Of a stretch of 34,785 nucleotides of DNA, positions 1-34,785 are shown in pieces. The stretch comes from a virus. The notes beneath the pieces were generated by a model. That model worked only from the letters and a program-made list of their open reading frames with translations, had not been told where the DNA came from and did not search any database. Within the stretch, counting starts at the first letter, position 1. Each line of letters opens with the position of its first letter. The stretch lies in the IMG/VR virus record IMGVR_UViG_3300032322_002510, positions 1-34,785 of that record; one strand, given 5' to 3'. A program made the position numbers and the translations under genes.

Positions 1-2
1 AA

Positions 3-566
3 CAATCTAATGAAGGGTGGGTTCCTATAACTGAATCGGTAAATAATGATGATTCTTCTATTTATTTAACATCTACCCAAAAAATTCCAATAAATATTTC
101 AAATGCTAATTTTACTAGCTACATTACCCCACCTACAAACCCTAATCAATATTCAGGCCGACAGATAATTTTAAATTCAGGAAGATTAGTATTTAATACT
201 ACACAGGATCATCTATTATTATCTTCTCAAAAATCAATTAATTTAAGTGCCAACGAATCTATAAATTTTAATACTAGTTCTCCTATAGTTTTAAGTACAT
301 ACCCTGTTGATAAGGGAGGTGGTATATTTTTGGGAGATAAAAGAGCTAGTGAATCTGTTTTATTAGGTAATTCTACTGTTGATTTATTAAGAACTCTTTT
401 AAACGAATTAAAAGCTTTAACCCAAATTCTGTCAACTCAAATAGGAGTACCTCCAGGAACACCACTTGCTCCTACAAACACCCAAGCAGCATTAGCTAAT
501 ACTACTATTACTAATTTACTCAATCAACTAGAAGGTTTAAAATCTAATACTGTAAAAATTTCATAG
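3..566 (+). CDS. Baseplate spike/hub-like protein, C-terminal part (5' truncated by window edge)
   Basis: The reading frame is open from the left edge, so only the C-terminal 187 residues are present. Residues about 55-95 show short repeated strand-like units (LLLSSQKSINLSANESINFN), the pattern of the intertwined beta-helix of gp5/VgrG/gpV spike proteins. A helical tail rich in Leu, Asn and Thr follows. A TTG at 330 could act as a start but lies in the middle of the continuous frame and is not needed. The gene sits immediately before baseplate genes (gp25-like, gp6-like), which fits a hub or spike subunit that pierces the cell envelope. The enzymatic part, if any, is outside the window. The family call rests on the repeat pattern and on position. 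Confidence 0.55.
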   Translation, partial: QSNEGWVPITESVNNDDSSIYLTSTQKIPINISNANFTSYITPPTNPNQYSGRQIILNSGRLVFNTTQDHLLLSSQKSINLSANESINFNTSSPIVLSTYPVDKGGGIFLGDKRASESVLLGNSTVDLLRTLLNELKALTQILSTQIGVPPGTPLAPTNTQAALANTTITNLLNQLEGLKSNTVKIS

Positions 567-567
567 T

Positions 568-1581
568 ATGGTGGAAGCAGATATATTTCAATTTGTTTTA
601 AATCCTGCTCCCAAACCTACTCCCCAAGAGATAGAAAAACAAAGACAGGAAGAAGCTGCAAAAAGGAGGCAAGCACAAGAAAATACTGAGGTGCAACAGG
701 TTGATCCTAAAGTAATAGAAGATAGTATTCCTCAAGAATTAAAACCTAAAGGAAAACAAGCCTTAGGTAAACGTATTTTAGATCTAGGTAAAAAAATACT
801 TCAATTAATTTTACCTAAACTTACATCTATGGTTAAGCAGTATGCTATAGGGAGATTTGAAGAAACTAAAGCTCTAGCAACTACCCCAGAACAAATAGAA
901 AAAGTAAAACAAGAATTTTGTCCTGCTCCCACAGAATTAGCTAAATTAATCCAAACCCGAGATAATATTGTAGACCAGTTAAATAGTATAGGCAATAGAT
1001 TAAATGGGTTAAATTTTAGTATAGGGATTACCCAAGATATAACTAATGCTTTGGGACAATTATCTACTATTATTGAAAATGTTAAAATAGGGCTATCAGC
1101 GGCCGCTAAAGTTATCCCAATAACCCCAGGTTCTATCCCCGCCATATTAAGTGATTTAGAAACACTTGATGATAAAATAGTACCTATTTTAGAAAAAAAT
1201 CAAGGAGCATTAAATGCTACTCCAGTTTCTATAGCTGTAGTTACATCCACTATAAACAAAGTAGTAACCATACTAAATCAACTTGATGTGTTAATTGCAT
1301 TTTGCGCCCCCGATTCTCAAGTAGTTCCTATTTCTGATACTATTAAAACCCTTTCTCGAGTTCAAATTCGCTCTGATGTAAACAGTGGCAATTATAAGGG
1401 ATTTGTAATACAAATAGAAGAAGAACAATACACACCTACTGTTACTCGTAGAAAAGCAGTAGCATTAAATACTAATGGGATTAAATTGTTAGAAACCCCA
1501 TTATCTTTCACTACTAATAACCAAACATTAATTGATGAACTTAAATTTATTATTGACCAAAATGGTTTAAGAGCTTACTAA
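568..1581 (+). CDS. Putative baseplate/tail structural protein
   Basis: A 337-residue protein, starting one base after the preceding stop, with no family I recognise. Residues 15-50 are charged and rich in Glu, Lys and Gln (predicted helix or coiled coil). The middle is Leu/Ile-rich and helical with Pro-rich breaks (VIPITPGSIPAIL near residue 185). The last 90 residues look like a beta-rich domain (FVIQIEEEQY, KAVALNTNGIKLLE). There is no signal peptide and no convincing membrane segment. Its place between the spike-like gene and the gp25-like gene suggests a baseplate hub or wedge accessory protein. That role is inferred from context only. Confidence 0.5.
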   Translation: MVEADIFQFVLNPAPKPTPQEIEKQRQEEAAKRRQAQENTEVQQVDPKVIEDSIPQELKPKGKQALGKRILDLGKKILQLILPKLTSMVKQYAIGRFEETKALATTPEQIEKVKQEFCPAPTELAKLIQTRDNIVDQLNSIGNRLNGLNFSIGITQDITNALGQLSTIIENVKIGLSAAAKVIPITPGSIPAILSDLETLDDKIVPILEKNQGALNATPVSIAVVTSTINKVVTILNQLDVLIAFCAPDSQVVPISDTIKTLSRVQIRSDVNSGNYKGFVIQIEEEQYTPTVTRRKAVALNTNGIKLLETPLSFTTNNQTLIDELKFIIDQNGLRAY

Positions 1582-1586
1582 ACTTA

Positions 1587-1596
1587 ATATTTATAA
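1587..1596 (+). promoter_or_regulatory. Candidate promoter motif ATATTTATAA
   Basis: Exact copy in the 17-base gap before the small tagged gene at 1599, ending two bases before the ATG. It is the only copy within the baseplate cluster. Confidence 0.4.
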
Positions 1597-1598
1597 TC

Positions 1599-1955
1599 AT
1601 GAAAACCCAAGACTTTAAAAAAATAATTAAAGAAGCTGTAAGAGAAGCAATTCAAGAAGAACTTAAAGATATTCTTTTAGAAGCGGTTCGTTCTCCCAAA
1701 ACAGCTGTAGTTACCGAAAACATCCAGTCTATTCCTCAATCCGCACCCCCTCAAGTTGACAGACGTGCTTTAATGCAAAGTATAATGGGTGATTTTAGAC
1801 CGGGGCAAGAAACTTTATCGTTTAATTCAAATGATGTAATGGCTAATACTTTACAAGTAAGACCAGGAATGGATACAACCGGTGAAGGTTCATCTTTACC
1901 TTCAGGAAATGTAGGATTAGACCAAATAATGTCCTTAATGAAGGGAGGTAGATAG
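1599..1955 (+). CDS. Small protein with amphipathic CTS-like N-terminus
   Basis: A 118-residue protein. Its first 30 residues (MKTQDFKKIIKEAV, then REAIQEELKDILLEAV) form a charged amphipathic helix with several I/L-x-E sites followed by Ala or Glu (IKE-A, LLE-A). They resemble the tags on the accessory proteins far downstream. The remainder is polar and probably disordered, ending in Gly/Lys-rich MSLMKGGR. It is the only tagged gene inside the baseplate cluster. The promoter-like motif ATATTTATAA ends two bases before the ATG, so a message started there would be nearly leaderless. It could be a core or scaffold-type protein or a baseplate assembly factor; function is unknown. Confidence 0.5.
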   Translation: MKTQDFKKIIKEAVREAIQEELKDILLEAVRSPKTAVVTENIQSIPQSAPPQVDRRALMQSIMGDFRPGQETLSFNSNDVMANTLQVRPGMDTTGEGSSLPSGNVGLDQIMSLMKGGR

Positions 1956-1957
1956 AT

Positions 1958-2365
1958 ATGGCATTTGGAGCAAAAAGAATATTCCCTATAGATACTAAGC
2001 CCGGAACTGGGGTGGGGGTGGCTATTCCTTTTAATGCTCCTGGTGTATTTAGAACCACATACACAACACAAGAAGCTATCAAAAACAATTTAATAGACTT
2101 TTTTTTAACTGAACCCGGTGAAAGATATTTAAATCCAACATTCGGGGGTGGTTTAAGATCTTTTATTTTTGAACAAATTAGCAACAATACTATTGAAGGA
2201 TTAAAAGAAGATATACAATCTAAACTTAATACTAATTTCCCTAATGTAATAGTTAACAGTTTAGATGTATTACAAGAAACTGATTATAATACTTTAATAG
2301 TATCTTTAAATTATAGCATTGCTGATACAGCAATATCCGATGAAATTGAAATAGCATTCTCATAA
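1958..2365 (+). CDS. Baseplate wedge protein, GPW/gp25 family
   Basis: A 135-residue protein matching the gp25/gpW family in size and layout. The N-terminus is followed by the conserved region around residues 37-70 (IKNNLIDFFLTEPGERYLNP, then TFGGGLRSFIFE), including the family-typical PGER..NP.FG..L pattern. In T4, gp25 sits in the baseplate wedge and helps nucleate sheath polymerisation. It overlaps the next gene by one base (TAATG), and that neighbour is gp6-like, the same pairing seen in many contractile-tail phages. An AGGGAGGT lies about nine bases before the ATG but also encodes the end of the previous gene. Such a ribosome-binding site is exceptional here. Confidence 0.88.
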   Translation: MAFGAKRIFPIDTKPGTGVGVAIPFNAPGVFRTTYTTQEAIKNNLIDFFLTEPGERYLNPTFGGGLRSFIFEQISNNTIEGLKEDIQSKLNTNFPNVIVNSLDVLQETDYNTLIVSLNYSIADTAISDEIEIAFS

Positions 2366-4215
2366 TGGCAATAAGACGTAACATACAATACATAAACAAG
2401 GATTTTACTGAGTTAAGAGCAAGTTTGATAAACTATGCTCGTACCTATTTTCCTACAACCTACAATGATTTTACCCCATCATCTCCTGGGATGATGTTTA
2501 TGGAAATGGCCTCATATGTTGGGGATGTTTTGTCTTTCTATCTTGATAACCAAATACAAGAAACTTTCTTACAGTATGCTCGTCAAACAAATAATTTGTA
2601 TGAATTAGCTTATATGTTTGGGTATAAACCCAATGTAACTCAAGTTGCTACTGTAGATTTGGATTTTTATCAACAAGTTCCAAATACTGGAACTTCTCCT
2701 GATTTTTCATATGCCCTATTTATCCCCGAAAACACTATAGTTACTTCTATAGCATCGGGTAGTACCTCATTTATTATTCAAGACCCGGTTGATTTTAGTG
2801 TATCTTCGTCTGGTGACCCTACAGAAGTTACAGTATATAGTGTAGATGGTAGTGGCAATCCTACATTTTTTCTTTTAAGAAAAGTAAGAAAAGCTATTTC
2901 TTCTACTATTAATACTACAACTTTTACATTTGGGGCCCCCGAACAGTTTCCAACAGTTGAACTATCTTCAAACAATATTGTAGGTATTTTAGATATTTTT
3001 GACAGTAATGGAAATCAATGGTATGAGGTAGATTATTTGGCCCAAGATTCAGTATACGATTCGATCAAAAATACTAATACAAATGATCCTAATTTATCCC
3101 AATACTCGGGAGACACACCATATCTACTTCAGTTAAAACAAGTACAAAGACGTTTTACAACTCGTTTTTTAAATTCAACTACTTTACAATTACAATTTGG
3201 TGCTGGAACTTCAGCAGATACAGATGAAGAAATACTTCCAAATCCTGATAATGTGGGTTTAGGATTGCCATTTGAAATAGATAAATTAACAACGGCTTAT
3301 GCCCCTTCGAATTTTATTTTCACAAAAACTTATGGCATAGCCCCATCAAATACAACCTTAACAGTTAGATATTTAACTGGTGGTGGGGTTGGGGCTAATT
3401 CACCAGCCAATACTATAACAAATATAACTTTAGGTACCCCTACTTTTATAAACTCAAATTTAAACCCCACAACTGCTAATTACATACTTGAAACATTAGC
3501 AGTAAATAATTTAGTAGCAGCAGATGGTGGGGGAGATGGAGATACAACAGAAGAAATTCGCCAAAATGCTTCAGCAAATTATGCTACTCAATTACGCAAC
3601 GTAACACAAGATGATTATTTAGTAAGAGCATTATCTATGCCCTCTAAATTTGGGGTAATTGCTAAAGCATATATTGAACCCACAAAAGCTCAATCTGTAT
3701 CTTCGGGACAAGCCGCTTCTATTTTAGATCTATATGTGCTATCATTTGATGTAAACAATAAATTAAGAACAGCTTCCCAGGCTTTAAAACAAAATCTATC
3801 TACTTATCTTTCTCAATACAGAATGGTAAACGATTCTATAAGTATAAAAGATGCATTTATAATTAATATTGGTGTAAATTTTGATATTATAGTATTACCT
3901 AACTATAATTCAAATGAAGTATTGACTAAATCTATATTAGCTTTACAAGATTTTTTTGCTATTAAAAATTGGCAAATAAACGAACCTATTATACTAAGAG
4001 ACTTGTATGCTGTTTTAGATAATATAGAAGGAGTTCAAACAGTTAAAAACATAACCATATCAAATAAAGTAGGGGTTAATTTAGGATACAGTGAATATGC
4101 TTACGATATTGCTGGGGCAACTTTAAATGGAACCGTATATCCTTCACTTGATCCTATGATATTTGAAGTTAAATATTTAAATCAAGACATTCAAGGCAGA
4201 GTAGTATCATTCTAA
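2365..4215 (+). CDS. Baseplate wedge subunit, gp6-like (Baseplate_J family)
   Basis: A 616-residue protein, close to T4 gp6 (about 660). The N-terminal region has the typical wedge signature: INKDFTELRASLINYARTYF, then SSPGMMFMEMASYVGDVLSFYLD and a tyrosine-rich LYELAYMFGYKP. The middle (residues about 370-420) carries TNNLVAADGGGDGDTTEEIRQNA..YATQLRNVTQDDYLVRA, a region conserved in Baseplate_J proteins. The C-terminus is beta-rich and ends GRVVSF. It forms the inner ring or wedge of the baseplate together with gp25 and gp7-type partners. It starts at an ATG overlapping the previous stop and is followed four bases later by the next tail gene. The family call is strong, the exact T4 equivalence slightly less so. 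Confidence 0.88.
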   Translation: MAIRRNIQYINKDFTELRASLINYARTYFPTTYNDFTPSSPGMMFMEMASYVGDVLSFYLDNQIQETFLQYARQTNNLYELAYMFGYKPNVTQVATVDLDFYQQVPNTGTSPDFSYALFIPENTIVTSIASGSTSFIIQDPVDFSVSSSGDPTEVTVYSVDGSGNPTFFLLRKVRKAISSTINTTTFTFGAPEQFPTVELSSNNIVGILDIFDSNGNQWYEVDYLAQDSVYDSIKNTNTNDPNLSQYSGDTPYLLQLKQVQRRFTTRFLNSTTLQLQFGAGTSADTDEEILPNPDNVGLGLPFEIDKLTTAYAPSNFIFTKTYGIAPSNTTLTVRYLTGGGVGANSPANTITNITLGTPTFINSNLNPTTANYILETLAVNNLVAADGGGDGDTTEEIRQNASANYATQLRNVTQDDYLVRALSMPSKFGVIAKAYIEPTKAQSVSSGQAASILDLYVLSFDVNNKLRTASQALKQNLSTYLSQYRMVNDSISIKDAFIINIGVNFDIIVLPNYNSNEVLTKSILALQDFFAIKNWQINEPIILRDLYAVLDNIEGVQTVKNITISNKVGVNLGYSEYAYDIAGATLNGTVYPSLDPMIFEVKYLNQDIQGRVVSF

Positions 4216-4219
4216 TATT

Positions 4220-5407
4220 ATGGCAGTATATAAATTATTCCCTTCCCAAGATGCTACAATGTATTCTTTGTTCCCACAAATGAATACAGGTATAGACGAA
4301 ATTATCGAAATAAGTAACCTTAATTTTGCGGTAAATAGCTATCCCCAAGTATCTAGATATTTGGTTCAATTTGATCAAGATGAAATTGATAATGTCATTG
4401 ATGGTAAAATAAATGGGGCTCAATGGGATGCGCATTTACGTAATTATATAGCTACAGCCCAAGGGATAAACCTAGATACTAAATTATATATTTACCCTGT
4501 ATCTGGAGCTTGGGGGATGGGAACTGGAAAATATTTAGATAGTCCTATAGTAACAAACGGTGTAAGTTGGCAATACCAAATTCAATCAGGTAGTAAACAA
4601 TGGGATACATCAGGATTTAATCCTTATGTTACAGCTTCATATTCAGGGAGTAATGTAGGGGGTGGAACTTGGTATACTGGTTCTAATTTACCTGGTTTAG
4701 ATGTAGTACAAACACAAACCTTTTCATATCGCAGTGATAAAGATTTAAATGTTATAGTTACTGATACGGTTAAAGCTTGGTATACCAGTTCTAATAGTTT
4801 AACTGGGTCTTATACTAATATTGTAAACAATGGATTTTTAGTTAAATGGGAAGGATACAACTCATATGAAGATACTACAGGCAATTATTATGTTGAGTTT
4901 AACCAAAACAAAAATACCCAACCTGTTTTACAATACTATTCAGTAGATACACATACTATTTACCCACCCCAATTAGAATTTAGATGGAGAGATTATGTGT
5001 GGAATACCGGTTCTTCTACTCAAACTATAGTAAATACTTCTCAAATATATGCTTCCATTGTTAATAATGGAGGATTTTTTTATAGCCAAAGTATCCAACA
5101 GTTTAGAATAGATTGTAGACCACAGTTCCCTCCTGTGATATTCCAAACTGCTTCCATTTATACCACAAATTATTATTTACCTACAGCATCTTATTGGGCT
5201 ATAAAAGATTTAGATACAAATGAGTATGTAGTTGATTTTGATGCTAATTATACTCAAATCAGTGCAGATGCTACAAGTAGTTATTTTACGGTGTATATGA
5301 ATGGTTTACAGCCCGAAAGATATTATACTATTTTATTCCAAACTACTATAAGAGGAACTACTTTAGTATTAGATAGTAATTATAATTTTAAAGTTATTAA
5401 TGGATAA
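4220..5407 (+). CDS. Tail/baseplate structural protein, DNRLRE-like beta-sandwich
   Basis: A 395-residue protein. The N-terminus (VYKLFPSQDATMYSLFPQ, then MNTGIDEIIEIS) resembles DNRLRE-type beta-sandwich modules that begin with a 'pao-d-at-y-s' strand. The rest is aromatic and Ser/Thr/Gly/Asn-rich (GSNVGGGTWYTGSNLPG, NGFLVKWEGYNSYED), typical of virion surface proteins. Two to three repeated beta-rich domains are suggested; the last 100 residues (ASYWAIKDLDTNEYVVDFD) look like an immunoglobulin-like unit. The gene lies directly behind the gp6-like gene and overlaps the next by one base, so it is very probably a baseplate or baseplate-to-fibre connector. I cannot name a T4 homologue. Confidence 0.6.
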   Translation: MAVYKLFPSQDATMYSLFPQMNTGIDEIIEISNLNFAVNSYPQVSRYLVQFDQDEIDNVIDGKINGAQWDAHLRNYIATAQGINLDTKLYIYPVSGAWGMGTGKYLDSPIVTNGVSWQYQIQSGSKQWDTSGFNPYVTASYSGSNVGGGTWYTGSNLPGLDVVQTQTFSYRSDKDLNVIVTDTVKAWYTSSNSLTGSYTNIVNNGFLVKWEGYNSYEDTTGNYYVEFNQNKNTQPVLQYYSVDTHTIYPPQLEFRWRDYVWNTGSSTQTIVNTSQIYASIVNNGGFFYSQSIQQFRIDCRPQFPPVIFQTASIYTTNYYLPTASYWAIKDLDTNEYVVDFDANYTQISADATSSYFTVYMNGLQPERYYTILFQTTIRGTTLVLDSNYNFKVING

Positions 5408-5976
5408 TGGCTCGTCAATTAGTAGATCTAACCAAAACCGTATACGAAAAAAATCAATACCAAAAGGTTATTGATACTTCCTTTACTCAATTAGTTCTTC
5501 CCACCGCCTTATCTCCTACAGCTTCATTTTTACCTTCATTAGATGAATTTTTTGGTTACTATAATGAATTATTTTTTGATATACCTAAATTTGGAGAAAC
5601 TAATTCTCATGAGTACCTTGTAAAAACAAGTGAAGATTATATAGGAACTACTAATATAGTAAACGATGAAATACAAGCTTTAATTGATGAGGTTACAGAA
5701 CTACGTCAAGAAAATATAGAATTACAACAACGACTTATACAATTGCCCGAAGGAATTGATTTACCAAAAATAGATATACCAAAAATAGAAGTGTTTACCC
5801 CTGAATTACCCGAATCCCCTGCTCCTTTACCTGCTATTTCAGCAGCACCCCCACAGACACAAACTGTAGACGATGCCTTTTTAGAAAATTTAAAAGGAGG
5901 AAGAAGAGCAGCTCGAATAGCTTTAGAAGCTTTAGAAGCTAAAGGTATTATTTATATTGGAACTAGATACAGATAA
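5407..5976 (+). CDS. Coiled-coil baseplate-associated protein
   Basis: A 189-residue protein. Residues about 85-115 form a predicted coiled coil (DEIQALIDEVTELRQEN, then IELQQRLIQL), followed by a Pro-rich linker with a near-repeated DLPKIDIPKIE and a basic C-terminus (LKGGRRAARIALEALEAKG). The N-terminal 75 residues contain a hydrophobic aromatic patch (FLPSLDEFFGYYNELFFDIP). It starts on a TAATG overlap with the preceding structural gene and is followed three bases later by the 1192-residue tail protein, so all are co-translated. It may trimerise and bridge two baseplate parts. No family recognised; role inferred from position. Confidence 0.5.
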   Translation: MARQLVDLTKTVYEKNQYQKVIDTSFTQLVLPTALSPTASFLPSLDEFFGYYNELFFDIPKFGETNSHEYLVKTSEDYIGTTNIVNDEIQALIDEVTELRQENIELQQRLIQLPEGIDLPKIDIPKIEVFTPELPESPAPLPAISAAPPQTQTVDDAFLENLKGGRRAARIALEALEAKGIIYIGTRYR

Positions 5977-5979
5977 AAT

Positions 5980-8900
5980 ATGGCTCAAAATACTACTATA
6001 ATACCAATAAATCCTATAACATTTGAGTTACAGGATTATTCTACTCAGGACACTAGTCTTATATCTAATTTTACAGTTGAGCCAACTTTTAATCCTCCTA
6101 ATAATTATGTAACATATTTTATTTATGATTTAAATAATAATGTTGTATTTGCAAATGATACTAATTTTGAAGGATACAACATAATAGATCAGGAAATATA
6201 TATAGATCCCGAAAATGATTTAAGAACAGCGGGGTTTGATATAGGGCAATACAATGTAGTTTATAATTTTATTAATAATGAGGCTTCTAGCTCATTCTTT
6301 CAAAGATATTATATAGATGAAATTAGTTCAGATGGAACTGAAATTAGATTAAATACTACTCAAATATCCAATGTTGATGTAATTTCGGGAGCAAATGATT
6401 TATCAAATAAAATATTAAATAATCCGGGCACATATTTTGATTTTTATTTAAATTTTGGGAATAACCAATTAGTAATAGCTAATAATATATTGTTAGATAA
6501 TTCTAATCCCAATGATCCTACAATATTAATTAAATTATACGAGCCTCTACCTTTACAATTCAATTTAAAAGATGAATGTTGGGTTGTTACTCAAGTAGCT
6601 GAATCTGTAGCCTATAATATAGATATTACAGAAACTTTTGAGTCTATAGATGAATTTACATACTTAAAAGGACCTAATTATAATTTAGCTTTTAAAGATC
6701 AAATTAATAATTCTACAGAATATGTTAATTATGGAGTTTTAACTTCATCTTCGTATGCCACAGGTTCTACTAATTTAGAGTATCAAATTAATAGTATTTT
6801 AGCTGAGAGGGGAATTGAAATTAATGTTGACTATTCGGATTATTCTAATTTTATATATCTTTCTTCGGCTCAAACCCGTTTAGAAAATTTTTATTATAAA
6901 CTTCAATTAATTGAAGAATATACCTATAGTGCCAGTTTATCTCAAGTTACTAATTTATACGTAACTTCAAGTAGAAATATTTGGCAAGCTAAAATTAACG
7001 AAATTATAACTACATTTGATGGTTATGATTATTATTTGTATTACGAATCAGGCTCAACAGCTTGGCCTAAAACCAATTCTACATACCCCTATACTAATGT
7101 TTCTACCACAGCCGGGCTTACCTGGTTTACTTCCCAATCAGCAGTAGCTGAAGAATACGATAGAAACAATAATAATTCTTTGGTTAATGCTATTCCTACA
7201 TTTTTAAGAGACGATACAGCCAATGCCGAATACGAACTGTTTGTAGAAATGTTAGGTGAAATGTTTGATAACATTTGGATATATTACCAAGATGTTACAA
7301 ACAAATGGGATGCTGATAATAGATTACAATATGGAGTATCTAAAGATTTAGTAGCAGATGTATTGCGTGATTTAGGAGTTAAAATATATGAAAGTAGTTT
7401 TGGTTCTGCTGATTTATATACTGCTTTATTAGGTTTAACACCTGGTGGGAATCAATTTCCCTTCCCAAATATTACCAGTTCTTTACCTACTCCCTCAGGA
7501 TTTGAATATGTTAATACTCAAATATCAGCCTCTAATGTGGCTGTACCATTAAATGATATAGAAAAATCATTTTACAAACGTTTATACCATAATTTACCGT
7601 TATTGCTCAAAAAGAAAGGCACAACAGTAGGTTTACAAAATTTAATTACTTCGTATGGTATCCCAAGTGATATTTTAAGAGTAGCAGAATTTGGAGGTAA
7701 AAATAGAGACAATTCAAACGATTGGGATTATTGGAAGACCCAATTTAATTACGCTTATACCCAAAACGGAGACAATTATATAACTACAGAATGGGAATTA
7801 GATCATAAGTGGAATGCACCGGATAATTTCCCAGCCACCATAATGTTTAGGTTTAAAACTAATGGTTTACCTACTTCCCATATCCCGTATTCTCAAAGTT
7901 TAGGAAAGGGAGATTATGGTTTTAATATAGTTCTAAGATATACCGGGTCAGGATACACTACTTCTTCTTTAATATCTAGTAGTGCTAGTCCCGTAAATCC
8001 ATACTATCAATACGCTAAATTAGATTTTATCCCTTGGACACTTAGTTATCCTAATGTTTCGGCTAGTGTATATTTGCCTTTCTTTGATGGAGAATGGTGG
8101 TCAGTAATGATAACTAGAAATGCTACTACTCCCTTTGTAGAGGCTATATATAATTTATATGCTAAAAATTCTATATATAATGGGTATGATGGTAATCAAA
8201 TAGGGTTTCAGGCTTCAGGTTCAATAACAGGAAGTGATGAACCTTGGGGGAATACTTCAAATATGATTTGGGGAAATGCTGATGCTACAATTATTGGAAC
8301 TTTTGAGGACTTCTCAGGCTCATTCCAAGAAATTCGTTACTACAACACTCGTATAAGCGAAAGTGTATTTGATGATTTTGTAATGAATCCTAATTCTATT
8401 GAAGGGAATGGAATAAATCAAGGTCCTAATCAACTAGCTTTTAGAGCATCTTTAGGAGGAGAATTATATACAGGTTCAGCTTCAATACATCCTAAAGTAA
8501 CAGGATCGTGGGTTCCTACAGCTTCCTTTTCAAACGGCCCTACAAATAACTTTACTTTTAATACTACCCCAACTTTTATACCAAACACGCAATCTATATT
8601 TTTAGATCAACCCCCAGCAGGTATAAAAAATATAGTATCAAATAAAATACAAATAGTTCCTACTATTGTTCCCACCGGAAGTACTTTATCCCAATACATA
8701 TCAATTCAACAATCTAGCCCACTTAGTAGTAGTTATACTGATAATTTGGCTTATACTGAGGTAGCATTTTCTCCACAAAACGAGATAAATGATGATATAA
8801 TGGCACAGATTGGTTTCTTCAATATGGGGGAATACATTGGTGATCCAAGACAACGCTTTAATGAAGAAACCTCGTATCCTAATTTAGATACTCTAAGAAA

Positions 8901-9558
8901 TGCTTATTTTGAAAAATATACAGGCAATTATGATATAAACGATTATATAAGACTTATAAAATTTTTCGACAATTCGTTATTTAAAATGGTTCAAGATTTT
9001 ACCCCAGCTAGATCTAGTTTAGCAGCGGGTATAGTAATCAAACAACATTTGCTTGAAAGAAATAAGTATCCCCAACCCGAAGTAGGGCAAGCTAGATACG
9101 ATTATAGTGGTTCAATTGATACTGCTTTTGTTTTAGGGGGAGCAGGAGGTACTGTAAACCAATATAATTCATTAGATACTAACCCATATTATGTAAACAA
9201 TGTTTACGGTGTAACACAAAGTTATTCTGAAAGTATTGTTATACCTTCAGGAGTAGTAAACCAAGTTCATTCATCACAAGATGAATTTTATAATGGAGAA
9301 TATAGTGGATCTAATTTTGTGGTTACTAATGGGAATTTAAACCCAGCTAATATTTTTAAGCAACCGAATGACACTCTTTTATTATACGATGTTACTTTAA
9401 AAAATAACATTAACCAATCCTTTTCTCAGTTTTTTGCTTCAGGATCAAATATGACTTCAGGAGATTTAATTATATACTTTACTGTACCCTCTATTCCTGG
9501 GGATTATACTCCAGGAGGAAGTGGTGGCGGGTTTATTACTCCTGATGTTCCTTCTTAA
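5980..9558 (+). CDS. Large baseplate/tail protein with tail-protein-I-like and LamG-like regions
   Basis: At 1192 residues this is the largest protein in the window and sits where T4 encodes gp7. Residues about 420-570 hold a conserved core (EMFDNIWIYYQDVTNKWD..; DIEKSFYKRLYHNLPLLLKK, then KGTTVGLQNLITSYGIPSDI) that I recognise from phage tail proteins related to P2 gpI. Residues about 600-810 resemble a concanavalin-like LamG fold: beta strands ending in DFSGSFQEIRYYNTRIS, the usual terminal LamG strand motif. The C-terminus is Gly/Pro-rich (TPGGSGGGFITPD). The N-terminal 400 residues are beta-rich. It probably forms part of the wedge and may carry carbohydrate-binding activity toward the host surface. 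It could alternatively be a long fibre-anchoring protein. Confidence 0.6.
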   Translation: MAQNTTIIPINPITFELQDYSTQDTSLISNFTVEPTFNPPNNYVTYFIYDLNNNVVFANDTNFEGYNIIDQEIYIDPENDLRTAGFDIGQYNVVYNFINNEASSSFFQRYYIDEISSDGTEIRLNTTQISNVDVISGANDLSNKILNNPGTYFDFYLNFGNNQLVIANNILLDNSNPNDPTILIKLYEPLPLQFNLKDECWVVTQVAESVAYNIDITETFESIDEFTYLKGPNYNLAFKDQINNSTEYVNYGVLTSSSYATGSTNLEYQINSILAERGIEINVDYSDYSNFIYLSSAQTRLENFYYKLQLIEEYTYSASLSQVTNLYVTSSRNIWQAKINEIITTFDGYDYYLYYESGSTAWPKTNSTYPYTNVSTTAGLTWFTSQSAVAEEYDRNNNNSLVNAIPTFLRDDTANAEYELFVEMLGEMFDNIWIYYQDVTNKWDADNRLQYGVSKDLVADVLRDLGVKIYESSFGSADLYTALLGLTPGGNQFPFPNITSSLPTPSGFEYVNTQISASNVAVPLNDIEKSFYKRLYHNLPLLLKKKGTTVGLQNLITSYGIPSDILRVAEFGGKNRDNSNDWDYWKTQFNYAYTQNGDNYITTEWELDHKWNAPDNFPATIMFRFKTNGLPTSHIPYSQSLGKGDYGFNIVLRYTGSGYTTSSLISSSASPVNPYYQYAKLDFIPWTLSYPNVSASVYLPFFDGEWWSVMITRNATTPFVEAIYNLYAKNSIYNGYDGNQIGFQASGSITGSDEPWGNTSNMIWGNADATIIGTFEDFSGSFQEIRYYNTRISESVFDDFVMNPNSIEGNGINQGPNQLAFRASLGGELYTGSASIHPKVTGSWVPTASFSNGPTNNFTFNTTPTFIPNTQSIFLDQPPAGIKNIVSNKIQIVPTIVPTGSTLSQYISIQQSSPLSSSYTDNLAYTEVAFSPQNEINDDIMAQIGFFNMGEYIGDPRQRFNEETSYPNLDTLRNAYFEKYTGNYDINDYIRLIKFFDNSLFKMVQDFTPARSSLAAGIVIKQHLLERNKYPQPEVGQARYDYSGSIDTAFVLGGAGGTVNQYNSLDTNPYYVNNVYGVTQSYSESIVIPSGVVNQVHSSQDEFYNGEYSGSNFVVTNGNLNPANIFKQPNDTLLLYDVTLKNNINQSFSQFFASGSNMTSGDLIIYFTVPSIPGDYTPGGSGGGFITPDVPS

Positions 9559-9580
9559 AAGAATTAAAATAATATAACAT

Positions 9581-10999
9581 ATGCCACAATTACCTGAAGG
9601 AGCAGCATACGCCTTAATACATCATGAAGATATTAATGGGGTAAACTCTCGCTTACAAATAAATAATATTGTTAGATTTAATACTTCCCCATTAAGTGGT
9701 ACTTCTGTTACAAATTTTGTAGTAGCTAGTATAACAGAATACTCCACTTACAGCTTATTAACTTTGGTACCTGCTGGGGGTGGGGGAACTAACAACGCAA
9801 CAACAATTAGTGCTTCTATTGTTTTAGAACCATATACATCAGATATAACGTTTCAGAGTTCAGATTATAATGTTCTTTTAAATAACGCTACCACAGGAAG
9901 ACCTAATAACTCCAATAAATTTATAGCAGATTATGTTACGGACCAATCTGTTCCCATTAATTTTCAAGCTATCAGATCAGCATCCGCCGCCCTTGCAGCG
10001 ACCCCAGATTCAAATTATACTTCTCTTAGAATTATAAATCCAAGATATAATGGTAGCGAAAATACAAGTGATAATTATAATATACCTAATAGTAGTGGTT
10101 CTCAACCTGCTTCAATAGATCAATACGATACATGCATATATGAATTTGATTGGATGGGTGGGGGATACCCAGAATACGTAAATGGGGGAACAGTTAGTTT
10201 AGGTAATATTTTAATAGTTAACTCTGAAAATAGCGTTAATGTAATACAACCCAGCGACCCTACTTATCCTTTTATAGTTGAAGCTAATTTACCAAATGGA
10301 ACTGTTATATATCCTACACCTTATGCTCCTGGTGGAAAATTAGGTGTTCAACTAAGTGTAGTATATAATAGAGCTGAAGCTCCTGCTCTAGCAACTTATG
10401 CTATACCAAGTTCAGGAGGAACAGTTGTAGGGACAGCTTCATTTAGTAAGAGTAGATTTGAATTTGAGTCTTATACTAGATCTTTATATCAAGTAGTTTT
10501 AGATTCTAATAATAATTATACTATGGGCTCTACCGTAACCGCATTGGCTGCTATCCAATTTCCTTTGGCTTCATATGGGGGGATATCAGCAAGTTTAGCT
10601 AGCGGAGAATGGAGGTGGTTTATATCTTTTTATCAAAATTTACCTACAACTATTACTGGGTCTCTTGGTCAGGCAGTAGGTAGCTCTTCTATACCTCCTA
10701 TTGAAATAGTATTTGCTACAGGTTCAACTTCACTTTCTCCCCCTGGCCAAACATATTTTGTACTTTCTAAAGAGTATGATTGGAGTTTATTAGATGGTAT
10801 AGATGTGGGTGGAGCCGGTAAGTATGGAGCTTTAATTTGGCCCTCTCCTATAAATTCATATCGTTTAGTCGTTTCAGGAAGTGATAGTACCAGTTTTAGT
10901 GGGATACAAAACGGTGGTTTTACAACACAGTTCCCTTCCCCCGCAATTACCGAAAATTTCCAAACCATAACTAAAACTTATGGTTCAAATAAAACATAA
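9581..10999 (+). CDS. Putative tail fibre/structural protein
   Basis: A 472-residue beta-rich protein with Ser, Thr, Gly and Asn predominating and no Cys except one near residue 185. It begins MPQLPEGAAYALIHHEDING and shows several glycine-containing loops (PAGGGGTNN, YAPGGKLGVQLS). No signal peptide or membrane segment is visible. It follows the 1192-residue protein after a 22-base AT-rich gap with no Shine-Dalgarno sequence. A 51-base gap after it contains the ATATTTATAA motif, so it may close one transcription unit. Composition and location support a virion structural role, probably fibre or baseplate periphery. I do not recognise a named family. Confidence 0.5.
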   Translation: MPQLPEGAAYALIHHEDINGVNSRLQINNIVRFNTSPLSGTSVTNFVVASITEYSTYSLLTLVPAGGGGTNNATTISASIVLEPYTSDITFQSSDYNVLLNNATTGRPNNSNKFIADYVTDQSVPINFQAIRSASAALAATPDSNYTSLRIINPRYNGSENTSDNYNIPNSSGSQPASIDQYDTCIYEFDWMGGGYPEYVNGGTVSLGNILIVNSENSVNVIQPSDPTYPFIVEANLPNGTVIYPTPYAPGGKLGVQLSVVYNRAEAPALATYAIPSSGGTVVGTASFSKSRFEFESYTRSLYQVVLDSNNNYTMGSTVTALAAIQFPLASYGGISASLASGEWRWFISFYQNLPTTITGSLGQAVGSSSIPPIEIVFATGSTSLSPPGQTYFVLSKEYDWSLLDGIDVGGAGKYGALIWPSPINSYRLVVSGSDSTSFSGIQNGGFTTQFPSPAITENFQTITKTYGSNKT

Positions 11000-11016
11000 T
11001 AAAATCAAAAACACAC

Positions 11017-11026
11017 ATATTTATAA
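11017..11026 (+). promoter_or_regulatory. Candidate promoter motif ATATTTATAA
   Basis: Exact copy in the 51-base gap between the genes at 9581 and 11051, with a 24-base A-rich leader to the ATG. It probably starts a tail sub-operon (11051-13764 and perhaps further). Confidence 0.5.
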
Positions 11027-11050
11027 TCAAACCAAACAATTTATTAAACA

Positions 11051-11710
11051 ATGGGATATTTAAATAATTCAGTAGTAACAGTAGATGCTATATTAACCGA
11101 TGTAGGCCGAGAACTATTAGCTAGAGGAGATGGCTCTTTTAGAATTACTCAATTTGCTTTATCAGATGATGAAATAGATTATACTTTATATAATCCTACT
11201 AATCCTTCGGGTTCTGCTTTTTATGGACAGGCTATTGAAAATATGCCTTTACTTGAAGCCTTTCCTTTGGTAACTCAAGAAATGAAATATGTGTTAACTA
11301 CTTTGCCTAGAGGGACAGCTAAAATGCCTGTATTAAATCTAGGATATTCTAGTATAACCCTAAAACAAGGTGCTTCGTTAGCTATTACCCCACAAACTTT
11401 AAATTATTTAGGAAATAATACAGTATTTGAAGCTTCAGGGTATACTGCTACAATATCAGATGTTAGAACAATGAGTGTATTTAATGGGGTTGGTATTAAT
11501 ACACCAAACGCTACTGCTTTAAATTCTACAACTACCCTTGGAACAAACGTATCTAAGACTGTTATAGGAACTACTATTAATATGACAGCAACAACTGTAA
11601 ATACATTATTTGGTTCTAATACTCAACTACAAGCCACTTTAACAGTAGTAGGTAGAGATTCAGGAGCCCGCATCACTATTCCCATAATTGTAACTAAAAC
11701 CTCAGCTTAG
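11051..11710 (+). CDS. Putative tail structural protein
   Basis: A 219-residue protein. The N-terminal half is conserved-looking (MGYLNNSVVTVDAILTDVGR, then ELLARGDGSFRITQFALSDDEIDY). The C-terminal half is a Thr/Asn-rich beta domain (TTTLGTNVSKTVIGTTINMT) that ends in a strand RITIPIIVTKTSA. It is the first gene after a candidate promoter (11017-11026) and an A-rich leader of 24 bases. It is followed five bases later by the first of two paralogous tail proteins, so these three probably form one unit. From memory, proteins with this N-terminus are found next to baseplate genes in uncultured marine myoviruses. Function is unproven; a fibre or collar component is possible. Confidence 0.5.
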   Translation: MGYLNNSVVTVDAILTDVGRELLARGDGSFRITQFALSDDEIDYTLYNPTNPSGSAFYGQAIENMPLLEAFPLVTQEMKYVLTTLPRGTAKMPVLNLGYSSITLKQGASLAITPQTLNYLGNNTVFEASGYTATISDVRTMSVFNGVGINTPNATALNSTTTLGTNVSKTVIGTTINMTATTVNTLFGSNTQLQATLTVVGRDSGARITIPIIVTKTSA

Positions 11711-11715
11711 TATAT

Positions 11716-12765
11716 ATGTCATTTAAAAGATTTACCCCGGAAGATTTTTTAATCTCAGCAGAATCAATAACTGCTCCTTGTTGGACAAATAATACTTATA
11801 ATTTAACTACATTTTTTACTAGCTCAACCCAAGAAACTAGTTTACAGGGGGATTATGTATTAGCAGTATACAATACTGCTTCTAATATTACTAATACTGC
11901 GGTTCAATTTTATATTGGGTACGCTAATAAATTAGGTTCAGGATCGGTAGCTTACAATTCAGGAATACCACAATATTCTCCTTCAAGCACATTATATGGT
12001 CAATATAGAAATCTAGTTCTTGAAGACGAAAATGCTAATTTCTTATTTGGGGCAGTTACCCAATCTGATTTCTTTATTTTATCTGTAGAAAGAGCTAATT
12101 ATAAACAGTCTCTATTTCCTGGTTCTTTAAATTTAAGAATTCAAAGTGGAAGTACTGCAAATTATCTGTCTATAACAGATAACAGTAACGATGTTACTAC
12201 AGTTCCCTATATTAATGGGATGAGAGTATATCAGTTAGTATCAGGATCTAACGGCCGATCTGTTTCTACTTTAACGGGAGGATCAACAGTTGCTGGTCAA
12301 ACTATATCTGGTTCTTATGGGTGGTTCTTACCTGATGTTGGAACTATACTATTAAATGCTCAAGCTTTAGCTTTGCCTTTTAATAGTGGGGGTGTTGCTT
12401 TGAGTTATAGTGGTTCTTTTGGAACCCAAGCTAATGTTAGTAATGGGTATAATAATACTCGTTTATTTACCCAAATTTCAGGGGGTGCTAGTTTTCAGCT
12501 AAATTCTCAAGAAAATATTACTTCAGATTTTGTGTTTGTAAGACCACAAAACGCTGAGTTTAATTATACAACTAATCCTTCATTTATAAGTGGTTCAACT
12601 GGAGATGTATTATATCCTAGTTTTATAAATAATCCACAAACATATATTACAACTGTAGGGTTATATAACGATGCTAATGAGTTATTAGCGGTAGCTAAAT
12701 TATCAAGACCTTTAGTTAAAGACTTTACTAAAGAAGCATTAATTCGAGTTAAGTTAGATTTCTAA
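11716..12765 (+). CDS. Tail structural protein, paralogue A
   Basis: A 349-residue protein starting MSFKRFTPEDFLISAESITA. The body is beta-rich with strongly conserved-looking segments (YGQYRNLVLEDENANFLFG; SVERANYKQSLFPGSLNLRI). The C-terminal about 65 residues (SEFN-like AEFNYTTNPSFISGSTGDVL; ITTVGLYNDANELLAVAKLS; ending RVKLDF) match the end of the next protein. The module TTVGLYx(D/E)xxxLLA(V/I)xKL(S/A)xPL is shared by both. The arrangement suggests gene duplication with divergence of the N-terminal parts. From memory this type is common next to baseplate genes in T4-like environmental phages. Its exact place in the virion is unknown. Confidence 0.6.
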   Translation: MSFKRFTPEDFLISAESITAPCWTNNTYNLTTFFTSSTQETSLQGDYVLAVYNTASNITNTAVQFYIGYANKLGSGSVAYNSGIPQYSPSSTLYGQYRNLVLEDENANFLFGAVTQSDFFILSVERANYKQSLFPGSLNLRIQSGSTANYLSITDNSNDVTTVPYINGMRVYQLVSGSNGRSVSTLTGGSTVAGQTISGSYGWFLPDVGTILLNAQALALPFNSGGVALSYSGSFGTQANVSNGYNNTRLFTQISGGASFQLNSQENITSDFVFVRPQNAEFNYTTNPSFISGSTGDVLYPSFINNPQTYITTVGLYNDANELLAVAKLSRPLVKDFTKEALIRVKLDF

Positions 12766-12768
12766 TGA

Positions 12769-13764
12769 ATGGGGCCATACAAACAATTTTTAGCGTCAGA
12801 TATAATTGTAACTCCGTTTACAGTTAATAAAAGTTTTTCTTTCCCATACAGCCAATTTGCAACTGGGTCTGATGGGCAATTAGTAGGCATTGATAGATTT
12901 ATAGGACAAAGTGGAAGTTGGGATTTCTCAAATCTTAATAATAACCCAACTACAGGCACACTATCTACCCAGTACCAGGTTTTAGTATATAATTCTATAA
13001 AACAATTATATTATTCTAATTTTTTAACATCAAATACAGGAGATATTGTATTTCAACCTGATGTAATTATAGGGAGTAATCCAAGTGGAGATGTTTTAGT
13101 AGGTGAGGTTAATAGTCCCATATACGATAACTTTTTACAAAGTACTTTAGTACCTGATAGAAGTTGGTCTACAGGGTCTATAGGAGTTATTTCGATTCCT
13201 TCTAAAATATATGGGGAATATATAGTACCTAATAGTTTTAAATATAGTACCCCCACTTTAGATGGTACTTTAATATATGACGATGGGCAAGGTAATTTAA
13301 TTATTTCTTCTAGTGTATATGGTATAGTAGGAAAAGGTAATATAATTTATACTCATGGCTTGGCCATATTAACTAATAATTCGTTAATGGGTGATTTAGG
13401 GTATAGTGTAGATGAATATGTTACATCATATGTAACTGATGTTACTTGTTCTTTTTCTTCATCTTATACTATATATGAAACTCAGTATAAGTGTACTATA
13501 AGAGAAAGTGAATTTAATGCCACTTTAAACCCATCTGCCCAATTAACCGGATCAATTACTTTTTATAGCAGTAGCCAATTTTATGAACCAGGATTTGGGG
13601 GTCAATTAGCAAATAATGTAACAGGTTCTTATTTTACCCCATATGTTACAACAGTAGGACTATACGATGAAGATCAAAATCTATTAGCAATAGGGAAACT
13701 CGCTCAACCTCTCCCAACCTCAGCAACAACAGATACAACAATATTAGTAAACATAGATAGATAA
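12769..13764 (+). CDS. Tail structural protein, paralogue B
   Basis: A 331-residue protein three bases downstream of paralogue A. Its C-terminus (residues about 245-331: SEFNATLNPSAQ.., YVTTVGLYDEDQNLLAIGKL, AQPL, ending ILVNIDR) aligns with the end of paralogue A, while the N-terminal portion differs (FLASDIIVTPFTVNKSFSFP; SQFATGSDGQLVGIDRFIG). Short Cys-containing stretches (DVTCSFSSSYTIYETQYKCT) are unlike the other tail proteins. The gene directly abuts the following GIY-YIG-like gene with no gap (stop TAA then ATG). It is probably the last structural gene of the tail unit. Confidence 0.55.
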   Translation: MGPYKQFLASDIIVTPFTVNKSFSFPYSQFATGSDGQLVGIDRFIGQSGSWDFSNLNNNPTTGTLSTQYQVLVYNSIKQLYYSNFLTSNTGDIVFQPDVIIGSNPSGDVLVGEVNSPIYDNFLQSTLVPDRSWSTGSIGVISIPSKIYGEYIVPNSFKYSTPTLDGTLIYDDGQGNLIISSSVYGIVGKGNIIYTHGLAILTNNSLMGDLGYSVDEYVTSYVTDVTCSFSSSYTIYETQYKCTIRESEFNATLNPSAQLTGSITFYSSSQFYEPGFGGQLANNVTGSYFTPYVTTVGLYDEDQNLLAIGKLAQPLPTSATTDTTILVNIDR

Positions 13765-14208
13765 ATGTGGTTATACAACAATAAAGTTATAGAAACATTA
13801 GACGATTTCCCTACCGGTATTTACGGGTTTATATACATAACTACTCATATACCAAGCGGAATGTCGTATATTGGTAAGAAAGTGTTATTTCACAATATAA
13901 AACGTAAATTAACACGAAAAGAACTTGCTGAACACCAGGGTGCAGGGCGCAAACCAACCCACCAAATAGTCCAAAAAGAAAGCGATTGGAAGACATATTA
14001 TGGTTCCGCTAAGCCTATTTTAGAAATGCTAAAAGGAGGGAAACACAGTGAATTTAAACGCGAGATACTAGAACTGGTGTATAGTAAGAAATTATTAACA
14101 TACTACGAGTGCAAATACTTATTTAAGTATGGTGTACTAGAAAACCCTGATGTCTATTTTAACGATAATATCTTAGGAAAATTTTATAGAAAAGACTTTG
14201 TATCTTGA
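13765..14208 (+). CDS. GIY-YIG-like endonuclease
   Basis: A 147-residue protein. Near residues 19-42 it has the two core strands of the GIY-YIG fold (GIYGFIYITTHI .. MSYIGKK). A basic segment follows (NIKRKLTRKELAEHQ) and then SDWKTYYGS near residue 75. A candidate catalytic Glu lies in LLTYYECKYLFKY near residue 120. From memory, very similar short proteins (MWLYN..GFVY.ITN..YIGKK) are widespread in T4-like phages and are annotated as putative endonucleases. It lacks the DNA-binding modules of the larger homing enzymes downstream, so it may be a fixed repair or recombination nuclease. It abuts the last tail gene and ends before a candidate promoter. Confidence 0.6.
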   Translation: MWLYNNKVIETLDDFPTGIYGFIYITTHIPSGMSYIGKKVLFHNIKRKLTRKELAEHQGAGRKPTHQIVQKESDWKTYYGSAKPILEMLKGGKHSEFKREILELVYSKKLLTYYECKYLFKYGVLENPDVYFNDNILGKFYRKDFVS

Positions 14209-14219
14209 TTTTTTTTCAT

Positions 14220-14229
14220 ATATTTATAA
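14220..14229 (+). promoter_or_regulatory. Candidate promoter motif ATATTTATAA
   Basis: Exact copy of the recurrent motif, inside TTTTTTCATATATTTATAAC, a context shared with the copy at 18106. It lies 18 bases before the ATG of the gene at 14248 and after the end of the GIY-YIG-like gene. A TTTG lies about 20 bases upstream, which fits the Bacteroidota TTTG/TAnnTTTG promoter layout loosely. Confidence 0.5.
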
Positions 14230-14247
14230 CAAAAAAAAATTACCAAA

Positions 14248-14619
14248 ATGAAAGACATAATCAGAATGCAACAATTGGCTGGTATTATTACTGAAAATAA
14301 AGCCAGAAAAATGATGAAAATTTTAAATGAAAATATGGGATCAACAGATTCTGTAAAACTTTTCGATTTCCCCCAAGACATTAATGATGTCGATTCTTAT
14401 GAAGAAATGGGATTTAAAGTTGAAATCGACGACGAAACTAATGAAACTTATTATGCCAGTTTGTCATTTAAAGGACACGATTGGATGGCTGTTCTTTCAA
14501 TATTAGATGATTGTGAAAACTATAATTTACGTCCTAATTTAGAATATGATGGAAAAGTTTATAATTTTGATGAAGCACATGAATTAGTAGATTCTAAAGC
14601 CGCTGGTGAAAATATTTAA
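14248..14619 (+). CDS. CTS-tagged small acidic protein
   Basis: A 123-residue protein that begins MKDIIRMQQLAGIITENKAR. The RMQxLAGxIxE(N) core is shared with the start of the gene at 16354 and with the C-terminus of the gene at 21813, and has a gp21-like site IITE-N at residues 13-17. A second similar site (ILNEN) follows at about residue 29. The remaining 90 residues are acidic and look like a small compact alpha/beta domain (DVDSYEEMGFKVEIDDETNE; HDWMAVLSILDDCENY). No known family. It is monocistronic: candidate promoter upstream, strong terminator (14623-14651) immediately downstream. Proposed head-packaged protein; the mature function is unknown. Confidence 0.55.
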   Translation: MKDIIRMQQLAGIITENKARKMMKILNENMGSTDSVKLFDFPQDINDVDSYEEMGFKVEIDDETNETYYASLSFKGHDWMAVLSILDDCENYNLRPNLEYDGKVYNFDEAHELVDSKAAGENI

Positions 14620-14622
14620 ATT

Positions 14623-14651
14623 AAAGCTTGGGAAACCAAGCTTTCTTTTTT
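14623..14651 (+). terminator. Rho-independent terminator (9-bp stem, GAAA loop)
   Basis: Perfect stem AAAGCTTGG / CCAAGCTTT around a GAAA tetraloop, followed by TCTTTTTT. It comes four bases after the stop of the tagged gene at 14248. A 29-base core is repeated identically at 33930. Confidence 0.85.
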
Positions 14652-14663
14652 ATATTACCAGTT

Positions 14664-15596
14664 ATGGTAAATAATCTAGCTATATCCCTAGTTAATTCAG
14701 TATTAGGACAAGGTAAACCTACAGCCCGTGGCAACTACGCTTATACTTGCCCGTTCTGTAAACACCATAAACCCAAGCTTGAAATAGGTTTTGATGAAAA
14801 TTCATCGCACTATCAAAAATGGCACTGTTGGGTTTGTGATAAACGCGGCTCCAAAATATTAAGCTTATTTAAATCTATTGAAGCCCCCCAAGAAAAAATA
14901 TTAGAACTTAAATCTTTATTAGGTAGTGGTTTTAGAATTATTACCACAGAAACTAAAGCTGAAGCTAAACTACCAGCCGAATTTAAGCCTTTAATTGAGA
15001 TAACTGAAAAGAATATTATAGGAAGACATGCTTTGCATTATTTAAAAAAACGAGGTATTACTAAACACGATATACTTAAATATAATATAGGATATTGTGA
15101 GGGGGGAATATACGATAAAATGATTATAATACCTTCGTATAATGAAGAAGGTAAATTAAATTATTTTGTAGCTCGTAATTTTAATTCAAATTCCATAACT
15201 AAATATAAGAACCCCCCACTTAGCAAAAATATCATACCATTTGAAATATTTATAAATTGGTCATCTCCTCTTATACTGTGCGAGGGGCCATTTGATGCTT
15301 TAGCTATAAAACGAAACGCTATACCTTTATTAGGAAAACACATACAAGAAAGTTTAATGAAAAAAATAGTTACATCAACTGTAAAACAAATATACATAGC
15401 TTTAGATAACGATGCTATGAAAGATGCTTTACGATTTGCTGAATTATTACTTAATGAAGGTAAAGAAGTATATTTGGTTGATTTAGAAGACAAAGACCCA
15501 AGTGAGATGGGTTTTACTAAATTTACTTCACTTATTCAAACCACCCAGCCATTAACCCAATATAATTTAATGGCTAAAAAACTCCAATTAATATGA
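14664..15596 (+). CDS. DNA primase, T4 gp61-like (zinc finger plus Toprim)
   Basis: I chose ATG 14664 (MVNNLAISLVNSVLGQG) because the longer frame from 14628 would start inside the terminator. The 310-residue protein has an N-terminal zinc-binding motif (CPFC near residues 27-30 and CWVC near residues 55-58) as in CHC2-type primases. It has a Toprim domain with LILCEGPFDALA near residue 205 and the acidic IALDNDAMKDA near residue 248, the expected Glu and Asp-x-Asp metal ligands. Length is close to T4 gp61 (342). It would make RNA primers for lagging-strand synthesis with a gp41-type helicase that is not in this window. It overlaps the next gene by four bases (ATGA). Confidence 0.87.
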   Translation: MVNNLAISLVNSVLGQGKPTARGNYAYTCPFCKHHKPKLEIGFDENSSHYQKWHCWVCDKRGSKILSLFKSIEAPQEKILELKSLLGSGFRIITTETKAEAKLPAEFKPLIEITEKNIIGRHALHYLKKRGITKHDILKYNIGYCEGGIYDKMIIIPSYNEEGKLNYFVARNFNSNSITKYKNPPLSKNIIPFEIFINWSSPLILCEGPFDALAIKRNAIPLLGKHIQESLMKKIVTSTVKQIYIALDNDAMKDALRFAELLLNEGKEVYLVDLEDKDPSEMGFTKFTSLIQTTQPLTQYNLMAKKLQLI

Positions 15597-16357
15597 TTAT
15601 AAAACATTCTTACAACAGAATATTAGAAATATCGGATGACCATAAGCAAATTACAATGCCCGATTCTCGTTATTACAGACGTAACGGCGAATACTATCCG
15701 TCTATCACCTATGTGCTGCAATATTATCCAAAAGGAAAACACTTTGAAAATTGGCTAAAACAAGTAGGCTACGCTTCAGAATATATAGTTAAAAAAGCCT
15801 CTGAAGATGGTACACAAGTACACGAACTAGTAGAAAAATATTTGAATGGGGAAGAACTTAGTTTTTTAAATAAACATGGAGACCCCCAATATAATCCTGA
15901 AATATGGCAAATGTTTTTGCGATTTACAGAATTTTGGGAAACATATAATCCAAAACTTATAGAAACCGAAGTTCATTTATTTTCAGATGAGATTAAAGTA
16001 GCAGGTACTTGCGATTTAATTTGTGAAATAGACGGTAAACTATGGTTATTAGACGTTAAAACATCAAACCATATGCAACTTACTTATGAACTGCAAACCG
16101 CAGTTTACGGAAAATGCTATGAAGAATGTTTTGGCAAAACTATAGATAACTACGGAATACTGTGGTTAAAATCCTCAAAACGCAGATTTAATAAAGAAAA
16201 AATGCAGGGGAAAGGATGGGAAGTTGTCACACCAGAGAGATCGCAGAGTGAAAATCTCGATATATTTATGATGGTAAAACGTTTGTTTGATTTGGAGAAC
16301 CCAAAAGCGGAACCCCAATTTGAACAATTCAAAACCACTATAAAACGAACAACATGA
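15593..16357 (+). CDS. PD-(D/E)XK exonuclease, RecB/Cas4-like
   Basis: A 254-residue protein with the ordered motifs of RecB-family nucleases. A His in TQVHELVEKYL sits near residue 80. Residues 137-160 carry GTCDLICEIDGKLWLLDVKT (motif II D and III DxK), followed by the QxxxY motif in YELQTAVYGK near residue 168. There are no Cys clusters, so this is not an Fe-S Cas4. Enzymes of this type process single- or double-stranded DNA ends and are common phage recombination or repair exonucleases. The gene is coupled to the primase by ATGA and to the next gene by ATGA, placing it in the replication part of a mixed operon. It lacks the N-terminal tag found on its neighbours. Confidence 0.82.
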   Translation: MIIKHSYNRILEISDDHKQITMPDSRYYRRNGEYYPSITYVLQYYPKGKHFENWLKQVGYASEYIVKKASEDGTQVHELVEKYLNGEELSFLNKHGDPQYNPEIWQMFLRFTEFWETYNPKLIETEVHLFSDEIKVAGTCDLICEIDGKLWLLDVKTSNHMQLTYELQTAVYGKCYEECFGKTIDNYGILWLKSSKRRFNKEKMQGKGWEVVTPERSQSENLDIFMMVKRLFDLENPKAEPQFEQFKTTIKRTT

Positions 16358-17235
16358 AACAAATACTATCCGAAGAATTTCGTAGAATGCAAAAATTAGC
16401 AGGAACCGAATTAGGAGAAAATATAGAAGAAGCCAAAGAGGATTTATTCTCCAAATACAAAACCAAAATTGAAATGCTTCGCGACGAATTTGTTTCAGAC
16501 CTTAAATCAAATCTAAAAGATCTTAAAAAACTATCCAAAGAGGATAAAACTAAACTATCCCAAATGGTTCGTAATCTTACGGCTGCTGTAGATGATATGT
16601 TAAGTGAACATAAAATGATAAAAGTAAATGAAGAAATGGAAACCCACAGGTTTGAACTTGAAAACTGGCAGCTTTTTTCAGATAGTGAATTTGGAAAATT
16701 AAGACGAAAATATTATTTTAACGCAGATATTGATGGGAAAGCTTTAGCTAACATTCCAGATTTTGTAACTATAATGCCCAATTCTTTAAAATCAAAATTA
16801 GATCCTTCTTTTAATACCAACGATGAATTAAATAAGGATTACCATAATTATTTACGAAAAGAATATGGTATGAAAATAGGCGAAAAAACAGAAAAGGGAT
16901 ATAAACTTGATAGTCAAGAAGATGTTATTATTGCAAATAAAGACTGGAAGCATTTTAAAGATTTTATTTTTAAAGGGATACCTTATGGTAAAACCCTTAG
17001 AGACATAAAACCACCTGACCCTAAACCTCTTCCTTCATCTCCTCAGACCTCACCAAATACCCCACTAAAAGGTAAACCTATTAAACTTACACCTATTAGT
17101 TCTGAATTGTGGGATGGTAGCACATCGGCATCTAAATTAAAAGATGTTATAAAATCCCTTCAACAAAAAGGGTATTCAAATGATGAAATTCAAAAGGCTG
17201 TATTTCCTTCTAAATTAATTTCACAACCAGGATAA
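16354..17235 (+). CDS. CTS-tagged protein, possible internal head protein
   Basis: A 293-residue protein beginning MKQILSEEFRRMQKLAGTEL followed by GENIEEAKED. It has the FRRMQKLAG core and two gp21-like sites (LGE-N, residues 20-23; IEE-A, residues 24-27). Residues 30-95 form a long charged helix (KTKIEMLRDEFVSDLKSNLK). A folded-looking centre contains tryptophans (FELENWQLFSDSEFGKLRRK; KDWKHFKDFIFKG). The tail is Pro-rich (PPDPKPLPSSPQTSPNTP) and ends in a short helical motif (LKDVIKSLQQKGYSNDEIQK). No enzyme motif is visible. It overlaps the nuclease gene by ATGA. Confidence 0.5.
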   Translation: MKQILSEEFRRMQKLAGTELGENIEEAKEDLFSKYKTKIEMLRDEFVSDLKSNLKDLKKLSKEDKTKLSQMVRNLTAAVDDMLSEHKMIKVNEEMETHRFELENWQLFSDSEFGKLRRKYYFNADIDGKALANIPDFVTIMPNSLKSKLDPSFNTNDELNKDYHNYLRKEYGMKIGEKTEKGYKLDSQEDVIIANKDWKHFKDFIFKGIPYGKTLRDIKPPDPKPLPSSPQTSPNTPLKGKPIKLTPISSELWDGSTSASKLKDVIKSLQQKGYSNDEIQKAVFPSKLISQPG

Positions 17236-17244
17236 AAAAAATAA

Positions 17245-18051
17245 ATGATCTTAACATTAGAAGAAAAAAAGAGCATAATTAGAATGGTACTTAAAGAGTA
17301 TCAAAATATTACTATATCTGAAATTAAATCAAATTCTAATATAAAAAAAGAAATAAAATTAAACCTTAAATTCTATTCAGGTTTAAAAGAAGCTATAGGG
17401 TTAGATTGGGTGTCTTCTATAATTAATTTTATAGGAGGAATTAAAGATTTTCTTACAGCCACAGATATAGGGAAATGGATAGTAAAGACAGTTCAAAAAA
17501 TTGCAAATAAATTATCCCCTACTTATTCAAAAGACCCAAATGATTGGACTGATAAACTTGTTAATTTTTTTAAAAAAGTTAAAGAGTGGATAGGTCCTAA
17601 ATTTATAGCATATTTAATAGCTGCCTGGAAGAAAAAATCTTTTAAACCAAGTGATGAAGAAATTAAGGCTCAAATGAAGCCTGCTGAGGTAATATATAAA
17701 ATTATTTTGGGTATTTTAATATGTTTAGCTATATATAAATTGTGGGCATTTATAGGGCCTTTTTATACCGCCGCTATAGGGGCATCTGCAGGAAGTGCTT
17801 TATTAGGGGCCACCAAAGCAGCAGGAATAAAAGGAATTTTAGGGGGAACCTTTAATATTATGGGTTTAGTGTCTAAAATTTCACATTTAGGGCATGCCGA
17901 AGGGAAAAAAGAAATTGAAAAAGAATATCAAAAAGCTATTTCTAATTTAAATAATACAGCAGACGACATTTTTAAAAACTCTTCTACTAACTCCCCCACA
18001 GGTGATTATTATAATGCTGAATCATTAAGAATAAATAAATATTTAATTTAA
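17245..18051 (+). CDS. CTS-tagged membrane-active protein candidate
   Basis: A 268-residue protein whose first 20 residues (MILTLEEKKSIIRMVLKEY) match the general amphipathic tag. Residues about 150-205 hold one clear membrane segment (IIYKIILGILICLAIYKLW-like) followed by a long Ala/Gly-rich hydrophobic stretch (YTAAIGASAGSALLGATKAA; GIKGILGGTFNIMGLV), as in membrane-inserting or pore proteins. The flanks are highly basic (FFKKVKEWIGPK, WKKKSF). The C-terminus is helical and Asn/Ser-rich. A packaged membrane protein could assist DNA entry or act on the host inner membrane; this is inference. It is the last gene before terminator 18077-18102. Confidence 0.5.
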   Translation: MILTLEEKKSIIRMVLKEYQNITISEIKSNSNIKKEIKLNLKFYSGLKEAIGLDWVSSIINFIGGIKDFLTATDIGKWIVKTVQKIANKLSPTYSKDPNDWTDKLVNFFKKVKEWIGPKFIAYLIAAWKKKSFKPSDEEIKAQMKPAEVIYKIILGILICLAIYKLWAFIGPFYTAAIGASAGSALLGATKAAGIKGILGGTFNIMGLVSKISHLGHAEGKKEIEKEYQKAISNLNNTADDIFKNSSTNSPTGDYYNAESLRINKYLI

Positions 18052-18076
18052 TTAAAAATCACATATAATACTTTAG

Positions 18077-18102
18077 AAGGCTTGGTAATCCAAGCCTTTT
18101 TT
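18077..18102 (+). terminator. Rho-independent terminator (9-bp stem, TAAT loop)
   Basis: Perfect stem AAGGCTTGG / CCAAGCCTT with TAAT loop and a T-run to 18102. It is related in layout (CTTGG/CCAAG) to the terminators at 14623 and 33930. A promoter motif follows four bases later. Confidence 0.85.
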
Positions 18103-18105
18103 CAT

Positions 18106-18115
18106 ATATTTATAA
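18106..18115 (+). promoter_or_regulatory. Candidate promoter motif ATATTTATAA
   Basis: Exact motif copy between terminator 18077-18102 and the kinase gene at 18128. The surrounding TTTTTTCATATATTTATAAC is the same as at 14211-14230, which supports it as a functional unit. Confidence 0.55.
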
Positions 18116-18127
18116 CAAAAACCATCT

Positions 18128-18889
18128 GTGATCAAACTGCTAACTCTCTTAAAAGAAGCTATAAATAAGCCTAAAGCTATATTTTTAGCAGGACCTGCTG
18201 GTTCTGGAAAGTCTACAATAGCAAAACAACTTTTGCCGTCTGATATCCCGGTTGTAAACATTGACGACACATACGAACAAATGTTAAAAGATGCAGGGAT
18301 AGGAATGGATGTGAAAAATTTTACCCCTGATCAACTTTCCCAAGCCGCCAAATTAATGGCGTCTGCAAGGAAAGTTACAGATGAAAAATACCAAGAACTA
18401 CTTAAAAATCTTAATAATATAATAATAGACGGGACAGCCGGGGCATCAAATCCAATCCGCAAAAAAAAAGAACAACTCGAAGCACTGGGGTACGATACAA
18501 TGATGTTAATGCTGTATGTTTCACCTATAACTTCTTTAGAACGCAACCAATCGCGAGAGCGCAGTTTACTTCCTAGTATTGTATTACGTACTTGGAGAGA
18601 TGTAAACTCAAATATAGACACATATAGAGATATGTTTGGAGAAGATAAATTTATTTTAATAAATAATGATCCTTCAGACGCCGAAACACAATTCGATCCT
18701 AAAGAGATAAAAAAACGATTTTTTGACACTTCAACCGCTAAAGGCAAACCTAAAACACCAGAAGAACAAGCCAAATCAAACGCTGAAGCGGCAAAATTAA
18801 ACCAAGATATACAACAAATGGTAGATACACTACCTCAGTTTGATGACTTATCAACAGCTAAAACTAAAATTAAACAATTTTTATCATGA
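18128..18889 (+). CDS. CTS-tagged P-loop kinase (zeta-toxin/AAA_33-like)
   Basis: A 253-residue protein with a GTG start chosen because MIKLLTLLKEA is the same tag as in the genes at 27494 and 27808. The site LKE-A (residues 8-11) fits a T4 gp21-type cleavage, leaving a mature enzyme that begins about 10 residues before the Walker A motif GPAGSGKS (22-29). NIDDTYEQ near residue 46 and NIIIDGTAG near 99 fit the acidic and Walker B positions of zeta-toxin/polynucleotide-kinase-like enzymes. RNQSRERSLLPSIVLRTW near 140-157 supplies Arg/lid residues. The last 50 residues are a helical Lys/Ala-rich extension. Substrate unknown (nucleotide sugar, nucleic acid end or small molecule). It overlaps the next tagged gene by ATGA. 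Confidence 0.7.
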   Translation: MIKLLTLLKEAINKPKAIFLAGPAGSGKSTIAKQLLPSDIPVVNIDDTYEQMLKDAGIGMDVKNFTPDQLSQAAKLMASARKVTDEKYQELLKNLNNIIIDGTAGASNPIRKKKEQLEALGYDTMMLMLYVSPITSLERNQSRERSLLPSIVLRTWRDVNSNIDTYRDMFGEDKFILINNDPSDAETQFDPKEIKKRFFDTSTAKGKPKTPEEQAKSNAEAAKLNQDIQQMVDTLPQFDDLSTAKTKIKQFLS

Positions 18890-19245
18890 AACTAAGCCAA
18901 TTACGCCAACTAATTAAAGAAGAATTAGAAGCAGCAATACAAGAAGAGTCATACACCCCTGTAGATGAAGTGGGTAAATTCTTTGTAGTTAAAAAACCTA
19001 AAGGGAAAATGACCAAAGAAGATATGGTATATGAAGCTACAGTATTTGATGAAATTAAAATGGATGAAACCAAAGGGGTTTATACAAATAAATCTGAGGC
19101 TAATCGTCACGCTACTGAAGCTTTAAAAGAATACGAAATGCAGCTTAAAGAAATGGAAGATGCTATGTCTGAGTTTAGGGAAGCTAAAAAAGGCATTGAC
19201 GAAAAGAAAAAAGCCGCTAGAGAAAAAATCGAAAAACTTAAATAA
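18886..19245 (+). CDS. CTS-tagged coiled-coil protein
   Basis: A 119-residue protein starting MKLSQLRQLIKEELEAAIQE. This is the same tag (MKxSQLRQLI[KR]EE) as the genes at 33099 and 33405, but with different codons, so it is an old rather than a recent copy. IQE-E at residues 18-21 is the likely cleavage point. A small beta-rich stretch follows (KFFVVKKPKGKMTKED), then a C-terminal coiled coil from about residue 75 (EYEMQLKEMEDAMSEFREAK). It is translationally coupled to the kinase gene and abuts the next start with no gap. Role unknown; a packaged DNA-associated or partner protein is possible. Confidence 0.5.
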   Translation: MKLSQLRQLIKEELEAAIQEESYTPVDEVGKFFVVKKPKGKMTKEDMVYEATVFDEIKMDETKGVYTNKSEANRHATEALKEYEMQLKEMEDAMSEFREAKKGIDEKKKAAREKIEKLK

Positions 19246-20814
19246 ATGAATCAACTTACTAAACTTTTAGTAGGGGAACTTCTTGAAAATAAACAAGTAA
19301 TAGGCTTGTATGGGGGTGGTTTTAAACCACCCACTAAAGGACACTTTGAAGTTGTAGAACAAGCCCTAAAAGAATATCCTGAATTAGATAAACTTATAAT
19401 CTATGTTGGTGGTGGTGTTAGAGATGGGATTACCCAAGAACAATCGTTAGCGGTTTGGGATATTTATAAAGATCTTTTAGGCGATAAAGTTGAAATTCAA
19501 CCATCCCCTTCTCCTATTGGCGATATTATACGCTACGGCAGAGACAATGCAGATAAAATTGTGTATTTCTTCTTAGGAGAAAGAGAAGGTAAAGAAAGCG
19601 ATGCAGCAGATACAGCACAACGCACTAAAAATGTTGAAACAAAATACCCCAATACACAAATAAAAATTATTAAATCCCCTGATACTGGAATTAGCGGGAC
19701 TGCAGCTCGTAAAATATTACTCAACCCAGATAAAACATTTGAGGATTTTAAACAATTCCTTCCTGATGGATTAGCAGATGGAGAAAAGCAACAAATATAT
19801 GATTTATTAAAAAAAGGAGCAGTAAAAGAAAATGTAGCCCCAAACCACACAGGCAAATCATCACCTTATGGTTCAGGTTACAAACCACTTGTTCTTGAAA
19901 TATCAAAATATATGATAGAACAAGGTATGGAAATACAGCCATTACCTAAAGTTCAATTCATAGACAACGACGAAGGTAATGCCCAAAATATTTTAGGAAA
20001 TACAGCCTATTATAATCCACAATCTAAAGCTATAGTATTATATACTTTAAATCGTCACCCTAAAGATATTTTACGTTCGTTTTGCCACGAAATGGTTCAT
20101 CACGAACAAAATATGAAAGGAACATTAGGTAATATTAGAACCCAAAATACAACAGAAGACTCCCATTTAGACAGAATTGAAAGAGAGGCGTATGAAAAAG
20201 GGAACATAATATTTAGAAATTGGGAAGATAATTACAAAAAAACTTGGCAATCTGAAAACCCATCGGTACCTTCGAACCCGGGGGTTAACGAGATAGAGAG
20301 AGGAGGAGAGAATAAGGGGGGTGAAGGGAACCCGGGGGGTGATAAATACACCATATATTGTGATATGGATGGGGTATTGTGTGATTTTGATAAACGTTTT
20401 ATGGAATTTTCAAACGGAATCCCCCCATCCCAATACGAAAACGAATTTGGGAAGAAAGCATTTTGGGAATTAATTAGTAAAAAAGGAGTAGGATTTTGGG
20501 TTGGTATTCCCTGGATGCCTGATGGTAAACAGCTTTGGAATTATATTAAACCCCATAATCCATCTTTATTATCAGCCCCATCTCGTGAAGAATCATCTCG
20601 TTTAGGTAAACGCTTGTGGGTTAGAAATAATATCCCCGGAACCAAACTTATCCTACGCCAGGCCGAACAAAAACAAGAATTTGCTAACCCTAACGCTATC
20701 TTAATAGACGATAGAACTTCAAATATCCAGCAATGGAGAGATAAAGGGGGGATTGGTATAATGCATACCTCGGCTAATGAAACAATTAAACAACTTAAAG
20801 AACTCGGACTATGA
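19246..20814 (+). CDS. CTS-tagged triple fusion: nucleotidyltransferase - HExxH zincin - HAD phosphatase
   Basis: A 522-residue protein. Residues 1-15 (MNQLTKLLVGELLEN) are tag-like with LLE-N. Residues 18-190 form a cytidylyltransferase-like domain with GGGFKPPTKGH at 23-33 (the T-x-G-H nucleotide-binding motif) and GISGTAARKI near 148-157 (ISxT-type motif). Residues about 215-330 hold a metallopeptidase-like region with CHEMVHHEQ at 280-288 (HExxH) and a candidate third ligand in REAYEKGN near 313. A Gly-rich linker (residues 343-366) is encoded by unusually G-rich DNA. Residues 367-522 are HAD-like with YCDMDGVLCDFD, motif I of 5'-nucleotidase-type phosphatases, and LIDDRTSN late. Each domain has its catalytic signature; substrates are unknown. 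Confidence 0.75.
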   Translation: MNQLTKLLVGELLENKQVIGLYGGGFKPPTKGHFEVVEQALKEYPELDKLIIYVGGGVRDGITQEQSLAVWDIYKDLLGDKVEIQPSPSPIGDIIRYGRDNADKIVYFFLGEREGKESDAADTAQRTKNVETKYPNTQIKIIKSPDTGISGTAARKILLNPDKTFEDFKQFLPDGLADGEKQQIYDLLKKGAVKENVAPNHTGKSSPYGSGYKPLVLEISKYMIEQGMEIQPLPKVQFIDNDEGNAQNILGNTAYYNPQSKAIVLYTLNRHPKDILRSFCHEMVHHEQNMKGTLGNIRTQNTTEDSHLDRIEREAYEKGNIIFRNWEDNYKKTWQSENPSVPSNPGVNEIERGGENKGGEGNPGGDKYTIYCDMDGVLCDFDKRFMEFSNGIPPSQYENEFGKKAFWELISKKGVGFWVGIPWMPDGKQLWNYIKPHNPSLLSAPSREESSRLGKRLWVRNNIPGTKLILRQAEQKQEFANPNAILIDDRTSNIQQWRDKGGIGIMHTSANETIKQLKELGL

Positions 20815-21218
20815 AAGTAGATAGAATTATAATAGATATAGAAGGCGATCTTAATAATTTCAAAACTAGCCTTGTAGATGATTTTACAAAATACAAAGGA
20901 TATAAAGTAAAATCTACAACCGAAAATAGAACATTTTTAGACGATAAGGGTGAAAAAGTTCAAAAACAAGTTTACTTACTCAATATCGAAGACACATCTC
21001 CTATAGGTAAAGGCAAAGAAGCACTTATTACCCTAATCCCAGGCAATAATACCATTAAAATAGTAATTACCGGGGAAAATAAAAAACCTTTAGAAGACAA
21101 AATAAACCAATTTATTGGCAAATCTTCCAAGTTTAATAAAATTGGGGGTAAAATGAAAAAATCTAAATTAAAAGAAATAATAAAAAGCTATGTTAAAGAA
21201 GCAATTCAAAGAACATGA
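20811..21218 (+). CDS. Hypothetical protein ending in an internal CTS-like segment
   Basis: A 135-residue protein, coupled by ATGA to the triple-fusion gene. The N-terminal about 110 residues look like a small alpha/beta domain (MKVDRIIIDIEGDLNNFKTS; EALITLIPGNNTIKIVITGE). From an internal ATG at 21153 the sequence MKKSKLKEIIKSYVKEAIQR is a perfect tag of the type found at gene starts (compare MKKSDLKELIRKNIIQEL at 21813), but it ends two residues later at a stop. It overlaps the next gene by 29 bases in another frame. Either the tag is now a C-terminal tail, or a single indel detached it from the zinc-ribbon gene downstream. Confidence 0.5.
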   Translation: MKVDRIIIDIEGDLNNFKTSLVDDFTKYKGYKVKSTTENRTFLDDKGEKVQKQVYLLNIEDTSPIGKGKEALITLIPGNNTIKIVITGENKKPLEDKINQFIGKSSKFNKIGGKMKKSKLKEIIKSYVKEAIQRT

Positions 21219-21753
21219 TGTTCAACGTCTCCGAAATATTATTAGTAAAAAACACGGAGATAAAACCAAACAAGGCATCGGTTATACAAAAACACAAGAG
21301 TTTCACAGTGAAGGGGATATTTGGGAAGAAGATGGTAGACAATGGACTATTAAAAATGGAATCAAGCAAAATATTACTAAATTAGATACTGCTAAAAAAG
21401 CAGCATCTTTTCCTTTATTTTGCCCTTGCTGCAGCAAAATTATGAAACCCCATTTAGATAAAAAATGGTTTATTTTATACAAACGTTGTTTCAATTGTCA
21501 AGTAACATTTGAAGCTACATTGCGCCAAAAAGGATTATGGGATGAATACGAAAAAACGGTATTTAATGCCGACATTGATGGGTTAAAACAAGAATTTCAA
21601 ATATGGGTTGATGAACAAATACAAAGTGAATCAAATCAATCTTACATAAGTGAAGCCGGAGATGTTGAAAAATGGGTAGGTTCTTCTAAAAAGAAATTAC
21701 TTGAAACCAAAGAAGAAGGACTTAAATATCTTGATAGTTTAAAGAAAGAATAA
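21190..21753 (+). CDS. Zinc-ribbon protein, conserved phage hypothetical
   Basis: A 187-residue protein. The start ATG 21190 (MLKKQFKEHDVQRLRNIISK) is uncertain because it lies inside the preceding gene. Proteins that I remember from environmental T4-like phages begin near the EHDVQR motif, so this start is plausible. Residues about 75-105 contain FCPCCSK and RCFNC, a CxxC..CxxC zinc ribbon. Upstream is a conserved basic region (SEGDIWEEDGRQWTIKNGIK) and downstream a helical tail (EAGDVEKWVGSSKKKLLETK). Zinc ribbons often bind nucleic acid, but no function is known. If a frameshift is invoked, the protein would gain the tag starting at 21153. Confidence 0.6.
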   Translation: MLKKQFKEHDVQRLRNIISKKHGDKTKQGIGYTKTQEFHSEGDIWEEDGRQWTIKNGIKQNITKLDTAKKAASFPLFCPCCSKIMKPHLDKKWFILYKRCFNCQVTFEATLRQKGLWDEYEKTVFNADIDGLKQEFQIWVDEQIQSESNQSYISEAGDVEKWVGSSKKKLLETKEEGLKYLDSLKKE

Positions 21754-21780
21754 TATTTATTAATATATTTAAATAGTATA

Positions 21781-21790
21781 ATATTTATAA
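21781..21790 (+). promoter_or_regulatory. Candidate promoter motif ATATTTATAA
   Basis: Exact motif copy in the 59-base gap before the tagged gene at 21813. A 22-base A-rich leader without Shine-Dalgarno sequence follows. The flanks are extremely AT-rich, so chance is harder to exclude here than elsewhere. Confidence 0.45.
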
Positions 21791-21812
21791 ACAACACTCT
21801 AAACAAGATACA

Positions 21813-22544
21813 ATGAAAAAATCAGACCTTAAAGAATTAATTCGTAAAAATATTATTCAAGAGTTAGAATCACAAGACGATGATGCGGCTTTAGGTAATA
21901 TGTACTCTCCTTTATATGAAAAGAAAAAAGATGAAGAAGAGGATATAGAAATTACAGCAGACGAAGAAACTGAAGAACCAGAAGTTGATATGGATAGTAC
22001 TGGAGATCCTGCTTTATCTGATGCCGACCAAGAATATTTAAATACTTTAGAAACATTAAAAAACAAAGCTAAAGAAATGGGCGACGAAAAACTTGAAAAC
22101 CAAATAGATAATACTATTACTTATTTTACACGCCAACACGTTGTTAAAGAAGGGGATACAGATTACGCTCGAGCTAAAGACGCTAAACGTTTAGGTAAAA
22201 AAGGTGAAGAAAATATTTACGGAGCAGGAGTAAAAAAAGGTGAAAGACTCGAAAAAGAAAAATTACAAGAACTAGACATGGAATCATTAAATAGAATGGA
22301 TGAACTAGTTAACCAAAATAATCTTAGAATGCTTGTAACCGCTGCTCAAGGTATTATCAAAGACTTAGAAGAATTTGAAGATGATGACATTTTTGACTTT
22401 ATTGTAAGCAAAATTAAAGAATTAGATATGCCCGCTCCCAGCCCCATAAGACCTGTAAATAGGCATAGCTGGAGAGATGATAAGCGTATCTGGAGAGAAA
22501 ATTATGAAATGCGTCGTTTACAAAGAATAGCAGGTTTAATTTAA
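21813..22544 (+). CDS. CTS-tagged acidic protein with C-terminal RLQRIAG motif
   Basis: A 243-residue protein starting MKKSDLKELIRKNIIQELES. Residues 30-75 are extremely acidic (KKKDEEEDIEITADEETEEP) and probably disordered, which is reminiscent of scaffold or core proteins. A central region has YARAKDAKRLGKKGEENIYG near residue 110. The C-terminus ends NYEMRRLQRIAGLI, which mirrors the N-terminal RMQQLAGII / RRMQKLAG motif of the genes at 14248 and 16354, so this protein carries tag-like elements at both ends. It is first in a run of six genes with mostly zero or overlapping spacing. An internal scaffold or core role is possible; no enzyme motif is seen. Confidence 0.5.
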   Translation: MKKSDLKELIRKNIIQELESQDDDAALGNMYSPLYEKKKDEEEDIEITADEETEEPEVDMDSTGDPALSDADQEYLNTLETLKNKAKEMGDEKLENQIDNTITYFTRQHVVKEGDTDYARAKDAKRLGKKGEENIYGAGVKKGERLEKEKLQELDMESLNRMDELVNQNNLRMLVTAAQGIIKDLEEFEDDDIFDFIVSKIKELDMPAPSPIRPVNRHSWRDDKRIWRENYEMRRLQRIAGLI

Positions 22545-22550
22545 TATAAC

Positions 22551-23396
22551 ATGATAAACGAATCTACTTTAACTAAGGCTGAGCTTGCTAAACGTGAAGA
22601 CATTATCAAATCAATGAAAGGTAATAAACGTAAATTAGTTCAAAAATACGGCAAAGATGCCGAAAAAGTTATGTATGGCCGTGCAACCAATATAGCTAAA
22701 AAAGTAGCAGAAAATAAAATGGAAAATACAAATAAACTTAAAGAAGCAATTAAAAAAGCTTTAACAAAGGAAAACTCTACTCAAACCAAAACCCAAACTT
22801 ATAATGGAGTAACATATGATTCAAGTGAGGGTAGCCCATTCGATAGAGGCTCAGCAGATAAATATTATGGAAGAGCGATTGATATAACAGATCTAACACC
22901 TGAAGAAGAAAAAGCTTATATGGCGGGGTATGAATGGGAACAAGAAAGAAAAGATTGGTTAGAAGAAAAAGCTGAATTTCCGGATTTAACCGGTGATGGT
23001 AAAGTAACTAAAGCCGATATTTTAAAAGGCAGAGGAGTTGAATTAGATGAAGATCTAGACTTAGGCCACGAAGACGACGAACCACATATGATCAAAGCCG
23101 AATTATACAAAATAGGCAAATACGCTATGGAATTATACCAAATGGTAGACCAATTTGAAGGGCAAGGCGAAGTTGACTTCCCAGCTTGGTGGCAATCCAA
23201 GATTACCAATGCCGCTAGCATGATAAGCAGCGCTAAACATTACCTTGAGTTTGAATTAAAAGAACCAGCTATTGACGCTATGGTAGGTGTTGCCCAATCA
23301 GAAGATGTAATTGATGAAAATAAAATAAATGCTTTAGAAGAAATTAAAGCTAAAGTATTAGAAAAACTCACCGCTAAATTATCTAAAGAAAAATGA
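22551..23396 (+). CDS. Conserved phage protein with EF-hand/dockerin-like loop
   Basis: A 281-residue protein. Residues 1-60 are basic (KREDIIKSMKGNKRKLVQKY; YGRATNIAKKVAENK). A second tag-like helix lies inside at residues about 60-75 (TNKLKEAIKKALTKENS) with LKE-A and TKE-N. Near residue 145 PDLTGDGKVTKADIL matches a calcium-binding EF-hand/dockerin loop (DxTGDGxVxxxD). The C-terminal 120 residues are helical (DDEPHMIKAELYKIGKYAME; AWWQSKITNAASMISSAKHY). From memory this combination recurs in uncultured marine phages, function unknown. It is coupled by ATGA to the next gene. The start MINES could itself be a minimal tag (INE-S). Confidence 0.55.
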   Translation: MINESTLTKAELAKREDIIKSMKGNKRKLVQKYGKDAEKVMYGRATNIAKKVAENKMENTNKLKEAIKKALTKENSTQTKTQTYNGVTYDSSEGSPFDRGSADKYYGRAIDITDLTPEEEKAYMAGYEWEQERKDWLEEKAEFPDLTGDGKVTKADILKGRGVELDEDLDLGHEDDEPHMIKAELYKIGKYAMELYQMVDQFEGQGEVDFPAWWQSKITNAASMISSAKHYLEFELKEPAIDAMVGVAQSEDVIDENKINALEEIKAKVLEKLTAKLSKEK

Positions 23397-23881
23397 AAGA
23401 CTTAGCTAAAATACAAGAATTTTTTTCTAAACCTCTAGGTGAAGTTGAAGATAACGAAATATGGCTTAAAAACGAAGAAGACATAGTTAAACTAGGTCTT
23501 GAAGGAGCAAGAGACTGGAAAAGAGGAATTGATATAAATTATGGCCCCTATACAGATAAGGATTCATTCGAATATATGTACTGGAAAAAAGGATGGGAAG
23601 ATGCAGATTTGACCGCTGCCCAACTATCAGAAACTAAAGAAGAAGATGCCGTTGATACAATTACAATGGATATTCCTTTATTCCTTCGTATGTTAGAATA
23701 TTCAAGAGAAGATGCTTCTCAAGACATGGATTTACACGATGTTACCGAAAAAGCAAATTTATTAGGTAAAGAAAGAGGTATTTTATCTATGGAAGATTAT
23801 GATGAAATTGTAGGTGCTGTTAAAAAAGATTTAGGAGAAAACTTAATAGAAAGAGTAATCAATAGACTAAAAAATAAATGA
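23393..23881 (+). CDS. Conserved phage hypothetical protein
   Basis: A 162-residue protein. The N-terminus MKDLAKIQEFFSKPLGEVED has possible tag features (IQE-F, LGE-V), weaker than in its neighbours. A central acidic region is followed by DTITMDIPLFLRMLEYSRED and VTEKANLLGKERGILSMEDY, a segment I remember as conserved in environmental T4-like phages. It is predominantly helical, has no Cys and no membrane segment. ATGA overlaps on both sides tie it to the genes at 22551 and 23878, implying co-expression and perhaps a complex. Function unknown. Confidence 0.5.
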   Translation: MKDLAKIQEFFSKPLGEVEDNEIWLKNEEDIVKLGLEGARDWKRGIDINYGPYTDKDSFEYMYWKKGWEDADLTAAQLSETKEEDAVDTITMDIPLFLRMLEYSREDASQDMDLHDVTEKANLLGKERGILSMEDYDEIVGAVKKDLGENLIERVINRLKNK

Positions 23882-24333
23882 ACCGCGACGAACTTATAGT
23901 TAAAATCAAATCAATAGCTAAACAAGCTTTAGCTAATCGTAAAAAAACTGAAATAGCAGCTGTAGAATACGATGAATTAACTAAGTTCCCTGAACTTAAA
24001 AAGGCAATAGTAGATTTACTTACACCAGATTTTGATTATTTTTTGGCATCTATCGATTGGGTTGCCCCCAAACCAACAACATTTCGTATTAATTTAAAAA
24101 ACGGAACAAGTTTTTACCTTATATTTTCCCCTCGTTCTTGGATAGCCCAAGTTGAAGGTAAAAAATATTATTTACTTAACTTAAATGAAGAAGAAGCAGC
24201 CACTAATGCTATAGCTCGTTTATTAAGAATAGGCGCTAAAGTTAAACCTGAAGAAGAAATTCCTGAAACTCCTATTGAAATCCCACCTGCTGAAGCACCT
24301 GCTGAAGAAGAAACACCCGAACCCGCCGCTTAA
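23878..24333 (+). CDS. Conserved phage hypothetical protein
   Basis: A 151-residue protein starting MNRDELIVKIKSIAKQALAN. This is a basic helix related in spirit to the tags but without a clear I/L-x-E site. A compact beta-rich core covers residues 48-105 (FDYFLASIDWVAPKPTTFRI; FYLIFSPRSWIAQVEGKKYY). The C-terminal 30 residues are a Pro/Glu-rich disordered tail. It overlaps the preceding gene by ATGA and is followed two bases later by the next gene. The conserved-looking core suggests a real protein with a virion or DNA-associated role, but nothing identifies the activity. Confidence 0.5.
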   Translation: MNRDELIVKIKSIAKQALANRKKTEIAAVEYDELTKFPELKKAIVDLLTPDFDYFLASIDWVAPKPTTFRINLKNGTSFYLIFSPRSWIAQVEGKKYYLLNLNEEEAATNAIARLLRIGAKVKPEEEIPETPIEIPPAEAPAEEETPEPAA

Positions 24334-24335
24334 TT

Positions 24336-25550
24336 ATGGACCCATTAGATAAATTTTTTCAAAAATATAGTTACAAATTTTCTAAAGGATATCCTGACAT
24401 GAACCATGAGCAGGATATCTTGCTGTTAGAGAATTTGTTACAAGACATGGGTATTGACTTTAGGTTTGATAATATTTTATACGAAACCACAGACAGACAA
24501 GTCTCCCAAAACACAAAAAAAGCTATTGATTATATTATAAAAAACACAAATAAAGGATTTACAACCCAATCCGACCCTAAACGTTTAGGAAACCAAGGTA
24601 AAGTATCATCAGATGACTTTAAAGTCATTATAAATACTTTATTTAAACCAAACGATATCCAAATCTATGGGCCACGTTCAGGGCCAAACTCATCAGGTAA
24701 ATTTGATATGTACGAATTTGATACTGAAGATTTTGGTTTAGTTCGTATTATTTTAAGCGGGGGAGGAAACGCTGGTGAACAATACGAAGCCGAATTTTAC
24801 AATGTAGCCAAAGAATTAGCGGGCGAACCTAATGAAGCTCTCCCTAAAAGCCTCCAAACTCTATACTCAGCTTTAGATATAGACAATGCTGCATTAACTA
24901 GCGACGATATAAAATCTTTTAGAACAGGAGACACTAAACGAAATTTAAATCCAAAAGGCCCAGAAGATATAGGTAAAACCATTTCAGATTTGGACATTAC
25001 ACACAATGACAAAACTTATTATATTTCTTTAAAAAACAAACAAGGCAGTGGAATATACAGCGGTGCTAATATTCCTTGGATATACGAAAAAAACGGAAAA
25101 GTAGTATACGATCCCGCTAAATTTAACCCTTCATCAGGTAACGGCCTTTTGTTTGATATATTTAATATTGATTCTAAAAAAATAGCTACGGGCCTAAACA
25201 ACTATATAAATAAAACAGGTAAATTGACTGAATTTGAACCTATTAACATAGACAATAATGCCTTTAAAAAACTTTTAGCTTCCTCTTTAGGATACGGATA
25301 CTATTATGTAAAAGAATACGGCAAAGGAGACATTAAAGTAACTCCCCTCCTAACTGCTAAAGATTCTCTAGACGCTATCGGTAAAATTTCAGACGTTCAA
25401 ATCAAATATCCTAGCCAAGATACCAAACAGGTTACAATAAAGATAGATACAGACAGCAAATTATTTGGGCCTTCCCAATACATGGTAGCTATTAGAAATA
25501 CTAAAGGAAATGTATTACCATTATCTTTGAGAATTAGCAAAATAAAATAA
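24336..25550 (+). CDS. Possible PD-(D/E)XK-like nuclease (tentative)
   Basis: A 404-residue protein starting MDPLDKFFQKYSYKFSKGYP; unlike its neighbours it lacks the tag. Around residues 135-235 the order E..(YEAEFYNVAKEL)..D..(ISDLDITHNDKTYYISLKNK) resembles the core of restriction-endonuclease-fold enzymes (acidic residue, then D-x(n)-x-L-K). SGGGNAGEQYEAEF precedes the first acidic helix. The C-terminal 100 residues are beta-rich (VQIKYPSQDTKQVTIKID). The nuclease call is a motif-level guess. It ends just before a promoter-like motif, so it probably closes the unit that began at 21813. Confidence 0.4.
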   Translation: MDPLDKFFQKYSYKFSKGYPDMNHEQDILLLENLLQDMGIDFRFDNILYETTDRQVSQNTKKAIDYIIKNTNKGFTTQSDPKRLGNQGKVSSDDFKVIINTLFKPNDIQIYGPRSGPNSSGKFDMYEFDTEDFGLVRIILSGGGNAGEQYEAEFYNVAKELAGEPNEALPKSLQTLYSALDIDNAALTSDDIKSFRTGDTKRNLNPKGPEDIGKTISDLDITHNDKTYYISLKNKQGSGIYSGANIPWIYEKNGKVVYDPAKFNPSSGNGLLFDIFNIDSKKIATGLNNYINKTGKLTEFEPINIDNNAFKKLLASSLGYGYYYVKEYGKGDIKVTPLLTAKDSLDAIGKISDVQIKYPSQDTKQVTIKIDTDSKLFGPSQYMVAIRNTKGNVLPLSLRISKIK

Positions 25551-25559
25551 TATTTATGT
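25550..25559 (+). promoter_or_regulatory. Candidate promoter motif (ATATTTATGT variant)
   Basis: An eight of ten match to ATATTTATAA, overlapping the stop of the previous gene and ending two bases before the chosen ATG at 25562. Its position matches the copy at 1587, which also ends two bases before its ATG. Confidence 0.35.
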
Positions 25560-25561
25560 AT

Positions 25562-26668
25562 ATGAAAACATTACAGAAATACATCAAAGAATCTATCCAA
25601 GGATACCATTTAAAGAAAAAATCATGCTCTTGTGGTTGTAATACTTGTGATGATAAACCCGCATTATTAGCGCCTATACTCAACGAATCTCTTGCACCGC
25701 GCGCTATATTGTCTGAGGGATTAAAATACCATATAGACAATAATAAACCGCTTACTGAACATGTTTATCGTGCTGGTTCCAAAAACTATTTTGACTTATG
25801 GGCTGAAGCAAGAGCATTATATTCTCGCGGGATCATAGATATCAAAAACCAAGACGATTTAGAAATATTAACTGAAACCCAGTTAGGTGAATTTGGTTTA
25901 TATGAGGGTAAAAAAGTTCCATTAGATTTCATAATGGAAGAAATTGAATTAGAAGAAGCAAATAAAAAAAATACCCACGAAATTACGCTTACTTTTGAAA
26001 ATAGTAAACTTTTAGATAGGTTTAAAGCAATTCCAACCTTTTCTAAAATGTTAGCTCCTAATCAAATGAAAAGTCTAAATGTAGGAAACAATAATTTAAC
26101 TGTAAATAATGTATCTTTAAATGGTTTAGAGCGAATGGAGTCAATGGGATTATACAAAATCTCTAAAAAATTAAAAGAAGAAGAGGAAGAATTTCCATTT
26201 GAATATAAAGGCTTTAAATATAATATTAAAGTTTCAAGTAATATTACAAACGATAGAGGTCAAAAATTATATAAAATATCAATAGATGGTGTAGGTAGTT
26301 ACGATAAATATACCAATGAAAGAGAGGCTCATATTTATGCTAAACGAGAAATCGATGACCAAGTAATATTTGAAGCTAAAACTAAACCTAAAAAGAAAAC
26401 ACCCCCAATTGGCAAACCAAAACGCGGCGGCTCTAAAAAGTTCTATGTATATGTTAGAAAACCAGGCGGAGGAATTAAAAAAGTAAGCTTTGGAGACACT
26501 ACAGGTCTATCTGCTAAAATCAATAACCCCGAAGCTAGAAGAGCATTTGCCAAAAGACACGATTGTGCTAATAAAAAAGATCGCACAAAGGCTTCGTATT
26601 GGAGTTGTAGGCTCCCTCGTTATGCCAAACTCTTAGGACTAAAATCAAACTTTAGCGGTTTTTGGTAA
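25562..26668 (+). CDS. CTS-tagged Cys-rich multi-domain protein
   Basis: The start ATG 25562 was preferred over 25556 because MKTLQKYIKESI is the tag closest to the T4 internal-protein leader as I remember it (MKTYQEFIAEA), with IKE-S as cleavage site. A Cys cluster CSCGCNTC follows at about residues 20-27 and may bind metal. Residues 40-130 form a helical region (GLKYHIDNNKPLTEHVYRAG; YFDLWAEARALYSRGIIDI). A low-complexity acidic stretch (KLKEEEEEFPFE) precedes a small beta domain. The C-terminus has KFYVYVRKPGGGIKKVSFGD, then RHDCANKKDRTKASYWSCRL, a motif I remember as common at the ends of phage virion proteins. Role unknown. Confidence 0.6.
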   Translation: MKTLQKYIKESIQGYHLKKKSCSCGCNTCDDKPALLAPILNESLAPRAILSEGLKYHIDNNKPLTEHVYRAGSKNYFDLWAEARALYSRGIIDIKNQDDLEILTETQLGEFGLYEGKKVPLDFIMEEIELEEANKKNTHEITLTFENSKLLDRFKAIPTFSKMLAPNQMKSLNVGNNNLTVNNVSLNGLERMESMGLYKISKKLKEEEEEFPFEYKGFKYNIKVSSNITNDRGQKLYKISIDGVGSYDKYTNEREAHIYAKREIDDQVIFEAKTKPKKKTPPIGKPKRGGSKKFYVYVRKPGGGIKKVSFGDTTGLSAKINNPEARRAFAKRHDCANKKDRTKASYWSCRLPRYAKLLGLKSNFSGFW

Positions 26669-26669
26669 T

Positions 26670-27497
26670 ATGAAACTTACCGACATACTCAAGCAAATAA
26701 TCCAAGAAAAAAAAGCCAAACGCGACAGGTGCTTGCGTATTGCAGACCGCAAATTTAACAAGCCATCAGCATATAAATCAGGTGCTGTAGTTAGATGCCG
26801 CCAAGGTAAAATATGGAAAGGATTAAAAGAAGAAAATTTAAACGAATCCAAACAAGTAGGCCCGTTATATCATTTTACAGATTTTTTTTCTCTCAAAAAG
26901 ATTTTAACTAGTAATACTATGATTGGATCCTATGGCAATCAAGATATAAAAGGTCGATATATATCGACAACACGTGATAAAAATTTTTATAAATCTGATC
27001 CTAACCTTGGCGTTGAGAATCTGCAAGCCGCTTTAATATTTGATGGAAATAAATTAAGTAATAAATATAAAATTAAACCATATGCTTATGAACCATATAG
27101 AGACCTTGATCGAAGTGGTGCCGAAGCAGAAGAACTAATCATACTTCCAGGCAGAGATTTACCTAATATTAAATCATACTTATCAGGTGTAATATTATTA
27201 AAGCCTAATAAAGCAATAGAATCTTTCCTAAAAAAAGAAAATATACCTTATAATGTAGATTTAAGCGAAGCTAAAAAAGAAACACTCCGCACTTGGTTCA
27301 AACGCAAAGGAGCACCAGGTAAAACAGGCGGGTGGGTTGACTGTAATTCACCTATCCGCAAAGACGGAAAAATAACAGGATACAAACCTTGTGGAAGACA
27401 AAAAGGCGAAGAACGAGCTAAATATCCTTCGTGTCGCCCAACCGCAGCAAGGTGTAAGGATAAAGGTAAAGGAACTAAATGGGGTAAAACAAAATGA
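26670..27497 (+). CDS. CTS-tagged ADP-ribosyltransferase-like protein with flanking Cys-rich modules
   Basis: A 275-residue protein. The tag MKLTDILKQIIQE (IIQE-K) is followed by a basic Cys module (RDRCLRIADRKFNKPSAYKS, then GAVVRCRQGKIWKGLKEE). Residues about 65-185 look ART-like: LYHFTDFFSLKKILTSN (the H strand), RYISTTRDKNFY (S-T-T) and GAEAEELIIL (E-x-E), in the right order. The last 70 residues (KRKGAPGKTGGWVDCNSPIR, then CGRQKGEERAKYPSCRPTAA) are a second Cys/basic module of DUF5872 type. T4 Alt is also a head-packaged ADP-ribosyltransferase, so the analogy is direct. The ART call is inference from three motifs. Coupled by ATGA to the next gene. Confidence 0.5.
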   Translation: MKLTDILKQIIQEKKAKRDRCLRIADRKFNKPSAYKSGAVVRCRQGKIWKGLKEENLNESKQVGPLYHFTDFFSLKKILTSNTMIGSYGNQDIKGRYISTTRDKNFYKSDPNLGVENLQAALIFDGNKLSNKYKIKPYAYEPYRDLDRSGAEAEELIILPGRDLPNIKSYLSGVILLKPNKAIESFLKKENIPYNVDLSEAKKETLRTWFKRKGAPGKTGGWVDCNSPIRKDGKITGYKPCGRQKGEERAKYPSCRPTAARCKDKGKGTKWGKTK

Positions 27498-27811
27498 TCA
27501 AACTACTCAATCTACTAACCGAAGCTAAAGAAAGCTTTGAAACATTTGCTAAAAACCGTTTAGCAGGTGCCGAAAAAATTATAGCCAACGCTAAGAAAAA
27601 AGGTGGAGATGCATTACTAACATACACTCACTTTAATGTAAAGCCATCTTATTACAAAAAAGCCATAAACGGCAAATTTGACAAAGAAGCCGCTAAAAAA
27701 GAATTTGAAGAAACATATAAAAAAATCTCATTAAACATGACCCAAACCGAATTTCAACGTGAAGTTGGACGTTTAGAGGTATTAGGCGAACTATTAATAA
27801 GAGAAAAATGA
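27494..27811 (+). CDS. CTS-tagged small helical protein
   Basis: A 105-residue protein starting MIKLLNLLTEAKES, almost the same tag as the kinase at 18128 (MIKLLTLLKEA), with LTE-A as predicted cleavage site (residues 8-11). The mature part would be about 95 residues, very Lys/Ala/Glu-rich and helical (FAKNRLAGAEKIIANAKKKG; DKEAAKKEFEETYKKISLNM), the composition expected of a small basic internal head protein. No known family. It overlaps both neighbours by ATGA and so is produced with the ART-like and the Cys-rich proteins. Confidence 0.55.
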   Translation: MIKLLNLLTEAKESFETFAKNRLAGAEKIIANAKKKGGDALLTYTHFNVKPSYYKKAINGKFDKEAAKKEFEETYKKISLNMTQTEFQREVGRLEVLGELLIREK

Positions 27812-28233
27812 TAAAACTAATCAACATACTAAATGAAGCTGAACTAAACCAATGCCCAGCTCCAACCCAAAACATTGAACTCAACCTTCAAAATAGGCAA
27901 AAGGCTATCAACGAATACGGCTATGGCCCGTTGAACCCAAACCAACCCAACGAAAAATTTTGGCAAGCCAAAGCAGATATGTGGAAGCTTGATTCTATAG
28001 AAGAAGCTAAATCATCTCGTTGTGGTAATTGTGCTGCTTTTGACATTACATCTAAAACATTAGATTGTATTGCTAAAGGGATAGGCGACGATGAAGGCAC
28101 AGAAGATCCGTTTGATGTTATTAAAGCTGGAAAACTTGGGTATTGTAGATTTTTAAAATTTAAATGTGCCGCAGCTAGAACCTGCGACGCTTGGGTTGTA
28201 GGAGGTCCTATTACAGATGATAAAGCCGTATAA
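27808..28233 (+). CDS. CTS-tagged Cys-rich protein, possible metal or Fe-S binder
   Basis: A 141-residue protein. The tag MIKLINILNEAELNQ has LNE-A (residues 8-11). The mature part contains NQCPAP, then from about residue 70 RCGNCAAFD, LDCIAKGIG, GYCRFLKFKC and RTCDAWVVGGP, eight Cys in all. The spacing CxxC..C..C..C..C with an adjacent GYC and CDAW recalls high-potential iron-sulphur or other metal-binding folds. From memory, near relatives with NLxNRQxAIxxYGYGPxNP occur in marine phages. The 3' end overlaps by 17 bases the relic of the cupin-like gene that begins at 28217. Function unknown. Confidence 0.6.
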   Translation: MIKLINILNEAELNQCPAPTQNIELNLQNRQKAINEYGYGPLNPNQPNEKFWQAKADMWKLDSIEEAKSSRCGNCAAFDITSKTLDCIAKGIGDDEGTEDPFDVIKAGKLGYCRFLKFKCAAARTCDAWVVGGPITDDKAV

Positions 28234-28297
28234 AGATCTAGAAATCACAGACAGCTATATTATCCGCGAGTTTAGCGAAAATATATTATATTTATAA
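28217..28297 (+). pseudogene. 5' remnant of a cupin-like gene interrupted by the GIY-YIG gene
   Basis: A 26-codon frame (MIKPYKDLEITDSYIIREFS, then ENILYL) starting inside the end of the previous gene and stopping four bases before the homing-endonuclease ATG. The segment YIIREFSEN is how small phage cupin-like proteins typically begin before a WHRD..EDR motif. That motif is now found at the C-terminus of the adjacent endonuclease ORF (about residue 250). I read this as the left-hand piece of a gene into which the endonuclease gene inserted. Too short for a function on its own. Confidence 0.55.
28288..28297 (+). promoter_or_regulatory. Candidate promoter motif ATATTTATAA
   Basis: Exact motif copy three bases before the ATG of the first large GIY-YIG gene (28301). 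Transcripts starting just downstream would be nearly leaderless. A short TATTATA/TATAATA palindrome overlaps it. Confidence 0.45.
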
Positions 28298-28300
28298 TAA

Positions 28301-29239
28301 ATGGATAAAATTTTTTATACTTATATCCACATTCGCCCGGACATTAATGAGCCCTTTTATGTAGGTAAAGGTAAAGGAAAACGCTATAAAACTAAAACAG
28401 GTAGAAACCAATATTGGCATAATGTTGTAAATAAAAATAATGGTGTTTTTGAATCTAAAATATTATTTGAAGGATTAACTGAAAAAGAAGCCTTATTAAA
28501 AGAACAAGAAATAGAAAAAGAATTTAAAAAAAAAGGATATGGTTTGGTTAATTTAGCTGAAACCGGAAATTCTGGTCCTGTAGGGGTTTCTAGAACAGAA
28601 GAACACAAACAATCCTTAAGTAAAGCTACTAAAGGTAGAATAAGTCCTAATAAAGGAAAAAAACATGATCCCTTTCCTGAGGAATCAAAATATTGGAAAG
28701 GAAAAAATAGGCCTAAAGATACTAAAATGAAACAATCATATTCACAATCTAAACGATGGGAGGAAAAAGGCAATGAATTAAAGCAAAATTTTAGAAACAA
28801 AATAGGCAAAAAAATACTTCAAATAGAAGCAAAAACCCTAACCCCCCTAGAAATTTTCCCATCCCTAATAGAGGCTAAAGAAAAAACCCAAATTAATGTA
28901 ATTATAAATTGTGCTGCAGGTTTACAAAAAACAGCGGGGGGGTATATTTGGGTATATAAACACCCTAAGAACCCATATTTTGAATATATTATTAATGAAA
29001 ATGAAGTAATACGTGTATTTGAAAATAAAGATTTAGGAACTGAGGAACTTTGGCATCGGGATTTGGAGGATCGATTAATAGAATCTATTGGAAACACAGA
29101 TTGGCAAATACAACTTGATAATCAATTGCCATCTTCCCTAAATGGTCGTATATTTATACCCAGACACGAATTTCACCGTGTTATAAAAGGAACAGGAACA
29201 CTCAAATTAAAGATATATAAAATACAGGCCGATTCATAG
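28301..29239 (+). CDS. GIY-YIG homing endonuclease fused to a cupin-like domain
   Basis: A 312-residue protein. Residues 1-85 are a GIY-YIG nuclease (FYTYIHIRPDINEPFYVGKG with the Y..YVGKG core, GRNQYWHNVV, Glu in EKEALLKEQEIE). Residues about 95-145 are NUMOD3-type minor-groove modules (RTEEHKQSLSKATKGR). Residues 170-220 are a NUMOD1/IENR1 helix-turn-helix ending GGYIWVYK. The usual end of such enzymes is there, yet the frame continues for 90 residues with VIRVFENKDLGTEELWHRDL, EDRLIESIGNTDWQIQLDNQ and FIPRHEFHRVIKGTG. This is a cupin-like metal-binding domain (WHRD, HRV). It is a chimera created by homing into a cupin-like gene. The first 80 residues are closely paralogous to the gene at 30298. 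Confidence 0.8.
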   Translation: MDKIFYTYIHIRPDINEPFYVGKGKGKRYKTKTGRNQYWHNVVNKNNGVFESKILFEGLTEKEALLKEQEIEKEFKKKGYGLVNLAETGNSGPVGVSRTEEHKQSLSKATKGRISPNKGKKHDPFPEESKYWKGKNRPKDTKMKQSYSQSKRWEEKGNELKQNFRNKIGKKILQIEAKTLTPLEIFPSLIEAKEKTQINVIINCAAGLQKTAGGYIWVYKHPKNPYFEYIINENEVIRVFENKDLGTEELWHRDLEDRLIESIGNTDWQIQLDNQLPSSLNGRIFIPRHEFHRVIKGTGTLKLKIYKIQADS

Positions 29240-29251
29240 CCGGCCGTTTTT
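29227..29251 (+). terminator. Probable terminator overlapping the stop codon
   Basis: Stem GGCCG / CGGCC with a 9-base loop, followed by GTTTTT. The stop TAG of the endonuclease-cupin gene is in the loop. The stem is short but GC-pure. Confidence 0.5.
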
Positions 29252-29270
29252 AACAAAAATTTTTTTAGAG

Positions 29271-29306
29271 AGCTGTGGCCTCAATTTTGAGACCACAGCT
29301 TTTTTT
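29271..29306 (+). terminator. Rho-independent terminator with double stem
   Basis: Outer stem AGCTGTGG / CCACAGCT, one mismatch, inner stem CTCA / TGAG, loop ATTT, then a run of eight T ending at 29306. It insulates the endonuclease-cupin gene from the oxidoreductase. Confidence 0.85.
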
Positions 29307-29335
29307 CGTATATTAACATGTTAAAAATTTCAAAT

Positions 29336-29851
29336 ATGAATAAAAAAATTGTAATAGTAGGAGCAGGAGTAGCAGGCATAAACGCTGCTACCAAACTCGT
29401 TGATAATGGTTACCCGGGTGAATTGATTACAATTATTGATATGGGTAAAGACCCGTATCAACGCAAGCCTGAAGAGGTAATGACAGGTATGCTAGGTGCT
29501 GGAGGGTGGAGTGATGGCAAATTAACATACCACACAGCAATTGGAGGTCAATTGTCTAAATATTGCGGTGAAGACAAAGCAATGGAATTGATGGATCAAG
29601 TAATTACCAATTTCAAACGTTTCCACCCAAAACCAGAAGAAGTACAATGTTCAAATCCTGTTGAGGAACCTGAATTTATTAAACCATACTTTGGTTTACG
29701 TTTATTCCCAGTATGGCACGTAGGTACAGATTATTTATCTGAAATTGCTAAAAATTGGTATGATTATTTAGTAGAGAAAGGTGTTAATTTCGAATGGGAA
29801 ACTAAAGTAACAGATATTGATTTTGAAACAGGAGAAGTAATAATAGAATAA
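29336..29851 (+). CDS. FAD-dependent oxidoreductase, N-terminal half of a split gene
   Basis: 171 residues from ATG 29336 (MNKKIVIVGAGVAGINAATK); an upstream ATG at 29318 is possible but adds only MLKISN. The start is a classic dinucleotide-binding Rossmann motif GAGVAG (residues 9-14). It is followed by ITIIDMGKDPYQRKP and TGMLGAGGWSDGKLT as in COG2509-type FAD-dependent dehydrogenases. The protein stops at DIDFETGEVIIE, just where such enzymes continue with a second strand and the conserved GTGKAG loop. That continuation is found at 30990, beyond two inserted genes. The two halves together (171 + 261 residues) equal one normal-sized enzyme. Whether they assemble is unknown. Confidence 0.8.
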   Translation: MNKKIVIVGAGVAGINAATKLVDNGYPGELITIIDMGKDPYQRKPEEVMTGMLGAGGWSDGKLTYHTAIGGQLSKYCGEDKAMELMDQVITNFKRFHPKPEEVQCSNPVEEPEFIKPYFGLRLFPVWHVGTDYLSEIAKNWYDYLVEKGVNFEWETKVTDIDFETGEVIIE

Positions 29852-29861
29852 AACACATAAC

Positions 29862-30305
29862 ATGACAACAAAATATTTTTTTGATTTTAATAATTTAAAA
29901 ATTTTAGGAGGTTTTAAAAACAGAGTTCATTTACTAGGTATAAAAGAGACATATGATGAAACACTAATGCCTGAATTAAAAGTAGGAGTATCATATAATA
30001 TGGGCGATTTTCCTGAAAGCGAAATGGAGGAGTGTATTTTATCAATAGATAGAAAACTTTTTCATAAAATGTTAAATAAATGGTTAGATGAAAAATTAGA
30101 TTATTGTAACCGCTGGAACCATTATTGTGGTGTAGGTGGATTTATTTATGGTAAAAATGTAAAAAAAGAATATGATACTTACATTTATGAATATATTGGT
30201 GTTGAAGATAATGAAACAAACGATGGCTTAGAAGAAGTTAAAAAAGATATGGTTGTTTACACTGTAGATTCTTTTGATGAATTAATTGATATGGAACATG
30301 GATAA
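29862..30305 (+). CDS. Hypothetical protein inside the split oxidoreductase
   Basis: A 147-residue protein of unknown family (MTTKYFFDFNNLKILGGFKN). It has several aromatic residues and three Cys (EECILS, DYCNRW, HYCGVGG), with an acidic C-terminus (DNETNDGLEEVKKDMVVYTV). It lies between the N-terminal half of the oxidoreductase and the second GIY-YIG gene, whose ATG it overlaps by eight bases. It is probably carried by the homing element as a passenger, or is a pre-existing neighbour. No nuclease motif is visible. Confidence 0.45.
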   Translation: MTTKYFFDFNNLKILGGFKNRVHLLGIKETYDETLMPELKVGVSYNMGDFPESEMEECILSIDRKLFHKMLNKWLDEKLDYCNRWNHYCGVGGFIYGKNVKKEYDTYIYEYIGVEDNETNDGLEEVKKDMVVYTVDSFDELIDMEHG

Positions 30306-30993
30306 TAAATTCATAGTATACACTCATATTCGCCCTGATACAAATGAACCATTTTATGTTGGGAAAGGAGTACCTGGAAGAGAAATTAGAACATGCGGTA
30401 GAAATCAATATTGGCATAACATTGTAAATAAAAATAATGGCATATTTGAATCTAAAATATTATTTGAAGGATTAAATGAGGGTGAAGCACTACTAAAAGA
30501 ACGAGAAATAGAATTGGATTTAAAAAATAAAGGTTATATATTAACTAATATAATAGAATGTGGTGTTAAAGCTGGTACTACCGGAATGAAACACTCTGAA
30601 GAATCCAAACAAAAGATGAGTAACGGTTTAAAACAATATTACAATGAAAATCCTAACCCTAAAAAAGGTATTAAGATGAGTAAGGAAAGTTGTGAAAAAA
30701 AGAGTAAATCTATGTTAGGTAAAAAAGTTAAATTAGGTATAAAAGAATCTGATGAAACTAGAAAAAAGAAAAGTGATGCTTTTAAAGGAAGAATATATAG
30801 TGAAGAAAGTAAACAAAAGAAAAATGAAAAATTAAAAGATAAAAACATTTATGTCTTTTATAATTTATTAAATGATGAAAAGTTTAAAGGAACTAGGAGA
30901 GAATTTCAAGATAAATTTGATTTAAACAGTGGAAGGTTAAGCCATTTAATAAATAATAAAATTTCTAAATATAAAAATTGGATAAAAATATGA
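30298..30993 (+). CDS. GIY-YIG homing endonuclease splitting the oxidoreductase
   Basis: A 231-residue protein from ATG 30298 (MDNKFIVYTHIRPDTNEPFY); an in-frame TTG at 30286 is less likely. Residues 1-85 form the GIY-YIG domain (VYTHIRPDTNEPFYVGKG, GRNQYWHNIVNKNNG, GEALLKEREIE). Several NUMOD3-type repeats follow (KHSEESKQKMSNGLKQYY; SDETRKKKSDAFKGRIYSEE). The C-terminus (IYVFYNLLNDEKFKGTRREF .. GRLSHLINNKISKYKNWI) is a NUMOD1-like helix-turn-helix. The N-terminal domain is nearly the same as in the gene at 28301, with very different tails. The stop overlaps the ATG of the C-terminal oxidoreductase half (ATGA), so translation of that half may be coupled to the endonuclease. Confidence 0.82.
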   Translation: MDNKFIVYTHIRPDTNEPFYVGKGVPGREIRTCGRNQYWHNIVNKNNGIFESKILFEGLNEGEALLKEREIELDLKNKGYILTNIIECGVKAGTTGMKHSEESKQKMSNGLKQYYNENPNPKKGIKMSKESCEKKSKSMLGKKVKLGIKESDETRKKKSDAFKGRIYSEESKQKKNEKLKDKNIYVFYNLLNDEKFKGTRREFQDKFDLNSGRLSHLINNKISKYKNWIKI

Positions 30994-31775
30994 AAAAAAT
31001 TAAATTTGATACATGCATAGTAGGCACAGGTAAAGCAGGAATAGACTTCTCAGCTAAATTAGCTCAAAAGTACAATTTACCTACCGAAGTCAAGTCAACC
31101 CAGATTGGAGTGAGATTTGAAAGCCCACAACACCATTTCCAAAAACTAATCGATATTTCATATGATTTCAAACTTTATAGAAAATTTGAAGATAAAGGCG
31201 TTTCGCTTCGCTCTTTTTGTACAAACAATAATGCGGCATATGTTGCCGTAGAAGAAACATACGGCGACCACAGCTACAACGGCCACGCTAAAAAAGATGA
31301 AGCATATAGAAACAATATGACTAATTTTGGCATATTAATGGAAATTAATGGTATTAAAGATCCGTTTGAATGGTCACGTAAATTAGTTTCCAAAGTACAA
31401 TCTCATGGTACTGGTTTATATTATAGCCCATCTCGTAAACCATCAATTACTTCAGAAGGAAATGAAGTCTCGGCTCACCAAATCGATTGGATGGGATTAC
31501 AATTAGTATTAGAATATTTTCAAGGATACTTTAGATATATTACAGATTTCATTGAAGACATGAAAAAAGTATTTCCAACATTAGGAGATGATTGGGGAAT
31601 ATACATTCCCGAGGTAAAATATTTAAGCCCAGAGCCTCTTGTAAACTACAACGATTTATCCTTAACAAAATATCCGAATGTACACTTTGTTGGCGACGCT
31701 CTTTCAGCAAGGGGTATAACTGTTAGTGGAGCTCACGGTATTTATGTGGCTTCTTCGATTTTACAAAGTTCTTAA
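30990..31775 (+). CDS. FAD-dependent oxidoreductase, C-terminal half of a split gene
   Basis: 261 residues from ATG 30990 (MKKIKFDTCIVGTGKAGIDF); the longer TTG start at 30978 is unlikely. It begins with the strand and GTGKAG loop that follows the N-terminal half in intact relatives. It continues with QIGVRFESPQHHFQKLIDIS and a Cys-containing FCTNNNAAYVAVEE. It ends with NVHFVGDALSARGITVSGAH, then GIYVASSI, the FAD-contacting GD motif of the fold. It lacks its own nucleotide-binding N-terminus, so it must pair with the product of 29336 to be active. It is followed by a promoter motif and the HNH gene. Confidence 0.8.
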   Translation: MKKIKFDTCIVGTGKAGIDFSAKLAQKYNLPTEVKSTQIGVRFESPQHHFQKLIDISYDFKLYRKFEDKGVSLRSFCTNNNAAYVAVEETYGDHSYNGHAKKDEAYRNNMTNFGILMEINGIKDPFEWSRKLVSKVQSHGTGLYYSPSRKPSITSEGNEVSAHQIDWMGLQLVLEYFQGYFRYITDFIEDMKKVFPTLGDDWGIYIPEVKYLSPEPLVNYNDLSLTKYPNVHFVGDALSARGITVSGAHGIYVASSILQSS

Positions 31776-31785
31776 ATATTTATAA
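31776..31785 (+). promoter_or_regulatory. Candidate promoter motif ATATTTATAA inside a start-codon hairpin
   Basis: Exact motif copy immediately after the oxidoreductase stop. Its 3' part forms the 5' arm of the hairpin 31778-31809. Initiation about seven bases downstream would yield a transcript lacking that arm. Confidence 0.55.
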
Positions 31786-31809
31786 TCGAACAAAAACTCG
31801 ATTATGAAT
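31778..31809 (+). promoter_or_regulatory. Hairpin covering the start codon of the HNH endonuclease
   Basis: The core is an 8-bp perfect stem ATAATCGA / TCGATTAT with loop ACAAAAAC. It extends to 12 pairs (one G-U) through the whole ATG at 31804-31806. Read-through RNA from the oxidoreductase would fold and hide the start codon. This matches the logic known for T4 homing endonuclease genes. Confidence 0.6.
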
Positions 31810-32751
31810 TACCAAAGAATATACAACCAAATAGTTGAACGTGCCCAGAATAGAACTTTAGATGGTTATAAAGAAAAACACCATATAATCCCAAAATGTA
31901 TTGGTGGGAATAATGATAAAGAAAATATAGTAAAATTAACAGCAAAGGAACATTTTTTATGTCATATATTACTTTGTGAAATTTATCCTAAAAATATAAA
32001 ATTATATCAAGCTTTATGGTTAATGTCTACTAACAAAAATAAAAAAAAAGGGAAAAGATATAAAGTATCATCTAGAGTTTATGAAAGAATTAAAATAGAA
32101 GCTTCTAAAATATACAAAAATCGAACACAAACTAAAGAAGAAAAACAAAAAAGAGTTAATTCTCAAATTTTAACTTGGGATAAAAAACGCAAAGAACAAG
32201 GTTTAATAATTAATAAAAATTATATTTTTGATTTTATAAAATCATACCCCAATATTAAATTGACTGAAAATAATAAACATTGTATAAACTATTGTTATAA
32301 TGATAATATTAATATTAAAAACATTATTTGTTTGTGTGGTAATGGAATAAAAAGGTTTCAAAACTATACTCAAGGTTATAAACAATATTGTAGTCAAAGA
32401 TGTGCTAATTTATATAATAAAGAAAAATCTTTGCAAACTAAAGAAAATAATGGTTTATGGGATAATTCTAAAGAAAGATTACGTAAAAAAGAAATAGAAA
32501 ATTTATCTAAAATAGAAATTGAACAACTTAGAAGAAAACGAATTAGTGATAAACAAAAAGGCAAAACTAAATTAGGAAACAGTCATAGTAAACCCATTAT
32601 ACAATTCGATACCCAAGAAAATCTTATCCAAGAGTGGCCAAGCATTAGGCAAGCTGGTTTCAGTTTAGTAGGGAATCAAGGTGAACCTATTAGAAAATGT
32701 CTTAAAGGTTTACAAAAAACAGCTTATGGGTACAAATGGAAATATAAATAA
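31804..32751 (+). CDS. HNH homing endonuclease
   Basis: A 315-residue protein. The HNH nuclease core is at residues 24-58 (KEKHHIIPKCIGGNNDKENI, then VKLTAKEHFLCHILL: the HH, N and H positions). A Cys4-type zinc element lies near residues 175-205 (IICLCGNGIK .. YKQYCSQRCANLYN). The C-terminal about 55 residues (PIIQFDTQENLIQEWPSIRQ .. LKGLQKTAYGYKWKYK) are a NUMOD1/IENR1 DNA-binding module like that of the gene at 28301. It is free-standing, between the end of the oxidoreductase and a small hypothetical gene. Expression is probably limited to transcripts from its own promoter because of the hairpin over its ATG. Confidence 0.85.
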   Translation: MNYQRIYNQIVERAQNRTLDGYKEKHHIIPKCIGGNNDKENIVKLTAKEHFLCHILLCEIYPKNIKLYQALWLMSTNKNKKKGKRYKVSSRVYERIKIEASKIYKNRTQTKEEKQKRVNSQILTWDKKRKEQGLIINKNYIFDFIKSYPNIKLTENNKHCINYCYNDNINIKNIICLCGNGIKRFQNYTQGYKQYCSQRCANLYNKEKSLQTKENNGLWDNSKERLRKKEIENLSKIEIEQLRRKRISDKQKGKTKLGNSHSKPIIQFDTQENLIQEWPSIRQAGFSLVGNQGEPIRKCLKGLQKTAYGYKWKYK

Positions 32752-32800
32752 AACTTGGTTTTTTAAACTTTCTTTTTTACATTTATATTAAAATAATAAT

Positions 32801-33043
32801 ATGGAAAAATGGGAACCAACTAAAAAACTCACTAAAACAGACGGAACAATAATGTACGTATGGGACAGTAAATTACACAACTGGGAAGGGCCAGCACTAA
32901 TACCCGAAGGTAATATGCGAAAAAGAGAATATTATCTTTATGGAAATAAAAAAACAGAAGAACAATGGAAAGAAGCTCGTAAAGATAGGGAAGGTCTTCC
33001 TTGGTATAAAAAAACCTCAATTACAGGAACCAGTAGATATTAG
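32801..33043 (+). CDS. Small conserved phage protein
   Basis: An 80-residue protein (MEKWEPTKKLTKTDGTIMYV; LHNWEGPALIPEGNMRKREY, then YLYGNKKTEEQWKEARKDRE). The pattern W-x-GPA-x-IPxGNxxxxEYYxxGxxxxxEEW is one I remember from short phage hypotheticals; it resembles a MORN-like strand pair. No catalytic motif. It stands alone between the HNH gene and the tag-cassette genes, with a weak promoter-like ACATTTATAT at 32779. It may be a regulatory or host-interaction protein; function unknown. Confidence 0.5.
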   Translation: MEKWEPTKKLTKTDGTIMYVWDSKLHNWEGPALIPEGNMRKREYYLYGNKKTEEQWKEARKDREGLPWYKKTSITGTSRY

Positions 33044-33060
33044 TTTTTATTTTTTTTTGT

Positions 33061-33070
33061 ATATGTATAA
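33061..33070 (+). promoter_or_regulatory. Candidate promoter motif (ATATGTATAA variant)
   Basis: Nine of ten match to ATATTTATAA, preceded by a T-rich run and followed by the A-rich leader of the gene at 33099. The leader CAAACAAAAA-type sequence is repeated before the gene at 33405 and again at 33903. Confidence 0.45.
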
Positions 33071-33098
33071 CAAACAAAAACATTCAAATTTTAAAAAT

Positions 33099-33338
33099 AT
33101 GAAAGTATCACAATTAAGACAACTAATTAGAGAAGAAATTAGAGGAGTATTGAATGAAAAAATTATTAATGATAATCATTTCTTAAATGAAATGGTAATT
33201 AACGATTTTATGTCATATAAGGATTTTGCCCTCTCCGTAGCTAAATATTTGATGAAAAACTATGAACGCAGTGATTATGATAGTTTTATGAGGGTTTTAA
33301 GCTTAAAACTTAAAGGTTATAAAGACGATTATATTTAA
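33099..33338 (+). CDS. CTS-tagged small protein (copy 1 of duplicated tag)
   Basis: 79 residues from ATG 33099, chosen because MKVSQLRQLIREEIRGVLNE is the tag shared with the next gene. A longer in-frame start at 32940 would overlap the previous gene without any sign of use. LNE-K at residues 18-21 is the predicted processing site, leaving about 59 residues. The mature part is helical and polar with a hydrophobic centre (INDFMSYKDFALSVAKYLMK; YDSFMRVLSLKLKGYKDDYI). No family recognised. It is followed by a hairpin without T-run (33348-33372) and the second tagged gene. Confidence 0.6.
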   Translation: MKVSQLRQLIREEIRGVLNEKIINDNHFLNEMVINDFMSYKDFALSVAKYLMKNYERSDYDSFMRVLSLKLKGYKDDYI

Positions 33339-33347
33339 AGACACTTA

Positions 33348-33372
33348 GGTTTTAAGATCTCATTTTAGAACC
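33348..33372 (+). other. Intergenic stem-loop without T-run
   Basis: A 10-bp stem (GGTTTTAAGA / TTTTAGAACC, two G-U pairs) with loop TCTCA, between the two tag-cassette genes and directly before the repeated leader. No poly-T follows, so it may be an attenuator, an mRNA stabiliser or a processing site. Confidence 0.4.
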
Positions 33373-33404
33373 ATAAACAAACAAAAATATTTAAATTTTA
33401 AAAC

Positions 33405-33902
33405 ATGAAAGCATCACAATTAAGACAACTAATTAGAGAAGAGATTAGAGGAGTATTGAATGAAAACCTAACTAATGAAGATGCTACTCTTATTAAAAAG
33501 AATTCTCCATTCGGAAATGAAAAACCTTTACAAGTGGGTGATTTAATTATGTGGGATGAAATAGGTCGTGGGGGGATGGGCCGGACATTAATAGGGAGAA
33601 AAATAGGTAAAGTAGTAAAAATATTAGGATCAGCTAATTTACAAGCTGAAGAAATCAAAACCGGAGATTTACATACAGTTTCTCGTAGAGAATTAACTAA
33701 GGTTCCTGGTGTAGGGGATAAAATAGAAGCAACTTTAGATTATAATTACGGGGCAGGAAGCGGCTCTCAAGGATCTAGTAGAATTTCAGGTACAGTTAAA
33801 AAAATAAATTTAGAAGGTATGACCCTAATGCTCCAACCAGAAAATTCAGACAAAACTTTCAAAGTAAGCATGACTGATTTACAAAATTTAAAAATTTATT
33901 AA
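33405..33902 (+). CDS. CTS-tagged protein with SH3-like beta-barrel (copy 2 of duplicated tag)
   Basis: 165 residues. The tag MKASQLRQLIREEIRGVLNE is followed by N, giving LNE-N. The mature part begins with polar residues and then GDLIMWDEIGRGGMGRTLIG .. KIGKVVKILG. Later come VGDKIEATLDYNYGAG and ISGTVKKINLEGMTLMLQPE. These are short strands with Gly turns as in tandem SH3-like or KOW-like barrels. No catalytic motif. Its tag DNA is nearly the same as that of the gene at 33099 while the rest is unrelated. A truncated third leader copy and a terminator follow. Confidence 0.6.
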   Translation: MKASQLRQLIREEIRGVLNENLTNEDATLIKKNSPFGNEKPLQVGDLIMWDEIGRGGMGRTLIGRKIGKVVKILGSANLQAEEIKTGDLHTVSRRELTKVPGVGDKIEATLDYNYGAGSGSQGSSRISGTVKKINLEGMTLMLQPENSDKTFKVSMTDLQNLKIY

Positions 33903-33922
33903 ATAAACAAACAAAAATATTT
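33903..33922 (+). repeat. Orphan third copy of the tag-gene leader
   Basis: Twenty bases (ATAAACAAACAAAAATATTT) identical to 33373-33392, the leader of the gene at 33405. Here it is followed directly by terminator 33930-33957 and not by a gene. This looks like the scar of a lost cassette or one recombination endpoint. Confidence 0.7.
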
Positions 33923-33929
33923 TAAAGTT

Positions 33930-33957
33930 AAGCTTGGGAAACCAAGCTTTCTTTTTT
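33930..33957 (+). terminator. Rho-independent terminator, repeat of the one at 14623
   Basis: Stem AAGCTTGG / CCAAGCTT, GAAA loop, T-rich tail. A 29-base core is the same as that of the terminator after the gene at 14248, about 19 kb away. Confidence 0.85.
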
Positions 33958-33999
33958 ACATTCACGCAAATAAAACAATATAGTTATGAAAATAGGCTT

Positions 34000-34048
34000 A
34001 TGTTGTTTTTCCTATTTTTTATAATATTTATGATAGATAAAACAACAT
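34000..34048 (+). promoter_or_regulatory. Inverted repeat over the start codon with a promoter motif in the loop
   Basis: ATGTTGTTTT at 34000-34009 is perfectly complementary to AAAACAACAT at 34039-34048, which includes the first two bases of the ATG at 34047. The 29-base loop holds ATATTTATGA (34024-34033), a nine of ten match to the candidate promoter. RNA started in the loop would lack the 5' arm. Confidence 0.55.
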
Positions 34049-34785
34049 GCCTGCTAAATTAACTCAACAAGATTTTATAAATAAAGCTAATAAAAAACAT
34101 AATAACTTTTATGATTATTCATTAGTTAATTATGTAAATGCTGTTACTAAAGTAACAATTATATGCTCTAAACATGGGGGGTTTGAACAACAACCTAATA
34201 ATCATTTATATGGTCAACGTTGTATTAAATGTATGGGAGATAATGTTAGAAAAGCAAGAATATCTAATACTAACGATTTTATTAAAAAATCAAAAGAAAT
34301 CCATGGGGAAAAATATGATTACTCTTTGGTAAATTATAAAACAGGAAAAGATAAAGTAATAATTATATGTTCTACTCATGGTGAGTTCTTACAAACACCC
34401 TTTGCTCATTCAAGCCCCTCAATGAAACAAGGGTGTCCTTTTTGTAAAATATCAAAAGGAGAAGATGAAATTGAAAGGTTTTTAATAAAAAATAATATAG
34501 AATATATTAGAGAATATAAGTTTAAAGATTGTATAAACCCCAAAACAAATAAAAAACTCCCTTTTGACTTTTACCTCCCTCAGATAAATACTATAATAGA
34601 ATACCAAGGAGAACAACATTATAAAAAAACGGGATATTTTGAAAGTAGAGGAGGAGGGTTAAAAGATTTACAATACAGAGATAAAATTAAAAAAGAATTT
34701 GGGATTTTAAATAATTTTAATTATATTGAAATATCATATAAGCAATTTGAACAAATAAAAACAATTTTAAAAAATAAAATATGCG
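34047..34785 (+). CDS. Vsr/DUF723-type endonuclease, partial at right edge
   Basis: 246 codons from ATG 34047 (MPAKLTQQDFINKANKKHNN), open at the window end. Two treble-clef-like DUF723 repeats are visible: YDYSLVNYVNAVTKVTIICS..HGGFEQQPNNH..CIKC and YDYSLVNYKTGKDKVIIICS..HGEFLQTP..GCPFC. A nuclease domain follows (GEDEIERFLIKNNIEYIREY, then LPFDFYLPQINTIIEYQGEQ, HYKK). It has the E..D-x-Y/F-L..E-Y-x-GxQHY pattern of Vsr-like/EDxHD homing enzymes of the restriction-endonuclease fold. It is probably another free-standing homing endonuclease. Its start codon lies in a hairpin arm. Confidence 0.75.
   Translation, partial: MPAKLTQQDFINKANKKHNNFYDYSLVNYVNAVTKVTIICSKHGGFEQQPNNHLYGQRCIKCMGDNVRKARISNTNDFIKKSKEIHGEKYDYSLVNYKTGKDKVIIICSTHGEFLQTPFAHSSPSMKQGCPFCKISKGEDEIERFLIKNNIEYIREYKFKDCINPKTNKKLPFDFYLPQINTIIEYQGEQHYKKTGYFESRGGGLKDLQYRDKIKKEFGILNNFNYIEISYKQFEQIKTILKNKIC

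Follow-up and report, generated by a model that had tools for sequence, protein, structure and literature searches.

In a 34,785-nt stretch of viral DNA (positions 1-34,785 of IMG/VR record IMGVR_UViG_3300032322_002510; hereafter the window), at least 12 genes encode proteins with short leaders that fall into three families of unrelated sequence, termed I, K and A. We consider it probable that these leaders are exchangeable tags that dock late-expressed cargo in the prohead, that an S77 protease trims the cargo there, and that the body is delivered together with the DNA. At the level of sequence, this reading draws on the modularity of the leaders, on junctions after LxE, on the protease and gp23 of relatives and on the match between one leader and the end of a putative scaffold. 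The window, a fragment without head genes, is best explained as part of a T4-related, immuto-type myophage genome that includes a block of cargo genes.

Three leader families are encoded in the window

Gene starts in the window and in its close relative G002 were predicted with a purpose-made caller, which reproduced 196 of the 233 annotated immuto genes exactly. Every leader named in the first-pass annotation was found in the sequence at the position assigned to it, and all features described here lie on the plus strand; the single family that had been proposed resolved into three instead. The I family has the form MIKLLxLLxE/A (slashes mark the junction with the body). It is represented by MIKLLTLLKE/A (leader at 18128..18157, ORF 18128-18889), by MIKLLNLLTE/A (27494..27523) and MIKLINILNE/A (27808..27837), both recovered in a leader profile search, and by MKTLQKYIKE/S (25562..25591), which matched in the site count described below. 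The orthologues of 18128 and 25562 in G002 begin with MIRLISLLRE/A and MNTLRNLIKE/S, and the immuto orthologue of 27494 has MRLLELLRE/A. Junctions predicted in immuto are ITE/S in gp083 (111675), LRE/A in gp082 (112261), IKE/A or a later position in gp080 (113188) and ITE/S in the A-tagged gene at 25061. I-like leaders were seen at 19246..19287 (MNQLTKLLVGELLE, ORF 19246-20814; match in the site count) and, from the sequence, at 26670..26708 (MKLTDILKQIIQE), where a helix is predicted for residues 3-29 with a pLDDT of about 72 over the first 20 residues.

K leaders comprise 20 residues with the window form MKxSQLRQLIxEExxxxLNE and were found by profile at 18886..18945 (MKLSQLRQLIKEELEAAIQE, ORF 18886-19245; 30.6 bits), 21813..21869 (MKKSDLKELIRKNIIQELE, ORF 21813-22544; 9.5 bits), 33099..33158 (MKVSQLRQLIREEIRGVLNE; 39.6 bits) and 33405..33464 (MKASQLRQLIREEIRGVLNE, ORF 33405-33902; 42.2 bits). 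Because the third of these matches falls at residue 54 of ORF 32940, the true start is probably 33099. The A family, xRMQKLAGIITE/x (RMQKLAG type), is present at 14248..14295 (MKDIIRMQQLAGIITE, ORF 14248-14619; profile match of 22.8 bits) and at 16354..16419 (MKQILSEEFRRMQKLAG, continuing to LGE, ORF 16354-17235; 23.7 bits). The first 90 residues of the latter ORF are identical in G002, where they belong to a protein of just 96 residues.

Two details of the first-pass annotation needed adjustment. The I/L-x-E before A, S or N that it described is the usual arrangement but not a constant one, as 18886 has IQE/E and 33099 has LNE/K. Likewise, the leaders are present where genes had been said to start, but 18128 is a GTG start, and the starts at 33099 and 25562 are ATGs that lie inside longer ORFs, which relatives support.

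Tags also occur at C-termini: ORF 21813-22544 ends in the A-type peptide RRLQRIAGLI (22512..22541), which relatives keep, and ORF 20811-21218 ends in the K-like peptide MKKSKLKEIIKSYVKEAIQRT (21153..21215), its G002 orthologue likewise ending in ..KYVKEAIQRA; both were recognized from the sequence. A fourth N-terminal module (MDPLDKFFQKYSYKFSKGYPDMN..., 24336..24452) is common to six unrelated body clusters, and the gene at the equivalent place in G002 has just the first 35 residues in common with it. A clear N-terminal leader was absent from the cargo-block genes 17245, 20811, 22551 and 23393. One exception in location, for which the first-pass annotation did not account, is a K-like N-terminus (MKTQDFKKIIKEAVREAIQ, 1599..1655; profile 11.2 bits) on a gene within the baseplate/tail block; it is kept in relatives. 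Neither Rfam families nor tRNA genes were found when the window was scanned for them.

The late-promoter-like motif TATTTATA lies 27 nt upstream of 14248 (14221..14228), 21 nt upstream of 18128 (18107..18114) and 31 nt upstream of 21813 (21782..21789). It was found upstream of tagged genes in 19/34 cases versus 150/634 (P=1.3e-4), and also upstream of the terminase, portal, sheath and tube genes; its total count in the window alone was not above chance.

Junction sites are enriched in cargo and head blocks

The borders of the cargo, tail and head blocks were placed by marker genes, independently of the tags. Among 69 cargo-block proteins from the window, G002 and immuto, which are not all independent because the window and G002 are related, 22 had [ILV]xE[ASNG] at residues 8-24, where shuffled N-termini would give 5.0 (P=2e-9). 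Head-module proteins had the site in 9/18 cases (1.1 expected by the same shuffling), and tail and other proteins in 15/229 (14.6 expected). The enrichment is thus confined to the cargo and head blocks, and the leaders are not a product of chance. An explanation by composition would hold that lysine-rich starts in AT-rich DNA and generic amphipathic helices merely resemble each other; MKK starts are indeed common in AT-rich genomes, and the window-wide count of the promoter motif suits this view. We regard it as scarcely credible, as it is contradicted by the shuffle test and, as set out next, by body swaps with exact junctions, by zero matches in bacterial genomes and by the spread of synonymous codons.

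Leaders are exchanged between unrelated bodies

Pattern scans of IMG/VR returned at least 227 proteins bearing a K or an A leader, whose bodies form at least 129 unrelated clusters. Clustering was performed on bodies alone, leaders excluded, because full-length clustering joins many tagged proteins via their leaders. The bodies are hence far more diverse than the three internal proteins plus Alt of T4, in line with the first-pass annotation. Of at least 127 matches to the A motif in IMG/VR, 106 were N-terminal, 11 C-terminal and 10 internal or in longer ORFs, and no exact match was present in bacterial and archaeal genomes totalling 257 Gb. The A tag occurs in 85 distinct DNA versions that encode 5 peptides, which therefore points to selection on the peptide. 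For the K motif (scan pattern MKxSxLRQLIxEExxxxLNE/x), 119/149 among the matches listed had an upstream stop at most 12 codons away; an [LI]-x-E not forced by the pattern stood at residues 18-20, with E20 in 79/122 among the matches listed.

Homologous bodies were also seen behind different leaders. An ART-like body (26847..27254 in the window, after an internal LNE/SKQVG junction) occurs elsewhere behind both K and I leaders with the junction unchanged, the body starting [SG][KR]QVG after LxE or ITE. The SLDPVGKED body has an A leader in some proteins and an I leader in others, the bodies of L176 and L365 are 60% identical behind A and K leaders, respectively, and the K-led product of 18886 is 71% identical to an I-led homologue, L255. 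Altogether seven body families have swapped leaders; the junction is exact, directly after [LI]xE, in two only, and in the other five the alignment extends into the leader or begins past it. As far as sequence comparison can establish it, the leaders are modular and swappable between families, and the interchangeability proposed in the first-pass annotation is borne out.

When annotated phages were scanned for the tag strings, the four immuto records were the only ones returned, apart from one uncultured record that matched K weakly. The laboratory host of immuto is Flavobacterium sp. LMO8. The phage group with the tags is uncultured and water-dwelling. Literature searches found neither the tag strings nor virion proteomics of any member nor a paper on Mel-JY01; in Nilsson 2020 (PMC7077304) both immuto and mass spectrometry are absent.

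Relatives encode a prohead protease and a scaffold-like protein ending in the A peptide

Absence of a prohead protease had been named in the first-pass annotation as evidence that would count against head loading. The PF03420 profile had no match on the window, a 34.8-kb fragment without head genes, and an S77 (gp21-type) protease was found in every relative with a head module that was examined (14/14), so the relatives did not supply this counter-evidence. The protease, which matches Pfam S77 and the PHROG 207 head maturation protease, was also present in 19 of 24 large contigs that had been retrieved solely through their tags, among them 11/11 of those of at least 81 kb, and in 10/26 records of relatives. 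Its own N-terminus has [IL]xE/[GSA] in 13/13 relatives read (13 of the 14; G034 was left out). The capsid protein gp23 was detected in 18 of the 24 contigs, and the immuto annotation has both gp20 and gp23.

An acidic protein (23-34% acidic residues) encoded between the protease and capsid genes ends in R[MWF][QK]x[LI]AG in 14/14 genomes (12 IMG/VR relatives, immuto and Mel-JY01). By position and acidity it looks like the scaffold, and it had no PHROG match to any scaffold family. Homology to T4 gp22 was not established, the resemblance being a short LTExQKxKV stretch that was not significant in profile comparison. The A leader peptide is the same as this C-terminal peptide (R-M-Q-K-L-A-G). 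Because one tag copies the C-terminus of the putative scaffold, the tags probably address proteins to the head, and the A type probably uses the docking site of the scaffold. A destination in the tail, the baseplate or an intracellular complex, to which the K-like N-terminus of the baseplate-block gene 1599, conserved in its relatives, might point, is in our view very unlikely: the A peptide ends a protein located between protease and capsid genes in all 14 genomes, the LxE sites fit prohead protease specificity, and tail and other genes lack site enrichment.

Proposed route and fate of the bodies

From these observations we infer docking, cleavage, delivery or injection, and an effector role of the tagged proteins. 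Upon late expression the leader peptide would dock the protein into the prohead core, in the case of the A type via the same R-M-Q-K-L-A-G peptide as the scaffold-position C-terminus. The S77 prohead protease would then cleave where the leader ends, behind [LI]-x-E, and the body, freed within the head, would enter the next cell along with the DNA.

Most bodies contained no recognizable domain, and a search of 90 tagged proteins against NCBIfam found nothing. Enzyme-type domains comprise a zeta-toxin-type kinase, an ART-like fold and one 2H phosphoesterase. In the window, ORF 18128-18889 encodes a P-loop kinase/zeta-toxin-like protein (Pfam Zeta_toxin, 46.3 bits; cut-off 22.3), and an AF2 model of the body at 26847..27254 matches DarT/Tpt1 folds. 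The nucleotidyltransferase/zincin/HAD ORF 19246-20814 gave weak Pfam domain matches, and its immuto homologues carry the annotations NMN adenylyltransferase and 5' nucleotidase. For the tagged 2H protein in L220, a firm assignment to Acb1 was rejected (score 26.8, below the cut-off of 27). The term 'effector' used in the first-pass annotation thus suits the kinase, ART-like and 2H phosphoesterase proteins, but is mostly unsupported because most bodies are without a recognizable domain.

The tags might also bring to the prohead proteins that act as core or scaffold helpers and are consumed or retained in the head. Head-module proteins have such N-termini too, many small bodies lack known domains, and gp67 and gp68 of the T4 core undergo degradation instead of delivery (PMC9958956). 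However, the very high turnover of bodies misfits a structural role, as a core function would select for conservation, and so do the enzyme domains; we therefore judge this fate unlikely and prefer delivery with the DNA.

Beyond the window, we lean towards the view that in a large uncultured T4-related clade a scaffold C-terminal docking peptide was moved to unrelated N-termini as a loading tag with a protease site, and that together with two further interchangeable tag families it allows open-ended loading of delivered proteins. If so, reading tags in metagenomes would directly list injected proteins. Such phage proteins meet bacterial defences first and are usually discovered singly; a sequence-readable tag would make finding them a listing task, here with at least 129 body clusters, nearly all lacking a known domain. 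The scaffold-like tag would link T4-type cargo selection to one specific scaffold peptide and suggests a simple route for loading chosen proteins into phage heads.

Comparison with known systems

The principle is already known from the T4 internal proteins; the scaffold-like tag, the swapping between tag families and the breadth of cargo appear to be new. As in the T4 CTS system of IPI-III and Alt, a short N-terminal leader is common to otherwise unrelated proteins and ends in an [LI]xE site, cut by gp21 in T4 and here a sequence pattern only, and both have an S77 protease and a gp23 capsid. T4 gp21 itself contains LIE-9, and the cuts in Alt fall at ITE-6 and LTE-619 (PMC9026906, PMC5694885), with propeptides possible at both ends (PMC5694885). 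The likeness to T4 leaders noted in the first-pass annotation is real, as ipII/ipIII (MKTYQEFIAE/A) and gp24 (MAKINELLRE/S) have the same form; compared with the T4 CTS MKTYQEFIAEA the pattern is the same, yet too short for a statement on homology, and the A type is clearly different. Unlike in T4, the leaders differ in sequence and form at least three families, one of which equals the scaffold-position C-terminus, a peptide that T4 gp22 lacks. All three T4 internal proteins are reported as inhibitors of GmrSD-type restriction enzymes, and at least 10 Ips are reported for related phages (PMC12373910).

In phiKZ and SPN3US, similarly to our proposal, many head proteins have propeptides that the prohead protease removes, and are ejected (PMC5694885, PMC9026906). 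Those phages use A/S-x-E sites and an S80 type protease, whereas the phages described here have [LI]-x-E and Pfam S77. P22 scaffold fusions and encapsulin targeting peptides illustrate that a peptide taken from a scaffold, or one at a protein terminus, is enough to bring a passenger into an HK97-fold shell, the former being engineered and the latter not belonging to phage virions. The tag described here is natural, can stand at either end of the protein and has a protease site after it.

Genome setting of the cargo block

The window is a complete IMG/VR record of 34,785 bases, linear and a fragment. Baseplate and tail proteins, including gp25- and gp6-type wedge proteins, are encoded at 1-13.7 kb, and a plus-strand block of mostly unknown proteins (cargo block) occupies 14-34 kb. 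The best matches of the baseplate protein among named phages are in Flavobacterium phage immuto (NC_055915), at 47.6% identity, and in Microcystis phage Mel-JY01 (PP395634), at 45.5%. In immuto, the counterpart of the cargo block lies at 104-119 kb, with the terminase, portal, prohead protease and gp23 capsid genes immediately downstream; in the closer uncultured phage G002 (58.7 kb), tail block, cargo block and head module follow in the same order.

Outside the cargo block, a conserved baseplate-block gene (window 1599-1955, immuto 81525-81944) encodes a K-like amphipathic N-terminus (MKTQDFKKIIKEAVREAIQEEL); its product may belong to the tail and use a helix of similar kind, or may be one more protein that is packaged. 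A 456-aa gene of G002 corresponds to two pieces in the window (29318-29851 and 30990-31775), between which an ORF (29862-30305) and a GIY-YIG-like ORF (30286-30993) are found; the split gene at 29318-31775 gave no Rfam intron match. More homing-endonuclease-like ORFs, GIY-YIG and HNH by the look of the sequence, are present at 28301-29239 and 31804-32751. Residues 214-308 of the former match a separate 97-aa G002 gene, as if the endonuclease had been inserted into it.

Leader families and the putative cleavage site

The leaders named in the first-pass annotation were all present in the window and sort into three families: I (M[IKR]xLxxLLxE↓[AST]), K (MKxSxLxQIIxEExxxxLNE↓x) and A ([SN]E[EQ]FxRMQKLAGII[TN]E↓[SNGE]), the arrow marking the putative cleavage point. 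Independently of the tags, [ILV]xE[ASNG] sites with E at residue 8-24 were counted against shuffled N-termini. The site occurred in 22 of the 69 cargo block proteins (expected 5.0, P=2e-9) and in 9 of 18 head module proteins (expected 1.1, P=4e-7), and was not enriched elsewhere (15/229, expected 14.6). Carriers in the head module were the putative core proteins, the protease, the scaffold-position protein and the capsid protein, while terminase and portal gave no match in the same test. Thus, the cargo block shares this mark with the head proteins that T4 would lead one to expect as protease substrates.

At least 227 K- or A-tagged proteins were gathered from IMG/VR. After removal of the leader these formed at least 129 body clusters, mostly singletons; the real number must therefore be higher. 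A DNA pattern for RMQKLAG[IL]IxE, searched with no gene position imposed, gave at least 127 matches in at least 120 stretches of IMG/VR (among those listed, 106 near the N-terminus, 11 C-terminal and 10 internal or in longer ORFs) and no exact match in bacterial and archaeal genomes totalling 257 Gb. The A tag is written in at least 85 different DNA sequences that yield 5 peptides and differ by synonymous codons at nearly every position, which argues that selection acts on the peptide and that the likeness does not stem from recent DNA copying. The K pattern had at least 149 matches; since at most 12 open codons lie upstream in 119 of those listed, its Met is very likely the start. The listed K leaders carry an unforced [LI]-x-E at residues 18-20, outside the searched part, with E20 in 79 of 122.

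Seven proteins begin with MNKxxIKQII[LF]EEIE. In four of these (L192, L197, L230, L262) an internal RMQKLAGLITE precedes a C-terminal passenger that differs among otherwise similar proteins, and the other three (L187, L241, L272) end shortly after the tag; placed in this way, the tag resembles a linker that contains a protease site. Besides the three leader families, a fourth N-terminal module is conserved (MDxxDKFFKKYSYKFPKGYPDMNNEQDxxLLE...; window 24336-24452, also L082, L085, L097, L101, L106 and others). It heads six unrelated body clusters, and an LNE↓A-like site ends several copies.

Leader exchange and nature of the bodies

The ART-like body found in window gene 26670 begins with [SG][KR]QVG, directly after LNE or ITE, and stands behind K leaders in L309, L346 and L384 and behind I leaders in L249 and L302; in the window another small domain precedes it. 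Similarly, SLDPVGKED follows an A leader (..LAGLLTE↓) in L306 and TLDPVGKED an I leader (MKLLNILKE↓) in L103. Bodies of L176 (A leader) and L365 (K leader) are 60% identical, and a 71% identical relative of window gene 18886 (K leader) has an I-type start. Three more families exchange leaders on homologous bodies, with less sharp junctions.

The product of gene 18128 is a zeta-toxin-group P-loop kinase (46.3 bits against a cut-off of 22.3). The central domain of 26670 was well modelled, and structural comparison matched it to the folds of DarT and Tpt1 (best E 1.7e-3, probability 1.00); a functional precedent is Alt of T4, an ADP-ribosyltransferase that is injected. Gene 19246 had nucleotidyltransferase, HAD and metallopeptidase matches, all weak. 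In another phage of the group, an A-tagged 2H phosphoesterase (L220:3425-3988) has two HxT motifs and scored 26.8 bits against Pfam Acb1 (anti-CBASS), just under the cut-off of 27. No known domain was found in nearly all remaining tagged bodies.

Late-promoter-like element

In immuto, the genes for terminase, portal, sheath, tube and tape measure have TATTTATA 24-33 nt upstream; the A-tagged gene 25061-25456, distant from the head block, has it too, at 23 nt. Other tagged or tag-like immuto genes distant from the cargo block are 24569-24994 and 60009-60353, the latter likewise preceded by the element. Across 17 sequences, some closely related, TATTTATA preceded 19 of 34 tagged genes with intergenic room versus 150 of 634 others (odds ratio 4.1, P=1.3e-4). 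In the window it stands ahead of 14248, 18128 and 21813, its total count there being not above chance. This placement fits late expression of tagged genes alongside head genes.

Prohead protease, scaffold-position protein and comparison with T4

A gp21-like prohead protease, anticipated in the first-pass annotation, is encoded in relatives of the fragmentary window: the S77 protease was found in 10 of 26 records related through baseplate or cargo genes and in 19 of 24 large records recovered by tags alone (11/11 of at least 81 kb), 18 of the 24 encoding gp23. The N-terminus of the protease contains [IL]xE[GSA] at about residues 17-23 in 11 IMG/VR relatives, immuto and Mel-JY01, comparable with the LIE-9 site of T4 gp21 (PMC9026906). 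Between the protease and capsid genes lies the gene for an acidic protein (23-34% D+E, 14 genomes), called scaffold by position, homology to gp22 not being established. In 14/14 genomes this protein ends in R[MWF][QK]x[LI]AG, the core of the A leader, an ending absent from T4 gp22.

These findings are best read as a capsid-targeting system like that of T4, in which several tags are interchangeable. Tagged cargo would dock into the prohead, its leader would be cut off by the prohead protease and the body would then be delivered; we infer these steps. The identity of the A tag with the scaffold-position C-terminus suggests that cargo uses the scaffold's own docking site. No description of the tag strings was found in the literature searched, and among 50,697 phage records they matched only immuto and one uncultured record.

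Leader-directed packaging, trimming and injection are already known from T4. There, 10 N-terminal residues of IPIII are enough to bring it into the head; positions 4 and 7 serve targeting, positions 8 and 10 processing (PMC9026906). The T4 CTS also takes GFP and other foreign proteins into the core (PMC9958956). What is new compared with T4 is that one tag is identical to the C-terminus of the scaffold-position protein.

Follow-up and report, generated by a model that had tools for sequence, protein, structure and literature searches.

A tagged nucleotidyltransferase, zincin and HAD phosphatase protein of a T4-like phage and its possible processing as a head-packaged polyprotein

In phage T4, capsid targeting of the internal protein IPIII depends on its residues 4 and 7 and its processing on residues 8 and 10; the prohead protease gp21 cleaves after L/I-x-E (PMC9026906). 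The N-termini of T4 IPII and IPIII read MKTYQEFIAE/A (a slash marks the position of a cut, known or putative, here and below), and that of Alt reads MELITELFDE. In cyanophages, a protein annotated as NMNAT in S-SCSM1 was detected by mass spectrometry in virions of that phage and of S-CREM2 (ORF154, 3 peptides), with S-CBWM1 and S-SZBM1 also cited, carry-over into such virion proteomes being possible according to their authors (PMC10665884, PMC9602691). In Flavobacterium phage immuto (NC_055915), the adjacent products gp088 and gp087 carry no annotation beyond NMN adenylyltransferase and 5' nucleotidase, respectively. A further class is formed by the polyvalent proteins, for which zincin-like metallopeptidases (MPTases) are presented as the hub domain and are proposed to process the proteins (PMC5512222).

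The gene considered here encodes a 522-residue protein and touches or overlaps its neighbours in a tightly packed, one-strand operon of a fragment of 34,785 bases (the window). The source phage is a T4-like virus of Bacteroidota-type bacteria. The product bears an N-terminal tag, followed by predicted nucleotidyltransferase (NT), zincin and HAD phosphatase domains (Table 1).

The locus shares several features with T4 IPI-III and Alt, namely a tag with hydrophobic residues at positions 4 and 7 followed by [LI]xE/, a group of varied tagged genes lying together, a gp21-type protease (encoded by relatives) and, in the case of Alt, enzymatic cargo. Unlike the T4 cargo, which consists of single products, several enzymes here follow one tag, with predicted inner cuts, and no homology of the three domains to T4 internal proteins was seen. 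The cyanophage virion protein (PHROG 395/3041; S-CREM2 gp154, S-SCSM1 gp281) has a homologous and likewise tagged NT domain, but is without a fused zincin or HAD domain. The immuto pair has the same domains and the same synteny (primase, exonuclease, then the gene); it differs in that gp088 is extended by a pol-beta-type domain at the N-terminus and contains one more HExxH domain, and the HAD domain forms a separate tagged gene (gp087). The likeness to the polyvalent proteins is that a single phage protein, encoded near late genes, joins disparate catalytic domains and a zincin, whereas a term search of that paper found no T4-type tags, no prohead-protease sites between domains and not this particular domain trio (PMC5512222). 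By analogy, the 522-residue protein would thus combine a working like that of T4 internal proteins with the domain logic of polyvalent proteins, the protease being seen in relatives only.

We propose that the gene probably encodes a head-packaged polyprotein, which is split by the prohead protease into injected enzymes. The proposal draws on features read from the sequence (the tag, the sites, the module boundaries and intact catalytic residues) and on protease and capsid genes in relatives, from which we infer packaging, cleavage and function.

Table 1. Positions of the features of the tagged gene and its surroundings (window coordinates; a slash marks a putative cut)
Feature	Residues	Position	Strand	Remarks
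Gene of the 522-residue protein		19246..20814	+	ATG start
Capsid-targeting-like tag MNQLTKLLVGELLE	1-14	19246..19287	+	candidate cuts after VGE11 and LLE14
NMNAT/CTP-transferase-like (HIGH) nucleotidyltransferase domain	15-195	19288..19830	+	predicted
NT motif GGFKPPTKGH	24-33	19315-19344	+	
NT motif ISGTAAR		19690-19710	+	
Inner junction site 1, AVKE/N	192-195	19819..19830	+	
Gluzincin metallopeptidase domain	205-336	19858..20253	+	predicted
HEMVH		20086-20100	+	HEMVHHEQ at residues 281-288
Third ligand E314	314	20185-20187	+	putative
Inner junction site 2, GVNE/I	346-349	20281..20292	+	low-complexity linker
HAD phosphatase domain, 5'-3' deoxyribonucleotidase (NT5C)-like	364-522	20335..20811	+	predicted
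HAD motif DMDGV	373-377	20362-20376	+	
HAD motif ILIDDR		20698-20715	+	
P-loop kinase with tag VIKLLTLLKE/A		18128..18889	+	neighbour; GTG start
Small protein with tag MKLSQLRQLIKE/ELEAAIQE/E		18886..19245	+	neighbour
Three consecutive tagged genes, MKLTDILKQIIQE/K (26670), MIKLLNLLTE/A (27494), MIKLINILNE/A (27808)		26670..28233	+	
Protein with tag MKASQLRQLIREEIRGVLNE/N		33405..33902	+	neighbour
ATATTTATAA copies in gaps		1588, 11018, 14221, 18107, 21782, 28289, 31777		

The tag and the three domains

The start of the protein, MNQLTKLLVGELLE/N, fits the T4 capsid-targeting (CTS) rule, with hydrophobic residues at positions 4 and 7 and an [LI]xE motif. The preliminary description had pointed out a tag-like start (LLE-N), and this proved to be a real tag, ending in VGELLE/N (residues 9-15), with the cut at 11 or 14 instead of 10. 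Many other genes downstream of position 14248 have tag-like starts, including MIKLLTLLKE/A, MIKLLNLLTE/A, MIKLINILNE/A and MKLSQLRQLIKE. An [LIVM]xE motif was present at residues 6-24 in 17 of the 27 genes downstream of 14248 (one of these, at 33100, having been read out of frame) versus 3 of 12 in the tail block, against a background among interior 19-mers of ∼28% and ∼21%, respectively. In immuto, tag-like starts were found in 21 of 180 ORFs, compared with 3.5% of interior positions; they cluster at 104-119 kb (7 of 13 ORFs). The prohead protease has one as well, as does the ORF preceding the capsid gene, and none was seen in the 20 tail-region ORFs. In S-CREM2 (p = 0.04, small numbers) and S-SCSM1, proteins of the virion could not be told reliably from others by a generic tag regex; in both phages many virion proteins are without a tag and a few non-virion proteins match it. 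The tag alone therefore does not prove packaging.

The cyanophage “cytidyltransferase” is homologous to the NT domain (hhalign E 8e-11) and collinear with it through the C-terminal helices. Nearly all of its 48 distinct N-termini begin with MKxFxQFLxE/A, which is the T4 IPIII pattern, and M1, F4, F7, E10 and A11 are invariant in homologues that are 45-85% identical. The two homologues detected in virions both carry the tag (MKNFSSFLTE/A in S-CREM2 and MKSFLQFLKE/A in S-SCSM1). In S-SRM01 a stand-alone zincin gene directly precedes the tagged NT gene; the zincin of B23 begins with MNYKQFLRE/S. A literature search found no virion mass spectrometry for the window phage or immuto. These data bear on the possibility that the protein is an unpackaged, intracellular enzyme of late infection, active in nucleotide or NAD metabolism, whose amphipathic N-terminus serves complex formation. 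NT5C-like nucleotidases do occur in many phages outside such a context, but the tag with its cleavage motif and the detection of the cyanophage NT homologue in virions make this reading very improbable.

Within the NT domain, G24, F26, P28, P29 and H33 are invariant in an alignment of 19 relatives, and S150, T152 and R155 are nearly so. The (T/H)xGH and SxTxxR motifs both occur, in the correct order, and the catalytic site is complete, since the second motif (SGTxxR) is also there. In a profile search against the PDB, the best solved relatives were protein MJ0541 of M. jannaschii (1f9a; E 1e-7), which we take to be an NMN adenylyltransferase, and phosphopantetheine adenylyltransferases. The alignment with MJ0541 spans GRFQPFHKGH, with a second, weak stretch at SGTEIRR. 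The Pfam family PF01467 (CTP_transf_like) scored 17.4 bits, below its gathering score of 21; the assignment thus rests on the motifs and the PDB profile search, and the domain is labelled NMNAT-like and not NMNAT. For the reaction itself, NMN adenylyltransferase is the leading guess, offered tentatively and at somewhat less than even chance, because SGTxxR resembles the MJ0541 branch and the cyanophage workers gave the same name.

In the zincin domain, all 19 aligned sequences share H281, E282, H285, E312 and E314. The HExxH motif together with a downstream invariant Glu is the gluzincin pattern, and a zincin fold is predicted. Weak zincin-type Pfam matches were obtained (M91/DUF6782), PF18818 (MPTase-PolyVal zincin) matched 2 of the 19 members with a best E of 0.0056, and the zincin profile gave no match to PDB sequences. 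A strong profile match connects the domain with a stand-alone cyanophage protein, which itself matches the phrog_87 metallo-protease (E 5e-5).

The HAD domain was aligned with those of 21 relatives, among which D373, D375, D488 and D489 (D10, D12, D125 and D126 of the alignment) are invariant or nearly so. The features of the NT5C type were found, i.e., the DxDG nucleophile motif, Ser/Lys and the IDD acidic motif. The profile matched phrog_2643 (E 1e-24), and the Pfam NT5C score was 17.4, below the cut-off of 24.8. The substrates may be dNMPs.

The three catalytic signatures that had been placed in one 522-residue frame thus hold up and are not due to chance, their catalytic letters being (nearly) invariant across 19-21 relatives. 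The nucleotide- or NAD-type chemistry suggested for them is plausible, as the NT profile matches both NMN and phosphopantetheine adenylyltransferases and the phosphatase is NT5C-like. PADLOC gave no match for the 522-residue protein.

Order and linkage of the domains in relatives

Scans of IMG/VR yielded 24 relatives with the protein and then at least 500 with a profile, 80 of which were kept. The order NT, zincin, HAD was observed in at least about 100 loci, including nearly all of those with enough sequence, with the HAD domain either fused or encoded by the following gene. The earlier statement that no described protein has this order did not survive, given these loci and immuto, which has the order likewise with HAD as the next gene; a unique architecture is ruled out by the same recurrence.

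Among the matches listed, the fused form was represented by 19 non-identical sequences from independent metagenomes with different linkers, and HAD was a separate gene in 53 of 72 distinct sequences; where split, the HAD gene often overlaps the preceding gene by a few bases. In a tree of the 72 HAD domains, the state changes between fused and split at least about 6 times, 3 of the changes being forced by well supported branches. The preliminary description had named separate genes and an artefactual fusion as a finding that would speak against it. The HAD domain is indeed mostly separate; fusion, however, is genuine, and the two states have been switched repeatedly. An assembly artefact is ruled out by the fused relatives in independent samples, whose linkers differ. 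Across these sequences, domain order is conserved and covalent linkage is not.

Optional modules occur before and between the domains, up to a total of six modules. Among them are a pol-beta-type domain at the N-terminus, a second HE[IL]EH domain and a zinc ribbon, and most members have one or two HExxH domains. In database annotation, no gene has more than one of its domains named. The N-terminal domain, nucleotidyltransferase-like of the pol-beta type by eye (MSG[AV]AGG[SN]RI...GD[IL]DI[IV]), was noted in loci L006, L018, L023, L061, L067, L074 and L097 and in immuto gp088. In relatives of this type the chain begins with MSGAAGG and the tag-like helix is internal, e.g., VLELIRPFLLE/D. The second predicted metallopeptidase domain, RHE[IL]EHL...KE[IV]DAxLQGxY, was seen in L010, L011, L013, L002 and ∼35 further loci, and starts nearly always straight after NE/GRYD or similar; that of immuto gp088 gave no Pfam match.

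Sites between the domains and proposed processing of the chain

Head genes, including a gp21-type prohead protease, were not found in the 34.8-kb window. Homologues of both the prohead protease and the capsid protein of immuto are encoded on the contigs of 8 of 10 relatives, one of them L004, whose protein is ∼82% identical to the window protein. The capsid proteins of the relatives carry QLV[VTI]E/ and that of immuto QIVSE/, shortly ahead of the conserved domain and in the region of the T4 gp23 cut. By homology, [LIV]xE is therefore the expected specificity of a gp21-type protease in this phage lineage.

Motifs of the form [LIVM]xE recur between the domains. At site 2, which sits 17-19 residues upstream of the HAD domain of the window protein, this protein and the 4 relatives closest to it all have [VL]xE (GVNE; GVKE, GVQE, GVKE, GLDE). 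Within 14 residues before a domain start, [LIVM]xE was found in 41 of 59 junction clusters for the zincin (15.9 in shuffles), in 21 of 23 for the second zincin (7.7 in shuffles) and in 10 of 14 for HAD (4.7 in shuffles); the shuffles were composition-matched, windows inside domains carry the motif at 13%, and the motif is short and was picked after the tags and the capsid site had been seen. When all linker sequence is pooled, the motif is in modest excess (298 versus 260 ± 13.5), and this excess is strong only beside domain starts. L or I predominates at P3, N or K at P2, and G, N or M at P1'.

A stand-alone zincin gene reads KLSSLLSE/IYAEPS where fused zincins have PLNE/MYAEPS. At site 1, L003, L004 and L008 have a module of ∼127 residues that the window protein does not have; its ends read KGVVKE/ and RTQKE/NVAP in L003. 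The module would thus have been gained or lost exactly between two [LIVM]xE-type sites, as its ends are VVKE/ and TQKE/. What appears to be new here is the recurrence of [LIVM]xE just before inner domains, together with a module difference bounded by such sites.

According to the proposed mechanism, the amphipathic N-terminal tag, like the T4 capsid-targeting sequence, would carry the new chain into the prohead core, where a gp21-type prohead protease would remove it after [LIV]xE. The same protease would cut the [LIVM]xE sites between the domains, after E195 and E349, such that one tag would bring in three enzymes, to be freed later. The NMNAT-like adenylyltransferase, the zinc metallopeptidase and the NT5C-like nucleotidase would then be ejected with the DNA. 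Like T4 Alt and the internal proteins, they would exert their effects, here on NAD or other nucleotide pools and on a protein substrate, during the first minutes after infection. An injected NMNAT could sustain NAD for injected ADP-ribosyltransferases or against NAD-depleting defence.

The protein might also be packaged, lose its tag and be injected whole, in which case the inner [LIVM]xE motifs would be relics of fused tagged genes. Separate tagged genes do exist for HAD and, rarely, for the zincin, fusion and fission recur, and relatives with an extra N-terminal domain retain the whole tag-like helix internally. Relics should decay, yet P3 and P1 persist amid variable P2 and flanking residues, both before MYAEPS (PLDE, PIEE, PLNE, GIKE, ALEE) and at site 2 (GVNE, GVKE, GVQE, GLDE), and we regard injection of the intact chain as unlikely.

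Still less probable is that the zincin itself frees the domains, either within the head or once inside the host cell, as in a polyvalent protein (Iyer et al. 2017). The hub role assigned to MPTases in that work (PMC5512222) and the presence of one or two HExxH domains in most members agree with such self-processing. The inner sites, however, resemble the capsid-protein and tag sites expected for a gp21-type protease, and in many loci HAD is encoded separately next to the same zincin, leaving the latter with little to release. The zincin is more likely to be cargo than the processing enzyme, because the sites between the domains match the phage head protease and not any known zincin specificity.

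Processing of a packaged chain by the prohead protease remains the preferred reading, and it predicts the exact N-termini of the cleaved products. Points that speak against it are the shortness and after-the-fact choice of the motif, its modest pooled excess, the distance of site 2 from the HAD domain, the internal tag of pol-beta-type relatives and the imperfect agreement of tag and virion presence in S-CREM2 and S-SCSM1. In its general form, i.e., that the prohead protease of T4-like phages serves as a polyprotein processor, with one tag, interchangeable modules that are gained and lost at the sites, [LIVM]xE cuts in the head and several injected effectors per chain, the odds are in our view evenly balanced. 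If true, a widespread and poorly annotated phage family would become a list of predicted injected enzymes, and the repeated appearance of NMNAT-like enzymes in cyanophage virions would be accounted for. It would also suggest a natural design in which several enzymes are delivered by one packaging tag, with effects on NAD and nucleotide pools in the first minutes.

Neighbouring genes and intergenic motifs

In the 5' to 3' direction, the window contains baseplate/tail-type genes, a primase-like gene, an exonuclease-like gene and small tagged genes, followed by the gene of the 522-residue protein. The order in immuto is the same, with the tail spike followed by primase gp091, exonuclease gp090, gp089, gp088 and gp087. 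The tagged P-loop kinase has PHROG matches of the polynucleotide kinase/thymidylate kinase type and is another candidate injected enzyme. The tagged protein encoded at 26670-27497 contains LYHFTDFFSLKKIL... and is ADP-ribosyltransferase-like by eye; the library search lent this no support, giving just a near-cut-off match to DUF5872 at its start.

Of the 13 intergenic gaps longer than 15 nt, 7 contain the motif ATATTTATAA (TATTTATA on the + strand), which lies 11-33 nt ahead of the gene start; that strand has only 11 copies across the 34.8 kb. It is a candidate phage promoter. The T4 late-promoter motif TATAAATA was not enriched in the window.

A dehydrogenase-like gene (29318-31775) is probably interrupted by a homing element. 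Its first part (29318-29851) corresponds to positions 2-158 of phrog_12409 and its second (30978-31775) continues from position 185, and between them lie a small ORF (29862) and an ORF that looks like a homing endonuclease (30286, GIY-YIG type by eye). Several homing-endonuclease-like ORFs were recognized by eye at the 3' end of the fragment (28301-34784), beginning at 28301, 30286, 31804 and 34047.

Follow-up and report, generated by a model that had tools for sequence, protein, structure and literature searches.

How could two neighbouring small genes of a phage come to share a leader and the beginning of their proteins, yet have nothing in common behind it? The question is raised by a 34,785-base stretch of viral DNA, the IMG/VR fragment IMGVR_UViG_3300032322_002510, which was analysed over its whole length (hereafter the window) and stops short of the head genes. 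The nearest annotated phages are Flavobacterium phage immuto and Microcystis phage Mel-JY01, to which the window's baseplate gene is 48% and 45% identical, and the gene order after the tail genes is immuto-like, running from a primase, an exonuclease and a NadR-like gene to small tagged proteins. The host of the window phage is likely a member of Bacteroidota.

The two genes (33099-33338, 79 aa; 33405-33902, 165 aa) sit in a direct repeat, 33043-33172 and 33349-33478, in which their leaders and tags are 78% identical over 130 bases, and both proteins start with the common tag MK[V/A]SQLRQLIREEIRGVLNE. The leaders, at 33066-33098 (copy 1, the left border, nearly identical in a sister contig that appears here as both G001 and L116) and 33373-33404 (copy 2), belong to repeat family D2 and, like all borders, tags, cargo bodies and flanking genes of the locus, lie on the plus strand. 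The tag of the first gene, MKVSQLRQLIREEIRGVLNE (33099-33158), is predicted to be capsid-targeting and ends in L-N-E, an instance of the L/I-x-E motif; that of the second gene, MKASQLRQLIREEIRGVLNE (33405-33464), agrees with it in 58 of the first 60 coding bases, with GTA/GCA at codon 3 and GAA/GAG at codon 13 as the only differences. A sequence-only reading had described a near-identical leader plus 66 coding bases with two differences; the repeat is real, but the 66 bases hold five.

A third leader copy (33903-33929), which has no start codon, begins at the base that directly follows the second gene's stop codon. Its 20 bases at 33903-33922 repeat the 20-mer at 33373-33392 exactly, where chance would give only 0.11 sites with up to three mismatches in the window, and over 29 bases copies 1 and 3 are 83% and 90% identical to copy 2, respectively. 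As had been noted, no gene follows, and the copy runs into an intrinsic terminator, the eight-pair hairpin AAGCTTGGGAAACCAAGCTT with a T run (33930-33949), which is kept in occupied and empty versions of the locus. Searches with two strict leader patterns gave matches at already known loci only, and the exact leader 21-mer was found in four other viral contigs (L011-L014), in which an ORF scan detected no adjoining tagged gene.

Behind the tags, the cargo bodies (cargo A, 33159-33338, 59 aa; cargo B, 33465-33902, 145 aa) gave no BLASTP alignment with each other at E ≤ 100, in keeping with the earlier statement that the proteins differ wholly past the tag, and full-length homology between the genes at 33099 and 33405 was not found. 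No relatives of the cargo A body were found, and the similarity of cargo A to its matches lies in the tag, with little past it; cargo B has no relatives among viral contigs, annotated phages and bacterial genomes. Neither has a significant Pfam or PHROG family, and P0002 had no match among phage records even at E 10. Single-sequence AlphaFold prediction failed for cargo B (pLDDT 43, uninformative); its model of cargo A is all-helical and weak (pLDDT 69).

The surroundings of the two genes are conserved. To the left lies an untagged 80-aa anchor gene (32801-33043), which has 444 relatives in IMG/VR and is 83-98% identical in L008 and L018-L036; the next conserved gene in close relatives encodes an AAA_28 P-loop protein, whose first codons align to G001 at 33986-34005 of the window. 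Among 21 contigs with both flanks, the window included, the space between them is empty in eight, occupied by one cargo gene in ten and by two in three, so that the segment loss between repeats predicted beforehand is matched by a cassette count ranging from 0 to 2. The cargo bodies found in this slot fall into at least 11 families with no BLASTP link between them, one of which (L025, L116) lies behind an anchor copy whose next gene is an endonuclease gene instead of AAA_28, and a comparison of 26 cargo bodies yielded 21 unlinked groups. All Pfam and PHROG matches of the cargos are weak, except for DUF4116 repeats in L008. The tags are of two types, A (MKxSQLRQLIxEE) and B (MKQILSEEFRRMQKLAG). 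Since most of the more distant relatives have both flanking genes adjacent, or separated by untagged genes, the empty slot is probably the ancestral state.

The junction between leader copy 3 and the terminator, AAACAAACAAAAATATTTTAAAGTTAAGC, also occurs in L018, L008, L006 and L100, where it stands behind three different sequences, besides the window's own. Because four other contigs share it in this way, leader copy 3 is best understood as a conserved border that closes the slot on the right. It had been called an orphan leader; its existence holds, and it is to be read as this border and not just as what a single lost gene left behind.

Two genes of this region are interrupted. In the window, AAA_28 runs for some seven codons before an inserted ORF (34047 onward, within 33986-34785) breaks it, which encodes a DUF723-like and probably homing endonuclease; the gene is intact in G001/L116 (176 aa) and other relatives. 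At 29318-31775, two ORFs, one of 147 aa and one for a NUMOD3 (GIY-YIG-like) endonuclease, divide a FAD-dependent oxidoreductase-like gene that is unbroken in L115 (456 aa). Around the inserted endonucleases, Rfam detected neither introns nor riboswitches. L116 carries the anchor gene twice at 12041-14548, a separate tagged cargo accompanies each copy, an HNH-type endonuclease ORF lies between the two, and the window retains the HNH-type endonuclease and one anchor copy of this arrangement.

How cargo could enter and leave the slot is visible in closely related contigs. G001 matches window positions 31663-33158 at 98.2% identity, the similarity ends at the end of the cargo A tag, and it restarts at leader copy 3 (33903-34003, 98.0%), with unlike cargo of 744 bases in the window versus 182 in G001 between the matched flanks. 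Within the tag, the first 30 bases match together with the nearly identical leader, and 10 differences fall in the last 30; the crossover zone is narrow, and this second half of the tag travels with the cargo. Other cargo behind the same tag, which the sequence-only reading had proposed to look for, is thus present in sister contigs, and the swaps at leader and tag support its idea of a tag that spreads as a module, the packaging of such cargo being a separate step to which we return below.

Tandem duplication of one gene followed by fast divergence behind the tag could account for the 78% identity of leader and tag over 130 bases. It is nevertheless very improbable, given cargo bodies that do not align, a similarity that breaks sharply at the tag in a sister that is otherwise 98% identical, and unrelated cargo families that share one slot.

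Gain and replacement leave their own traces. L008 corresponds to G001 plus one cassette, a 705-base unit with a 71-base leader/tag duplicated on both sides. L006 holds a new 63-aa cargo followed by about 60 out-of-frame bases from the 3' end of the cargo family of L003/L018, the 3' scrap of the replaced cargo and a replacement scar. The window, too, has what is probably the leftover 3' end of a former cargo, GATCTCATTTTAGAACC at 33356-33372, between cargo A and leader copy 2; it matches over 14 bases the old-cargo 3' end that stands before the right border in L006, a match reached by 6 of 20,000 shuffles, and this is suggestive of a slot that formerly held L003/L018-family cargo here too. From the aligned contigs, then, a slot, exchange of cargo with definable borders, gain or loss of cassettes and a replacement scar are all evident.

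The same repeats might instead be selected only as expression signals, the leader serving translation or transcription, with the exchange of cargo being ordinary illegitimate mosaicism. The leader is A-rich and immediately precedes the start codon, a placement that fits translation initiation in Bacteroidota, and homing endonucleases crowd the region and could alone drive exchange. However, the borders lie within the leader and tag and at a leader copy that has no gene, and L008 and G001 differ by exactly one repeat-bounded unit, which leaves this explanation quite unlikely. A further concern is that the compared contigs are metagenome assemblies, in which false joins are possible at short repeats, and the repeats here are of 60-90 bases in mixed-strain metagenomes. 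Against an artefact of short reads joined at repeats, several alleles occur in more than one contig (L019/L024, L027/L029/L032, L034/L035), and each allele retains lineage-specific differences in its flanks; the two-cargo allele of the window was met a single time. An assembly origin of the pattern is extremely improbable.

Tags and cargos are also found at other loci. DUF4116-repeat cargo stands behind tag A both in the L008 slot and in a tagged tandem array of another lineage (L004/L005/L007), the L018 cargo family recurs at a different site in L003, and L105 carries a tag near-identical to that of the window (KEEIRGVLNEN) behind a gene that, on our own reading of its sequence, we take to be ribonucleotide-reductase-like. 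The tandem arrays of L004/L005/L007 run to five or six tagged genes, and those searched had no S77, S78 or Gp23 match.

The nature of the tag is suggested by its sequence and by the genes that accompany it. An N-terminal tag common to otherwise unrelated proteins, 19 of A-type and nine of B-type, is what would be expected of a capsid-targeting sequence (CTS). L/I-x-E ends 18 of the 19 A-type and eight of the nine B-type tags (26/28, uncorrected for the shared ancestry of the tags), compared with 5-6% in equal stretches of cargo bodies. Near the N-terminus, the motif occurs in 15 of 22 late-region genes of the window and in one of 10 tail genes, against about 22% of body windows. Peptidase S77 was detected above the curated cut-off in G001, G002, G003, G005, G007 and Flavobacterium phage immuto, and Gp23 was matched in G002 and G007; for the window itself, which ends before the head genes, the S77 protease is predicted from these sister contigs. 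In sister contigs, the N-termini of scaffold, protease and capsid proteins are comparable to the tags, as are those of head-region proteins of immuto. The motif and the sister-contig protease gene are thus both evident from the sequences, and packaging into the head would be in line with them and with the T4 parallels discussed below.

Other tag-like sequences were noticed in the window. Ten-residue tags (MIKLLTLLKE|A, MIKLLNLLTE|A and MIKLINILNE|A, at 18128-18889 and 27494-28233) have a T4-like length and cut site, the first of them on a zeta-toxin-like P-loop kinase (Pfam, 4e-12), and the protein at 21813-22544 carries a tag-B-like motif (RRLQRIAGLI) at its C-terminus, perhaps a targeting or cleavage signal there.

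A tag that is a true exchange module could also serve something other than the capsid, as a localisation helix for the membrane, RNA polymerase or tail, or as an N-terminal stabiliser. This would be consistent with a tagged tandem array in the 135-kb contig G006 (= L005), in which no S77, S78 or Gp23 match was detected, though G006 may be only a fragment. The gp21-type motif at the end of nearly all tags, the protease gene in sister genomes and the comparable N-termini of scaffold, protease and capsid proteins in the same phages argue for capsid targeting, and we regard the non-capsid alternatives as unlikely.

Taking these observations together, we consider it highly probable that the locus is a slot for head-packaged, injected proteins, in which the capsid-targeting tag and the leader form a recombination module that swaps cargo. 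Each cassette has three parts: a leader rich in A, a tag that forms roughly the first 20 residues of the protein, and a cargo that varies. Most likely a capsid-targeting sequence, the tag would take the protein into the prohead core, where a T4-type (S77) prohead protease would remove it after the terminal L/I-x-E, and the freed cargo would go into the host along with the DNA; we infer cleavage, injection and a role of the cargo in host takeover or anti-defence. Leader and tag would, in addition, provide the DNA homology for exchange, with crossovers in the leader or the 5' half of the tag and in the leader-like right border ahead of the terminator, and such crossovers could swap, insert or remove cargo and leave the flanking genes untouched.

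This kind of locus is already known from T-even phages (the T4 family, in E. coli), whose internal-protein loci are polymorphic. Repoila et al. (1994) reportedly found that T-even internal-protein genes vary in number, order and identity and share a leader motif, and are said to have proposed homologous flanking sequences as mediators of shuffling. In the present slot, too, tagged genes vary in number and identity between fixed flanks. T4 internal proteins enter the prohead core guided by their tag, are trimmed and are injected (PMC12373910), with N-terminal CTSs of 10-19 residues directing them into the head and gp21 cleaving after L/I-X-E (PMC9026906). The slot resembles the T-even ipI and ipII/ipIII loci in its short non-essential genes with diverse cargo and only the N-terminal packaging tag in common (PMC9026906, PMC3012670, PMC12373910), and in L/I-x-E cleavage by a gp21-type protease, represented here by the motif and the sister-contig gene. 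It differs from those loci in that its tags, of about 20 aa, exceed the 10-aa T4 tag in length and were not linked to it, that one slot takes two tags unrelated to each other (A and B), that the flanks are an A-rich leader and a start-less copy of it as right border, and that the phages are Immutovirus-like; Pfam, PHROG and phage records revealed neither homology of cargo or tag to T4 Ip proteins nor a T-even genome. T4 Ip1-Ip3, whose homology is confined to the packaging leader, block different GmrSD enzymes (PMC12373910), and the slot shares with such anti-defence hotspots small variable genes within conserved flanks, a likeness of gene arrangement alongside which the activity of the cargo is putative. 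T4 also loses and amplifies segments, ipIII included, by recombination between short homologies (PMC9391042), whereas the homology here is the functional leader/tag itself. What is new is the lineage, the two unrelated interchangeable tags, the start-less leader border and the view, down to single bases, of cargo being gained, lost and replaced; our literature search found no paper on such an arrangement outside T-even and giant phages.

Tentatively, and with well under even confidence, it may be suggested that outside T-even phages the packaging tag itself is the recombination handle, in that leader and tag at the left and the start-less leader at the right allow any incoming tagged gene to be captured, swapped or dropped, with tags interchangeable at one locus and circulating between loci and lineages, and that phages probably of Bacteroidota would thereby hold a tag-searchable pool of injected anti-defence proteins. 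The contigs display the exchange at base level, in common flanks, altered cargo, a duplicated cassette and residual scrap. Injected phage proteins act ahead of any phage gene expression, and those of T4 counter restriction enzymes in this way. Should phages distant from T4 use such an arrangement as well, their tag would offer a direct sequence handle for injected, probably anti-defence, proteins that are without recognisable homology.

Follow-up and report, generated by a model that had tools for sequence, protein, structure and literature searches.

A homing endonuclease gene that runs to the end of a phage DNA fragment starts within a predicted RNA hairpin whose loop holds a candidate promoter, and we consider it likely that hairpin and internal promoter together form a timing switch for the nuclease. 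The window analysed, meaning the whole stretch of 34,785 bases, is an IMG/VR fragment of a contractile-tailed phage. The closest cultured relative found was Flavobacterium phage immuto, with 35% identity over 66% of one structural protein, which makes a flavobacterium the probable though not certain host; the phage group is Immutovirus-like, and its uncultured members probably infect Bacteroidota. Both endonuclease hairpins of the window, one at the DUF723-like gene (34000-34048) and one at an HNH gene (31782-31805), are described below together with their relatives.

The nuclease gene, its hairpin and its insertion site

The following features surround the gene at 34047:

33930-33957, + strand: intrinsic terminator upstream of the insertion, also in the empty-site phage; its 33930-33949 part is the sole + strand match of a terminator scan of 31600-34200
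33986-34003, + strand: remnant of the target gene, which encodes a P-loop protein (AAA_28, E 5.5e-16), with its ATG at 33986 and first six codons ATGAAAATAGGCTTATGT; from the empty-site alignment
33993-33997, + strand: 5' side (UAGGC, target-gene remnant) of an outer stem that pairs with GCCUG at 34049-34053 in the MFE and centroid folds
34000-34009, + strand: 5' arm ATGTTGTTTT, its first four bases (ATGT) from the interrupted target gene and the remainder from the cassette
34024-34033, + strand: late-promoter-like motif ATATTTATGA in the hairpin loop
34036-34038, + strand: putative late transcription start in the loop, just 5' of the 3' arm; from motif-to-ATG spacing
34039-34048, + strand: 3' arm AAAACAACAT, spanning the leader plus the A and T of the ATG
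34047-34784, to the contig end, + strand: free-standing homing endonuclease gene, DUF723-like, possibly of Vsr fold; from PHROG and DUF723 profile scores
34781-34785, + strand: ATGCG, rebuilt P-loop gene start that overlaps the nuclease gene at its 3' end and is truncated by the contig end; matches relatives

The product of the 34047 gene matched PHROG 559 ('HNH endonuclease', E 1e-57) and PHROG 9084 ('homing endonuclease', E 4e-28), confirming the original prediction that its family differs from that of the HNH gene (PHROG 655). The type assigned to it there, Vsr/DUF723, could not be demonstrated: the DUF723 (PF05265) score of 20.7 bits lies just short of the Pfam cut-off of 20.9, a PDB profile search with the nuclease gave no credible match and an NCBIfam search returned nothing. 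By its sequence, the gene qualifies as a homing endonuclease at a specific site. An empty-site phage (L341/L089) is 98% identical to the window over 1,458 bp and carries the same HNH gene but lacks a Vsr-like gene; a further stretch of 101 bp matches at 98% identity and stops at window position 34003, within codon 6 of the P-loop gene. Because the empty site falls at this codon, the P-loop gene restarts at the nuclease 3' end in seven relatives (L009, L015, L017, L427, L428, L429 and L431) and the window itself ends in ATGCG, the alignments identify the cassette as a site-specific insertion into the P-loop coding start that rebuilds the start of its target. A short ORF at 33986-34024 (MKIGLCCFSYFL), considered as a regulatory uORF, was ruled out as such, being the cut-off remnant of the P-loop gene. 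Since Vsr-like leaders of similar type were found behind different upstream genes, leader and nuclease seem to move as a unit.

At 29336-31775, a FAD-dependent oxidoreductase gene is split by an ORF (29862-30305) and a GIY-YIG gene (30298-30993), and one relative (L342) has a 435-aa ORF. At 33072-33460, adjacent genes (~33099 and ~33405) share a common leader and the N-terminus MKxSQLRQLIREEIRGVLNE; gene content in this region differs in the empty-site phage.

The arms, the ATG and the motif lie exactly where they had been predicted. The two arms form a perfect 10-bp inverted repeat that extends to the ATG at 34047, and the predicted fold lengthens this stem both outward, by the outer stem listed above, and inward (CUAUU/GAUAG), so that the whole ATG is paired, in agreement with the earlier claim of a paired start codon. 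RNA from 33990 to 34070 folds at -18.7 kcal/mol (z -4.7), a value equalled by 0/200 shuffles, and RNA from 34037 onward is without structure (0 kcal/mol). Opening the start region costs a predicted 9.6 kcal/mol in the long RNA and 0.1 kcal/mol in the short one. The leader of the gene, GATAGATAAAACAAC, has no Shine-Dalgarno sequence.

Repeat length was ruled out as evidence. In this AT-rich window, perfect repeats of 10 bp whose loops measure 3-45 nt show no excess (4 observed against a mean of 5.4 in shuffles), and thus the repeat by itself proves nothing. The position at a start codon is informative: among 40 valid gene starts (41 were taken, and the one at 33100 was mis-registered by one base), those at 34047 and 31804 ranked second and third most unusually hard to open, with p 0.007 each. 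The least accessible start in the window is that of a primase-like gene (ATG 14664, opening 13.7 kcal/mol), where, within 14600-14670, bases next to the AUG (UAUUACCAGU) pair with the last part of the upstream gene (GCUGGUGAAAAUA), an intrinsic terminator lying between the two partners; this hairpin has no late motif inside.

A late-promoter-like motif

The claim that the loop carries a promoter motif found support in the group-wide position of such motifs before ORF starts. The exact 10-mer occurs twice in the window, and ATATTTATRA occurs 11 times, in every case on the + strand, with no copy on the - strand. Across the full set of collected loci, ATATTTATA has 427 distinct sites, of which 243 precede an ORF start by 2-40 nt, compared with ~4% for permuted-word controls (14/319 and 10/252); control words that overlap the motif core show intermediate positional bias, and the read-backwards control was not clean because the core is still in it. 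The motif is found upstream of structural genes, including a tail-tube-like gene with an identical leader (GATAAAACAACATG), and also before structural genes of the cultured phage immuto. The GATAAAACAA leader was ruled out as exclusive to homing genes, since it also precedes structural genes without an upstream complement.

Distances from motif to ATG form clusters at 4-6 and 13-22 nt; we therefore infer that transcription begins about 4-6 nt past the motif, which for the motif at 34024 would be 34036-34038. From its distribution, the motif looks like the late promoter of this phage group. At 1599, 25562 and 28301 the motif stands just 4-5 nt before the ATG, and such short gaps suggest that the group makes leaderless, or nearly leaderless, late mRNAs. 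Outside the homing genes, a - strand gene at L018:3389-3778, whose product may resemble S-adenosylmethionine decarboxylase, has an arm pair (TTGGCTAA/TTAGCCAA) around the motif that extends to the ATG.

Pairing among related homing genes

The second hairpin of the window involves three features:

31776-31785, + strand: motif ATATTTATAA, overlapping the 5' arm of the HNH-gene hairpin
31782-31805, + strand: companion hairpin with arms ATAATCGA (31782-31789) and TCGATTAT (31798-31805) and the ATG at 31804; from fold and covariation
31804-32751, + strand: HNH homing endonuclease gene (PHROG 655, E 3e-42), inserted after the FAD-dependent oxidoreductase gene and before the gene at 32801

The oxidoreductase and 32801 genes are adjacent in relatives that lack the HNH gene (L370, L078 and L429). 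The original prediction that 31776-31809 repeats the design with arms of unrelated sequence held up: RNA from 31760 to 31850 folds at -17.2 kcal/mol (z -6.0), and the pairing covaries among relatives. For this comparison, 80 relatives of the 31804 gene were fetched and their leaders listed. In class I, the arms enclose the motif and extend into the ATG (TCCATTAGGTAC/GTACCTAATGGA in L347; TTTGACACT/AGTGTCAAA in L362; and, with one G-U pair each, CCGTTGGGTAC/GTACCCAATGG in L349 and CCGTGAGGCACA/TGTGCCTCATGG in L361). In class II, the last bases of the motif also belong to the 5' arm, with ATAATCGA/TCGATTAT in the window, L343, L356, L360, L373 and L392, and ATACGT/ACGTAT in L344, L345 and L367, the version in L342 being shorter. 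The motif lies 12-16 nt before the ATG in class III, leaving no space for a hairpin, and in class IV is itself an arm or adjoins one (L348, L351 and L393).

Pair counts, for which all arms were registered by hand, gave 93% of cells paired in class I, compared with 26-40% for slid versions, and six pairs (12 cells) had changed on both sides, a covariation score reached by 0/500 shuffles; the score of class II was matched by 3/500. Across the HNH family, loop length and dyad centre vary with pairing kept, the 3' arm repeatedly includes the AUG, and arms differ even between proteins ~60% identical. In the Vsr-like family, 79% of cells were paired over 13 distinct leaders, with arms registered by hand and L424 and L432 left out for an inserted A in the arm; six pairs had changed on both sides, a result matched by 22/500 shuffles. 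Pairing is strongest in L427 and L428 (GTTGTTTTTCC/GGAAAAACAAC), L436, L009, L422 and the window. Because of the hand registration, and because pairing of the ATG, which is not conserved in this family, is clear in no leaders other than those of the window and L436, the Vsr-like family taken alone is moderate evidence.

A simple duplex energy, with shuffling confined to the upstream part, performed weakly on leaders whose arm overlaps the motif, and we therefore adopted the computed energy needed to open the start region in the long versus the late RNA, counting a difference of at least 5 kcal/mol as a predicted switch. Where there is room for an arm, 28 of 36 HNH and 8 of 14 Vsr-like leaders switched, compared with 19 of 206 other motif genes, counts that are not independent events because the leaders are related to one another; this is the enrichment over shuffled leaders that the prediction had called for, found here among relatives. 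In 13 of the 49 motif-bearing HNH leaders the motif is too near the ATG for a hairpin, and none of these switched (0/13). A blind ranking of 290 motif genes by the same difference, made before the larger HNH set was fetched, placed homing endonucleases in all of the top six positions.

These distributions also bear on the idea of a common selective rule. The hairpin does occur at two unrelated homing genes, but it is absent from both GIY-YIG genes of the window, the one at 28301, whose ATG follows the motif by 5 nt, and the one at 30298, which lacks the motif too, as well as from the 13 close-motif HNH leaders. The start-codon hairpin is not universal among the homing genes of this phage.

Other structures were seen near HNH starts. 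In the near-leaderless class, strong GC-rich hairpins end right 5' of the motif in L386, L390 and L371. Seven further leaders (L404, L411, L412, L413, L415, L420 and L402) have a conserved AGTAGAG(A/G)C..CGACCTCGAAAG element in a stem directly 5' of the HNH start, at ~20-70 nt, and an Rfam search of the conserved element found upstream of some HNH relatives gave no matching family.

A proposed timing switch and known parallels

The switch, supported by the sequence, the predicted fold, covariation, the group-wide motif position and the empty site, would work as follows. Transcripts entering from upstream would carry both arms, and because the hairpin in this long RNA pairs the leader and the AUG, ribosomes would be kept from initiating the nuclease; the P-loop gene, restarted at the nuclease 3' end, would still be translatable from it. 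Late in infection, RNA polymerase would begin at the ATATTTAT promoter within the loop, and the late RNA, lacking the 5' arm and left with an unstructured, A-rich leader of ~10 nt, would be translated into nuclease. Delay could be needed because the P-loop gene depends for its expression on RNA that runs through the nuclease gene. In this scheme we infer the late-promoter role of the motif, the start position, the read-through RNA and the effect on translation. Against it, the strong terminator at 33930-33957 should stop read-through from upstream, and strong pairing (p<=0.05) was found in only 6 of 14 Vsr-like leaders, in which pairing of the ATG is not conserved. Searches of five related records for T4 gp55, run without a positive control, and for Sigma70_r4 were empty, which also weighs against it.

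Of the other readings, a DNA operator is improbable. The dyad would then bind the endonuclease or another repressor rather than fold as RNA, as in autorepression by I-TevI, which represses its own late promoter (PMC2988022), and the dyad does overlap the promoter; however, its spacing ranges from a 6-8-nt loop to 29 nt, its centre shifts against the motif, and its arms, which extend into the start codon, have diverged with pairing kept. It is very improbable that the hairpin governs RNA fate, as a terminator, attenuator or processing site, instead of ribosome access: the stem-loop is strong, and an additional stem of 8 bp (33989-33996/34011-34018) has U-rich sequence after it, but the AUG lies repeatedly within the 3' arm in the HNH family. 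The main stem was ruled out as an intrinsic terminator, as it is followed by GCCTGCTAAATT, with no U tract, and is absent from the results of the terminator scan (31600-34200). Just as hard to credit is a real hairpin around a motif that is not a promoter, with the nuclease always repressed or opened by a trans factor; the empty gp55 and Sigma70_r4 searches, which identified no sigma factor, favour it, but the motif shows strong positional and strand bias before structural genes, its shortest gaps are 4-6 nt and hairpin leaders retain it 5' of the 3' arm. A chance palindrome in an AT-rich leader near a start codon has next to nothing to recommend it, since, common as perfect short-loop repeats are in shuffled windows, the start-codon position at both genes, the enrichment in relatives and the covariation speak against it, and the doubly changed class I pairs refute it at the family level.

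The switch most likely belongs to the type known from T4 I-TevI, and hairpin-delayed late genes have precedent in T4 (PMC2988022, PMC3014915). As with T4 I-TevI (td intron), I-TevII and I-TevIII, the endonuclease lies in a foreign transcription unit whose long RNA folds over the initiation region, and, as with I-TevI, a promoter, here a candidate one, is placed where it would give late RNA without the 5' arm (PMC2988022). Unlike those intron-encoded genes, in which the Shine-Dalgarno sequence is hidden, the present genes are free-standing and hide the start codon and A-rich leader; with no Shine-Dalgarno sequence in the leaders, the switch would act on the start codon itself. Such masking fits Bacteroidota hosts, where initiation proceeds without Shine-Dalgarno sequences and is tuned by structure at the start (PMC6847099) and where, in Prevotella, a structure of -5.2 kcal/mol at the start lowered expression five-fold (PMC3155529). 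The T4 late promoter is TATAAATA, read with the gp55 sigma factor, whereas the box here is ATATTTAT and the uncontrolled gp55 search of five records was empty. Two free-standing homing genes, mobE of Aeromonas phage Aeh1 and segB of T4, likewise combine a sequestering hairpin with a late promoter (PMC2988022, PMC3014915); the mobE switch was demonstrated experimentally, whereas ours is predicted, and mobE and segB are HNH and GIY-YIG genes of gammaproteobacterial phages, whereas ours are DUF723/Vsr-like and HNH genes of an Immutovirus-like group. In the leader of T4 gene e (lysozyme), early read-through RNA is similarly folded and poorly translated and late RNA is free (PMC3014915), though gene e is a phage lysis gene and not a mobile nuclease.

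The principle thus has precedents, among them free-standing genes (mobE, segB) and several nucleases of unrelated kinds within a single phage (PMC2988022), and because recurrence at unrelated homing genes was already on record for I-TevI, I-TevII, I-TevIII, segB and mobE (PMC2988022), a common rule is not new as an idea. As far as our literature search shows, what is new lies in the phage group and the promoter, in the start codon as the target, in the nuclease family and in the wide range of natural examples that covary. More tentatively, the late-promoter homing genes of this group might be timed in either of two interchangeable ways, through a start-codon hairpin that its internal promoter sheds or through a near-leaderless late RNA whose AUG is usable only at the 5' end; arms would turn over fast, built partly from target remnant at insertion, pairing would be re-made repeatedly, and delayed expression would be a general, convergent rule across phages. 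In T4, early translation of I-TevI harmed splicing of its host intron (PMC2988022). Whereas hairpin-delayed homing genes previously came from a handful of T4-like cases, the present set adds dozens of natural co-varying examples, which, with the empty-site control, make the reason for delaying mobile nucleases testable, and it yields a candidate late-promoter motif for phages that are uncultured and probably infect Bacteroidota.
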